Source of the DNA: Branchiostoma floridae
Lineage: Eukaryota > Chordata > Leptocardii > Amphioxiformes > Branchiostomatidae
Length of the DNA: 64,000 nt
Direction of reading: 5' to 3'
Assembly (NCBI RefSeq): GCF_000003815.2
Contig: NC_049994.1
Location: 17,084,789-17,148,788, forward strand
Part shown: one piece after another, positions 1-64,000 of the stretch
Position numbering within the stretch: the stretch's first letter is position 1
Layout: each line of letters begins with the position of its first letter
Notes under the pieces: model-generated
Told to the model about the DNA's origin: nothing
Databases searched by the model: none
The model's input: the letters and a program-made list of their open reading frames with translations, nothing else
Program-made: the position numbers and the translations under genes

Positions 1-1130
1 ATCTGAAGTACTTGTTGTACTGGGTGGGGTTGTAGCTGACAATGCGTTCTTTCTTTCAACGATTCATAAAAGCTGATATGTTACAAGATTCTTGACTATA
101 AAACTTGAGGTTGTGTAAAATTACGCTCCCATTCCTTTTGCGTGGAACTATATGTTAGTCGAGAACATCTAGTTAATGATGGAACATTGGCCGGTTGGAT
201 GCGATTATGATTATAGCGTTGTCGAAACAATGGTATATAGGTTTGCAAATTTATTTGTGGTCCTACAGAAAATCAGATACATCTACTTGATGCTAACAAT
301 TTGCACCATTGATTCGTTCATGAGGGGATAACAACATGTAAATGCCCTAAGAATTGTACATAGGAATGTGTTTCTACTGGGTATTGGTAAGACCAAATAT
401 CCTATAAATTGGCATCTTGTAACTTTGCAAATTATCTTAAAGTTATCGTTTTATCTAAGTGACTGAATCTATCTTTGAAGAGAAGAACAGATATTGTGCT
501 ATTTTGTACTTACGGTGAGGTTTCTTGAATCGGTTCGCACTCAGCAGTACAACTGATCATGAGACTCACTCAGAGCCGAGACGTGATACGTGTAGGCGTC
601 CAAAAATGTTGAATAAACAAATTGGGATTTGAACACTGTGCTCTCAAAAAGGGCACATTCTAATGGTCACAAGACTTGACAATAACTTTAATATAGTAGT
701 TAGATGAAACATTTAACGTTACAAACTTAAGAAAGACAGTTTCATGTAGACAAATACAAAATGTCTCTATGAATTTAGACCTCACATTGCATTGATCTTC
801 CCTCCCCTGGGACTGATTAAAGTAGACCCGCCCAACTTCTTCGTCTGTAGACGTGGGATTAGGTTTTGGAGTTGGTAGAATTTATACATATTCATATGTA
901 TGGTTCAACTTTATGTAGACACCCACGTACTTTCCATAGACTACATGATGTAGATCTAAATTGCGTGGGTAGCTTGTTGCTACGGTAAGGGCACCCAGTT
1001 CCCTCACTGTTTTAGTAGTAGCAAGACTATGAGAGTATACTGGAAGAAGTAGCTATCTCATTAGATTCTCATCAGAATTGCCAACAAGAGCAGGAGTCAT
1101 ATCGGTCTTAATTAGTTATGATCTTCCCAA
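1..1130. repeat. Paralogous 5'-flank block, left copy
   Basis: No gene is seen here. The stretch from about 500 to 1130 is clearly related to 21480-22080, and the first part to about 20930-21480, the region upstream of gene B. Shared landmarks are the GCACTCAGCAGTACAACTGA string near 538 and 21518, a GTGTAGGCGT run, and GTTGCTACGGTAAG near 974 and 21938. It therefore looks like the upstream flank of a further family member whose first exon lies left of the window. A splice-donor-like CCGTAAGTA is present on the minus strand near 510 in both copies, so an untranslated first exon is possible. Confidence 0.6.
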
Positions 1131-1295
1131 ATTTTATGGTGTAGAGGGTTGTGCCTTTTCCCACCCCTATAACCACTGAGTAGTGCAGAGACAACAGCAA
1201 GCTATTTTGTATAAGTGGCAACGTCTACATAAGGACCACCTGACCATTGATATACATTAATACAGTCAAACCTACCGTGGCCGACTGGGACAAAA

Positions 1296-1490
1296 TGATT
1301 CAAACACTTCCGAGCCCAATTCCAAACGTCCCGCGGCACTTCCAACACTTCCGAGCCTAATTCTAAACATGCCGCGGCAGATTCCAACACTTCCGAGCCC
1401 AGTTCCCAACGTCCCGCGGCAGGGTTTTCCAAACGTGCCTCGGCAGATTCCAACACTTCCGAGCCCAGTTCCCACCAACGGGCCGAGGCA
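1296..1490. repeat. GC-rich minisatellite
   Basis: About four copies of a roughly 41-bp unit (one spacing is 66 bp) built on CACTTCCGAGCCCA and CGTCCCGCGGCA. A single unit of the 57-bp satellite described further on lies just before it (1215-1275). The open frames here on both strands are by-products of the repeat. Confidence 0.75.
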
Positions 1491-2015
1491 GGGTGTCCAA
1501 CCGTCGACCCAAGGCTCACTGTATGGTCCCTTATCTTATGGGTCAAGGGTTACTTTAGCTCGGCAAGGAAGCGAAATGATACGAAGTCTTTCCACCTAAC
1601 GAACACCACGTTTTTTAAACGTATCATGAATGTGATATGTTGATGTTTACCTTACCAATCATGGTGTCACTGTATCATTCCACGTACGGTCACATGTAAT
1701 TAATTTTGTCGTCAGTACTATTACAGAAGTTGCAATTTGTATCAGTAGTGGCGGGGGACGATTTCTTTTTGTACTCACTAGACTAGATTTTTGTGTTCTG
1801 TTGTGTTAATTCAAGGTGTTTTTATCAATCCTGTCGATAAAATCTCATTTGTTATTTGAGATTATGAACAGACCTGCCTTGCATTATCTTCGGAAACTTG
1901 CGATGGTAGGAATTCAAGTTGGCCATTTTTTTTTAAGACGAGGGGAATCTATAGTGTTTACTTGACTATTATGTTTACTATCATTTTTTTTCCTTGGACG
2001 CTAGTGACTGACTTA

Positions 2016-2268
2016 ACTAGCATCGATCAAATTTCACAATCCAGATTGACCTATGAATTATACAAAACAAAACAAACAACGTAATAAGTTCCCCAAAGAG
2101 TGAGTCAGATGCTTCAATCATCATTGACAAAGAGAAAAAAAACAATTTTCAATGAGTCTGAACTCTAAAAACAAGTGGAACTAGTTCTCGTCTCACTGGT
2201 AGAACTAGTAATAATGTTAATGTGTTATGTGAGAATAAGAAAGGAGTTGCTCGTGTCCTTGGAGAGCA
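2016..2268 (-). other. Probable 3' UTR of gene A, shared with gene B
   Basis: The sequence after the stop of gene A is alignable with 10545-10757 after gene B (shared GCATCGATCAAATTTC, CAAACAACGTAATA and GTCACTGGTAGA-like blocks) and more weakly with 33330-33468 after gene C. The duplicated unit therefore reached past the stop codon. Confidence 0.55.
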
Positions 2269-3116
2269 TTAAGGAAACAACACGTGGCGTGGAAAGATAG
2301 TTACAGTAGAGTCAATGGTGTTAGATACCACCAAGTGTCCACCCGGGCCTATAGCGATGCACGATGGATTCTTTATGTTCGCGACAGTACGGACAAGCTC
2401 CCCGCGGCTTGTGAACATGTCTACCCTGTTGTCCCGAGTATTCGCCACGATGATGCGACCCAATGGGTCCACGACCAAGGAAATTATTCGGTTGTCTCTA
2501 TACCTCCCGTAGGTTCCTACAGATTCTAATATCTTGTCTCCGAAGTGATTGTACACCTTAACACCGTCAGAGTCCGCAAGCAAGACATTTCCCTTGCAGT
2601 CCGAGGCGACTCCGCGAACTGGAAAGCTATAGGTTGGCCTGCCCGTTAGCACTTGAAAACTTCGAACGAGAGAGCCATTTGGCTGGAAAATTCTAATTGT
2701 GTCTCCCTCTCCAAGGATAACTTTGTTGTTGCGCACGTCTATCGCAATTTTAGGACAAGGCCTATAATGCACGTTGAAGCGGAATTCGAAGGTCTTTATG
2801 GGCAGACCTCCCTTATGGTACTGTACGACACGTACGACACGGGCTTCAACCCCCGCTACCCACAGGTAGTCAGGCTCCACGTCAAAAGCAACAGTTTTGG
2901 GCCACATCATCTTATCTCGACCCGGCACTACCGTTGGGAAGTTGCGCAGATAGGTACCATTTATGCTGAAAACCTGGAAGCGATTGTTGAACCTATCAGC
3001 GACAAATATCTCATTGTCAGCAGACACAGTCACCCCTAAGTTATCATAAAATTGTCCACGTTCATCTGTTCCAAACCCACCGAAGGTGATTGGCTCCAAC
3101 ACTCTGTCATGATTTG
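2269..3116 (-). CDS. NHL propeller, last exon of gene A
   Basis: About 282 codons after the acceptor TTCTTGCAG, entered in phase 1. Six NHL-like blades are visible, each of the form VAVSADNEIFVAD then NRFQVFS; later blades contain GNVLLAD, GRIIVANT and GHLVVSNT. The end TVTIFPRHVLFP matches genes B, C and E. NHL propellers are known protein- or RNA-binding scaffolds; here the domain is extracellular by topology, so ligand binding outside the cell is inferred. Confidence 0.85.
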
Positions 3117-5997
3117 CTGCAAGAAGTAATAAGACGCGTAGAAGCAGTATGCTTAATACATTTACAATAATCTATTACTCTACTCTTACTTCATTTATAA
3201 TCTTTTATATTCTTCTGTCATTTTGTTTATCCAGGGTCATCCAGATGAGCTTCGGAACCCGGTATTATAAAATGCTTAGATTGTAGCTTTTAGCTGTACA
3301 TATCATCAATAGAATAGCCTCTTATTTCTACATGTCAACATTGTTACCTATACCAAAGTCTTTTATTACTTTGTATGTGTACCATTTATTTCGTAATATG
3401 TTACATGTAGCAATTAGCCAACGGGCAAGAACTTGCAATTAAAAATCAAATACTACTATTAAGTCTCACGTCACAAATGTCCAAGTTGAACCATTCATAC
3501 CAACACTCCGGACGAGATTTCGAGCTAGTCTCACCTTTAATCTGTGAACTGTTGGACACTGCCGGCAGTATGGGGAAATACCTGCTGCAGCCAGCCAGGC
3601 TAGAGGTTAAGGTAGAAGCCACAGTCGTTGTCAGCTGTGGAGAGCTTTCTGTAATAGATGATAGAATAGTGCCAGGAATGAGGATGATGTCTGTATCGCA
3701 TGCGACGATCAGTGGGAAGGTATATTAGAATAACCAAGAATATTCACATTTTAAGTTTAAGAACCTCCTCAGGGCAATTTCATCATGTTTCAGTGCATTG
3801 ACCAGTAACCAGCCTTTTCTCAAACAGTTACGCCTTTACAGCCTTTTCTCAAACAGTTACGCCACAGACGACGCCAATATTGTCTTATTTAAAACACCTA
3901 TTGTTAACACTTTACTTTAAACATTATCAACCTCATCTTAGGTCAAAAAAAGTTTGCACATTTGCGACAAAGACCTCTTCAGGACAGCGCTACGGACAAG
4001 TGACAGTGATTATATCTCACCTCCACATTGAGAGCTGTTAGGGACAGAACTGCAGCATCCAGGGGTACCAGGGGTAACGGTGGAACCCACCGTCACTGTC
4101 GACTGTAGATTAATTGGGGAGAGGCCATATATGAGAGAATATACAATCCCACCCTCAACGAAAAAGGGGGGCTACGTATGGAACTTTCCGGCACTTGGGA
4201 CATAGCACTCCCCCCCCCCCCCGCCAACAAAACTTTTAGCTCCTGTAACTAAAACAACAGGAGCTAATTGACTCATTTGCATTAACTGTGTCTTAGCCTT
4301 GATATCCTTTGAAATCCAAATTGTCTTCAGCTTGACTTTGGCTTAGCTTTGTTTTCTTTGGAATCCAAATTGTCTTCAGTCTGAATTGTCTTACAACCTT
4401 TCCTATTGGACATCTGAAATTGTCTTCATTAATAGTTAGAGTATAAAAGACCTGTTTCTTGCAGATCACTTCAGTGTCACTGACGAAGGAAAGTGGATTC
4501 TTTCCGAAACGTCTGACCGTTTCAAAACCATATCCAGTTGCTTGAGTAACTATTTTTGGCGTATCTAAAGATATGATCTAATCAAATTTGCTTCTGACAT
4601 CTAATATCGTGAAATCTATTGTGTTTCAGCATGAACGTGTAAGGTAAGTCATCATATCTCATATCAAAAGCATCCCATTAACGTTAAACGTTTCAGATTT
4701 GAATGAAAGAAAAACTAATCAAAGTAATGATAAACAAAGCCATATCGAGACAGAAGGATACCTCTGGTGGGTCGATATTGTAAAATAGCCAGAGAAAGAC
4801 TCCGCCAACGATGCACGACACAAGGACCGTCACAGCTGAGCACACCATCAGGCGCGAACATTCTGAAAATATGCACATTGCAGCGGTTGAATTGAAAGCA
4901 AATCAATTGGGTATGGTATTGAGAATCACATTGAAAGACAAATGATGGAGAAGAAGTACTATAATAAAGGGAACTGACTAACATTTCTTTACAGAAGTTG
5001 GATATCTAGACATTACTTTACTTGACATTACCTAGAACTAAATTTGACATAGCTTCACAAACAGCCTGATTACTAGTACCCGAAATATGCTGACACGGCC
5101 ATGTTAACTGTTTCACAAAGAAGGGATGCCGTGAATAATTTGTTTCCATTTGTGTGGAATACTGCAAACTGGATAATTCAATTCTAATCATAGTGTACAA
5201 TGTGATTTTTCAGCTTAATTATGTTTAATCCAAACATGTTCAACTTCAGACACAAAATAATCTATCCTAATCTTGTCAAAAACTTCGAAATCAGTAATGA
5301 TTAAAAAAACTTCAACATTGTCCTTTTCATTGATTATCTTAGTGTGAGCCATGTTTAGCTTTTTAAAATTAAGTGGCGCGGAAAGTAACCAAATTCTAAA
5401 AAAACTTAGACGCATCTTACCGCAAGCTGTAGGATGCTGAACGTTTGGCACGTACATCGGATTTTGATTAAGCGCATTCGGGACATGTTGACTTTCCTCA
5501 CTGACAATATCAGTAGGATTTTCGGCACTGCCCGATGGGGTGGTCAAGACATCATTGTTGATGCTATCTGAGGCCGCTTGCCCAGAGTCGGGTGCCATGA
5601 TAGGAGGTTCGTCGTCTTTCTGGTATCCAACAGCACATGGTTGGATATAGGGGTCGCTATCATATGGCTGGGCGACATCACAGCTAGCAGACTGGACGGC
5701 AGATTTTTTAAAAGGACACTTAACAGCATATGACCGGAGGCAGGGACTGTTCTCAATGTTTTCTAGTTCAACGGCACTCCCCTCATCATCATCTTGCTGT
5801 TGTGAAGTAGCATACGGCTGAAGGCGCTGATTGCCATCATTGTTAGCTGACATAAAAGTGACTTCATCTTCTTGCTGACGTGTATCAGCTGATGGCTGAC
5901 TGCAGGGGTTGCCATCACTGTTGTTTGAGTTGGAGGCGGGTCCAGGGCTGGCGTTTGGCTTGATGAAAAGATTAGGGGTCAACCTGGTGTTATATTA
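2269..5997 (-). CDS. Gene A: type II membrane protein with NHL propeller
   Basis: Five exons can be chained in phase: cytoplasmic 5421-5853 or longer, transmembrane 4762-4862, stalk one 4021-4102, stalk two 3535-3648, NHL 2269-3116. The membrane exon reads ECSRLMVCSAVTVLVS then CIVGGVFLWLFY; Arg lies before the hydrophobic run, so the N-terminus should be cytoplasmic. Stalk one is phase 0 to 1 and stalk two phase 1 to 1, so both can be used in series. The cytoplasmic exon opens after a stop near 5997 but has no ATG before the Met at 5853. Gene B has about 280 more residues there, so gene A is either 5' truncated or has another upstream exon. No hit search could be run; the NHL family assignment is firm, the function is unknown. 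Confidence 0.75.
3535..4102 (-). CDS. Two stalk exons of gene A
   Basis: Exon 4021-4102 (STVTVGSTVTPGTPGCCSSV and so on) and exon 3535-3648 (ESSPQLTTTVAS start, then a TLTSSLAG run). Both are short, Ser/Thr/Pro rich and end in a N-S-S-Q motif. The first starts at TCTACAG in phase 0 and ends in phase 1; the second starts at CTATTACAG in phase 1 and ends in phase 1. Their likeness to each other and to the stalks of B and C indicates exon duplication. Likely an O-glycosylated spacer. Confidence 0.65.
4470..4565. mobile_element. Half of a palindromic MITE-like repeat
   Basis: GTCACTGACGAAGGAAAG through AAACCATATCCAGTTGCTTG to TATTTTTGGCGTA matches one arm of the inverted repeat at 24338-24530. 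Only one arm is present here, inside the intron between the membrane and stalk exons of gene A. Confidence 0.55.
4762..4862 (-). CDS. Transmembrane exon of gene A
   Basis: Exactly 101 bp, entered in phase 1 and left in phase 0, the same size and phase as in gene B (18846-18946). The donor is GAG followed by GTATCC in both genes. About 22 hydrophobic residues follow the basic CSR start. Confidence 0.8.
5421..5853 (-). CDS. Cytoplasmic N-terminal exon of gene A (start uncertain)
   Basis: Acidic, Ser/Asn/Gln rich, with four degenerate P-Y-A-V motifs (LQPYATS, LRSYAVKC, IQPCAVGY and a QPYDSD remnant) and one NPxY (NPMYVPNV) before the donor TGCG-GTAAGA. The open frame extends to about 5997 without an ATG; 5853 is the first Met. 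Alignment by eye to gene B starts near SNNSDGNPC, upstream of that Met, so the real product is probably longer through an unseen exon, or the gene is broken at its 5' end. Confidence 0.6.
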
Positions 5998-7185
5998 ATT
6001 ACATTTTAAGGTGCAGAAGGTCGTGCCGATCTCCTTTCTATAGCCCTTTGGCCACACAATTGTGTTGGGACTACATCAGGAGATTATAATTAGTCGACAG
6101 ACGTGTAATCAAGGAGGTTAAATGAATTTAACGTCCTTGGTGTAATCTATATTTTGATAGCTTTAGACAGATTATATGTGGTCTAAGGGTTACGACTTTT
6201 GTCGACGTACATCGTGTTAACCTTTGTCTAGATATCTCTGTAGACGGAAGACTCTGTAGACCACCGCAGTCCATGGTGCTACGATCAACCTTTGAGATTG
6301 ACGTATCCCTATAATATATTATATCTCTTATTCAATACCAGTTTCCTTTGTGTAGATAGACAAGTGAAATAAGTCTATTCTTTCTCAATCTTTATTCACA
6401 TTACCAATAGCAATCATTAGGCACAATCAATACCATTTTAAAAGCTTGACACTAGGACAATTGTTCATCATCTTTGCTATCCAGGAAATCGAAAATCGAT
6501 ATTGCTATGTTAATCGTATAAACATCCCACATCTTGGGGGCAAATTTCATGCTAATTTTCCCTCGATCGAATTGTCTCTTTATGGAATAAGCCTCCTCTT
6601 TATTTCTTCCCTATTTTTTAAACATTTCAAGACCATCTGCCTTCAAACTATAGTTAGTATGACCCAAACATTTACTTAGCTTTAGCGACGTATTGTGTCG
6701 TGAGTAAATAAAAATGTAAATAACCTTTCATGTCACACATAAAAATGACAAATAAAGATATACCTTAACCCACAAAAAGCCGATACTGCAAAGTACATTA
6801 CATATTACAAACACATTACATTGTATATTACATAAGTGCACATCAGCGTTAACACCATCGATTACCATGGTGATAAGCAGAAATAAATAAATAACCTTAA
6901 GCCTGTTGATGTACAAAGCAATCGCCACTTCATCAAATTATCAACTCCAAACTTCGTTAAACTTTACTCTAGAATTCTGAAATCTTCATTTCAATGTGGA
7001 GAAGACAAATTGCAGACCAACTTTGTTCGCCAGTCAATAAGTAAATCAAATCCTGTCCTTTAACTCATACAGCTCAAGACTGTAACGAGTCCCGAATATA
7101 AAAAAAAAAGATACAACCCCAAACTGGTTTCTCCTTACACCCGTCTAATGTACTGTAATGATAGTGAATTATGTGTGTGCTAGCA
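5998..7185. other. No gene seen
   Basis: AT-rich sequence. Small open frames have no domain, splice or codon support. There are short local inverted pieces but no clear element borders. Confidence 0.6.
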
Positions 7186-7189
7186 ATCA

Positions 7190-8800
7190 TCTCTATTTCA
7201 GGACCACCTGACCATCGATATACACAGTTAAAACACCTCTATATAAGGATCACCTGACAATCGATATCAGTTAAATCTCATGAGACCATCTCTAATAAAA
7301 GACCACCAGGCCGTTAGTATACAGTTAACCCAGTTACATGTGGCCCGGGTGACCTCTACATAAGAACCACCTGGCCAGTCAAACCTGTACTAGTGATCGC
7401 CTCTACATAAAGACCACGCATGGCCAAAGATTTAAAGCCAGACCTGTACAAGTGAACACCTCTACATAAGGATCACCTGGCTATTGATGAACAGACAAAC
7501 CTGTACAAGTGACCACTTCTACATATAAAGCTCTTCTGGCTATTGGTATAAAGTCAAACCTGTACCACTGATGACCACCTCTACATAAGGACAACTTGAA
7601 CACTGAAATACTGTCAAACCTGCACAAGTGACCACCCGGCCGTTGATATACATTCAAACCTGTACAAGTGACCACGTCTACATGAGAAACCCTGGCTATT
7701 GTTGTACAATCAAACCTGCAAAGTGATCTCCTCTACATAAGGACTACCTGGATAAACTAGTAACCACTTCTACATAAAGACCACGCACATGGCCAATGAT
7801 ATAATGCCAAGCCTGTACTAATAACCACTTTTACATATAGGACCACTTGGCTATTGATGAACAGTCAACCCTGCACTAGTGACCACTTCTTCATACAGTA
7901 TAAGGATCACCTGCTGGCTATTGATATACAGCCAAACTTGAACTAGTGGCCATCTTTACATTATGACCACCTTGTCTTTGATGTACAGTTTAAGTTGTAC
8001 AAATGCCTGCCCCTACATAAGGACCACCTGGCAATTGAAATACAACTAAACCTGCACTAGTTAGTGCCTCTACATAAATGATATAAAGCCACACCTGTAC
8101 TAGTGACCACTTTTACACATAGGACCACCTGGCCATTTATATACAGTCAAATTTGAACTAGTGACCGTCGACGTCTCAACAGACCACATGACCATCAATA
8201 TACAGTCAAACCTGTACAAGTGATCACTTCTACATAAGGACCACCTGGCTATTGATATACAATCAAACCTGTACAAGTGATCACTTCTACATAAGGACCG
8301 CCTGGCCATTGATATACAGTCAAACCTGTTCTAGTGACCACTTCTACATAAGGACCACCTGGCTATTGATATACAATCAAACCTGTACAAGTGATCACTT
8401 CTACATAAGGACCGCCTGGCCATTGATATACAATCAAACCTGTACAAGTGATCACTTCTACATAAGGACCGCCTGGCCATTGATATACAGTCAAACCTGT
8501 TCTAGTGACCACTTCTACATAAGGACCACCTGGCTATTGATATACAATCAAACCTGTACTAGTGACCATCTCTACATAAGGACCACCTGGCCATTGATAT
8601 ACAGTCAAACTAGTCACCACATCTACATGTAAGCATCACCTGGCTATTGATATCAGTTAAACCTGTACTAGTGAGCACTTCTACATAATGACCACCTGGC
8701 TATTGATATACAGTCAAACCTCTATTAGTGACCAACTCCACATAAGGACCATCTGGCCATTAATACACAGTCAAACCTATTACATAAGAACCACTGGTAG
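7190..8800. repeat. 57-bp satellite array I, left part
   Basis: More than 25 diverged copies of a unit with landmarks CTACATAAGGACCACCTGG, CATTGATATACAGTCAAACC and TGTACTAGTGACCA. Successive CACTTC landmarks at 8225, 8282 and 8339 give a period of exactly 57 bp. Because 57 is a multiple of three, long open frames appear on both strands; they are repeat artefacts. The array continues at 9528 after a LINE insertion. Confidence 0.9.
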
Positions 8801-8802
8801 TT

Positions 8803-9492
8803 AGTTAAACTCCTCGGCTTGTTCATCCAGGCTGACCTTGGTTGGAACGCACATGTAGACCACATTGTCAAACAAGGCAACCGAAAGCTATTATGCTTAA
8901 ACAACTCAACCAGTTCGATCTGTCTAGGGATGACCTACTTACCTGCTACAAAACATTCGTCCGTCCCAGCTGTGAGTACGCAGCGCCCGCCTGGCATCCT
9001 AGAATAACTACTAGACAGCGACGAAGGATCGAATTCATCCAGAAACGCGCGTGCATAATACTCCGCTCTGCCTACACGTCATACCCAGAGGCGTGTCAGA
9101 TACTGAACTTGTCTACCCTAGATCAGAGAAGAGACCATCTCTGCCTACAGTTCGCTGAGGAACTCCTCCAGTCACCGGACTTCCGTCACTGGCTACCACA
9201 AACCCGGGGGGCTATCACTGGGAGAGCCACAAGGGCCAGCAACCAACTAGACACTGTCAAACCCAGAACTGAACGCAACCAAAAAAAGTGCAATTCCGGG
9301 CCCATGTATGACATGCCTGCTGAACAAAAAGAATAGAAATTAATGTTAACAATGTGACTGTATATTATCTATTGTATATATTTAACGTTTTTTGATGATT
9401 TTATTGTAGTTGTAGCACAGAGGTGCTGTACAGCAAGGCCGCAATTCAACCTCAGGTTGCCAGTGTCGTATTTTTATTCTTAATAAACTATC

Positions 9493-9527
<35 letters not shown>
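8803..9527 (+). mobile_element. 5'-truncated LINE (non-LTR) 3' end
   Basis: The frame from 8842 gives DLLTCYKTFVRPSCEYAAPA and RIEFIQKRACIILRS, typical of the C-terminal part of a CR1/L2-group reverse transcriptase. The first 30 codons (LGWNAHVDHIVKQGNRK) are in another frame, so a frameshift lies near 8895. A stop, a short 3' UTR with AATAAA near 9482 and a (TGAT)n tail to 9527 follow. It split the satellite array, so it is younger than the array. Confidence 0.85.
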
Positions 9528-9530
<3 letters not shown>

Positions 9531-10510
9531 GTCATTGATATACATTCAAACCTATACTAGTGAGTAAATCTGCATTAGGACCATCTGACCACTGATATAC
9601 ATTCAAATCTGTACTTGTGACCACCTCTACAGAAAGACCGCACATGGCCAATGACTTAAAGCCAGACCTGTACAAGTGAACACCTCTACATAAGGATCAC
9701 CTGGCTATTGATGAACAGACAAACCTATACCAGTGACCACCTCTACATATAAAGCTCGTCTATTGGTATAAAATTAATACACAAGGACCACCTGGCTACT
9801 CATATACAGTCAAACCTGTACTAGTTAACATCTCTACATAAGATCACATATGGACCACCTGGCTATTGATATACAATCAAACCTGTAAAGGTGACCACCT
9901 CTACATGAGGACCGCCTGGCTATTGATATACAAGCCAAACCTCTACTAGTGACCACCTCTACATAAGATCACACACATGGTCAATGATATAAAGCCAGAT
10001 CTGTACAAGAGACCATATATATATATATATAAGACCACCTGGCCATTAATATGCAGTTCAGCCTGAAAAGCGAGCATCTTTTCAAAAGAACAACCCGCAT
10101 GGCCAATAAAATATAGACAAAACTTTACAATTGACCACTTCTACATAAGGACCACCTGGTCATTAATAAACAGTCAAACATGTAGTAGTGACCACCACTT
10201 GAAAAGGACCACACACATGGCCAAGGATATACAACCAAACCTGTACAAGTGACCACCTCTACATAAGGACCACCTGGGCATTGATTTACAGTCAAACCTG
10301 TGCTACTTCTAGTAACCATCTCTTGAAAAGGACCACGCACATGGCCAATGATATACAGCCGAATCTGTAGAAGATTCAATAATAGTAGTCAATAATACAC
10401 AATCAAACCGGTACACGTTACCTGTTCTACATATAGAAGCACATGGCCATTGATATACAGTTAAACCTGTACAATTACCACCGCTACACAAGGATCACCT
10501 GACTATTTTG
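9528..10510. repeat. 57-bp satellite array I, right part
   Basis: Continuation of the array at 7190-8800 with the same landmarks, more diverged, and a short (AT)n run near 10016-10031. It ends about 250 bp from the stop of gene B. Confidence 0.85.
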
Positions 10511-10757
10511 ACGTAATTTGGCAAATATACACATGTCATTGGCATCGATCAAATTTCGAGATCCAGATTAACCAATGAATTATAGAAAACAAATCAAACA
10601 ACGTAATATTCGGTATTCCCGGTATACCAAAGAGTCAGATTCTTCATTAACAATCAATGAGTCTGACCTCTAAAGACAAGTGGAACTAAATCTCGTGTCA
10701 CTGGTAGATTTAGTATGTTAATGTCTTATGTGAGCATCAGAAAAAAAGTGTCAGAAG

Positions 10758-11627
10758 TCACCTTTGTCCGTTGAGAGGAAACAGCAAGTGGCTTGGAAAG
10801 ATAGTTACAGTCTTGCCATTTGCGTTAGATACCACCAATTGTCCATTCGGGCCTATGGCAATATATGATGGTTTTTTCGTGTTAACGACAGTACGGACAA
10901 ACTTCCCGCGGCTTGTGAACATGTCCACCCTGTTGTTCCAAGTATTCGCCACGATGATGCGACCCAATGGGTCCACGGAGATGCCTCCCATGCCTCCATT
11001 CCTAGCGGAGGCTACTACAAATTCCAGTATCTTGTGTCCGTAATGATTGTACACCTTAACGCGTCCGTGCCTGTCCGCAAGCACGACATTTCCCTCGCAG
11101 TCCGATGAGACTGCGCGAATTGGAAAGATTGGCATGATTGACACTTGAAAACTCCGAACGAGAGAGCCATTTGGTTGGAACATCATTATCTTATCTCCCT
11201 CTCCCAGGATAACTTTGTTGTTGCGCACATTTATCGCAATTTCGGCATGAGAGAAAAAATAATTCTTGTTACTACGGAAGTCGAACTTCTTTAGGGGTAG
11301 ATCTTTCTTATGATACTGTACGACATGTACATACCGATGTGCAAACAATGTTTGTATCATCCCCGCTACCCACAGGTAGTCAGGCTCCACGTCAACAGCA
11401 ACAGTGTAGGGTTTCATCTTGAAGTATTTACCTGTACCCGGCACTACCGTTGGGAAGTGGCGCAGATAGGTCCCAGTAATGCTGAAGACTTGGACTCGTT
11501 TGGCGCTTGCGTCAGCAACAAATATCTCATTGTCAGCAGACACAGCCACCCCGAAATTAGAATTAAATTTTCCAGGTTCTCTTCCCCGCCTACCAAAGTT
11601 GATCGTCTCTCGTTTTGTCATTATTCT
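10758..11627 (-). CDS. NHL propeller, last exon of gene B
   Basis: 290 codons with blades such as FGVAVSADNEIFVADAS, AIDVRNNK-like AINVRNNKVILGEGD and GRIIVANTWNNRVDMF. Compared with genes A and C, about eight bases are missing between the acceptor and the first blade (24 bp against 32 in C), which changes the entry phase. The C-terminus runs five residues past the family end (PLNGQR). Confidence 0.85.
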   Translation of the reverse strand, partial: RIMTKRETINFGRRGREPGKFNSNFGVAVSADNEIFVADASAKRVQVFSITGTYLRHFPTVVPGTGKYFKMKPYTVAVDVEPDYLWVAGMIQTLFAHRYVHVVQYHKKDLPLKKFDFRSNKNYFFSHAEIAINVRNNKVILGEGDKIMMFQPNGSLVRSFQVSIMPIFPIRAVSSDCEGNVVLADRHGRVKVYNHYGHKILEFVVASARNGGMGGISVDPLGRIIVANTWNNRVDMFTSRGKFVRTVVNTKKPSYIAIGPNGQLVVSNANGKTVTIFPSHLLFPLNGQR

Positions 11628-14600
11628 CTGCAACAAGTAATAAAACCAGTAAAAGTTTGATACATTTACAATCAATTACTCTACACTTCTTTTCCGCCGC
11701 ATCAGATGCAACCATATACATGTAATATATATTATGCCGATGACATGAACAGTCCCAGACAGGCAAATAACGACGAACGGGAAAGAAAATAAAGCCCAAA
11801 CATTAAGGATAGCTTACCAGGACAAAGTATGTACTTGTTTTATTATAGAACTGGCACTGACCACTGCAATGTGCTGGTAAGCTAGAGACTAATCTATTTA
11901 GGGATTCCTCTGCCGTGACAGATGAGACTAGAGAATGAATTGCTCTACCCTTATTTCATTTATCTTTTATTTTCTGTCATTTTCTTTGTTATCCAGGGTT
12001 GTCAAGAGGAGCTTTGTAACCTATGACATGAGTGTTATATGGCAATATATTCGTTTCAAAAATACGGGAGCTATATATGTGACGTTTTATCTAAATTAAC
12101 GTCACATGGGACGTAAAATACGTGACGTCCAACGTATTACAGAAACATCACACTTGCGTGCAGCATAAGTGACGTCCGTTTATCAATAACCTAGTAAATG
12201 ATTTATTAGGACGTGACCAGTGCCTTTGTAGAACGTACGTGACGTGTTTTAACAGATCTGTGTTTGAAATCACGTCACGTGTGAAACAAGGTACGTGACG
12301 TGTTTTAAAGGGTTTGCGACCTACTTAACGGTCGCACTACTTAATTCAAATCAATGTTACCCTTTAGCAACCACTTATTTTGAACCTTCCTTGTATCCAT
12401 GTTCCTATAGCTTATAAAACAAGACGATTTTTCCTTTACCTCCGTAGAAGTCCAGCTCTGTGAGCCATGGCTGCCAGCCTGAGTGGGTCTCGGTAATTAG
12501 GAACCTCCAATACTGAGCTGTTCCCTGGAACCCGCCGAACTCCTGCCGCTCGTCCGTCCCTCCCTGCACGTTAGTAACGGTCACGACGTCCTCCCAGCTG
12601 TACGGACTCCCAACCTGCGACTTTTGCAGCGTGAAGGCTGCAGTGTTATGTTCGGTGTCTCCATAGTTGTTAACAGCGACGCGGGTGATAGTATGTGGCG
12701 CTGTGAGGTCCAGTACAATGTACCAGTTGTTGTAGCTCCTGTCCATGCCCCCGGGGTTCCAGTAGGTCCCAGTGTCCCCATCCAAGGCCTTTGCGGCATC
12801 ATACGTCACTCCGTTGTGTACCCACGGTGTGCCGGCGGAGTCCACAACCCATGACGGATCCCGTTCCAGCCACACACCTGGAGAAGTATAACGTATGTCA
12901 TCATTTCTCTGTCAATATTTCGCATTAAAAAAGGTACCTTTATCTAAACGTAAATATGTCTTATATTAGACATGGAGCGATCGATATCGATGACGCACAT
13001 TACTCAGCACCACAACGGCACACATACACTTGTAGTATGTACAGTATATCTGGTCGGGCCACGAGACATAAAAAATTGATATGTCCTGTTTTAAACGAAA
13101 ACGGAGTCTGGCAGGGGTCGCTTATGAAAACGTGGGACTTATGGAGGAGCCCCATGTTTTGGACGTCCTTAGAAATAGGACTTCTGTGCAAGAAGGGAGT
13201 CCGCAAGGCGTCGCTGCTTGACGGTTGTCACATGTAAAGAAAGGGGGGCATAGATTGCTGTGTGACCGTTTGAAGTATAACAGACGTCTTTAAAGTCGCA
13301 TATAAAAGACGTCACGTACCCTATGTCACATACAACGTGAATTAAACACAGGAACATGTGACGTGTTTTTGGTTTGTCGGACGTGACGTGTGACATCTGT
13401 AAAAGATGTCACGTACTTGTGTCACACGGGACGTGAATTAAACACGGATCTGTTGTACAGGGTGGGACGTCGACAAGTCACGTCCTACTCAATCGTTAAC
13501 GAAGTTATTGATAAAAGGACGTCACATATGCCGCACTTAAGTGTGACGTGTTTGCAATAGGTCGGACGCCACGTATTTTACGTCACACGTGACGTGAATT
13601 TAGGTCAAACGTCACGTATATTGCTCCCGTATTTTGGAAACAGATATATTGCCATAAACCTTCCTTGTGTCCATGTTTGGGACGTCTTTAGAAATAGGGC
13701 TTCTGTGCAAGAACGGAGTCCGCAAGGCGTCGCTGCTTGACGGTTGTCACATGTTAAGAAAGGGGGTGACATAGATTGCTGTGTGACCGTTTGAAGTATA
13801 ACAGACGTCGTTAAAGTCGCATATAAAAGACGTCACGTACCTTATGTCACATATACAACGTGAATTAAACACAGGAACATGTGACGTGTTTTGGTTTGTC
13901 GGACGTGACGTGTGACATCTGTAAAAGATGTCACGTACTTGCGTCACACGGGACGTGAATTAAACACGGATCTGTTGTACAGGGTGGGACGGACGTCGAC
14001 AAGTCACGTCCTACTCAATCGTTAACTAAGTTATTGATAAAAGGACGTCACATATGCCGCACTTAAAGGCAACCTAAGCAATATCACATTGTTAAAAGTA
14101 GAAACATTCTGAATAAGGCAGTCTGTATAACATTGACGTCTAATGCACTATGTTAGCACGTTAACATCATTATTTCATCAATTGAGCCGTTAAAAACAGC
14201 ACGGGAATGAGTTGCACAAGGATTCCAGATCAAGTCCTTATTTTGGGGGGGTACAATAATAAGAAATATTCTCGTGCAACTTGTCTCTGGGCTGTTTTTA
14301 ACCGCTCAAAGTATCAAATTATGATGTAAATGTGAGAATACAGTGCAGTAGATGTCAATATTATGCAGATTGCCTTATTCAGAATATTTTCACTTTCATG
14401 CTGTAATATTGCTTAGGTTGCGTGTTTGCAATAGGTCGGACGCCACGTATTTTACGTCACACGACGTGAATTTAGGTCAAACGTCACGTATATTGCTCCC
14501 GTATTTTGGAAACAAATATATTGCCATAAACCTTCCTTGTATCCATGTTTGGGACGTCTTTAGAAATAGGGCTTCTGTGCAAGAACGGAGTCCGCAAGGC

Positions 14601-17600
14601 GTCGCTGCTTGACGGTAGTCACATATAAAGAAAGGGGGGCAGATTGCTGTGTGACCGTTTGAAGTATAACAGAAGTCTTTAAGGTCGCACGAAAAAGACG
14701 TCACGTACCTTATGTCACAATCGACGCTGATAGCAGGTCGCATAAGTTAAAAACGATGCACTTACACATTCATGCGTGACGACTAGAAATGTTTGCGCTT
14801 GACGTGCTTTAAGTGCTTTAGATATATTGCCAGACATAGTATGGCATCATTTCCGTGTCATAATATCGTATCTTAAAACGTACCTTAAACTAGAAAGGCC
14901 GACATTTGCTTGAGAGCAAATACAGCATATTTCAGCCATCTCCCTCCCCATGCAACAATAGCCTATTTCAAATTTACCCATTTGAAAAATCAAATTTACT
15001 AATGACGGTTTAACCCAAAAATGAATCTTACAAAATTCCCCCGTTCAAGAATGGACTCCAGTGCACCCTATGTGAATTTGCAGAATAGACCAGTCCAGAA
15101 ATACTCCCACTGAAACCTTGGCCTTTTGAATAAGAAACCAAATCCAAAATTGAATTTAGCAAAAAAGGTCCCAGTGCATGAAAAGATTTAATAGACCAGT
15201 CTAAAAACACTTCCACTAAAAATTGAATTTTGAATCATCACCCGTCCAAAACTGAATTTGAAAAAAATCCCCCTCCCGTGTGCAAAAATGGACTCTTCCA
15301 TGTAAAGTAGAGCAGACCAAAAATACATCCGCTAAAATAGGACTTTGACATAATCACTGAAGTCCAAAAAATGGATTTTTAAAAAAGCCCCCTCCATGCA
15401 AGAATGGACTCTTCCAGCACACCCATGTAAAATTGCATATCAGACCAGTCCAAAAATAACCCCACTGAAAGACTTTGACAAACTAGAAGTCACCAAAGTC
15501 CAAAATATGAATTTTAAAAAATCCCCCTCCGTGCGAGAATAGACCCTTCCAGCACACCTTCTGTAAAATAGCAAAATAGACCTGTCCAAAAATACACCCA
15601 CTGAAAGACTTCACCAGTCCAATGATGAATTTAAAAATGTGAACCCCTCCGTGTAAGGATGGACTCTTCCAGATAACACCGGGCTCGCTGATTGGCTGTC
15701 ACCCCCCTCTTTAGGATATAGATTCAGGCTAAGTGATTGGTTACCTATCTTATTAGATTAAAAAGACATATATGCCAGTAGGTGCAATCTGCAGCTGGGG
15801 GTCAACGACCTTAAGGTCATTGACCCCTTCTGGCTATTGGAAAATGACAAAAAAATCCCCAAAAATATCATTTTGACGTAGTCTATGACAAAAATTATAC
15901 ATGTGGCATTTGAATAAATATCTAGTGCACCCTTTTACCAAAATTTAGAAGAGCCAAAAGTGTACTTTTTGGTCATAAAATGGCCAAATAATCGCGAAAT
16001 TAAGCATTTTCTTGTACTGTATGCCTCAAGTGTTAATGAACCCATAGCGCATATGTCTAGGGCACTTCTATACTAAATTTTAGGTCATTCGGTTCTAAAA
16101 CCAAGGTACAGGAGCCCAAAGTGTCCTTTTTTGGTAAAAAAAATCACCAAAAAAGCGCAAAAATAAGCATTTCGTTATACTGTACACCAAAAGTGATATT
16201 GAATTTATATGGGGGAATTATCAAGGCACATCTGTGCCAAATTTCAGCTCATTCGGTTATAATACCAGGGTACAGGGGGGCCAAGTATACAGTTTTGGTC
16301 TTAAGATGACCAAAAAACCTTAATAAAATCATTTTAAAGGCAGGGGGTATTGGCCCACTCTACCCTTGTGCCAAATTTCAGGTGATTCGGTTCAGGAACA
16401 ACGGAGATACCGTGTTTTGAAGATTTGACAGGAGAAAGAAAGAAGAAACAAGAAACATTACGAATACAATATATTTCACCATACCTATGGTATGGCTTAA
16501 ATATAATTAGCGAAAATACGTCAACAATATACGTATTTTCCGGTTAAAACGACATCGTTCTACGTATATGATATCGTCTTGGAACAAAAATATCGGTATG
16601 CTCCATTATACCCAACAAACTTCACTTTGCTAAGCTATCGTTATAAGACGTACCTTAAATGATCGTCATCGGGTATACCCGCACACCATTTACTAGAGTC
16701 TGACCTGTAATCTTGTACACTTCGTTTCCGTAAGGCCCGCCTTCGCCGTCCGATGCGCAGGTTGTGGAAGGGCCGTACTTGTTGTAGGTGTTGAGCCCAT
16801 CAGCAGACCCAAAGCACTGCCCGCCATGTTGTACAGCAAACATGGGAAAGCCACGAGAGAGTGCTACTTGGTAACACTTCTCTATGGGGTTTTCTCGAAA
16901 CAGGTAGTAGTGTCCGTCCAGGCGTGGATCTGTCCCCTCGAGTGTTGGAATAGCGCGGTCACATGTATCATTCCAGCAACCCAGGCTGATGTACTCACGA
17001 CTTTCGCGTCGAATTCCTGTGTGCAAGAGGAAGGGGGTATATGGCATCGTTTCCGTGTCAAAATATCGTATCTAAAAAGTACCTTAGAATAGCAAAATAA
17101 GTCTACGAAATACGTATTTTCCGGTTTAAATGATATCGTTTTGGGTATACGATATCGTCACGGAACAAAAATATCGCTATACTCAATTATACCCAACAAA
17201 CTTCACGTTGCTAAGCTATCGTTATAAGACGTCATCGAGTATACCCGCACACCATTTACTAGAGTCTGACCTGTAATCTTGTACACTTCGTTTCCGTAAG
17301 GCCCACCTTCGCCGTCCGATGCGCAGGTTGTGGAAGGGCCGTACTTGTTGTAGGTGTTGAGCCCATCAGCCGACCCAAAACACTGCCCGCCGTGTTGTAC
17401 AGCAAACATGGGAAAGCCACGAGAGAGTGCTACTTGGTAACACTTCTCTATGGGGTTTTCTCGAAACAGGTAGTTCCGTCCGTCCAGGCGTGCATCTGTC
17501 CACTCGAGTGTCGGAATAGCGCGGTCACATGTATCATTCCAGCAACCCAGGCTGATGAACTCACGGCTTTCGCGTCGAATTCCTGTGTGCAAGAGGAAGG

Positions 17601-20600
17601 GGGTATGGCAATATATTTGTGTCAAAACTTTTGCTCAATTCATGTCACGTGTAACATGGATGACGTGACGTTCACTGTTCGTTACGCCTATGTGACTATT
17701 TTTGCATATGGATGACTTTTTTATCGTTAACCTAGTTAATGATTTGTGACTACAAATTCAGTAAGGGCCTCGGAGGTGACCTGTCCACAATGGCTATTAA
17801 CGAGCGACACCTGTCGAAATTGATACGGTCTAGTCACGTCACATGTGAATCATACAGGGGACGTCTTTTAATAGATCAGAGGTGACCTGTTCAATATCTT
17901 GACAATATAATGATACAGAGAGAAATTGTCAAAGTTGAACCCATCATAACAACTCACCCAGAAGGGAAATTTGCGCTAGGCTCACCTGATCTTTTGGACA
18001 CTGCCGCTGGTGTGGGGACAGAACTATAGTAGCCAGTCGGACCAGAGGTAAAGGCAGTAGCTACAGTCGCATTCCAATGCAGATGGTTATCTGAAATAGA
18101 TTATAAAATCCCACAAGAAATAGTTACTATTTTTTATTTACAGACGAGGACAATGTGGTAATGCATTCAAATTAATAACTTTTGTCACAGTGCTACGGAC
18201 AGGTGGCAGTGATTATATCTCACCTGTACGTTGTGAGCTGTTGGAGACACCTGGCGGTGTGGGGACAGAACTGCAACATCCAGGAGTACCAGGGGTAACG
18301 GTGGAACCCACCGTCGCTGTCGGCTCTAGGTGTTGGATGATCTGACATGGGATCATAAGAATGCACTATCTAAACTCTGGCAAAATAGTTGTTTGTCCTT
18401 GTCGACGAAGTTTTTTGACACGACAATAAGCAGCATGTCGCCAATGGTGACACACTCTGGGGGCACGTCGCCTATTGTTGTGAAAAACGTCTTTGAACAA
18501 TCAATAACTGACTATTTTAGTACAGTCACTTTAAAATACGAAATGTATATACAAAAATATAAACACAGTGTAATTAAACATTCGTTCTAATAGCAAAGGG
18601 ATGTCATCTGTATGGACCTATTTTTTGCATAATGCGAGTTGTCACAGCGAAAGATATATTGTCATCAAATCTACTTTGTGACATCTAATATTGTGAAATC
18701 TATTGTGTTTTAGAAACACAATTAAATAGGTTGTTTGGTAAGACGACATCAAGAGCATATCATCAAAGTTAAACGTTTCAGATTTAAATGAGAGAAAAAG
18801 TAAAAAAAAACACAGAACGAGACAAGGAATAAGACAGAAGGATACCTCTGGTGAGTTGATATTGTAAAGTAACCAGAGAAAGACTCCAGTAACGATGCAC
18901 GACACAAGTACCGTCACAATTGAGCACACCATCAGGCGAGAACATTCTGAAAAGTGCACATTGTAGCAATTTACTTGAAAGCAAATCAATTTGGTATGGT
19001 GTTGAGAAGGGAGAATCATATTGAAATACATATGATGAAGAAGTGCTATGATGAAGGGAACTGACTCATATTTCTCAACAGAAGTTGCATATCTAGACCT
19101 TGCCTGGAAGTAAATCTGACATAGCTTCACAAACAGCCTGGTTACTAGTACCTGAAATATGCTGGCACAGCCATATTAACTATTCACACGGAAGGGATAC
19201 TGTGAATAATTCTATTGTAATAATAGTATACATTTACCGAAATATTTTCAAAACCAAACATGCTTAACTACAGACACAAAGTAACTCATATCCTAATCTT
19301 GTCAAAACCACTGAGATCCGTAATGATTATAACAACTTCAACTTTTTCTTTTTATAGATTATCTACCTAACTGCGAGCCAAGTTTCACTTTTTCAAAACC
19401 AGTTGGCACGGGAAGTACCCAAATGAAAAAAAAAACAGCGTCAAAGCATCTTACCGCAATCTGCAGGATGCTGAACGTTGGGCACGTACATCGGGTTTCG
19501 ATTAAGCGCATTCGGTAGATGTTGCCTTTCCTCATTGACAACATAAGAAGGATTTGGATGAAGCGCATTCGGTACATGTTGCCTTTCCTCACTGACAACA
19601 TCATTAGGATTTCCTTCACTGCTCGATGGGTTGGCCAAGACATCATTGTTGATGCTAGCTGAGGCCGCTGGTCCACAGTCAGGTGACTGGATAGGAGGTA
19701 TGTCGTCTTTCTGGTATCCAACAGCATATGGTTGGATGTAGGGATCGCTATCATTGTTAGCTGACTCGACGATTTCTTCTTGGTATTTAACAGCATAGGG
19801 CTGGCCGACATCACAGCTGGCTGACTCGTCAGCAGGTTTTCTAAAAGGTTTAAGACACTTCACAGCATATGGCCGGAGGCAGGGATTGTTTGCTCTGTGT
19901 GCAATGTTTGCTGTTTCAACGACACTTTCCTCATCACCATCCTTCAGTTTAGTAACTGCATATGGCTGAAGACGCTGACTGCAATCATTGTTTATAGCTG
20001 GCATAAAAGTGACTTCATCACCTTGCTGACGTGTATCAGCTAATGACTGGGGGCAGGGGTTGCCATCACTGTTGTCTGACTTGGAGGCGCGTCCAGAGTT
20101 GACGTTTGGCTCCGTGGTGCTTTGCAGGTACATCGGATTAGGGATAACGTCGTTTGGGGGAGGGTCCATAGTGCTCTGTGTGTACGTTGGGTTAGGATTA
20201 TCTTCGTTTGAAGAAGGGTCCATAGTCCTTTGTGTGTACATGGGGTTAGGATTATCTTCGTTTGACGAAGGGTCCATGGTCCTTTGTGTGTACATCAGAT
20301 TAGGGTTAACTTCGTCTGGAGGAGGGTTCATGGTGCTTTGTGTGTACATCGGGGTTGAATCTCTGGCCTTCGTGTGAATACTACTGTCATTTTCATCACA
20401 CCCTACCAAGTTCATGTCGTTAACATTACTGACGATGGGCTCCGTTACTTGAAAGGGTTCCTTTTTTGTCTCAGCTGGCGTTTTCTTCACGCCACATATA
20501 CTATCACCCTTACATATGTATGCGATAGCATAAGTATCTGAAGGACTGATGTTGATCGCTTGTCTGTTCTCGTCTTTGTGTTCATTTTCTTCACTCCTAC

Positions 20601-20724
20601 CGGGAGGGATGTGGAAACTGAGATCTTCACCATCTTTTCTGACGAGAGTCCCTGCAGCTTCTGTGTCTGGTTTCGCCATGCTTTCACTCAAGACGTTGAC
20701 GTTGGAAGATACGTATTCAGCCAT
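10758..20724 (-). CDS. Gene B: NPxY tail, TM, stalk, 2x WSC, F5/8C, NHL
   Basis: Eight exons: cytoplasmic 19455-20724, membrane 18846-18946, stalks 18224-18323 and 17986-18090, WSC-like 17271-17582 and 16705-17016, F5/8C 12440-12877, NHL 10758-11627. Every join from the cytoplasmic exon to the F5/8C exon is in phase, and from the first stalk onward the joins are in phase 1. The last join is not: the NHL acceptor TTGTTGCAG gives phase 0 while F5/8C ends in phase 1. A weak in-phase acceptor 17 bp further in (after AAAACGAG) could repair this; otherwise an unseen exon or a broken gene is implied. It is the richest ectodomain of the cluster: a type II surface protein with three carbohydrate- or lipid-binding fold types. 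The ligand is unknown. Confidence 0.75.
12038..12335. repeat. ACGTCAC-rich repeat, forward copy
   Basis: Starts with TATGGCAATATAT and is dense in ACGTCAC and GTGACGT strings. It is an inverted relative of 13300-13656; together they flank the F5/8C exon of gene B. Confidence 0.75.
12440..12877 (-). CDS. F5/8 type C (discoidin-like) exon of gene B
   Basis: 438 bp, phase 1 to 1, acceptor ACTTCTCCAG, donor GGAG-GTAAAGG. Features of the family visible: AAKALDGDTGTYWNP near residue 28, NNWYIVLDL near 50, ITRVAVNNYGD, and a C-terminal WRFLITETHSGWQPWLTEL. Such domains bind glycans, lipids or collagen. The usual pair of terminal cysteines is absent, as in many bacterial-type and amphioxus members. 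Confidence 0.85.
13161..14740. repeat. Tandem triplication of a 519-bp ACGTCAC-rich unit
   Basis: The landmark GGACGTC(C/T)TTAGAAATAGG occurs at 13161, 13680 and 14552. The first spacing is 519 bp; the second is 872 bp because a MITE of about 355 bp sits in it. Each unit has GTCCGCAAGGCGTCGCTGCT, many TGACGT/ACGTCA half sites and the end ATATATTGCCATA (13644-13656, 14516-14528). It lies in the intron between WSC and F5/8C exons of gene B. Confidence 0.85.
14067..14421. mobile_element. Long-palindrome MITE in the second repeat unit
   Basis: Ends GGCAACCTAAGCAATAT and ATATTGCTTAGGTTGC are inverted repeats, and the arms stay complementary for much of their length (GAGCCGTTAAAAACAGC against GCTGTTTTTAACCGCTC). 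The neighbouring tandem unit, CCGCACTTAAGTGTGACGTG, is the empty site; a few bases of it were lost at insertion. Confidence 0.85.
15000..15680. repeat. About 120-bp tandem array
   Basis: Six degenerate copies with landmarks AATGGACTCTTCCAGCACAC, AGACCAGTCCAAAAATAC and CCACTGAAAGACTTTGACA. The ATGGAC landmark recurs near 15051, 15172, 15288, 15404, 15539 and 15659. Confidence 0.8.
15700..16500. repeat. Dispersed non-coding repeat with internal tandem modules
   Basis: Repeated modules of the form CCAAATTTCAGCTCATTCGG and GGTACAGG occur three to four times with spacing near 150 bp, ending in a GAAAGAAAGAAG tail and CCATACCTATGGTATGG. This layout is common for old marine-invertebrate repeats. 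No coding capacity is seen. Confidence 0.55.
16705..17016 (-). CDS. WSC-like exon 2 of gene B
   Basis: 312 bp, phase 1 to 1, acceptor CTTGCACACAG, donor ACAG-GTCAGA. Reads SLGCWNDTCDRAIPTLEG, later NPIEKCYQVALSRGFPMFAV, QHGGQCFGSADGLNTY and EGGPYGNEVYKITG. The Cys order and the GCW start, the C..A...GF..FA..H..QC core and the N-VYK end match the WSC carbohydrate-binding domain family. It is nearly identical to the next exon upstream. Confidence 0.75.
17271..17582 (-). CDS. WSC-like exon 1 of gene B
   Basis: Same 312-bp length, phases and splice signals as 16705-17016, with only a handful of residue changes (for example EWTDARLDGRNYLF against EGTDPRLDGHYYLF). The flanking intron is also copied, so the event duplicated about 565 bp. 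Recent duplication, or an assembly artefact from two haplotypes. Confidence 0.75.
17604..17900. repeat. ACGTCAC-rich repeat, diverged forward copy
   Basis: Starts with TATGGCAATATATTTGTGTC and carries CACGTGTAAC, GACGTGACGTTC and AGTCACGTCACATGTG. It sits just upstream of the WSC-like exons. Confidence 0.6.
17986..18323 (-). CDS. Two stalk exons of gene B
   Basis: Exon 18224-18323 (phase 0 to 1; PTATVGSTVTPGTPGCCSSV start) and exon 17986-18090 (phase 1 to 1; DNHLHWNATVATAFTSGPTG start). Order and phase match the two stalk exons of gene A, so both genes descend from an ancestor that already had two. Thr/Ser/Pro rich, likely O-glycosylated; NAT is a possible N-glycosylation site. Confidence 0.65.
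18846..18946 (-). CDS. Transmembrane exon of gene B
   Basis: 101 bp; ECSRLMVCSIVTVLVSCIV then TGVFLWLLYNI. Basic CSR precedes the hydrophobic run, giving N-in topology by the positive-inside rule. No signal peptide is present in the family. Confidence 0.8.
19455..20724 (-). CDS. Cytoplasmic N-terminal exon of gene B
   Basis: About 423 residues from Met MAEYVSSNVNV. Tandem modules of about 17 residues (NPMYTQRTMDPSSNEDNP) carry NPxY motifs: at least NPMY four times, NPTY and NPSY once each, plus NLMY. Four P-Y-A-V motifs follow (LQPYAVTK, LRPYAVKC, GQPYAVKY, IQPYAVGY). NPxY is the known ligand of PTB domains and a clathrin endocytosis signal. An alternative ATG at 20766 (MNHRR) is separated from 20724 by a good donor-like GTAAGT, so it may belong to a 5' exon; the 20724 start is chosen because C, D and E also begin with MA. 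Confidence 0.8.
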
Positions 20725-20929
20725 GACTTCGAGATATTTTGATGATAACTTACGTCTGTGATTCAAGGATATGTCTTTTTGCCAATCACATCGGGAAGAA
20801 TCACCTTTTGCTCCTATTCAGTGGTCATTTCCACAGTTTGAAACCTTCCCGTTACACGTGTATATAGCTATGTGTCTCCAACGCCCACTGAAAAAAAAAG
20901 TTGTTACGCAATAGACAGACAAAATCATT

Positions 20930-22080
20930 CACTTTCTATGTAGATGAAGCAGCCCACGTGTCATCTTCTGATACCAGACTCATCATGTCAATGCTAAGAT
21001 TTAAAGTACTTCTTTGTCCCAGTAGGGGTTGTTTTTACCTGACGTAGTTTTAGTCATATGCTACATGTTTCGTGACCAATTTGAGGATTTTAGTCATAAA
21101 TTAAAAATTCGTTCTTTATGAGCAAAATATAGGTTAGTGGGAAGGAATTACTTAATGGAGCATCACGTTATTCAGTAAGATCATGATGAGAGTTTTGTTG
21201 AAACTGCGGGATATGTTCATCTGGGGACCTACAGAAAATCAGATACATCTACTTAACCTAAAAAAAATACACCATAAACCTGTTCATGGGGGGGGGGGGG
21301 GGCAGCATTTCAATTACTCAATAGTAGTACATATAAATATGTTTATACTGCAGATTGATATATGAAGAAAAAAATGAAAGGGCATCCTATAAATTTGCAT
21401 GAGGTTCTTAAAGTTGTCTTTTGTTATAACGTGACAGAATCTCCCTCCTATGGCAGGCGAAAAGAACAAGAATTGTGACAATTTGTACTTACGGTAAAGC
21501 CTCTGGAATCGGCTCGCACTCAGCAGTACAACTGATCATGAGATTCGGTCGAGACAGAGACATGAGATGTGTAGGCGTGCAGAAATATTGAATAAACAAA
21601 TTGGGCATTGAACATTGTGCTTTCAAAAAAGGGCAAATTCTAATGGTCACAAGACTTGACGACTTTAGAATAGTAGTTAGATGAAACATTCAAAACTTAA
21701 GAAAGGCGGTTTCGTGTAGACAAATACATGTATGTCTCTATAAATTGAGATGTCCTATGGCGCTGAGCTTCCCTCCCCTGGGAATGAGTAAAGTAGACCT
21801 GTCCAACTTCTTCGTCTGAAGACGTGGGCTGATGTTTTGAAAAGTTCGTAGAATATATACATATTCAACTTTATTTAGACACCCACGTACTTTCCATCGA
21901 CTACATGATGTAGAAATACGTTAAGGTGGTAGCCTGTTGCTACGGTAAGGGCATCTAGTTGGCTCTCACTGTTTTAGAAGTAGCAAGACTCTGAGAGTAT
22001 ATTGAAGTTGCTAGCTCGTTAGAGTCTCTCCAGAATCGTTGATAACAACAGGAGTCATCCCGGTATTAGTAATGATCTTC
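20930..22080. repeat. Paralogous 5'-flank block, upstream of gene B
   Basis: Related to 1-1130 at the left edge and, in part, to 40388-40700 upstream of D (shared GAGTCATCTTCTGATACCAG-like and ATTGAATAAACAAATTG strings). It contains GTTGCTACGGTAAG, close to the RFX X-box palindrome. No coding region is supported. Confidence 0.6.
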
Positions 22081-23300
22081 GTGCGGCCAACTGTTAACCT
22101 TGTTGGGGTCAGACTCCCCAGGTAAAAGACCAGTGAACACCAATGGAAATCTGTATTGGCAATAATGTAAAAATAGGCAAGTTCAGGTTGTCATAATCTC
22201 ATCCGTGAATATTCCAGGTCATAAGAACTCACCCCACACAGCGTCCTAAAGTCTGATGTTTATAAATTCAGACCAGCGAAAGTTCCCGGAGCCCTCAAAT
22301 ATGCCGCCATCTTGGCATCTCATGACGTCAATTTAGGGACTGACCACCTCAACTTAGGGGTCAGCACAGGCCTAAAAATCAACCCAAACCTTGTTTTTAT
22401 TCCTAATCTGAACGTATGCACCCTACACTGTCTCACCAATAAGAAATGTTCCTTACATTTTCCTGCTACAAGTCGAAAGTGGGCTAAAATACTGTATGGA
22501 CTCAAATTGGGCCTTCTGCGGCTGCATCAGTTAGGGTCATTGCCCTAAACTATTATAGACTGCGTACTTAGGTTGGTAGAGATTTATAACTGATATGCTT
22601 TAGCATAAGAAAGCAAGAGAATAGTTGTTGTGTCTTTAAAAAGATCACAATTATAAGACAATTATTATTGTGATATACATGGTTCTGCATGTACAAAATG
22701 GTACAACAGTACATTTTCTTCGTCTTTAACTTGCAAACAATGTCATAGTTACAACATAAAGAACAAGATACTAATTCAGACGGTCATAACATTGACAGTT
22801 ATTTCAATGGTTAATGGTGGATCTATGAATATTTGTATACTATTATGTGACGATATGATTTAGGGCATGTGCCTGTTTCAAAAAATACCAGAATGCAGTC
22901 ATCTCTATACACCAATAACTACTAGTATACTGAAACAGTATCTTATACCGGTATGTGACATTGAACTTTTTCTCTCTCCTTTGTGTCAAATCCTAGCGAA
23001 GCCAAAGAGACTGTATCCGCATACATAATGGTGATATCCACCCTATCACATCAAGCAGGGAAAGCAAACGTCCCTTTGGACATTATCACTTAAAACAAAG
23101 TATTCCGAATATTAGTTCAAGCACACAAATTCATATATGGGGAAGGCTTTTGCGAATTATATGCAAAACATACATTGTGATAAGAGAAAATCGAATATTA
23201 TGAAAACCAACAAGCCATCACGTAAACTTGTTTGTTATCTTAACTTTGAGTCCATAAACAAGGGAAAAAGAAACGCCGGTGAACATAAAGCTCTTGTCAA
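22081..23300. other. No gene seen
   Basis: AT-rich intergenic sequence between gene B and gene G. I see no splice-supported open frames and no clear repeat. Confidence 0.55.
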
Positions 23301-23316
23301 AACATGACACACACAT

Positions 23317-23421
23317 TCACACCAACAGTTGTGTTTCTCCGTTGAATTCCATTGATGAAAGCTCGGTCATTGGTTCAACTTTAAGCTGTGGAGCGCAGTT
23401 GCGGTCCTCCGCCCGACTACC
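23317..23421 (-). CDS. Possible terminal exon downstream of gene G
   Basis: A strong acceptor (CTCCTTTCTCAG) is followed in phase 0 by 34 codons (GSRAEDRNCAPQLKVEPMTE and so on, ending TQLLV) and a stop. Gene G's last firm exon ends in phase 1; spliced directly, the joined frame would hit TAG at once (SGG-stop), ending the lectin. Either reading gives a gene end here. Weak support only. Confidence 0.25.
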   Translation of the reverse strand, partial: GSRAEDRNCAPQLKVEPMTELSSMEFNGETQLLV

Positions 23422-23506
23422 CTGAGAAAGGAGTAAAGAATTGATCATTATCCACGCTAAGAACGTTATGTTTCTTGGTGCGTGTGCCTGTCCATCTATA
23501 GCATAA

Positions 23507-24060
23507 TATGGCAATATATTTATAACAATAATAATCACCAGGTGTATTTTGCCAGCCAGTAGGTACCCAAATTATGAGTAATGAGGCTGTTTAACGTGGT
23601 CGAGGCACCTCCTCGAGCACAGGACCCCCGTTTTACGTCACTCCCGGAAGACGATTTCGTGGAAAGCTTCGTGAGGCTACAGCAATCCGGTCGTCGTTGG
23701 GGTCTCCCATCCAAGAACTGCCCGGACCGCGCGTTGCTTAACTTCCGAGATCGAGGGATCGGGTGTACCAACGCGCCACGCTGTTTCAAAACTATGGGAG
23801 CGTTACGTTTGACCTAAATTCACGTCACATGGGAGGAAAAAAACGTGTCGTCCGAACTATTACAAACACGTCAGACTAAAATGGGGTATAACCGACGTCC
23901 TTTTATCAATAACTTAGTTAACGATTGAGTAAGACGTGAATTGTCCACGACCCACTTTGTAGAACGTACGTGACGTGCTGAGATCCGTGTTTAACTCACA
24001 TGGCAGATAACAGATAACAGATGGCACACGTCCGACATACCAAAACACGTCGCACATGGC
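23507..24060. repeat. ACGTCAC-rich repeat split by a SINE
   Basis: Begins TATGGCAATATAT at 23507, is interrupted to about 23786, and resumes with TGTTTCAAAACTATGGGAGC and ACCTAAATTCACGTCACATG, which aligns with the start of the copies at 12038 and (inverted) 13656. Confidence 0.65.
23525..23787 (-). mobile_element. 5S-rRNA-derived SINE
   Basis: On the minus strand from about 23787 the head reads GATCTCGGAAGTTAAGCAAC, then GGTCCGGGCAGTTCTTGG and GATGGGAGACC, which are the internal promoter boxes (A box, C box) of 5S rRNA. The 3' part of the 5S gene (GCTGTAGCC) is recognisable, then an unrelated body runs to about 23530. This is the SINE3 type; a plain 5S pseudogene is the alternative. It lies inside the ACGTCAC repeat. 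Confidence 0.8.
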
Positions 24061-24135
24061 TTATGTTGCTGGAAATGACGCCGCAGCGTGTTCACCACCA
24101 TCACAGTTGCTAACCATGCTGACCACACATCTGTA

Positions 24136-24304
24136 ATCTCCAAGCAGATCCTACGGTAGCACAAGATAGTATGAAAAGCTGGCAGAGGAGTGAAGCCGGC
24201 TTAGGAGTGTGTTTCGCTACATGGCAAATGGACACCTTTTGGCTGACCACACTCCTTGGCCAGTTTGGTACTATCTTATGCCATCGTAGGATCTGCTTGG
24301 AGAT
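24136..24304. mobile_element. TA-flanked MITE, copy 1
   Basis: Inverted ends ATCTCCAAGCAGATCCTACG and CGTAGGATCTGCTTGGAGAT, flanked by TA on both sides (24134-24135 and 24305-24306). The TA target and short body suggest a Tc1/mariner-type non-autonomous element. Confidence 0.8.
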
Positions 24305-24337
24305 TAGCATCTGTACATTTCCAGTACCAACTTGACA

Positions 24338-24530
24338 GTGTGCCAAAAAAGTAGTTACTCAAGCAAATGGATATGGTTTTGGAAACGGTCAGACGTTTCA
24401 ACTGCTATTCAGCATTTTTCGTCAGTGACACCGAAGAGATCTAGTTTCTAGAAAACTGTTGGATAGCAGTTGGAACGTCTGAACGTTTCCAAACCATATC
24501 CAGTTGCCTGAATAACTACTTTTTGCCGTA
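24338..24530. mobile_element. Palindromic MITE-like repeat
   Basis: Arms of about 85 bp: GCCAAAAAAGTAGTTACTCA on the left pairs with the reverse complement of TGAATAACTACTTTTTGCC on the right, and GGATATGGTTTTGGAAACGG pairs with CGTTTCCAAACCATATCC. A half copy is at 4470-4565. Confidence 0.75.
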
Positions 24531-24566
24531 TTTTATTATCTGGATGTCTAACCTACATCGACGTAC

Positions 24567-24770
24567 CTGACAGTGTGTTTCTGTAGTCGATACAACCATG
24601 GCAGTTACAGTGGTGTACGGTGTTTCCACACCAGGCGGCGGTTGAGCAGCACGGGATCACACCGTAAGGGTCGCACTCGGCAGGTTGGCCGTTTTCTGCA
24701 GGGTAGTGCTGTCCGCAGCGGCCATCATCGCGCCACATCTTGGGACCTTCTGGCGATATCCCGTCAGCTG
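24567..24770 (-). CDS. Hevein-like chitin-binding exon of gene G
   Basis: 204 bp, phase 1 to 1. Reads DDGRCGQHYPAENGQPAECD, PYGVIPCCSTAAWCGNTVHH and CNCHGCIDYR. The CCS-x4-WCGN core and the eight-Cys pattern match the hevein (CBM18) fold, with the lengthened first loop seen in marine invertebrates. Known role of the fold: binding GlcNAc polymers. Confidence 0.75.
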
Positions 24771-24832
24771 CTGCAACGGGTCGTAACAAGTGCCATATAT
24801 ATATATTATATATATATTATATTATATATATA

Positions 24833-24874
<42 letters not shown>

Positions 24875-27800
24875 CCGCACGCCTCTAGAACAACGAATAT
24901 GTAGATACTGCAATTTAGATAAGTTAGTAGTAGAATGTACATTTTGTAGTAGAATGCAGTTTGTACAAGAAAGAGAGAGCTGAACTCTATAGACTGATAG
25001 AACTCATGTTCCCCCACTTCATGCAACTAAGTAATATAGACAAATTTATATTTCTTATGAATTTAGACACATCTTTACTTATAAAGCATATCTGTTCCTA
25101 TATTTTCAATATCACAAAGAAACGAGAAGTCGAATTCACGTAGTAGAATTACAATTCTTGTGTATTGTAGATTCATTGTATATATTTCATGTATCTCTTG
25201 TTTCGACCTGTACTGAACCCAGTGGGTATGTATGTACAATGAAGGTCTTCATTCATTCATTCATTCATATAATCTGTGTCGCCCCCCGCCTATGTTCAAT
25301 GAATCGAATGTACACGGATGTGCTATCCCAAATGTGCTCCATCCCAAAATCGCTTTTGGTATAGAAGCACGTTTGGGATGCAGGCCTATCCCAAATTAGC
25401 TCCATCCCAAAAGCGCTTTTGGGATAGAAGTAATTTTGGGATGTAACAACGGATTTCTTCCTCTTTCAGAATCTAGAGCTCGGGTAAGTCGTCATTCTTC
25501 TAAGTGTTGGTTACAGCCAGTCCGCTAGGTGTCACTCTGCTTTAGCTGGCAGTCACATGATAATAGTATTATTCCCTCGGACGTCATGACAAAGTGGTGC
25601 AGATCTGAGCCCTCTAACGTTTAATTTTGGAACTGCAGAGGCGTTTTTGTCAAGACATTCATATCATCCTCAGTTGTCAGGATCGTCAAAAGTCACGATG
25701 TACCTTACCTGTTTCGGCGAAAACCTCGACCTCGCAAATCTGCAGATTTTCGGACCGTCCCATCACCTGAATGAGATGGCAACAACACATTTTAGTAATA
25801 ACAACCTTAACTCTCTACACTCATACAGAGATCAAGAATGTATTAGCTAGGTACTTTTTCTTTACTTAATGGTCACCAGGCAACAAGACCTGAAGGTCAT
25901 TTCAAGGTGTTACCTGAAGGCCACTACAAGGTTACGTGTTACATTGTAACTGTAACAGCATCTCTTTGCCCTTAGTCAGAAACATCAAGGTTGAGATCAG
26001 CTCAACTGCTCACTAAAAGTCTCGGCACTACCTGACTCAATAGGCGAAGTAGTGGTTACGAATGCCGAGGCTGAGACTTCCCAGGGTGGTACTGAAGTGG
26101 TTCCCAGCAGGAAAAAAGATGGGGGGGGGGGAGGCAAACCATAACGTGGAGGAGAACTGTGGAGCGAGACCATGATGAGATGTGATGCACCTGGGAGGGG
26201 GTGCAACGGACAGCTGTGAATAGAAATGTATGCAACAATGACGGCCCGCCTCAGTGAACAATGATACTAGTATGTGGCAACGATGATGATGATGATGATT
26301 ACCTGAATGGACACATAACGGCCGGACATCGGCTGGTCGCAGTACACCACAATGGTCGCACCATTGGCTGGACGTGCCGTGTAAGTCTCCCCACACTGGT
26401 CATTCTGGGCGAAGTTCTCATTCGGGCCTACTCGAACCTGGAAGTTTCGCAGTCGATCTCCTACAAATACAATCAACTGAGAGTTTATAAAGATATCATT
26501 TAAGTTATCTTGAAATCAATAATAATAATAATAATGATAATAGGTTTATTGCAAATTCTTGCCCGAGGGCTAATTGCAAGTGACAAAAATGACAGGCAAA
26601 TAATGGTAAACAGCATAGTAAGCGACTTAGAGACACGAGACACTGAATCATCACTCCTGAAGAAGGTCGACGGAAGTGCGAAAATTCGAGGTAAGCAATA
26701 TTTGGTGTTGTATCTTCAATATAGATTACATCAACACAGATGAGCTTTCATGCTGATTACATAGATGTTTGGAAAAGACAGGATTTTTAATTCTCTAAAA
26801 GATGTGTCAATTTTAATAACACTTTAAACAAACCAAATGTGGGGTAGTGTATACGTAGCATAACATAAGGGTGTTTGGCCCAGGAGCAAAAGAAGGGTCC
26901 TGGGTTTAAATCCTGTCATGCCACTGATCTTGTGCTCTAAGCAACTTTAAAATACGACTGTACTCACTCCACCTAGAAGTAAAAAGGTACGGATTTCGGA
27001 AATTATGTTAAATTAAGGCCCCGTGTTTGAGGACGTAAAAGGACCTATACCTCCAACACATAAAAGACCCAACCACACTTGTGAGAAGTAAGAAAGATGA
27101 AGCCCCTGTAAAGTAGGGGTCTTTCCCGGTGGGAGTAGATCACTTAAATTTTTCGCTTGTAACGAACCTGCCCCCCAAACAAATAACGACAATGCCCGCA
27201 AAAAGGCCGAAAAGGAGGCTAACAAAACTGATGCGTTATGCCATAAGAAAACAACAACAACAAAACAAACAAACAAACAATAATGAACTAACCGCAGCAG
27301 TCCCCCCTGTTGAGAACGCTGACCCGGTTAACGGTGTAGGGATCCCCAGCCCCCAGGTCCACCTTCCACCACGGCTGATACACTTGGTTGGTGTGAAGGC
27401 ACTGGTTGTACCAGGAAACGGCCGTCCCTCTGAAGCCGTCCACAGCCTTTTCGGGTCCCCAATGTGAAGGATGAGAGCTTGCTGTTGCTGGCTTGCCAAA
27501 GGCAACGTTACTTTCTGAAAGAAAAAACAACAACGATGGAGAATACACGCAAAGGTTGCGAAGGTACGATGTGAGCGGATCAAACCATTCTGGCCAAAAA
27601 GGGGATAGGGAATTTCCCGAGCAGCCTCGTAACCCCTGCTTCACCTTTAAGTCAGTGATGAGCTTGATGTTTCTGACTTAGGGAGAAGAGATGCTGCTAC
27701 AGTTATCGTTATGGACCGTTCTTCATCTTCATGATGGTAACATTAGGCCCAACGACTAAAAAAAAAATAGTTCACCTATATGCGCGGGGTAAGCTATATC

Positions 27801-30198
27801 CGTCTTTGTATACACTAGTGGGCATTTAGGATACCCAGTCGACCTACAGTGCACGTGTTTTCAAGTTGCAATATTAAAAAAAAAACACGGTCGGACAACT
27901 TGACCATGGTTTTGAAAACAACGGATATTGCTTACACCGCGGATATGTATGAACTAGCGTTAAGGATGCCTGGATCTTTTCGTGTTGATTTTGTTTTAAT
28001 TTATGCATGATGAGATTTGAGTTGGCGTCCACAAAAAGTCCTACTTTGAAAACACAGAAAACAGAAATTAGACATCATGATCACCTTTTACAGCTTGGCA
28101 AATGGTAACTACACACTGGTAACTACACTCAGATGACCCCCCCCCCCCATTACACACTGCCACTGTTTTCTTCAGCACGGAAACAGGAACAACATGTAAA
28201 TCAATTGACATGCAAACCCACGAGGCAAGTGTTAAGATAGCAGAACACTAGTATTTATCCGCGACCCAATGACGTAGGGGGAAAATGTAGTGCGGCCGAA
28301 ATCTGGAAGCGTCTGTAAACACTGTAACGTGAAAGACAGCGGGGCATGAACTTTGCTATATGGTAGTATAACATGTCGGCGTTCAGCTCGTATGTATAAT
28401 ATCATGATGTCCATTTGGTGTATTACAGCTGACTGCCCCGGTGAGCTGGGTGCAGATCCGCAGGGCTCCGCATGACCTCATTTAAAAACGGGCGTAAAAA
28501 CATTTTTTAAACTATAACTTTTGTTTTTGTTTTTCAGTTGTTTTGTGTTTTGCAGGTTATACCCTGGACTTAACGTGCCTGTTATGCGTAATACATCGTG
28601 TTGTATTCTCTATATACCCACCTGTGATACAGTGGTATGACGCCTCCAAGTACTTCTGCACACCCCAGCAGGGGTCTTCACCGAAAATGGAGTATGCGGC
28701 CCGCACGGCGCACTGCCGTTTGCCCTGGCAGGCGCTCCGCACCACTGACAAGCTGTTGACTGCCCGGCAGTCGGCGCGACAGGTGGAGCAAGGGCAGGCG
28801 TGGTCGGTCGACGTGCGGCCGTAGTTGGCGTCCAAGATCAGGAGCGTCTTTCCCTCCACGCACGACAGCTGCAAGGTGCCACTCTCACCACAAGCATAGG
28901 CTGTTGCTGTATCAATGTTTGAGAATCAATGTTGTCAGTATCTCAACAGAAACTGTAGTTGGGGTAGAGATTGTATAATCTCGAAGCGGATCTTGCGGTG
29001 GCATAAGGTAGTACCACCGAGGTGACCAATGAAACTCCTCTGCCAGCTTAACTCCTTCCCAAGCTACCTCCTATTTAATGATATATCTGAGTGCTTTGAC
29101 CCCACAAAATGTGACCCTGCAGTCCAAATTAGTCATCTAGCTGCCAACAGAAGGTATTGGAAGAAACGTACAGTCGCCTCCGCCGCAGCCGACCAATGAT
29201 GATGATGACGATTATACTAGCTTATACCACAGCATATTTGTTTGGAGATTACAGATTGTATACGTTTTCCGGTTACATCATCGCCGTTTCTACGAATCGA
29301 TAGAGATCTGAATTGGAATATGTTTGCCGAGAGAGACGCCAACATCCCCATTCCTGACACTAGTGTGTTAAATCCATGGACAGCTGTGTTTTAATGAGTT
29401 CATGTTTGCTGTCACCTGTATTCAGACACCACAGGAAGAATGCTACTCTAGAAGAATGCTTGCTTTATGCAAAAAGCAGACCTACAATAAATCGACACAA
29501 AATGTCTTTAAAGTAGAAAGTTTACATACAAACAAAATACATACAAAAGTCGTGTACTGTTTACCTTCATGGTCTAACTTAGCCAAACTACTCCTCTGTT
29601 TATCCTTACTCCAACACATTTACATATATACATATACATGTATATGGTGACCAGTCCGTCTTGTTCTGTCCTAACAAACTTGCCACATAATGTGATTAAA
29701 CCACAGGGTGTCTTCTTCATTACCAGTAACCATGGTGACCGCCGTCTGGTCTGGAGTAAAAACAATATGTTTCCCCCCATGAAGGTAAACCTAAAACTTC
29801 ATATACGTGTACATGTATATGGTGACCAGTGCCTCTTGTTTTGTCCTAATAGACTTGCCACATAATGTGATTAATTGCCACATAATGTGATTACTTGCCA
29901 CATAATGTGATTACTTGCCACATAATGTGATTGAACACCACATGGTGCCTGCTTCATTACCAGTGAACATTGTGACCGCCGTCTGGCCCAGACCATTGAC
30001 CTTAATTGTATAGAGAGGAAACGGAGCAAAACAATATGCATCTCTTCAAAGGAAGGTACACATAAAAAGGAACATGGCACTGAGAAATCTTACCATGTGG
30101 CGGGGTGAAGACGAATCTCTGTGACAATGAGTGGTCCCGGGTACGCGCAACCTGCACTTTCGTCTGGTCAATCTTAGCCTTCACCTCTAACATCAGGC
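24567..30198 (-). CDS. Gene G: SUEL, F-type and hevein-like lectin mosaic (partial)
   Basis: Six exons join without a stop, 342 codons in all: 30094-30198, 28622-28900, 27293-27514, 26303-26460, 25709-25766 and 24567-24770. Joins read PPH-AYACG, CIT-ESNVAF, CC-GDRLRN, SIQ-VMGRS and ET-AADGIS. Domains in order: unknown, SUEL (rhamnose-binding) lectin, F-type (fucose-binding) lectin, hevein-like chitin-binding module. Neither a signal peptide nor a start codon was found, so 5' exons are missing or lie in 30.2-32 kb. Three sugar-binding folds in a row suggest a secreted or surface glycan-recognition protein; membrane anchoring is not shown. Confidence 0.75.
24797..24872. repeat. (AT)n microsatellite
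   Basis: Nearly pure alternating AT in several blocks, between the hevein exon and a LINE fragment. Confidence 0.9.
24873..25275 (+). mobile_element. Decayed LINE 3' end with (ATTC)n tail
   Basis: Two frames give RICRYCNLDKLVVE, then LYRLIELMFPHF, DKFIFLMNLD and YIFNITKKRE, a C-terminal zinc-knuckle tail known from CR1/L2-type non-LTR reverse transcriptases, broken by at least one frameshift near 24975. It ends in an ATTC repeat at 25252-25268. It lies in an intron of gene G, antisense to it. Confidence 0.7.
25325..25447. repeat. Duplicated hairpin repeat
   Basis: Two tandem units with TATCCCAAAT, CCATCCCAAAA and TTTGGGATG. The second contains the perfect 22-bp palindrome with core CCCAAAAGCGCTTTTGGG (25404-25425). 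Confidence 0.8.
25709..27514 (-). CDS. F-type lectin domain of gene G (three exons)
   Basis: Exons 27293-27514, 26303-26460 and 25709-25766. The first gives NVAFGKPATASSHPS, AVDGFRG, CLHTNQVYQPWWKVDLG and NRGDCC; the second GDRLRNFQVRVG and MSGRYVSIQ; the third LQICEVEVFAET. The fucose-binding signature, a His followed by R-x-D-x4-R, is present as H...RGDCCGDR, although the spacing from His to Arg is 28 rather than the usual 26. Beta-sandwich domain; known to bind fucosylated glycans. Confidence 0.85.
26516..26605 (-). mobile_element. Retroelement 3' tail, family X
   Basis: On the minus strand: TTGCAATTAGCCCTCGGGCA, AATAAACC and an (ATT)n tail. A second copy is at 49463-49545. Only the 3' end remains. 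Confidence 0.6.
26873..27120 (+). mobile_element. Degenerate tRNA-type SINE
   Basis: A B-box-like GGGTTTAAATCC is followed by CTGTCATGCCACTGATCTTG and a CACTCCACC body related to the SINE at 30930-31135. Confidence 0.5.
28622..28900 (-). CDS. SUEL (rhamnose-type) lectin exon of gene G
   Basis: 279 bp, phase 1 to 1. Reads YACGESGTLQLSCVEGKTLL, ILDANYGRT, DCRAVNSLSVVRSACQG and FGEDPCWGVQKYLEASYHC. The ANYGRT and FG-DPC-x-KYLE motifs and the Cys spacing are diagnostic of the sea-urchin egg lectin family; an extra CPCSTC cluster between them is unusual. The family binds L-rhamnose or D-galactose. Confidence 0.88.
28978..29249. mobile_element. TA-flanked MITE, copy 2
   Basis: Ends ATCTCGAAGCGGATC and TTTGGAGAT with TA on both sides (28976-28977 and 29250-29251). 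The body is longer and more diverged than at 24136. Confidence 0.6.
30094..30198 (-). CDS. Upstream exon of gene G, domain unknown
   Basis: 105 bp, phase 1 to 1, acceptor CATTCACTAG, donor CATG-GTAAGA. Reads LMLEVKAKIDQTKVQVART then RDHSLSQRFVFTPPH. It joins the SUEL exon in frame. I do not recognise the sequence; it could be the end of a beta-rich domain. The phase match is the main support. Confidence 0.45.
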
Positions 30199-30434
30199 CT
30201 AGTGAATGTCGTTTAGACTTGGGTTAGAATCCTCTTAAATATCAGACATTTTTCAACGGATTTGTTAAATGCAAGGCCATTTAACCGCTCCTATAAATAC
30301 ATGTATATGCAATGGCTTAAGTTCATGAAGGAAAGTATTTTGCTAGGAGATATAAAACAACAACGCGCTTTATTGACACGACAGAAAGTACAGTGACTTT
30401 TGTATGTTCAAATATAAGCTACAACAAAATAGTG

Positions 30435-30436
<2 letters not shown>

Positions 30437-30511
<75 letters not shown>

Positions 30512-30533
30512 CACACACATATACATATATATA

Positions 30534-30564
<31 letters not shown>

Positions 30565-30566
30565 GT
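30437..30566. repeat. (AT)n and (GA)n microsatellite
   Basis: AT run to about 30530, followed by a GA/AG run. Confidence 0.9.
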
Positions 30567-30929
30567 GAACAGCGTTTTTGCAGGCATAAATATTCTATAT
30601 GTACAGGAGGAGAACAGTTGTCTTCGATAGAGTTCCATAGTTCGACGGTCCGAGGAAAGAAGCTGTTGCTGTAGAAGTATCTTAATTGTGTATAAAGAAC
30701 TGTGTTAACAGCTAAGGTGGACCTACTGACTTTGCAACTGGGCCGCTTCCTGCTTAGTTAATCCGTACACATTCGGGCTTGGCCACATCACAGCAAAGTA
30801 CAGGAGAACAAAGGCCTTGCTGTAGGTCCAGTTTGCCATGTTGATCGTTCTTGGGCTAAGAATAAAGAAATGCAACGTTAACAGCCGGCTTTGTTAACTA
30901 TGATAACTTGCAAAAGTAAGCGGTCGTGT

Positions 30930-31135
30930 GAGTAAGAGTGTTCCGCCCAGTTCCAAACGGTCCCTGGTTCGAGCCCTGTCGTGTCACCGACCTTGTGTCC
31001 GTAGGAAAGGGACTTAACACAACTTGTCTCACTCCACCCTGCTGTAAATGAAATGGGTACATGACTTCGGATGTTAAAAGACGATGGGAGGAGAGGGTTG
31101 GGATTCGCCTCCCAATACCGTGCGCTAGGCACATG
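30930..31135 (+). mobile_element. tRNA-derived SINE
   Basis: B box GGTTCGAGCCC at 30966-30976, then CTGTCGTGTCACCGACCTTG, GGAAAGGGACTTAACAC and CACTCCACCCTGCTGTAAAT. Fragments with the same body are at 26873 and about 31300-31440. Confidence 0.7.
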
Positions 31136-31624
31136 TGCCTTAAAAAGGCATTGGGACTACCCGTACATGTATGTACCTTTACCGTTTTTACTTGCCAAAG
31201 GTACCCTCTGGTCTAGTTTTACCTGTATCACACGATGGAATCAACGCAATCTACTGGCTAACACTACAAAGTTAACGGAATGTAAAGTACAGGTCCTTTT
31301 CCTTACATTCCTGGCTAGACTTTGTGTCCTTAGGTAAGGCATGAAACATTTCCCGACTCCGCCCAGGTACCTGGCTTGGTTGAAATGTTTGGGGAGGTAA
31401 AATTTAAAAGGCGATGGAATTAGAAGGATGGGTCTATGACATCATAGTCGACTGGCCTCAAAAAGGCTTTTGGAACTTTAACTTTTACATAGTCATACCC
31501 ATTTAAAAGATGGCTTCCCATGACTTACCTTGTCTATGAGGATGTCTCTACATGGACGGAGTGTTGACAAACCCCTACGCGACCACCTGGCTTCTGGTCT
31601 TCGTGCAACGTACACTATGTATGT

Positions 31625-31679
<55 letters not shown>

Positions 31680-32280
31680 TGCATGTAACAACGTTTAAAA
31701 TGTCATTACTTATCTGTTGTTATTGCATTACATGAGCACAATGGCTTTATTTTCGGCAGCTCTTGCAACTTGAAGCAACAATATATGTTCATTAGTAGTC
31801 AATTAAATGGTAATTAGTTGTCTGGGAGGAGAGAAACATATTTCTGTTAATCAAGTCCAATGCCAAGCAACCATTTGTTAAGACATGCCAAACACATCCT
31901 AAATTCAATTTGCGGGGAAAATGGAAGGGTTTTAGCCTATAGTCAAAACCCGTCCTGGGTTCAAATTCGGATGTTATACTGCTCTTGATAAATACCTTAA
32001 CACCAAAAAGCCCACTTTGAAAAGGGATAAGGAATGTTTACTGACGCCCATAGACCAACTTGCTCCAAAGTTACAACAGATTACATGACCAACTGAACGT
32101 CTTGTCTTTGTGTTACGCATGTAACAACGTTTAAAGTCTATTAAGTCTAACGTCTGCAGTGACTAATCTGTTCTAATAACTGCATTACGTGAACACAAGG
32201 GCTTTCAGGTTAAGGTTGACTGCAAAGAAATAAAAGAATGGTGTCTCCGCATGGGGTACCAGTTCCCCACTTGGCCTTTT
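31136..32280. other. No firm gene
   Basis: SINE fragments and an (AT)n run at 31627-31675. On the minus strand a perfect donor (GACAAG-GTAAGT near 31528) follows a short open frame (RRPEARWSRRGLSTL); it could be a 5' exon of gene G, but nothing else supports it. Confidence 0.45.
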
Positions 32281-32349
32281 TTTGTGCATTAATTACTCTT
32301 TACAGTCAAATCTGTACTAGTGACAACTTCTAAAAAGGGGAAATCTGTA

Positions 32350-32574
32350 CTCTCCAAGCAGAGGTTAGGCTCCCGCTGTTTTTTAACGTTTTTTTAGTCG
32401 TTTTTATCGGGCTTTCTATTCTTTTTTATATCTTGCTGTGTCAAAACCTAACCTCTGCCTGCAGTCGCAGTTTGGCTGGCGTACTTCAAGAAAAATGACA
32501 AAATAGAAAGCCCGATAAAAACGACTAAAAAAACGTTTAAAAAAACAGCCGAAGCCTAACCTCTGCTTGGAGAG
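32350..32574. mobile_element. TA-flanked MITE, copy 3
   Basis: Arms of about 70 bp. The left starts CTCTCCAAGCAGAGGTTAGG and runs to CGTTTTTATCGGGCTTTCTA; the right is its near-perfect inverse. TA flanks lie at 32348-32349 and 32575-32576. It split a 57-bp satellite unit (GGAAATCTG on both sides). Confidence 0.85.
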
Positions 32575-33315
32575 TAGGAAATCTGGCCATTGATTTACAG
32601 TCAAACCTGTGCAAATACAGACAAAAAGTAAACACCTCTACAACAGGAAAACTTGGCCATTGACACAAAGTAAAACCTGTACTAGTGACTACTTCTACAT
32701 AAGCATCATCTGGCCATAAATATACAGTCAAACCTGTACTAGTGATCACTTCCACATAAGGATCATCTGGCCATAAATATACAGTCAAACTTGTACTAGT
32801 GATCACTTCTACATAAGGATCATCTGGCCATAAATATACAGTCAAACTTGTACTAGTGATCATTTGTACATAAGGATCATCTGGCTATAAATATACAGTC
32901 AAACTTGTACTAGTGATCACTTCTACATAAGGATCATCTGGCCATAAATATACAGTCAAACCTGTACTAGTGATCACTTCTACATTAGGATCATCTGGCC
33001 ATAAATATACAGTCAAACCTGTACTAGTGATCACTTCTACATTAGGATAATCTGGCCATAAATATACAGTCAAACCTGTACTAGTGATCACTTCTACATA
33101 AGCATCATCTGGCCATAAATATACAGTCAAACTTGTACTTGTGATCATTTCTACATAAGGATCATCTGGCCATAAATATACAGTCAAACTTGTACTAGAG
33201 ATCACTTCTACATAAGGATCATCTGGCCATAAATATACAGTCAAACCTGTACTAGAGATCACATCCACAAGAACCACCTGACTATTGATACACACTCAAA
33301 TCTGTGCAAGTGACC
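32575..33315. repeat. 57-bp satellite array II
   Basis: About 12 copies, much more uniform than array I, with AAGGATCATCTGGCCATAAA and TATACAGTCAAAC. The spacing is 57 bp. It ends about 150 bp past the stop codon of gene C. Confidence 0.9.
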
Positions 33316-33468
33316 CCTTCACTTTTCGCAATATATTAAAGTAAGGGTTGGATGCTTCAGACAGTATTTATCAGTGAGATAGAGATGACAACGCTCTCAC
33401 TGGTAGAACGGGTACGTAAATGTCTTATGGGTAGTAGAAAGCAGTGTCTGACAAATTACTGGAGTAGA

Positions 33469-34322
33469 TCAAGGAAACACCATGTGGCGTGGAAAGATGG
33501 TTACAGTGCCGTCTTGTGGGTTAGTCGCCACCAACTGTCCATCCAGTCCCATGGTCAGACCCCACGGGTTTGTAATGTTCGCGACAGTACGGACAAACTC
33601 CCCGTGGCTTGTGAACATGTCTACCCTGTTGTTGCCACTGTTTGCCACGATGATGTGACCCATGGGTGTAATACAGATGTCTTTGGGGAATATCAGTCGG
33701 CCCTCCTGGTGTCCAAATGATCCAAATGTGAATATTTTGTTTCCAGAGTGACTATACACCTGAACACTAACGTAGTCCGTCAGCAGGATATTTCCGTCGT
33801 TGTCAGACATGACTCCATGGATTCCCACACTTCGCTCTTTACCTAACGCTTTAAAACTCCGAACTAGAAAGCCATTGGGTTGGAACATCATCATAGTTTG
33901 TCCCTCTCCCACAATAACTTTGTTGTTGCGCGCGTCTATCGCAATGCGGGGCTGAGGAATCTGATTCAAGAAGCGTACATCGAACTTCTTTATAGGCAGT
34001 CCATCCCTACGGTACTGTACGACATGTGCGTCAGGACTAAATATAACCTTTCCCCCCACTACCCACAGGTAGCCAGGTTTCACATCAATAGCAACACTGA
34101 AGGGATGTATTCTCCTATTTTCACCCGGTAATATCGTTGGGAAGAGACGCAGATATGTCCCATTAATGCTGAAGACTTGAACGCGATTGTTACTCAAGTC
34201 AGTCACAAATATCTCGTTGTCAGCAGATACAGCCACTCCGTTGTTTTCTCTAAATTTTCCAGGTTCCTTTCCTCTCCCACCAAAGGTGATCTTCGGCATC
34301 TTTCTGCATCTGTCATGGTTTT
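33469..34322 (-). CDS. NHL propeller, last exon of gene C
   Basis: Entered in phase 1 at CCTCTTGCAG (ENHDRCRKMPKITFGG). Six blades, including NGVAVSADNEIFVTDLSNN, IAIDARNNKVIVGEGQ, GNILLTDYVSVQVYS, GHIIVANSGNNRVDMF and GQLVATNPQDGTVTIFP. Confidence 0.87.
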
Positions 34323-34369
34323 CTGCAAGAGGTGATAAACAATTTGTAGGCGCAATAGTTATTTACTGT

Positions 34370-34446
<77 letters not shown>

Positions 34447-36850
34447 CACTTTTTTAATTTACTCTTGGAACTGACATTTTTAAAATGAGGTTTTAGATGG
34501 TTAAAATATGTTGCAGTTGCTTGCAAACGTTGCGTGTTTAGTGGTATATAAATTTCCAACTTCCCGACGACAGCCAGTTCAGAATCTACAAAGAAAATTT
34601 GCAATGCATGTTCGTAAACTAAGAAACCAGTGTAGACTGGGGCTCTATAGAACTGTAAAGTTATGTAACTGCCAACCCACTTCACACTAAATGGCGAGTC
34701 AGTGCACGTGCAGTCATTTCTTTTATATTCTGTCCCTGGTGTCCACAATCTTACTTCTTTGTGCAACTTTACTTCAACTTCTCATCTTTTGTCTATGTAT
34801 TTTACACATGGCATGAAGAGTATATTGTACTTAGTAAATTGTCACAGTCAGGCCAGTGGCAAACTATTGAAGTCCATGTTGAAAATTATCCGATTATAGA
34901 TTCTGAAGTACATGTACGACTTGATAATTCATATAGTATTCCTGGGGTCTTTAAGGGAAGGTTGATAAGTACATTATTTTGAGGAATCCTAGGAAATACT
35001 CTTGAGCAGTGTCCAATATCTTGACATAGTGACCCCCCGCCCCCAACACCACCACGCTAAGATAAACCTTACCTTCACGTTGTGAGCTGTTGGAGACTGC
35101 CGGCGGTGTGGGAACAGAACTGCAGCATTCGGCTCCGGTCGGACCAGAGGTAAAGGTAGTAGCCACAGTTGGTGTCAGCTGTAGATAGAGAGCCATTGTT
35201 ACATCGTCATAGCTTATCTAAACTCATTATGAATTGATGTATTTGTCTGACCATGTCTAATGGTGCATGGTGATCCAATATTTTGCACCAGTCTGTAATT
35301 TTGACTAGCATTTTTACTGATTTTGACTAACATGTATTTCCTTATTTAACCTCCTTGATTGATGGAACAATACAGTAAGATCTATTTATAAATTTTCCTC
35401 ACCTCATCGGCAAAGTGGCAATACCACAAGATATAGACAATCATAAGGCCAAAACCTGGAAAAAATTGTCTACAAAGCAATACACAACCTGCAAGGTCTT
35501 AAGACAAAAGCTTACCGCTGGAGGGTTGATGCTACCGAATACCCAGAGAAAGACTCCGCCGACGATGCACAACACGAGGACTGTAGCCGCTGTTACAGCT
35601 GAGAACACCCGGTGACGGGTACATTCTGGAAAATAAGTGCGGAAATGAAAATGTATTGCCATGGTGACGGTGTTATGGTTCACATGTATTAAATTGTACA
35701 TTTGCTGATGTTGCTGTGTTTTAGTATTCGCTTTTTATCCTGGGCCTGGTTGCATTTATAACGGTTGTTTAACACGATGAATGTTTGTAGAGCACTGCTG
35801 TCATGGAAAAACGGTCTCCTGTGTGTGGCGAGTGTCCTTGATATCACATGCATTCAACAACAAACACAACTTGCTGACTTATTGAATTTTTCAACATACC
35901 GGATAGTGAGTGTTTGTGTGAAAGTATCTAAGTATTTATGTGGGGCCGAACCTGGCATGATGCAACTACGTATACGCACGCGTGGACTTTATGACATGCC
36001 TGTACAATTCTTGGAATTTTTTGATAAACTGACGCACACTGTAATGTTAGGCTCGCCCATGAGGCGTCGCCAAAAATCCCAAATTACAGCAGTTGAAGTA
36101 AAAGCAACTGCATTTAATCCTAAATTTCTGCCAGGAACAGAAACATTGTGATAGATAATCAAAGTGACAAAGATTTCCATTCAGAAGTTGGATCTACAGC
36201 TCGTATACAATTAGCAAACACAAATGGCGTAGCGTCACAAAGGAAGTTCAGCTTGATAGAAAGGATTTCATGATCTATTATAATTTTTTAAGTATAAGAC
36301 AAGGTGTACCTGCCGGCCAATTGGCACGCGAATACGAGCGAATATCCAAATGCTCGAAATAAGGACACAGCTTACCAAAAGGTGAGGGATGCTGATTTGG
36401 TTGAAGCGCATTCGGGACACGTTGCCTTTCCTCACTAACAACGTCAGAAGGATTTGAATCATCGCTCGATGGGTTGGCCAAGACATAATTGTTGTGGCTT
36501 GAAGCCGCTGTTGGTTTCTGCATTCTTGTTTCGGTGTGAGTACCCCCTGCCGCCATGTCATCCTGATCCATGTAGGCGACAGCATATGGTTCAATGTCCA
36601 CATCATCAGAGGCGACATTTGCTGTTTGTCCGTTTTGATCTGCAACACCAGTCCTTGGGAGTGGGTGATCATTCCCACTGTCGCCATGTTCCTGGTATTT
36701 AACAGCGTACGGCTGGATGACATCAGAGTCGACTGGTCCAAGGGCAGATTCGTGATCTTCCTGGTATCTAACAGCATATGGCTGAATGCAGGAATTACCA
36801 ATATTGTTAGCTGACTCGATGACAAGATTAGAAGGGCTTGCCTGTGCCAT
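33469..36850 (-). CDS. Gene C: type II membrane protein with NHL propeller
   Basis: The simplest complete member: cytoplasmic 36376-36850, membrane 35516-35625, one stalk 35073-35178, NHL 33469-34322. All joins are in phase and give 514 residues from ATG MAQASPSN to the stop after HMVFP. The membrane exon reads ECTRHRVFSAVTAATVLVL then CIVGGVFLWVFG. The stalk is LTPTVATTFTSGPTG plus CCSSVPTPPAVSNSS. The cytoplasmic part has three P-Y-A-V motifs but no NPxY, unlike A, B, D and E. Function unknown; probably a surface receptor or adhesion protein. Confidence 0.85.
34374..34443. repeat. (AT)n microsatellite
   Basis: About 70 bp of alternating AT in the intron between the NHL and stalk exons of gene C. 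Confidence 0.9.
36376..36850 (-). CDS. Cytoplasmic N-terminal exon of gene C
   Basis: 158 residues. IQPYAVRYQED, IQPYAVKYQEH and IEPYAVAYMDQ are three spaced copies of one motif. The end VPNALQPNQHPSPFG lacks the NPMYxPNV segment that A, B and D have at the same place; a small deletion is the simplest explanation. Confidence 0.85.
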
Positions 36851-37180
36851 ACTTTTTCTCAGTTCTCAGGCTCTCGGTACGGTTGTCAGACAATGCTTGG
36901 TGTGATGTATACTGAAATACTGTGTTGGATAGTTGGATGGATGAAGTGATGTTAGATGTGGCTGTAATCCACGCCAATCTGAGGTTTCTGCCTGTAATAT
37001 CAGACGGATTGAGTCTGTTCCTCTGCTTGTTCCGAGTTTTTGCCGCCCTGTAACTTGTCTTCGCTACCTCCAGTATACAGAGCACAGATGCGAGCACACG
37101 AACATTCAGTTCCAGACAATTGATATTTCCCACGAAAACAGGACAGTTTTTAATCAGTCGCGTAGGAAGGCAACGTCTTC

Positions 37181-37193
37181 GTCGCCTAGCAAC
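37181..37193. promoter_or_regulatory. RFX X-box-like site upstream of gene C
   Basis: GTCGCCTAGCAAC fits the X-box consensus GTNRCC-N(0-3)-RGYAAC exactly. It lies about 330 bp from the ATG of gene C, inside a block conserved with the flank of D. Inferred site; no expression data. Confidence 0.45.
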
Positions 37194-37579
37194 AACAGCT
37201 CTTCTGCCGCGAGTGTTGCCTTCGTGTGAATCACGTCTGCATTAATATGCATTTCAGAATTCATTTCAGAACTCTTCATTTGTTGTCTTTTTCAAGAAAA
37301 ACAAGATAGAACAGCAAAATAAAATGAATTTCCAGTATGCTTGTTTAAAGATACCTTTTTGGTCGAATATCAAAGAGCAGGAAAATAGGTTTTTTTGGTG
37401 AAATATCAGTTTTCAATCATAGTCTGACACACGTAATCTCATGAGCAGGCAAAAAAACAATCATCGTACCCGCGAAAACAAAAACCAATCTTTTACTGTC
37501 TGCGGTGTAGCTGAGATGTTGCTCTTCTAGTCCTATTAACGATTCCATACTGACATGCTACAAGTTTCTTGACTAACTG

Positions 37580-38095
37580 GAAATCATATATAGCCCTAAA
37601 CAATGACCATCCGGCCATTGACATAAAGTCAAACCTGTACATTAGTGATCTTTTCTACACAAAGACCGCACCCGGCCATTGATATAAAGTCAAACCTGTA
37701 CAAGTGATCTCTTCTACATGAAGACCACACCCGGCCATTGATATACAGTCAAACCTGTCCAAGTGATCACGTCTACATACAGACCAGCTGGCCATTGATA
37801 TACAATCAAACTTGTCTTAGTGATAACTTCTACATAAGGACCACCTGGTCATTGATATACAGTCAGACCTGTACTAGTGGTCACCTCTATATACAGAGGC
37901 CACATAACAAGAGATATACAGTAAAACCTGTACAAGTGATCTCTTCTACATAAAGACCACACCCGGCCATTGATATTCAGTCAAACCTGTTCTGGTGACC
38001 ACCTCTACACAAGGATCACCTGGACATTAATATACAGTCAAACCTGTTCTAGTGACCACCTCTACATAAGGATCACCTGGAAATTAATATACATT
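37580..38095. repeat. 57-bp satellite array III
   Basis: About nine copies of the 57-bp unit (CATTGATATACAGTCAAACC landmarks), between the ATG flank of gene C and the membrane exon of D. Confidence 0.88.
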
Positions 38096-38117
38096 ATCAT
38101 ATAGCCAGGCGCCGCGG

Positions 38118-38270
38118 ACCAATCAGAAGGCCCCGTTCCACGTTGGTTATGGCGCCGTAACACGTAGATTCAGGCCAGGCAGGTGGGTATCGCCCCCCTG
38201 ATTGGTCAGAATGAATCGACACCGGCACCGGTGTCGATTTGCATCGACACCGGCACCAGTGTTGATGCAA
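38118..38270. other. Inverted CCAAT pair and two tandem hairpins
   Basis: GACCAATCAG (38118-38127) and CTGATTGGTC (about 38198-38207) are exact inverses. After them ATCGACACCGG-CA-CCGGTGTCGAT forms an 11-bp perfect stem (38215-38238), with a diverged second copy at 38242-38267. It may be a promoter-like or element-end structure. Confidence 0.55.
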
Positions 38271-38409
38271 ATGTTAATGTTAACCAAGCGACAATACCTC
38301 AAGACCAAGTCTTGTGTCTAAAGTATATTAGGAACTCTTAAAGACAAAAACTATCTCAACAAATGGTCGACAAAGCAACAACGTGTAAGGCTATAAGACA
38401 GAAGCTTAC

Positions 38410-39697
38410 CGCTGGTTGGCTGGTGCTTAAGAATGACCAGAGAAAGAATCCGGCGACGATACACAGCATCAGGATTGTGGCCGTTGTTACCGCCAAGCAC
38501 ACCCGCTGACGTGTACATTCTGAAAAATAACAGCAATGGAATTAGAAATACAGGAATTGGATTCTAGAGCGTTCTGTTAGCAACAAAAATATGTTGAAAG
38601 ATAAATCATAAAGAGAAGAGAGAACACCAACACTCTCTTAAGACCCTGACTACAATTAGCATATGCAAATGGTGTAGCTACACACAAAGGACATTCTACA
38701 TAATATGAAACTTGTTTGTTTGTATTATACACCCGGTAAACCGCCTTATGGCGTTTCAAACCAGGTTTGTTCTGAATATACAAGCTGCATTATGAGACGA
38801 ATCTAATTGATCTAAGCACACCGGAAAGGACCCCGAATATTTTCGATAAGTGTGCTGGGTACTTTAACGTGCTCTCCGCAAACACGGGACCTCCGTCATA
38901 TCAAGGGACGGCCCAAACCGAAGCTAGGTACTCATTTTCAGTTGAGTGAAGTGAAAGCAAAATCGTGTTATTTGACTTTCCTATTGGCACAAGATCGGTG
39001 GCACATCAACAGAGTCGAACCCAAAACCTTTGGGCTATGAATCGAACACTCAGTGCCGATTGCGCCAAACGACCCCACAGTCGTCCACTGATCTAATATC
39101 AACTATAATGTGACGCAAGATCTGCGTTCAAAACAGTTCGCGCACAAAAAAAGACTACCTACACGTATATATTTCAAATATATATGAGCAAATCTTACCG
39201 CAAGGTGCAGGATGGTGGACGTTTGGCGCGTACATCGGATTTGGAGGAAGCGCATTCGGGAGACTGTCGGAAGAATTTGCACCATGGCTCGATGGGTTTC
39301 CCAACACATCACTGACGCTGTTTGAAGCAGCCATTGGTTTCTGCAAGGGCATTCTTGTTCCGGTGTGAGTACTAGTGTTTCCTGCCGCCATTTCGTCCTG
39401 GTCCATGTATGCGGCAGCATATGGTTCAATGTCTACATCATCAGAGGCGACACTGGCTGTTTGTCCGTTTTCACCTCCATCAGTCCTTGGGAGTGGGTGA
39501 GCATTCCCACTGTCACGTTCCTGGTATTTAACGGCGTATGGTTGGATTGCTTCACAGTCAGCTGGCCTAATGGCAGATTCATTGTTTTCCTGGTATCTAA
39601 ATGCGTTTAACTGGATACAGACATTACTAATATTGTTAGCTGACCCGGCGACATCTGCTCCATTGACTAGAAGATTAGAAGGGCCTGCCTGTGCCAT
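38410..39697 (-). CDS. Module D: cytoplasmic and membrane exons without an ectodomain
   Basis: Cytoplasmic exon 39199-39697 (MAQAGPSNLLVNG; 166 residues; IQPYAVKYQER, IEPYAAAYMDQ and one NPMYAPNV) and membrane exon 38410-38519 (ECTRQRVCLAVTTATILML then CIVAGFFLWSFL). Exon lengths and phases equal those of gene C (membrane exon 110 bp, phase 1 to 0), but no stalk or NHL exon lies before the start of gene C. Spliced to the stalk and NHL exons of C it would give an open 522-residue protein, so D may be an alternative first module of gene C. The alternative is a duplicated gene that lost its 3' half. Confidence 0.7.
38822..39075 (-). mobile_element. tRNA-derived SINE
   Basis: On the minus strand an A box TGGCGCAATCGG (39056-39067) and B box GGGTTCGACTC (39012-39022), then GTGCCACCGATCTTGTGCC and a body ending TTTCCGGTGTGCTTA. 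It lies in the intron between the two D exons. Confidence 0.7.
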
Positions 39698-40050
39698 AGT
39701 TCTTATTGGTTGTCTGCTTTGGCGGCTCTCGGTACGGTTTTTAGACACCTTTGAGACAATGCTTGGCGTGATGTGCACTGCAAGATTTCGTCTGATAAAT
39801 GGATGGCTGGTGGCTGGACGGGTGTGATTGTCCCGGGCCACACCGAGGTTTCTGCCTGTAATATCAGACGATGTGAGGCTATTTCCCTCCTTGGTTTTCC
39901 CTTCTTGGTATGGTCGTTCCGAGTTTTTGCTGCTCTTCCACTAGAATTTGCTATCTGTAGTATAAATGACACTCAGTGGGAGCAGACGACCGCTTTGTCA
40001 TATGAAGGTAGGACGGCTTTGATTAGTCGTGTAGAAATGGTGACGTCTTC

Positions 40051-40063
40051 GTCGCTTAGCAAC
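40051..40063. promoter_or_regulatory. RFX X-box-like site upstream of D
   Basis: GTCGCTTAGCAAC, one base off the X-box consensus, about 355 bp from the D ATG and at the position equivalent to 37181 in gene C (both followed by AACAG). Its own flank argues that D has a promoter. Confidence 0.4.
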
Positions 40064-40387
40064 AACAGATATTCTTTGAAACTGCCTGGAGCAATGTCTT
40101 TCTTTGAATCACGTCTACATAAATGCAAGCATGATGTTGGCGTCTACATCGCTCGTATACGTGTAGCTTTCTTAATCATTGGGCTCTTTACTTGCTGTCT
40201 ACTAATCATATATATTTAAAACAGAAAATTAACTTTCCACCATGCTTGCTTAAAAAACGGAAATGATTTTTCGTTCAAATGTCCTTTTCCATTCACAGTC
40301 TGACACTTGTAATCTCACGAGCAGACAAAAAGTAATCTTCCTACCGACTGAGCCCCACAAAAACAAAAACCAATCTATCCGTAGATC

Positions 40388-40700
40388 AGTCAGCCCACGA
40401 GTCATCTTCTGATACCAGACAATTCATATCCGTGAAAACCTTTTCGGCTGCGCTGGTTGTTCACCTGTTGTTTTCTTGTACTGGTTGTTATTGTGATTCT
40501 GTACAATTTCATGACGTGTTCTTGTGATTTATCTGGCGCTGTGTGTTCCATTATCCACTTTTCAGTGAGGTCACATAGAATATCATAGATTAAATGATTG
40601 GAGTTGTCATACATAGGATGTGTAGGCGTCCAAAAATATTGAATAAACAAATTGAGCATTAAACACTGTGCCATCAAAAAGGAACACATTCTAATGGCCG
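40388..40700. repeat. Paralogous 5'-flank block, partial copy upstream of D
   Basis: Shares GTCATCTTCTGATACCAGAC with about 20955, and GTGTAGGCGTCCAAAAATAT-like sequence plus ATTGAATAAACAAATTG with 590-620 and 21570-21605. Confidence 0.55.
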
Positions 40701-40839
40701 TGACATGTGAAGATAACTATGATAAAGTACAATGAAATGAAACACCTACAGCGAAATCACGGTGGTCACGTTGCTAGGGTATTATCCGCGTTGCTAGGCC
40801 AGAGTGCTCCGCCCCCAAGCCGGCCCGCGCGAGCCGTGG

Positions 40840-43580
40840 CGGTGTGAAAAAAACGACACAAATTTCATCCAACATAACGCACGATATGATTATCACATCA
40901 GGAAAAAAATATATGCACACGAAAATTACATTAGTTCGCCTTAAAAATATCTCAATTATTTGGGATGACCATGTGCAAAACGCTTCAAATCGCCCGCTGT
41001 TCCATGTGCGTTTTGGAGGTCGTTTTGGGTCACTGAACTTTGAACTTTGAATTTAATGCTCTATTTTACGCACCAGGCAAAGCTTTGACCTATGCTTTAG
41101 ACTTTAGGACCTCTAAGAATATTTCACCTTATGCAGTTTTAAGTGTCTACGACATTTTAGCTAATTTTGTCACATTTTCACTACGTTTTGTCCCATAGTT
41201 CCACAGCGATGGAAGAGAATCGATTGATTTTTCTCCAAGATGGCGGCGATAGTTTTTTCTTCACGATGGAGTTTTTTTGGTCAGCTTAAGTGTTAACTAC
41301 CGGGAGATATGGCTCAAAATACGAATTGTACGTTTTGTTCAGATTTTCACGTGGAAGAATAGCTATGCTCTTGACTTATAATTAGGTTGTCGGCGAACAT
41401 CAGAGCGGTTTGTTCTTGCCTCCGTACTTTCTTACAACAACAACTTACCTTGGACGGCAGTGATATGGAAATGAGCTGGCGTGGCCCCATTGTTGTCGTC
41501 CCGGGCGCGAAATTTGAGAGAGAATTGGCTGTAGCAAATTATTTGTACAGTTTGTTGTGTCTGCAAGAAGCTACCATTAATTCTACAAGATCTTTAGTGC
41601 ACTTTCGCAGCTGCACTTTCTCCCATACTGATAGTTAAGATTATTTTAGAAATTTTGAACGTCAGGTCCCAAATAGTAAAATGGCGTCTTTTCGACTTTT
41701 GTAAACAAAAGAGAAAACCGGTTTCATCCGGTTCCGCTGTCAGGTAACAACACTACATATCTGACCCCCTACTTCACAAAAGTTAGATCTACTACTGTGC
41801 TTCTTTGATAGTTAAGTCTGAATCTTTTTCTTTGTAGTAATGAACCGTTTTCATTTTTCTACCAAGGGCGCCAAAAGTTGAGTTTTTCGTCTAGTGTATG
41901 TAAGCCGATAGCACATCAAACGCTTGGGTGTGTAATGTTACAAAGCTTAGTGAATTGCGAACTGCAGATTCTGTTACAAAATTCACGGGAATATAAAATT
42001 GTTTCTACAAATAGCGGAGAACGAAGTTTTTTCTTCATTTTTTTAGTTATTTTTTAGGACAGGACTAGACACGCCGGTTCGTGAATCTTGATTTGAAGAC
42101 GCACTTTGTCGTGAGGTCAGTGTGCATAGCATTCTCCGTGTGCGGTAAGCTTCCGTGCAAATGTTCAAAATATGAATTTCACTTCACCAAGAAACTAAAC
42201 TGGTGTTCTGTCGTTCAATTGTGTGTCTGTATGTCTATGTGTGCGTGTGGAGTGAGAGAGAGAGGGGGAGAATATTAGACTTCCGTAGGAAAGGCCGGCC
42301 GGTTGTGTTTATATTACGGGCGGGCGGGCTCTACGCCGCCCCCGCTGAATCTTGCAGCTGCGCCCGGCAGTCACGGTCACGGTAAGTTGGGTGAATTTTC
42401 ATGGTGTTGCGGTTGCTATGCTTTCGTCCGTGTTACCATGCGTTTTATTACTACTTCCAATCCATTCTATAGTATAAGGTATAATTTAAACAAAGAAAAT
42501 TGCGGGGCAAAGGACGCCAGTTTGAAGTTTACCATGTGATGTAATGCCCAGCGTATTACCGATATCGATACATTCGCCACGTCAAGCGCTGGTATGGACC
42601 TAGTTCATTTACAGAATGACGAGAATATAAGGAGTTTGTTATTTGAGAGAACACGTTTATCAAAAAAACGTAGGTTGCAATTATTGTCTTATATTTAAAT
42701 TGAGTCGTTGTGTATACAGGACAGGAACAGACACGCCGGGATCCGGACTTTGGTCAAAGACTCAATATATCAAGGGGTTCGTTACGTTTGGGTCTAAGTA
42801 TACTAGTATGGTGAGCTTTCATGTTCTAGATATATAGATACTCATCTTCGCCGAAAAACTACTGAATTTCTATCACTCAACTTTTTGTATGTGTGTGTGT
42901 AAAAAAAGGCACGGATAATTTTCCGGGTTGTGTCTGTAAACGATGCCCGCTGGCTGCTCCGTCCCAAGCGGTGACCCGGGAGTGACGGTAACTCCTTCGA
43001 TCTTTGCTCACCTAAGGTTTAGTTTTAGCATGTTGGGTAATATATAGACAAATATATAGCTCAGAAAGAATTGAAACGGTGGTTTCAATCCGAGCTCCAG
43101 CGTGAGAATGACCGACAAAAAAGCTCAGGTATTGTTAACTTGGTAAGTGGAGAACAATGGGGGCGGAGAAAAGACGCGCATATCAAAGGAGCAAGTTCGC
43201 GTCAAAAAATAGCTCCACTTGGAGCGACCAAAACAAATGTAATCCCCGCCTACAACGGCGTAAACCAATCAGCTATTGTTGCCAGTAGTGAAATGGATGA
43301 TTGACATTGATTTCCTCATCCATATGCATGATTTGCGAGTGAGGATTTTTGAGGGCCTTTTTGACCACCATGAAAAGCGGTTTGGTGAAGACAAATTTAA
43401 GATAAAAGATAATAAAAGATAAATTTAGAATTGCCCATGCTTTAAGTCTTCCGTAAACCTGTATTATTAAAGTAGATTTGCCCGACATGTTTGTCTTTGA
43501 ACGTGGACCGAATATACACAGAATATGTGTGTGTGTGTGTGCTTGTGTGTGTGTGTGTGTGTGTGATGAATGAGATGTGT
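40840..43580. other. No gene recognised; CpG-rich island near 42.3 kb
   Basis: Short open frames only. A GC-rich stretch at about 42280-42385 ends at CACGG-GTAAGTT-like sequence (a possible untranslated exon on the plus strand). YY1-like CAAGATGGCGGC is near 41239. ACAGACACGCCGG-type strings occur near 42065 and 42728, hinting at a local duplication. A (GT)n run lies at about 43523-43565. Confidence 0.4.
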
Positions 43581-43585
43581 AATGT

Positions 43586-43675
43586 TTGTATTTTTTGGCA
43601 CACAATATCAGCTATGCCGACTGGGTTTACCATGTATTACATTGTCTGCAAATTTTAATAAATCTAAATCTTAAA
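43586..43675 (+). mobile_element. Retroelement 3' tail, family Y, copy 1
   Basis: TTGGCACACAATATCAGCTA, CATGTATTACATTGTCTGCA and AATAAATCTAAATC match 46762-46852 closely. Only the tail remains. Confidence 0.6.
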
Positions 43676-43852
43676 TCCTTCCTACACCGCAGGGTGTAAA
43701 GGGTGGTGCCCCCTTCCGTTCTTTAGCCCGGGGCCACACAGGGAAGTACTGATCAGAGGGATCGGCTAGTCACGGGAGTACAGATTTTTCGGTATTTTTT
43801 TCAAATGGTAACTTTATGGCCTGCTAACTCCTTGGGCAATCCAGATAGACTA

Positions 43853-44694
43853 TTACGGATATACCATGCGTCTTGGAAAGATGGTTAGAGATTTGTGGGC
43901 TTGGTTGCATACCACCAAATGTCCGTTCCGCCCCATTGCAATACCACTTGGGTATGTGATATTCACCACAGTGCGGACAAACTTCCCTCGGCTTGTGAAC
44001 ATGTCTACCCGGTTTTTGTCTTGGTTCGCCACGAGGATGTGACCCGAGTTGTCCACTAGAATACCCTGGGGGTGGCAGAATGCGCAACTGCTAAAAGCAA
44101 ACAGCGACTTTCCGGACAAAGTGTAGGCTCTGACGTGGTGAGACTTGTCTGTGACAAGGATGCGCCCTTCGTCGTCTGATGCGACGAACGAAAGTATCCA
44201 TTCTAATCCTTGAGCATGATTTTGGAACGTGTGGTACAAAGAACCGTTGGGATGGAAAACCAAAATGTTTAGCATCTCAGTGACGATGACTTTATTGCTG
44301 TGCACGTTAAAGGCGATGCTGGGAGCCCACCGGGTCAAATTGGCACCAAATGTTATCCCTGGTTGGCCATCGGGGCTGTACTTTACTACATGTACAGAAT
44401 GTAAGCGTATCGCACTCTTGTAAATCGTCCCCACTACCCACAGCTGACCCTCTCTGTCAATGGCAACATCGGAGGCCACCATCGTTTTTTCACCTTTTCC
44501 CGGTACTACAGTCGGGAACAGTCTGAGATAGTCTCCCTTCATGTTAAAGACTTGGATTCGATTATTGTAGCCATCGGCCACAAATATTTCATGGTCAGAA
44601 GAGACGGCCACTCCACGATTGTCGTTAAATGTTCCAGGGTCTTTGCCGTACTTACCAATGGTTATCTCAGATGTCATGTTGTTATCACTGCTTC
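43853..44694 (-). CDS. NHL propeller, last exon of gene E
   Basis: Entered in phase 1 (SSDNNMTSEITIGKYG). Blades include RGVAVSSDHEIFVADGYNN, VAIDREGQLWVVG, GRILVTDKSHHVRAYT, GHILVANQDKNRVDMF and GHLVVCNQAHKSLTIFP. More diverged than the A-C propellers but with the same length and end (RRMVYP). Confidence 0.87.
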
Positions 44695-47600
44695 CTGCAA
44701 GGAAAGATAAACACTGATGATGACAAGGGATTTTTTTAATTTGCTTTGGAACAGACGAAGGCAATTTGGCACTGCTAACAGTGCCACACGCAAAGTACAG
44801 ACACAAGGTAAAGGTAGTATTTTACCCCCCCCCCCCCCCGACTGAAATCAGGGACATATTTTTACCCATTTTTACCCAAGTGAGTGAGGAAGGTTGGGGC
44901 ACAACGTCGGGGGCACGGTAAGTACGGATCTCGGGACCTCTTGGTTCGAAGCCCAACGCTCTACCAGTTACGCCACACGTGACAAAGGATTGAAATCTTG
45001 GGAAAGGCACATTTTAACACAACTTTCCACGAATCAAAGAACCATAGACCATATTGAAAATCACAAATCAGCGCTGCCGCCATAAAATAAAAGTCAGTGC
45101 TACGAGAAGTCTGCAAAGGAGGCTACAGTTAAACCTACGTGCGTATGTTTATTGACGACGCCTCAGGGGAGTCGTCAAGTGGTATATTTTGCATTCAGTC
45201 TGCAAAAATTCTAGGAATTGCACAGGCATTTCCACAGGAATGCAGTATGCTGGGTATGCAAGCCCTCCCCCCCCAAATCTGTTCCAGATGTATCTCTGGT
45301 ATGCAATGGTGGAATGTAGGTCACACTTGCTCCCTGGAGAAATTTGTCCTTTGAAACTAGACAGGGAACTCTGCACAATGGATCACGTTATCTTGGTTGT
45401 TATGTTATGTTATGAAGGATACATTTTCTTTTCTAGAGCTTGTTCAAGCCATACGCCACAGGCAGACAGGAAATACTTCTGTAGTGCTCAGTTGTAGGTT
45501 TAGGTCACTGGCAGACCATTGTGCTGTACCGGGGATAGTACATTTCTGCTGGCTGTAGGTTTATGTTACAGGTGGGCTAGTATATTGTGCCAGGGATAGT
45601 GCGACAGGGAAGTTCCAGTCTATTTCTGATTTGAGCTGTATTGTTGTACCCTCAATCGTCGTCATGGCAATAATACATTTTTATTGCCAGTCTTATTTTG
45701 CATTTACATTGGCAAAAATAAAGTACTGAACAAAGAATTACCGATTTGGTTCTTGGAGTTTGACGGTTGTGTGGCGATTGACGGTTGTGTGTCGGTTGAC
45801 GGCTGGTAGGCGGTTGACGGTTGTGTGTCGGTTGACGGTTGTGTGTCGGCTGACGGTTGGTAGGCGGTTGACGGTTGTGTGTCGGTTGACGGTCGCGTGG
45901 CGGTTGACGGTCGTGTGGCGGTTGACGGTTGTGTGGCGGTTGACGGTTCTGTGGCAGTTGACGGTCGTGTGGCGGTTGACGGTTGTGTGGCGGTTGACGG
46001 TTGTGTGGCGCTTGACGGTTGTGTGGCGGTTGACGGTTGTGTGTTACCCTGTGAATCTCTAGAGGTTGCTGCCAATGTGGTATCGTGTGGGCTAGTGGGA
46101 GTCATTTTGGCACCTTGTGAACTTTTGAAAATCGGTTGCTCTGTTGGTGCCCCTATCTCCAAAGACATGTTCGCAGTCCCTACCTGTGAAATAATATAGA
46201 TAGAGATAACATCCAGCCCTTACCACTTAAATGAAATTCTATACCTTTAGCAAAATGTCAAAATCATAAAAATGATGGAACAATGTTCCATTTATATAAT
46301 ATGTGTAAAAGTGAAAAAAAGCGATGCGTCCACGATTCCTGTTTCTTAAATTAGCAAACGAATGATTCTTACGTTTAGATCACCCTCCGCGCCAGAACTG
46401 GTGTATACACCGGCAATCGTTCCGAGGATGACCAAAGACAGCAGGACACCGACAATTATCACAGCAGTACACACTTGGCGATGTCCATAGCCTGAAACAT
46501 GAAGTATGAACAAACAAATATTTGCTGTCCTTTAAACCCAGTTAAACCACTCAGAGCAACACTGTACATAGCTCCCAATCGGTTGCTAAATAGTTATCTG
46601 TACATGGACAAGACCTCTGACCCCCAAGTTCAGAGCCTATATTTCAACCTAGATATCAAGTTTAACTTATGTTCTAATCAAGAAGGTTTGTCTTAATGCT
46701 TCATCATGTTGTTCTACTTGACGTAAACGTTAAACATTTGAGTTAATCTTGTATATCATATGAGACGTGTAAATGCGCGTATGTGTTGGCACCCACTATC
46801 AGCTAAGCTGCCATGTATTGTATTGTCCGCAATTCCAATAAATCTAAATCTAAAATGAAGTACAATATTCTAATCCCAACCACAGATAAATGAACAACAT
46901 GAATTCACAGAAGCCGTATCTAACATACATGACGAAACAAATACTGGTCTGATCTTGGCACTCTCTATGAAATGCAGCTAGATTTTATATATAGACTTGG
47001 CAACTTCTAACAGACGAAATGTAGTTATTGAATAAGATCTAGTTATGTTGTCCTCATTCTGGGTCGTTGATAGTATCTAAGCCCATTAGACAGTACATTA
47101 ACGCTGAACAAAAAGAAATCAGTCAAAGTGTAACTGTCTTACCACAAGGTCCTTGTTGTGGGGGGTTCGGTATTGGATTCGGGGCATTTCCGCCGTACAA
47201 TGGATTCGGACGGAGCACACTCGAACATTTGTTAAACAAAAAACCTGAGGCTGGATTGTTAGATTCATTCTCGGATGTGTCACATTTCGCTTGGTCTGAG
47301 TTGGTAGAGACGTTGTTGCTGCTGCTTGGAGCCATTTCTGCTGTCTGCACTTTGTGCTGTGTTCGTTCCTTTTCAGGAACGCCTATGGGAACCTTTGGCG
47401 CCGTGTCGTCCGGGCACGCGGTCGGACTGCATTGGGCTGAGTAGACAGGGTTGGGGAAGTTGTACGCAACAGCGTATGGCCTCATTTCGTCGTCGATATC
47501 ACTTGTCTGCCCGTCTTCTGCTATAGCAGCATGTCCTGTGGTTGGGGCGCTGCCATTGTAATCACCATCATCATCACCGTCACCACCATCTCTCTGGTAC

Positions 47601-48034
47601 GTAACAGCACATGGTTGGCTGTCGACATGCAGGATGCAGGGTTCGTTATCAGCTGGTCTAGAGGAGGTTCTAGTGACAGCGTTTGGCTCACTGTTGGGAC
47701 AAGTATCCACTTCGTCTTGCTGACATGACGAGTCAGGATTCTCCTGGTACATCGGACTTGGGTCAACGACATTTTGGTTGCTAAGTGGATTAGAGATTAA
47801 AGTGTTTTCCTGGTAAGTCGGATTTGGGTCCTGGTTGTGTTGCGGGCATATTTCACATGGAGCCGGGGTGTTTTGCTGATACATCGGATTAGGGTTCACG
47901 GTGTTTTGGCCCTCCATTGTATCATAGTTCTGAAGGTAGATCGGGTTCAGGTTTCTGGCCTTTGTCTCGCACTTTAAATTTGGCTGAAGTCTGTTTGGAG
48001 TGGTTTGGGTATCCACGACAGAATCTGACGCCAT
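43853..48034 (-). CDS. Gene E: type II membrane protein, mucin-like stalk, NHL
   Basis: Four exons: cytoplasmic 47143-48034, membrane 46373-46491, mucin-like stalk 45742-46183, NHL 43853-44694. Joins are all in phase and total 764 residues. The membrane exon reads GYGHRQVCTAVIIVGVLLSL then VILGTIAGVY, with His/Arg on the N-terminal side (type II). Compared with A-C it has a different, longer stalk and no CCSS stalk exon. It is the most diverged member and sits at the edge of the cluster. Likely a long-stalked surface protein. Confidence 0.85.
44920..45000 (-). mobile_element. tRNA-like SINE head
   Basis: On the minus strand: GTGTGGCGTAACTGGTAGAG (A box at 44964-44975), GTTGGGCTTCGAACCAAGAG and GGTCCCGAGATCC. 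The fold looks degenerate, so a functional tRNA gene is unlikely. Confidence 0.5.
45742..46183 (-). CDS. Mucin-like stalk exon of gene E
   Basis: 442 bp, phase 0 to 1. After a unique start (VGTANMSLEIGAPTEQPIF) come about 15 tandem copies of a six-residue unit, TQPSTA, TRPSTA, TQPSTD or YQPSTD, encoded by an 18-bp minisatellite (45760-46030). Thr/Ser/Pro density predicts heavy O-glycosylation and a stiff spacer. Copy number is likely to vary between alleles. Confidence 0.85.
46762..46852 (+). mobile_element. Retroelement 3' tail, family Y, copy 2
   Basis: GTTGGCACCCACTATCAGCT, CATGTATTGTATTGTCCGCA and AATAAATCTAAATCTAAA; pair of 43586-43675. Confidence 0.6.
47143..48034 (-). CDS. Cytoplasmic N-terminal exon of gene E
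   Basis: 297 residues from MASDSVVDTQ. NPxY motifs: NPIYLQ, NPMYQQ, NPTYQE, NPVYSA, NPLYGG, and SPMYQE as a near miss. P-Y-A-V motifs: MRPYAVAY, with SQPCAVTY degenerate. The end CGK before GTAAGA is shared with A, B and D. Acidic DGGDGDDDGD stretch in the middle. Confidence 0.85.
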
Positions 48035-48099
48035 TGGTTCCTAGTTCGTACGTTTGTTCGTTTGCAGAAATGGCTCTTAAGTGCAACTGTTCCACGAAC

Positions 48100-50400
48100 T
48101 TGGCTTCTTGAATCTATGGTTGGATCTGCTACAAGACCGTTGTTTCAATTCTTGTTGGACCGGTCCAGAAAAAGAGGACCTGAAAAAAATCAGTAGACCG
48201 GGTTGTGGCCGATTAGAAAATGAACATACTATACTGGCAATTAAAGTGTAGGGAAGAGGTAACGTTGATAGTCATTTTTCTACGTTTCTTCGGTCAAGCC
48301 TAGCAATAGGTTAACAGAGAATAGTGTTCTTTATGACGATATGATTTTAAAACGCCAGATACTCCATGAAACAGATTCCTTTGAAGAGAAATGTAAAATT
48401 GTTTCAAGTATTCCGTATTCTCAAGTTTTTACAGGCAGGTTCAGGTCTGGACTTGGACCTGGTCCTCTGGACCTGGACCGTACCTGGACCTGAATTTCCT
48501 GGACCGGTACCCAACCCTAGTGCAGCTTATTAAGAGAGGTTACATATGCTGCCTTGCTTGGTTTGTGTTTTACGCCACCTTCTTATCCGCCTTTTAGAAA
48601 GTTGGACGACCATACGTTACATATGCAACATCATATACAGAAAAACAAAATCCAATTTTAGCTACATCAAGAAAACGTAAGTGTCTGAGACTTCACAATT
48701 TACAATCAGCGTGGCGTTTTAAGTTGTTATTTAATTATCGTCTCAGCAGGCTTTCGTGCTGACGTGTACGTTTCTATGATTATTTGCATAAATCATAGTT
48801 CTCAGAAGATTTTATTCTACATATAAATTATATAAAAGTATGAAATATAGAATAATATGGATAATATAAAGATGAGAAAATAAAACATCTATATAAAAAT
48901 CAAATCATTGATCATATGAATCTGTTCTAATTTCTCTGTCCAGTATCATAGACAGAAATATTTCTCAGTATAGAATCCCGTTAGAAACAAGTGCAAACAG
49001 TTCAGGCATATGATAATGAACATGAATCGCACAGTAATGTACAACTGCAGTTTAAACAGCTCAGATTCTATGATCGAGAGAGTGCTGTACTGTTGAACCT
49101 AACTTAGAAATATCAAGCAGTCTCATTTTTGTAAACTGTGGTGTTGCATTATAATATCTCCTGCTGAAATACCAACAGGAAAACGTTCACAGAGTAAAGA
49201 AGCAGACGGTTGTGTACTTGCCGCACGACTTCCGTGAAGACGCTTCGAAGCTGTGGCCCCGATTGCCTTCAGAATCTGTCTTACCTGGACCGACAGGAAA
49301 ATACAGGAAAGAGACAACTGTAGGCCCGGGTTTCCAGGAGGGGAACCCAAAATCCGTTATACCGCAGACTAAGGGATGACGGGTAGAGACCAATTCAAAT
49401 CAATAGGCTGGTTCACTGTTCGAACTACGCTTGCGCAGTGCGATTGTGGGTAATTATACATGTAGAAGTTTATTTGCAAGTTCCTGCCCGAGGGCTAATT
49501 GCAAGTGCATGGTATAAACATAGGAGATATACAAGTGACAATGAACAATTATTAACAATGTGACTAGGCTGGCCCAATGGCTAGCAATCGCTCCTGATGC
49601 TACGGATCCATTGAGAGAAAAGGGGCCCTTCTGGGTGGTTTAAAGGCTGTGTTTGTGCACTTTCGGGCGTGAACCGCTTCGTGGCCCAGTGGGACACCAT
49701 GCGTCTACCGGGCTATTTTTGGGGCGCGGCAGGGTCCTCGATTTTTCAAACATTTTATCCCTCCTAGTCCCGGGACAAATTTGTGGCTTTTGAACTCGCC
49801 CGGGGCTACACCCCTGACGGACACCGGTGCAACCGTAGCATGACGAGGGTTTGAAATGAAAAACATGATACTGATCAATTGGTTTTTCTGACCACCCATT
49901 TTCTGACAATCACCACCCGAATAGCTGGTATTAAAGAAGGTTATTCTACGCCGACTAACCTGATTAAATTTCGCTTATAGCAGCGCGCCCAACATCAGGT
50001 AGGCCTCCTAGAAGGGGAGGGGCCAGTTACAGCCCCGGACAGCGGAGATTGTGTTACACAGACTAGGTGTTAGGAGTTATCAGTTATACCACAAGCTACA
50101 TTCGGGCAAAAATCATTTCTAAGTAACGTTAACAAAATGATATGCTTGTAAATGGTATTCATAGGTGCATGTAATAAACAAAATGATATGAAGGCATTTG
50201 TTATGCGTTCAGAACCGCGATGTTGCCAAGAAGTGGAACGCGCGTGCTGCTAACCATAAAATCCTTTAATACCATGCGCTAGGTTAAAGGTCAACAGGAC
50301 AAAGTACAATCACTGATTGCTCACTGTGACGTATAGACAAGAGCGCCAACTACTCTATTTGTCGTTCAGTGTTCGTTTTCAAAAGCCTTCGGAGATTCTT
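48100..50400. other. No gene seen
   Basis: Intergenic between the divergent genes E and F. It holds a second copy of retroelement tail X (49463-49545, minus) and a GC-rich stretch near 49620-49830 without support for coding. Upstream regions of both genes must lie here. Confidence 0.5.
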
Positions 50401-50407
50401 ATGCAGC

Positions 50408-53400
50408 ATGAAGGGTGGTAAGACCAGACAGCGGCGCCAGGGAGCCAAAGTCTCGGACAAACACGGCATTCAGAACGGTTTGGGCGAGACGGGTGGTGCC
50501 CCGGAAAGGGGTACAGGTGGGAACGGCGATGCCCTTAGCAAGGTGAGACTCGGATTTGTTTGAATAATCCATGTGTGCGTGCGTGTAGCACACCACGAGT
50601 AATGATACAACGTTTGCGAGCATTGATACCTGGTTCTTTGGATTGAAACCATTCGTGTTGCAGCTTAGTGCATTTCCTGATCTGACCGTTTAATTGAGCA
50701 TTGCCATCGAAAACTGCAAACTGACGGTGAAGTACGTTAAACTTATCCCCTGGTGACCTGGACGATGTTCCCGGCAATTTAAGCGCTTTGTTTGAACAAC
50801 CTATGTGTGCGTACGTGTAACACACCCCGTGCAATATGATAGACACTGTAGGTCGTTCCGGCAAAAAAAAAAAGACGGGAGGGGATTGACGACATACGAC
50901 TGGACTCGACTCAGCGGTCCATGGCATCAGACAGACTTGGTTACATAAAATACCACATTGGCTCAATTGAATGAATGTCACTAACTATTTTATTATCGGG
51001 AAAAGGGATACTGTGTTCACGATGGTTTTATATCCGTGTTGTTGGCAGTGACCGCTTCACCTTGAACTCAAAACCAACGCGAATTTTTTTGTTGCCTTTC
51101 TCCACCTTTTATAAGCGATCCTTGTACGTACTAGACTACAATTTTACAGTGTTGTGATAACATTGATGTGTTGGAGGCGCCTGTAACTGTGAAGATACAT
51201 GAATACTTGCAAAGAACTACTTGAACACAGACTTCATCTTTGAACATTGACGTTTCAGAGTCCCGACGTTACCTGGCACCGGCGGCAGGACGTGTTAGTG
51301 TGGGCGGGCGGGATGGTCTTCATCGCTGCGCTCATGGTCCTCGTCAACGCGCTGGGGAAGTACAGGTGATATTAACTATAATAATATTATAGTTAGTATA
51401 ATAATATCATATTCTTATTTTAGTATCGGGCTAGATTTGGGAACGGGCAGACGTTTCAGAAGTTTCAAGGGACTCGATGTCACAGACAGATTTGTATTTC
51501 TTTAGATGCCACAACTAGATCTATAAAATACTGCTTTGTCATTAGAAAGAATACCTTAATTAGCCTTACTTTATTGTAACACTATACCAAAGACTTATGT
51601 TAGCCTATAAGTTGATAATTAGTATGTTAAGTTTTATTCGATACATTTTGTACTTTGTGCAATTGTTGTTTTCATACACTGTACCACGTACATGTACAAT
51701 CGTCCTGCAATAAAGTTCTTCATAACCTAAACCCGATCCTAACCTAGCCTCACGCACGCACTAACCCACCGATAAAAAATTCTGGCAAAGTGGAAATCTG
51801 CCTCAACACATGAGCCATACTGTATTCTAGTTGTTTGTTTTTTTTCCAGGGGCTGGAACGCGCCGAATGGATTCTTCTATGACGAGGCCAACACGACCCG
51901 AGAGAGGTTCCTTCCCGAACCGTTTGTTCAGGAGCCGGGGGTGAAGGGGAGGTACGGGGTGGAACCTGGTGCGTACGCTAGCTCCGGGACTTTAGTAGGC
52001 ATCCTTCCATCTTCACAGATGATGGTAGCGCTCTGTATGAAGTTATGGCGGTTGGCAGTGTTTCTTTGTAGGCTGACTCTGGGGCTACTTCTCAGAATAT
52101 TGCTTTGTATGTCATACCTGGGCAGGGATAACCTTCGGTACGGTGATAATTTGGTTTATCACACTTGATTGTACACGGACTTCCTAAGAACAATTCAAAC
52201 GCACTCCGAGTGACGTTTAAAACTGGTAACTGCTGCTTAGTTGCCAAAGTCAGAAGAACATGTTTCAGTTTAGCCTGGATACCATACCCCAACCTCAAAA
52301 TATATCTTTCGTGTTGGGGTCTGGCAGGATGCCTGTAGAAAGGTTCTCGAAGGCCCTTGATCAGGGGGAGGTGAACCTAGGATTGATGACCACTCACACC
52401 ACAGGTAGTCAGCTACAACACACCACAGTTGGTCAGCAGGCTATCATATCACAGTAGCGAATCAGGTACTTGGTGGCCACTGAGTGTTATGGATTCAAAA
52501 AGTACAGTTGGGGTGTTTAACCAATCATGGCAGGGGTGTAATTACCTCCTGCTGATCCTGTGCTGTTCTATTGGAGGAGTTTTTTGCCCACTAAAAGGGG
52601 CAAAATTGAGAAGAGTTCCTATCCCATCCGGCCAGACCCTTGCACGATAGATACATATGAGATCGGGCTGGGGTTTGGTAACCAGGCTAGTTTCAGTTTA
52701 AAACATATTTTCGTCTATATTTCAGCATCATTTCCCGCAAACTACATTTTGCTGACACGTCAAAGCATTTTGACTTTTTTTTCCTAGACAATGAATATAT
52801 TCCTTCGCGTGTCTTACTTCGAACTATGATCTTTAAAGTACACGTAGTTCACGCTCAAGAGTGTGCAACAAAGTGCCTAATGTCATATCTTATTGTTATT
52901 TCTTTAGTAATATCTTAATATTGTTATTTCTTTAGTGATACGCTGGTACTTTTGGAAGCTCCGCCCAGAACTGGTGACTCCATGGACGCGTCTGTTTGTG
53001 TGGGCCTGTTACACCGTCCATCAGCTGCTGGCCTGGTGGCTCCTGTACCTGGCACAGGTGAACAAACAGGTGAGCTAACACTTACAGGTGAGCTAACCCT
53101 ACACCTTCTATCAGCTGCTGGCCTGGTGGCTCCTGTACCTGGCACAGGTGAACAAACAGGTGAGCTAACACTTACAGGTGAGCTAACCCTACACCTTCTA
53201 TCAGCTGCTGGCCTGGTGGCTCCTGTACCTGGCACAGGTGAACAAACAGGTGAGCTAACACTTACAGGTGAGTTAACCCTACACCTTCTATCAGCTGCTG
53301 GCCTGGTGGCTTCTGTACCTGGCACAGGTGAACAAACAGGTGAGCTAACACTTACAGGTGAGCTAACCCTACACCATGGCCTCAGGTGGCTCCAGTACCT

Positions 53401-56400
53401 GGCAAAGGTGAACAACCAGGTGAGGTACATGTAGTTATAACCTAACACATTGGGTAACAGTCTACTTCAATAGTTAGTAGAGGCACCATTTAGTTCCTTT
53501 AAATAAACAAATACCTGAAAACATATGAATTTCTATTACAGTCACAGAAGGGAAAGAAGTACTCCACACAGCTGAGTAAGTACAACTGGGCAGCTGTGGC
53601 CGTGCACACCTTCTTCCACATGCTGCACCTGGCGCAAACTCACCTGACGTACGACGCTACCGCACAGGTGAGAGAAGTGCACGTGCAACACATGACTTGT
53701 ACCTGTCTTTTTTGAATGGCCCAAGAAATAAAAAATGTCTGGTGTGTCAAAGTTTCAGAAAGTTTTTTTTTCAAAGCCCCCCAAAACATTTCAAAGTGGC
53801 AAAAGATGTATAAAAGCCTGAAAGTTCAGGTTTGCTTTAGAAATAAACAGCACGTAGTTTAAAAAAAAAGGTAGTTGTCTTTTTGACCAACTGAAACACT
53901 TGTTAATCAAATTGTTAGTCAAAAATTAGCCTCCATAGAGAGCCTGCTATGGAGGCTAGTCAAAAATAGTCTACAAAGTAAAGTCTTCTCTTTTTAAGTC
54001 AACCTTACAGTAAATGTGGAATTCATACCACTTTCTTCTCACCAAAGAATAAAATCACTGAAGTAAATGAATTCAGTGCCACCATGGACAATATCATTGT
54101 ATCTTGCAGAACAGAACTATTTCAGTAAAAAGATCATGTTGCAGCTTTCTTCATCCTTCCAGGACGTGTCCATATTCAGCTCACAGGGCTCTGTTATTGT
54201 GGCCCTCCTGTTGATGATGGTGGTCGAGTTTCAGGACAGAGGAGTGCTCTTTGGCTGGCCCTCCGGCAGCAGTACAGGTACATGCTATATCTTCTTCTTC
54301 TTATGTGCTTAACATACATGTAACTAGAGTTCGGCGACCTCATACCTCCATGAAAATTTAGAGCTTTCGTAAATTTCATGTAATTGACTAACACATTAAC
54401 ATAATTCATGCATGATGTTGTTAATCATTGAGTAACGTACACATGTCACAATTATAAAATTCCCATTATCAATCATTAAGTGGCTTTGCAATTTTTACAT
54501 AAATTATGCAAATAAGTTCCTCATTACCATATTTGGTATCTGCTTATATTCCACCTATCATAATTAACATGTATTACATGTATTAAGGTCTAGTTATTGA
54601 AAACAATGAAACAATACAATTTCCTCATTAATTATGCAAATTAAGTCCTCATTTGCATAACATGCATATCATTATGAACATCTTTGCCCAAGCTACCTGC
54701 ATGCCTAAAATGCAAGCAACCCGTCGTTCCTTTCTGCAGTTATCCTCTTTGGAGTGTCTTGACAAAAACGCCTCTGCAGTTCCACAATTAAATGTTAGGG
54801 GACTGAGACTTACCCCACTTTTTCATGACGCTAAAAGCTATCTACCACCCAAATGTCACGACCATAGCACGTCCGCGACAAGAGATACATTGAAAAAACT
54901 CCTATGATAGAATATTCTCATTAATTATGCAAATGTACGCCTATTTTGCATAATTAGTATTTATCTTGTACAACATTGTCTAAGGTACCTACATACCAAA
55001 AATCATGAAAATCCGTTGTTCCCTTCTTGAGTTATCCTCGTCAGAAGTTTTTGACAAAAATGCCCCTGCTTTCCCAAAACTAGCCGCTAGGGGGCCCAAA
55101 CTTATGTCGCTTCTTCCTGAGCACAAGAGCTATCTTACACCTTAAAATCGTGACCATAGCATGTTCAGAACACCGAGATAGCACAACCGGAAGTTGCGCT
55201 GCAGTACCAAGGGAAGTCGCTAGGTGGTCCAAAATCTAATCATTTCCAGCTTATATCACACACTACCAACACACCAAGTATGAAACCTATTCACCCAGCC
55301 GTTCTTGAGTTATCTTGTTTACACACACACAGACACACACACAGACAAACGTGGGGTGAAATATAACCTCCATGACATTTAATGGAGGTAACTAGGTTGA
55401 GGGATCTAAGCACGGTATGTAAGATGTGCACAAGACAGTATGTTTTGGTACACTTGCACTGTTTTTTATAAGTGCAGCTTGTTCTTTAACGTGCTCAAGA
55501 TGTGGCTCCCCCATTTAACGTCCTAAAAAACACTCCCTCTTTTCAAATGCATTAAAGTTCTGTTTTCTCATCAGACTACATGGGAAGAACCTTGAGGTCA
55601 TCGACCCGCAGGTCGGTGACCCTGATCAGGAAGTACCACGGTTACGTCATTATGTGGGCGGCGGTGTACACCCTCTGGTATCATCCGATGGAAAACACGC
55701 TGGGTCACGTGATGGGGTTTATGAACACCTGGATCTTCATGTTGCAGGGTGGCCTGGTCTACACAGACATGCACCTCAATAAGTGAGCTCTCCTATCCAT
55801 ACACATCCAATTATTCAACCTTGTATTTGCATTCTTCCAGCTACAGTTTGCTCCAACAACTAGAAAGTGGAATACTAGTAGTTGTCCCCATTGAAAAGTT
55901 CAGTCCTTAAGGCCTGCATTATTTTGAATATTTCTCAGCTGGAACATCCAAATATCTGTCTGCACCCTGTTATAATTACCATACAGAGGATCGTGCAACT
56001 GAGAGCTTACATGTATCAGGGCTCTCGCGAATATCATTTGAATATTCACCTTAGATATTTAATCTCATCTGGTCCCTATGAATGGGGGCAGACTATTCTT
56101 CGAGGAAGCGAATTAGGGAGCAATACAGAGAATAAGATGAATGCCAGGCTGGCAGGGCTTGTCTAGAAAAATAAGACATGGAAGCATAACAACTGGCATA
56201 GCAGCTGTGTTAGCTTTTGTTATACAACATCAGTTGCCAGTGCAACCTTTTCAAGGGGAAAGTGGTGGGATCAGAATGCCTTGGAAAAAAGTTTTAGAAT
56301 TTGACAGCTTGAACAGCAGTTTCTATTTTGTGTCATTTGATTTCTAGATTCTATGCTCAGCTTAATCTGAGATGTTCAGAACCTGGGTACAATTTTTTGT

Positions 56401-57613
56401 GTCTTATCTGATGGTTAGCTGGTAAATTGGATAATTTAGAAGTGGTAAATGACTTTTTGTGATTCCAGATATTGGCGCTTTGTGCTGGAGACCTGGGTGG
56501 CGGTGCACGGGGCCATCGTGGCCTACCAGACAGGAGGGCCTACAGGGTACTGGCCCATGTTCACTTTCGGTTTCAGCGCCCTCGTGGTCTTCACCCAGGT
56601 ACTGCAACCATATTTGTGCCATACTTGAAAACGTATGTTTTGCTTTAAGGTGGTATCTCGCTGCACTTGGTGCACCGGTGTGGCACTGCGGTGTTCGTTC
56701 ACTGTGACACTGTTGAGTTATTTTTGCTAATTTATAATAATATAGATATTGCGCAATACGTAAAAGTATGACTTACAAGACAACAAAATATACAAATGTA
56801 AGAAAATGAATTCTTTATCTCTGAAATTCGTTGAATAATATTTTGAAGCCCGCAGTGCCACACTGGTGCCCCAAGTGTAGTGACATACCACCTTAATACT
56901 GTAATAGTACGGTTCAAGTGCCGCCAAACGGATCAAAACAGGTCTGACCCTTTTGGCATACGGTTTGGCTTATTGGGTTTGTTATCTGGCGACCAGGGTT
57001 TGAATCCTAGGAGCTAGGAGACTGTTTCTACTTGACTCTTACATTGGTTCCCATGCCGACGCTGTAACAGACTAGATGTGTACCTCTTTTATATTTCTAA
57101 ATTTTTGGTCTCTTTTTTTTTCATTAAAGATTTTTCTAACCATATTTATCCTGTTCTATTGTCCAGTTGTTCACACTGCCATTCTGGAAGCAACTCCCCA
57201 CATGGACACGTTACGTCCCTGCCTTGGTCTACCTCGCCATCACCCTCCACACCTACAGCAGTCTGCCTGATGAGAACGGCCGGCTATGGACCAGGCTATG
57301 GGAACCCATCGTTATTCCACTCAACCAGTACTTCTTTGCACTGGCCATATGTGGTCTTGTGACCCTATGTCTTAACATTGAGAGCAAATTTAACGCTTCT
57401 TTCATACACAAGAGCTTGGTTCAAGTAGAGTATGTTGGTTGCATCATTGGATTTCTTCTGTTGTACCTAGCTAAGGTTGTTTTTTCATGGGCCTACCAGT
57501 ACTATGATGCACAGCTACCGGGGAACCCAATGGTCTATTTTGTAGGTGTTTTCACCCCCAGTGCTATTGTTGCCAGCTTTTTTATTAAGCGTTTGGTTGA
57601 AGGCAAGGTTTGA
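50408..57613 (+). CDS. Gene F: multi-pass membrane protein, family not recognised
   Basis: Nine exons: 50408-50542, 51259-51365, 51850-51968, 52936-53069, 53542-53667, 54163-54277, 55575-55782, 56469-56598, 57167-57613. Together they give 1521 bp, 506 residues and one open frame. The third donor (CCTG-GTGCGT) was chosen by phase. Basic cytosol-like N-terminus (MKGGKTRQRR), then nine to ten hydrophobic segments, such as VLVWAGGMVFIAALMVLV and YVPALVYLAITLHTY. His-rich stretches stand out: HTFFHMLHLAQTH, YHPMENTLGHVMGF and DMHLNKYWRFVLETWVAVHG. These could be metal or haem sites, but no known motif is complete. A short overlapping upstream ATG at 50401 precedes the start. Confidence 0.8.
53011..53440 (+). 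repeat. 90-bp tandem repeat copying an exon edge of gene F
   Basis: TCAGCTGCTGGCCTGGTGGC recurs at 53021, 53111, 53201 and 53291, exactly 90 bp apart, with a degenerate fifth copy near 53385. Each unit holds an acceptor-like TTCTATCAG, 45 bp of coding sequence (LLAWWLLYLAQVNKQ) and the donor CAG-GTGAGC. The first copy is the real end of the fourth exon. Confidence 0.9.
54320..55395. repeat. Dispersed repeat with octamer motifs in an intron of F
   Basis: Several modules with TTAATTATGCAAAT or ATTTGCATAA, then CGTTGTTCCCTTCTTGAGTT-type blocks, repeated two to three times, ending in (CA)n and CCTCCATGACATTTAATGGA. The start CATACCTCCATGAAAATTTA is partly inverse to that end. Confidence 0.6.
56645..56896. 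mobile_element. TTAA-flanked MITE
   Basis: Inverted ends TTAAGGTGGTATCTCGCTGC and GTAGTGACATACCACCTTAA, with about 45-bp arms (GGTGCACCGGTGTGGCACTG against CAGTGCCACACTGGTGC). TTAA lies at each border, as for piggyBac-type elements. It sits in the last intron of gene F. Confidence 0.85.
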
Positions 57614-57698
57614 GCCATTGAATTATTAAATGGAATATTCTAGGTGTTCAATATATCCAAGTTCCCAAACAGAATAGCAGAGACTGTATAAAGTGTAT

Positions 57699-57704
57699 AA
57701 TAAA
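57699..57704 (+). terminator. Poly(A) signal candidate of gene F
   Basis: AATAAA about 86 bp after the stop codon, the first one in the 3' flank. Confidence 0.5.
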
Positions 57705-57800
57705 AATCGGAGCGAACTACTATCCAGATGGTACCCAAGCTACTGTCCATTTTGATCAACTTCAAGTCCTTTGAGTGACCACTATACAAAGGTCTGACTG

Positions 57801-58076
57801 CAGGGCTCGAAATACCACCTGCATATGCAGGATAGTGCAGGTAAAATTGGAGCTGTGCAGGTATTTCTGGTGTCTACCTGCATTTGTTATTAGGGTGCAT
57901 TTACTGTTACAACCTATAAATTATAAAAGAAAAAATAGCAATAGTTCCTGAACAAATTTTGTATGATCCATACTTCCTAAATTCAGAGTGGTGCAGGTAA
58001 AATTTGTCTGGTGCAGGTAATTTTCAATGTTACCTGCACCAGTGCGGTATGCAGAACAAAAGTATTTTGAGCCCTG
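57801..58076. mobile_element. hAT-like MITE, short copy
   Basis: Ends CAGGGCTCGAAATAC and GTATTTTGAGCCCTG (14 of 15 pair). Flanks are GACTG and AACTG, a possible 5-bp target duplication with one change. Subterminal TGCAGGT/ACCTGCA repeats occur several times. Confidence 0.75.
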
Positions 58077-58185
58077 AACTGTAAGCGCAACTATGTTGTA
58101 CACCCACTATGCCTAATGATATGAAAGTTTAAAATGAAACATAAGTCAAAACAGCTACAGCTGGAAGAATATAATATTTAACTGT

Positions 58186-58191
58186 TTTATT
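58186..58191 (-). terminator. Poly(A) signal candidate of cdk2
   Basis: AATAAA on the minus strand (TTTATT on the plus), about 1.7 kb past the cdk2 stop. It implies a long 3' UTR; no nearer signal was noticed. Weak inference. Confidence 0.3.
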
Positions 58192-59899
58192 ACAGAAGGC
58201 TGAATAGGCTATATTTTTAATGTATCCATGTAACAACGATGTAAGGCCTAGAGAAAAAAATGTTCTGTTTCCAATTACTTTACCAACCCTAGAAAACAGC
58301 TGTCCAATCTATCCTTTCTAGGAGAAGGTTGACTGCTGGCAAGGGATTTAAAATTTCAATCTGACATCTAAGTAATGAAAATGTGGTAGTACCATTTTCT
58401 TACATATTTTCCTCATATTTTTTTGCAATAGAAATTGTGTTGTACAATGTATATCTGTATAATTAGAATAAATGTTGAAAATACCAATGTTCTGATGCAA
58501 TTTTCTCTGACGTTGTAAAACAGTATTCAATGGATCCCCTTCACCCAAAATTTGAAAAAAAGATACCTATTTTTTTCAGAACAGTGATCAGAAACACAAT
58601 ATTAATTTTCTTAGGCCTTACACAAATATTTCTGCAATAACAAACACATCAAAATCTTGTTTCATACAATCTCCCTGCCATTCACACATTTAACTTGGAT
58701 GCATCTTTAAAAAACAAACACTACTACACTTTTACTTTTGCAATATAGGAGAGGCAAATATCAAGAAAAGTCATCAAAAGGCAAAGAAATTCTGAATCAA
58801 CAATTAGTGTAAAACAGCAATGTCCAAATCTTTATGTAACATACTCCTTTCATCGTTCTGAGTCAAAAATGTTAAAATATATAAGTCACTACACCAAAAA
58901 GCAAAACAAGCTTGATACAAATTTACAGGTGTATTAAGAGATCACATCTAACTGGTGGAGATTCCATTATCAAATTAGATTTTACTTGTTTTTTATAAAA
59001 CACTTTTTACAAATTTTACAAGTTTAGAAAGAAAGCATATTGGTTAAAAATATCATCTTCACAGTGTCAAAAGTTGATCCTACTGACCTTACATTTAAAA
59101 TACTTTAAATGCATTTGGGAAAATATCAAAATAAGGTTTGAATAGTCTTTCATATAGCGAAGAGTTCTACCCAAACTGGAACCCTAAAACAAACAACCAA
59201 CAGCAACAAAATGGTCACAAGGTATGAAATTCTGCCAATTTACAGTAGCTAAAATCCAGAGATGACAGGGTGGAATGTAGAGGAACATTTTGCAGCTATA
59301 ACTTCTGAGAAGGGGTCCTCATTAATGTGACACTATCAAAGATGACTTCATCCAATACTGCAAGCTGGCAATAAGAGTTTTGCTATGGCCAGATAACAAG
59401 GAAAGAAGTAACACTAACAGATGATGTTTGTATTTTTTCTATTATATTTTGATAGTATAATAAAAAAAAATCGGTATGTTGTTACTCTGCGTCTTGTCTG
59501 GTCAAAATTGTTGGCCTCATGTTTATAAGGGGCTGTTTCCCTTCCTTTTTGACTATTGCATGTTATCTGTAGTCATCCTAAACATCACATTTGTGTAGAC
59601 CTTAGGGTAGGCAACACCTCAGTATTTCTGTGTTCTCGAATGTAAAAGGATAACCTTGGACTGTAATCAAAATAAAAACAATAGTTTAACAGGAAAGTCT
59701 GATCCTTGGTACACACATTATAAAAAGTGTATCGTTCACATTTTCCTCCCGAACTGTTTTATCTTGGTCTCTTGTAGAACTTTTTCCAATAAAAAAATTG
59801 ACTGAGAAACAAGAACAATCAGTGTGGCCATCAGCGAAGATCCTACTCACAACAGCGACCGCTGGTTCCCCCTGTCCACCAGTGTTTGTCAGTCCCTCT

Positions 59900-62800
59900 T
59901 CACCCCTTCAGGTTGGGAACCTCTATTTTTCTCACGTCGTGGAAGTACACGTGGTTGATCGCTGCCTTGGCAGAGATGCGCTTGTTGGGCTCATATAGCA
60001 ACATTTGCTGCAGTTGGGAAAATATTTGTTATGAGTGTTTCAAAACATTATCATAAACCTACATACTAGCCAGGGCTCGAAATACACTTTTCAGTCAACT
60101 TGCACCAGTGCAAGTTAAGCCAAAGGTAACTTGCACCAAAAGAAACTTACTTGCACAACCCAAAATAGTGAACTGTTAACCCTTTATTCTTCTTCTGAAA
60201 ATTTGCAAATATATGGGGATACATAAAGACCACATGTTTGGATATTTGTTTTCCAAAGCGTATTTTATTTTGGATTTCAAATTGTACAACAAATGTGAAT
60301 TTAGGCTTAATTTAAGACAATTCAATGTCTACAACTTGATAAGATCAATAGATTTCTTCTGGACTCTTCGAGTGACTTCCATCACTATTCTTAACCATCG
60401 CTAGAACAACTCAATACAAACACATATAACTGGAAAATCCAGTACTGTTGATCATATCAAAGTCACTAAATTGTATACAAAATGTATTTACTCATATGCA
60501 AATCAAGGTAAGACAACATCATAGGAATTATTGGCATTATAGAGATGGAATTGTCTTCAAATTTTGTTTACCTGGATGTCTAACCAAGTTTAGAAATAAC
60601 AAATTTAGGCTATTTTTTTATTCAGTGTTGTTTTCTTTTACCTTTCAATGGCAGACAATATTCTTGGTGTGTGTAAGCTTTTTCTAAAGTCAGGTATTAG
60701 TGGATAAAAGTAACTTGCACTGGTGCAAGTTTGGTCCAAACTTACTTGCACCACACCAATTTTACATGCACAAACTTGCATATGCATGTGGTATTTCGAG
60801 CCCTGCTAGCATAAAATACATTTTACAATTTGAGTATGTTGGGCTTTTACAACAACATTTGCTGCGGTGGGGAAAATATTTGAGTGTTTGAAAACATCAT
60901 CATTAAACTACATACTAGCATAAAAGTACATTTTACAATTTGAGTATGTTGGGCTCATACAACAACATTTGCTGCAGTGGGGAAAATGAATATGAATGTT
61001 ACACCATTGACATAAATACTGCACCCAAAGGGTGTGAAAAATTGTTTCAGCTTGTCAGCATGTGTCTCTGTGTGTCTTTGTGTGTGTCTGTGTCTGTCTG
61101 TCTGTGTGCTTTTCTGTCTGCACAGGGTTCTAGCTAGCGCAAAGTTGCGTAGCGGCCCGCTACGTTAAAATTTTGGACCGCTACGCTCATTTTGGGGCCG
61201 CAACGCTTATTTTCAATACAAAGTAGCGGCATTTTGACTGTATTTATTTGTGCAATAATGCCAGATCAAATGTAAAAAAACGTTGGTTTCAGTTGTTTCA
61301 GAGGGAATCGCAATGAGCAAAACACAAATACATGTGCGGGCGCTGCCTGGCGTGACTTATCAGGTCCCATGTGCACAGAGCGCACCGCCGAGGCGGGTCT
61401 TCATGTTGCCCTCCCATATGTGGCAAGCCCAGAGCCATATTTGGGCTAGACTGGCTTATTACGACTTGCCGAGGGAGTGTCCTTGTATGACAATCTTTTT
61501 CGTGGAACTTGAAAAACTACAACTACAAATACGTTTCCTCCTCGTCCTCAACACTTTTTCCTCGTAACTTGCGCGCCTACCCTCACTAAACTGCATTAAT
61601 AATTTTTAAGAATAGAAAAAATAATAATCAGACACTTGTCCCTCATACACTTGGCACGTCCCGATCAGGCCGTGGGAGGCTGTTGAAAAAGTTCGTCACA
61701 GTAGCAGATACTTTTGGTCATTTTATCAAAGTAAAAACTAAACTAACAATATATAATGTGAAATATTTTTTAAAAGTTGGAGCACTGTTACCATCAGATA
61801 TGCTTTATGAGCATTTGTTTTTGTCATTTAATCATCAGATATTGTCAGTTCAGTCTTTGTTTTGGAAATTCCAAACGCCGTTTGTCCTCCCCAAAAGTAA
61901 ACCTGACTAGACAACACCCCCAAAAGGGCGGAGTCTGCACTGCCAGCAGGCTGGTGCCAGAGACTGTCTACTGTGTCTAGTGCAGTGGGCGGAGTCAAGT
62001 CTCTTTAGCCTCTAAAAAGTTTTGCCGCCAGCACGGCCCCAGTGCAGTGGGAGGAGCATTGTGCATACAAGCCATGGGAATGAATTTCCCTGGATGGACC
62101 CGCCTCATAGATGAATACATTAAACCATATTTGGTGTGTCTCAAAGGAACGTGTTTTCTTTCTATCTTCTGGTAGTGCCTAATGTTGACATCTACATATA
62201 CAGACATACTACTACATAAAGTTTGTTGCATTCTATTTGAATAGACATTGCCCAGTTGTCAACAGTTCATTAGGTTTGTGTCAACACTGATGAGCAAATG
62301 ATACCCTGTCAAACTGTTCAAGTGAAAGCACACACCTCTAGAGTTGACAGACTGTTACGTGCTACTGATCTTGTGCCCTTGGAAAAAGCACTTTACAAGA
62401 CTTTCCTCACCTTGAGCATGTTACGAAATCAAAAAGCGCCTCTTCGTGTAAGTGGACCAAACCTTACAGTCTATTCTCCAGGTTGACATCTTGAAAAAGT
62501 GATAGTCACCTGTTATGTCAATACTTCCCACCAATGTGGTAAACCTCAATAAATGGCAAGTCAACTTACAGCGAAGAGTTCTGTTCCCTCGGGTTCCAGA
62601 CTGGCGAACAGTTTGGTGACGTCCTGTCGGGGCCAGCGCGGGAAGGTGGGTTTGTAGTCTGGTAGCTGGGACACACCGGGCCATGTCGTCTCATCGGGGG
62701 TGCCTGCCACAAACAGATGAAAGGACACAACAAACAGAGTTTTTGATGATTTTAAGTTGAAATAGTGCATTCTAAGGTATCCAAAGAGGTCAAAATACTG

Positions 62801-63939
62801 TTACAGGGGTCATAGTAGAAGACTGTGACCACAGATGACCTGGTAGCATCCCTGGTCAATCAGAATTTCATGCCTGTCAGAGGATTTTTTACCCAGTGTA
62901 AGGGCGGCCAGAGCGTCAAATTTCTTGTTATTCTAAGAAAAGTGCGTCCAGATGACGCATTGACGCATGCCTGGCTAAAAGCCTGTCAACTACCTAACCT
63001 TAACATTTAGGTGCAAAGTAAAATTTTTGATGCCCAACATAAATATGCTGTGTACTAGTGTATACAGGAGAAACCAGACTGATGCGCATGGCACAAGAAA
63101 AGCGGATCCTGCGAAAAGAACTCTGCAACAGACCTGAGTCAGCTTACAGATGTGCCCTATGTGGCAGAGACTGTCATTCTCATATAGCCTACTATAGGAC
63201 TGTTTAGCCACAGTCGACGTTGTAGGGCTGATATCAATTAGGATTTTACCATGGTCAATATTGACTAAAGGAGGCCATATATATTGTATAAAGGAGTATT
63301 CTAGGTACAGCATGGCACCTACAGAACAAAACAATTGCTGTACAGTTCCAATTCAGGGTGCACAAAGGTCCAAACAATGCTTCTTGACATGACTTGACCT
63401 ACAGAACTGGTGTGTTTCACAATGAGATTTACTGCTTATGTTTCTATATAATATAGTTACAGAATCTAGAGGAGAAGGCTGCTGCAATGGTTTCTGAAAA
63501 TGCTGCTGCAAAAAAGGCAAGCTTCACACACATAACTTCTAGTACATGTTAATGTATGTACTTACCCTTCAGCCATCTAATGTCCTGAAGTTTGTCAGAA
63601 TGTAAGATATGACAAATTAGGAAAAAATTAAGCATATTTCAAAGAGAAAGTATATTTTCATATCACAGTCTGCATTTCTCCCCAAACATCTATGGATATC
63701 AAGACATTTGTTTAAAAACTTTCAGAACAACCAATGTTTGATGTACAAGAAAAATGACACAAATTAAAGTGTGTCTTTTTTAGATCACAAACGTTAACTG
63801 TCTGGACTGAAAAAGACTTCCAATCACTACAATCTAGAAGACATTAGGTCAGAAGAGAGGATGACTTACCCAACGTTCTGAAGACTCTGAACAGCTGATC
63901 GATCTCTGAGTCTCCTGGAAAGAGTGCTCTTCTTGTGAT
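59900..63939 (-). CDS. cdk2: cdk2-like cyclin-dependent kinase, 3' half
   Basis: Three last exons: 63870-63939 ([17 protein letters not shown] then RVFRTL), 62570-62703 ([36 protein letters not shown]) and 59900-60007 ([19 protein letters not shown] then [16 protein letters not shown], stop). All joins are in phase. The GDSEIDQLF helix (Cks contact), the GTPDE-WPGV insert and [10 protein letters not shown] near the C-terminus match CDK2/CDK3 rather than CDK1 (which has SGKMAL). The ATP-binding and catalytic-loop exons lie beyond the right edge. Role of the family: serine/threonine kinase driving the G1/S transition with cyclins E and A. The C-terminal six residues differ from vertebrate CDK2. 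Confidence 0.9.
60071..60805. mobile_element. hAT-like element, 735 bp, in a cdk2 intron
   Basis: Perfect 15-bp inverted ends CAGGGCTCGAAATAC, flanked by CTAGC on both sides. A tandem copy of the surrounding sequence at 60904-60956 (ACATACTAGCATAAAA) is the empty site, so the target duplication is 5 bp. Subterminal CTTGCACCAGTGCAAG-like repeats. No transposase frame. Confidence 0.88.
60806..61000. repeat. 110-bp tandem copies of the cdk2 last-exon edge
   Basis: TGAGTATGTTGGGCT lies at 60831 and 60941; both units contain the minus-strand acceptor CTGCAG and CAAATGTTGTTGTATGAGCC, a copy of the first 25 or so bases of the last cdk2 exon. The real exon edge at 59984-60007 is the first unit, separated by the hAT insertion. 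Confidence 0.85.
61001..62565. other. cdk2 intron, no gene seen
   Basis: (TGTC/TGTG)n-like run near 61060-61125. CAGGGTTCTAGCTAG at about 61124 followed by GTAGCGG/CCGCTACG repeats resembles the left end of a hAT element without a visible right end. A fragment of the SINE body (GCTACTGATCTTGTGCC) lies near 62360. Confidence 0.4.
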
Positions 63940-64000
63940 CTGTTTTATGCGAAAAAGAAAGAGTATCAGTAAAATGCAGTTCCTTATCAAAAAAATCTTA

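Follow-up and report, generated by a model that had tools for sequence, protein, structure and literature searches.

NHL propellers of the TRIM type are elsewhere intracellular heads of ubiquitin ligases that bind RNA and proteins. An NHL propeller outside the cell is found in teneurins, which a published account (PMC6297184) describes as single-pass proteins whose N-terminus lies inside the cell and whose six-bladed NHL propeller lies outside it; the view of the initial annotation of the present locus, that an outer NHL propeller on a type II membrane protein is unusual, overlooks these proteins. Among the open-licence papers listed by our searches, no title or abstract opening describes a lancelet family combining NHL, membrane and NPxY parts. 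Here, we describe such a family from Branchiostoma floridae, starting from a stretch of 64,000 nucleotides (C16:17084789-17148788, hereafter the window) and extending the searches to a genome of 513 Mb in 431 contigs. With high confidence, the succession of tyrosine-motif tail, membrane helix, stalk and propeller is a real design at the genomic level that belongs to a large family.

The unit models of the window were built with consensus splice sites on the minus strand, which there carries five tail exons with tyrosine motifs, five membrane exons and four propellers. The four NHL-carrying open reading frames of the window lie on this strand, and the propellers of units A, B, C and E measure 279-289 aa. 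The five units on one strand that had been annotated are therefore present as tails and membrane exons, but only four propellers go with them, as unit D is headless; their annotated span, from the ATG of E at 48034 to the end of the stop codon of A at 2269, agrees with our coordinates. Within a unit, the exon order is a tail exon ending in phase 1, a membrane exon (phase 0), stalk or other exons (phase 1) and finally the propeller, with canonical splice sites and phases 1-0-1 in A, C and E as well as in the flanking units F and G. Units E, C and A are open throughout (764, 514, and 525 aa, respectively), A only from an internal ATG.

Unit E begins with a tail exon that starts with MASDSV, contains five NPxY motifs and ends at the donor GTAAGA (47143..48034); in the genome search, this tail retrieved only itself plus three weak matches. 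It is followed by a membrane exon (46373..46491, by splice model and charge analysis), a mucin-like stalk exon of ATQPST repeats with 39% Ser+Thr (45742..46183), and the NHL propeller as last exon (43853..44694). In unit D, the splice model gives a tail exon (39199..39697) and a membrane exon with a phase 0 donor (38410..38519), without a stalk or propeller of its own. The nearest ones downstream are those of C, and since the phase of the D membrane donor fits the stalk of C, D may serve C as an alternative 5' part or may be a headless remnant. Unit C itself comprises a tail exon (36376..36850), a membrane exon (35516..35625), a stalk exon (35073..35178) and an NHL propeller supported by Pfam (33469..34322); membrane exon and propeller also served as genome search queries. 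The NPxY tail that had been attributed to the units holds for A, B, D, and E, whereas C has no NPxY and instead carries three PYAVxY repeats.

In unit B, the tail exon (19455..20724, also a genome search query) is followed by a membrane exon (18846..18946), two stalks (18224..18323 and 17986..18090), two WSC-like exons that are 95% identical to each other (17271..17582 and 16705..17016) and one F5/8C exon recognized by Pfam (12440..12877), the last three in phase 1-1. The middle exons had been annotated much in this way, and the stalks of A and C, the stalks, WSC-like and F5/8C exons of B and the ATQPST stalk of E were all recovered, but the WSC-like exons score 21.7 and 22.1 bits and thus lie under the Pfam cut-off of 27.8, and a PDB search gave no solved relative of the WSC-like exon. 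By splice model and alignment, the propeller exon of B (10758..11627) does not keep the frame when read from its conserved acceptor and meets a stop after 12 codons; an AG located 19 nt further downstream would restore the frame (exon start 11608). In unit A, the 5' part and start of the tail exon that are present in B are missing; the open frame reaches 5994, and the exon is modelled from the first in-frame ATG (5421..5853). It continues with a membrane exon (4762..4862), two stalks (4021..4102 and 3535..3648) and an NHL propeller supported by Pfam (2269..3116).

Several other features share the window with these units. A degenerate minisatellite lies at 7400-10400, 32500-33300, and 37600-38100, and a repeat that resembles it by eye is present at a receptor locus elsewhere in the genome (L021:7884-8741). 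An approximately 90-base tandem repeat at 52924-53466 is open on both strands. On the plus strand, a hydrophobic ORF of 157 aa (57140-57613) has no Pfam match, and neither has an ORF at 8836-9336 that by eye resembles the terminal part of a reverse transcriptase from a non-LTR retrotransposon.

Pfam NHL matches of the window propellers range from E 1.4e-11 to 4.4e-21, far above chance, and the best relatives in the PDB are Thin (1.6e-45), TRIM71, TRIM3, TRIM2, and Brat, which makes the head TRIM/Brat-type; a WD-40 protein (2ymu, 3.2e-34) ranks among the TRIMs. Teneurins appear in the same profile search at E 0.0013-0.0016, and the TEN_NHL family reaches 11.8 bits on unit C, under its cut-off of 27.1. 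A teneurin ancestry of the propeller was ruled out on the comparison of 0.0013 with the 1.6e-45 of Thin. A scan against ncbifam returned only bacterial NHL names, far under their cut-offs. The AlphaFold2 model of the head of unit E (mean pLDDT 86, pTM 0.87) has 24 strands, which is what six blades of four would give. N-glycosylation sequons in the heads were not above shuffled sequences, and sequon enrichment was consequently dropped as evidence for topology.

A type II topology is, however, predicted on the basis of other features. No hydrophobic stretch was found in the nine tails of the array (maximum mean hydropathy of 0.97 over 19 residues), the net charge is more positive on the N-terminal side of the helix in 21 of 22 membrane exons (the exception being locus L017), the stalks are Ser/Thr/Pro-rich with 33-39% Ser+Thr, and B carries F5/8C and WSC-like modules, both of which belong to extracellular module types. 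The tails contain five NPxY motifs in B, E, and F, four in G and I, three in H, one in A and D, and none in C, while motifs of the form YA[VIA]xY occur three times in B, C, F, and I, twice in D, G, and H, once in E and not in A. In B, E, F, G, H, and I, the observed three to five NPxY compare with shuffle means of 0.12-0.21 and were reached in 0/500 shuffles each, whereas the single NPxY of A and D was reached in 23/500 and 25/500, respectively. Judging from these motifs, the tails may bind PTB or SH2 adaptors.

The initial annotation named five units; this count is correct for the tails and membrane exons of the window, but the family is much larger. Already the array continues beyond the window and comprises ten units on both strands over about 100 kb (C16:17030356-17132822). 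On the minus strand, the flanks add F (762 aa) and G (795 aa), whose frames are open, as well as H, which has a frame break in its tail; on the plus strand are I, with a stop inside the propeller, and J, which consists of a propeller only, near N gaps. The 30 kb past the right edge of the window gave no further units, and the left end of the array is uncertain owing to 19,612 N in the left flank. Genome-wide, the C propeller has at least 139 matches at E up to 1e-15. Subtracting 48 of the matches listed, which form a cluster at C17:18.3-18.9 Mb, and two second pieces leaves 89 propeller loci, some decayed copies included, and at 57 of these a tail and/or membrane exon lies upstream on the same strand (queries: B tail, tail of locus L024, C membrane exon; median tail-to-head distance 2.8 kb over 57 tail-head pairs). 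Direct reading of the DNA adds unit E of the window, L025, and L028, giving 60/89, and further revealed L029, which lies outside the 89. By the three queries, 32 of the 89 had no tail or membrane exon.

The 80 rows of the B tail query were merged by eye into 47 loci. Downstream of 43 of these, a propeller lies on the same strand at a distance of up to 20 kb (41 different ones, with D and C16:17743934 using that of a neighbour), as opposed to 2/47 on the opposite strand. A same-strand propeller also lies upstream of 25/47 tails, which is due to the tandem clusters. Outside C16, 13 of 15 B-tail loci are paired, with an expectation of 0.17% per locus. Three of the four unpaired loci were read (L021-L023; the fourth is a weak match), and all three run into an NHL exon, which is truncated, contains a stop or breaks off at an N gap. 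Chance adjacency of tails and propellers is ruled out by the pairing at 43/47 and, off C16, at 13/15 loci; that a B-like tail is equally common to many unrelated heads is likewise ruled out, by the 43/47 and the decayed NHL exons. Of the 41 matches to the C membrane exon, 36 are followed by a propeller at no more than 11 kb, and 34 of the latter also have an upstream tail. Among five paired loci that were read (L016-L020), four show tail, membrane exon and propeller in order, and in L019, which contains 631 N, only tail and propeller matched; stalk exons matched in L016, L017, and L020. L020 also has an F5/8C exon that is 87% identical to that of B but is placed ahead of stalk 2, while the one in B comes after the WSC-like exons. 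Five propellers lacking a B-like tail were read as well (L024-L028): four are accompanied by a diverged tail and by a membrane exon; at L026, neither was found in the 4.5 kb read.

Splice phases bear on whether these exons form one gene. They were compared for nine further loci that lie apart from the array (L016, L017, L018, L020, L024, L025, L027, L028, and L029), leaving out loci with parts lacking (L019, L026), broken heads (L021-L023) or no head (L030-L032). At all nine, the membrane acceptor leaves 2 nt, and an AG leaving 2 nt precedes the propeller, several loci having more than one candidate AG and L028 and L029 having an AT-rich rather than a pyrimidine-rich lead; the tail donor is in phase 1 at seven and the membrane donor, by pattern, in phase 0 at five (L017, L018, L020, L025, and L029). 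Moreover, head and tail similarity are correlated over 17 loci (Mantel r 0.773, reached by 0/5000 permutations, of which the highest gave 0.473). Nearest relatives by head and by tail agree at only 6/17 loci, so exon exchange does happen. A rather different account would be that separate kinds of genes, i. e., short tail/membrane genes and cytoplasmic NHL genes, lie side by side in tandem blocks. It could draw on the ATG near the start of the NHL exons of B, C, E, I, and J, on D with its tail and membrane exons but no head, and on L015, a locus of the same genome with an NHL propeller and no noted membrane exon. It does not sit well, however, with the pairing of tails and propellers on many chromosomes, the AG leaving phase 1 at the same place before the array propellers (with the frame of B broken thereafter) and at the nine other loci, the absence of an ATG from the corresponding position of A, F, G, and H, and the co-divergence of head and tail, and we regard it as very improbable. 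The joint tail-membrane-propeller genes proposed in the initial annotation are well supported at the genomic level by compatible phases, linkage on many chromosomes and correlated divergence; the direct evidence covers the order of the exons, the compatibility of their splice phases, the fold class as judged from sequence and model, the linkage across the genome and the co-divergence.

A second question is whether the tail belongs to the propeller receptors only. The diverged tail of L024 returned 52 rows that merge into 39 loci, 25 of them paired and 14 without a listed propeller within 20 kb. One of the latter (C11:127536) is L021, and four more were read (L029-L032). L029, with its distant tail, does lead to an NHL exon, whereas the other three show none in 6.6-7.5 kb: L030 has a tail, membrane exon and repeat stalk, and in L031 and L032 the tail alone was recognized. 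Because of these three loci, the tail may serve other receptors as well, and it is possible, if somewhat doubtful, that it is a general amphioxus receptor chassis of which the NHL head is one of several ectodomains, an idea that is compatible with our preferred one and to which similar tails in other lancelet receptor models presumably also speak. On the other hand, 41 of the 47 B-tail loci own a downstream propeller, and another three run into an NHL exon that is decayed or cut off. A tail-like ORF with ten YAV motifs lies at L032:6167-7000 (minus strand) without NHL in 7 kb, and possibly belongs to another kind of receptor. It is furthermore unlikely that the copies in the window are for the most part pseudogenes in decay, belonging to an otherwise ordinary family: frame breaks in B, H, and I, the missing start of A and the missing head of D would fit, but C, E, F, and G are open throughout, and pooled dN/dS (A, B, F, G, H, and I; pairs not independent, the tail of H including an out-of-frame end) stays under 1 for all four parts (0.74 for the head, 0.58 for the tail, 0.61 for the membrane exon and 0.41 for the stalk), although the heads stand at 0.74 and some pairs and windows exceed 1. 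The latter are four head windows with pN/pS of 1.03, 1.14, 1.44, and 2.10 from non-independent pairs (the last at the very end, with few sites) and the short-exon pairs stalk A2-B2 (1.82) and membrane D-E (1.24). The head value is best read as mild constraint; strong diversifying selection was ruled out, with every pooled value below 1.

The F5/8C exon of B has at least 152 genomic matches and, among those listed, nine others are 86-92% identical to it (on C18, C16, C17, C5, C8, and C2). It appears to be a recently spreading phase 1-1 exon, and its distribution across chromosomes is in line with the phase 1-1 exon shuffling in lancelets that is reported in PMC4284660.

On our preferred reading, the genes encode type II receptors that cross the membrane once. 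Their acidic tail, in which NPxY and PYAVxY motifs recur, would lie inside the cell and precede a single membrane helix; outside, a Ser/Thr/Pro-rich stalk of variable length, in some copies with WSC-like and F5/8C modules, would carry at its tip a six-bladed NHL propeller of the TRIM type, which would bind an outside ligand. The tyrosine motifs may then recruit PTB/SH2 or clathrin adaptors, leading to uptake and signalling. Both tandem and dispersed duplication would have enlarged the family, and its heads would have diverged more quickly than the tails, the membrane helix and the stalk. We infer transcription, topology, ligand binding and signalling of the family members, and on the strength of sequence features a function as endocytic or signalling recognition receptors of type II has about even chances. 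More tentatively, the approximately 60 or more loci may represent a lineage-specific repertoire in which a TRIM-type propeller has been relocated to the cell surface to serve as a variable ligand-binding head encoded by one exon, conceivably for immune or self recognition, a role that is a guess. If the receptor reading holds, propellers of a class studied inside cells would function outside them, in an extensive receptor family of a basal chordate; a TRIM-like label on gene models that contain the propeller alone could then conceal membrane receptors, and lancelet recognition could be tested on a concrete set of genes.

Among known systems, the TRIM-NHL proteins resemble the lancelet family in the propeller itself, as Thin, TRIM2, TRIM3, TRIM71, and Brat are its best-scoring solved relatives. 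In contrast to them, the lancelet propeller is preceded by a tail, a membrane exon and an extracellular-type stalk, and a Pfam scan of ten long unit ORFs gave no RING, B-box or coiled coil before it. The genome also has 48 propeller matches clustered at C17:18.31-18.91 Mb, which lie in open frames of 303-965 aa and whose propellers are 43-49% identical to that of unit C; one example (L015:482-2227) is a single frame of 581 aa in which a region that looks coiled-coil-like by eye is followed by NHL, and in which RING and B-box had no match. The lancelet proteins would resemble teneurins in a type II plan with an outer NHL propeller, with which their sequence features agree. The Pfam-scanned unit ORFs contain no EGF, YD/RHS or teneurin C-terminal domain, and the chain stops right after the propeller. 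Teneurins, by comparison, combine EGF repeats with a propeller in mid-chain, YD/RHS and a C-terminal domain related to toxins, and their propeller is only weakly similar to the lancelet head (0.0013 as compared to 1.6e-45 for Thin), which is C-terminal and encoded by a single exon.
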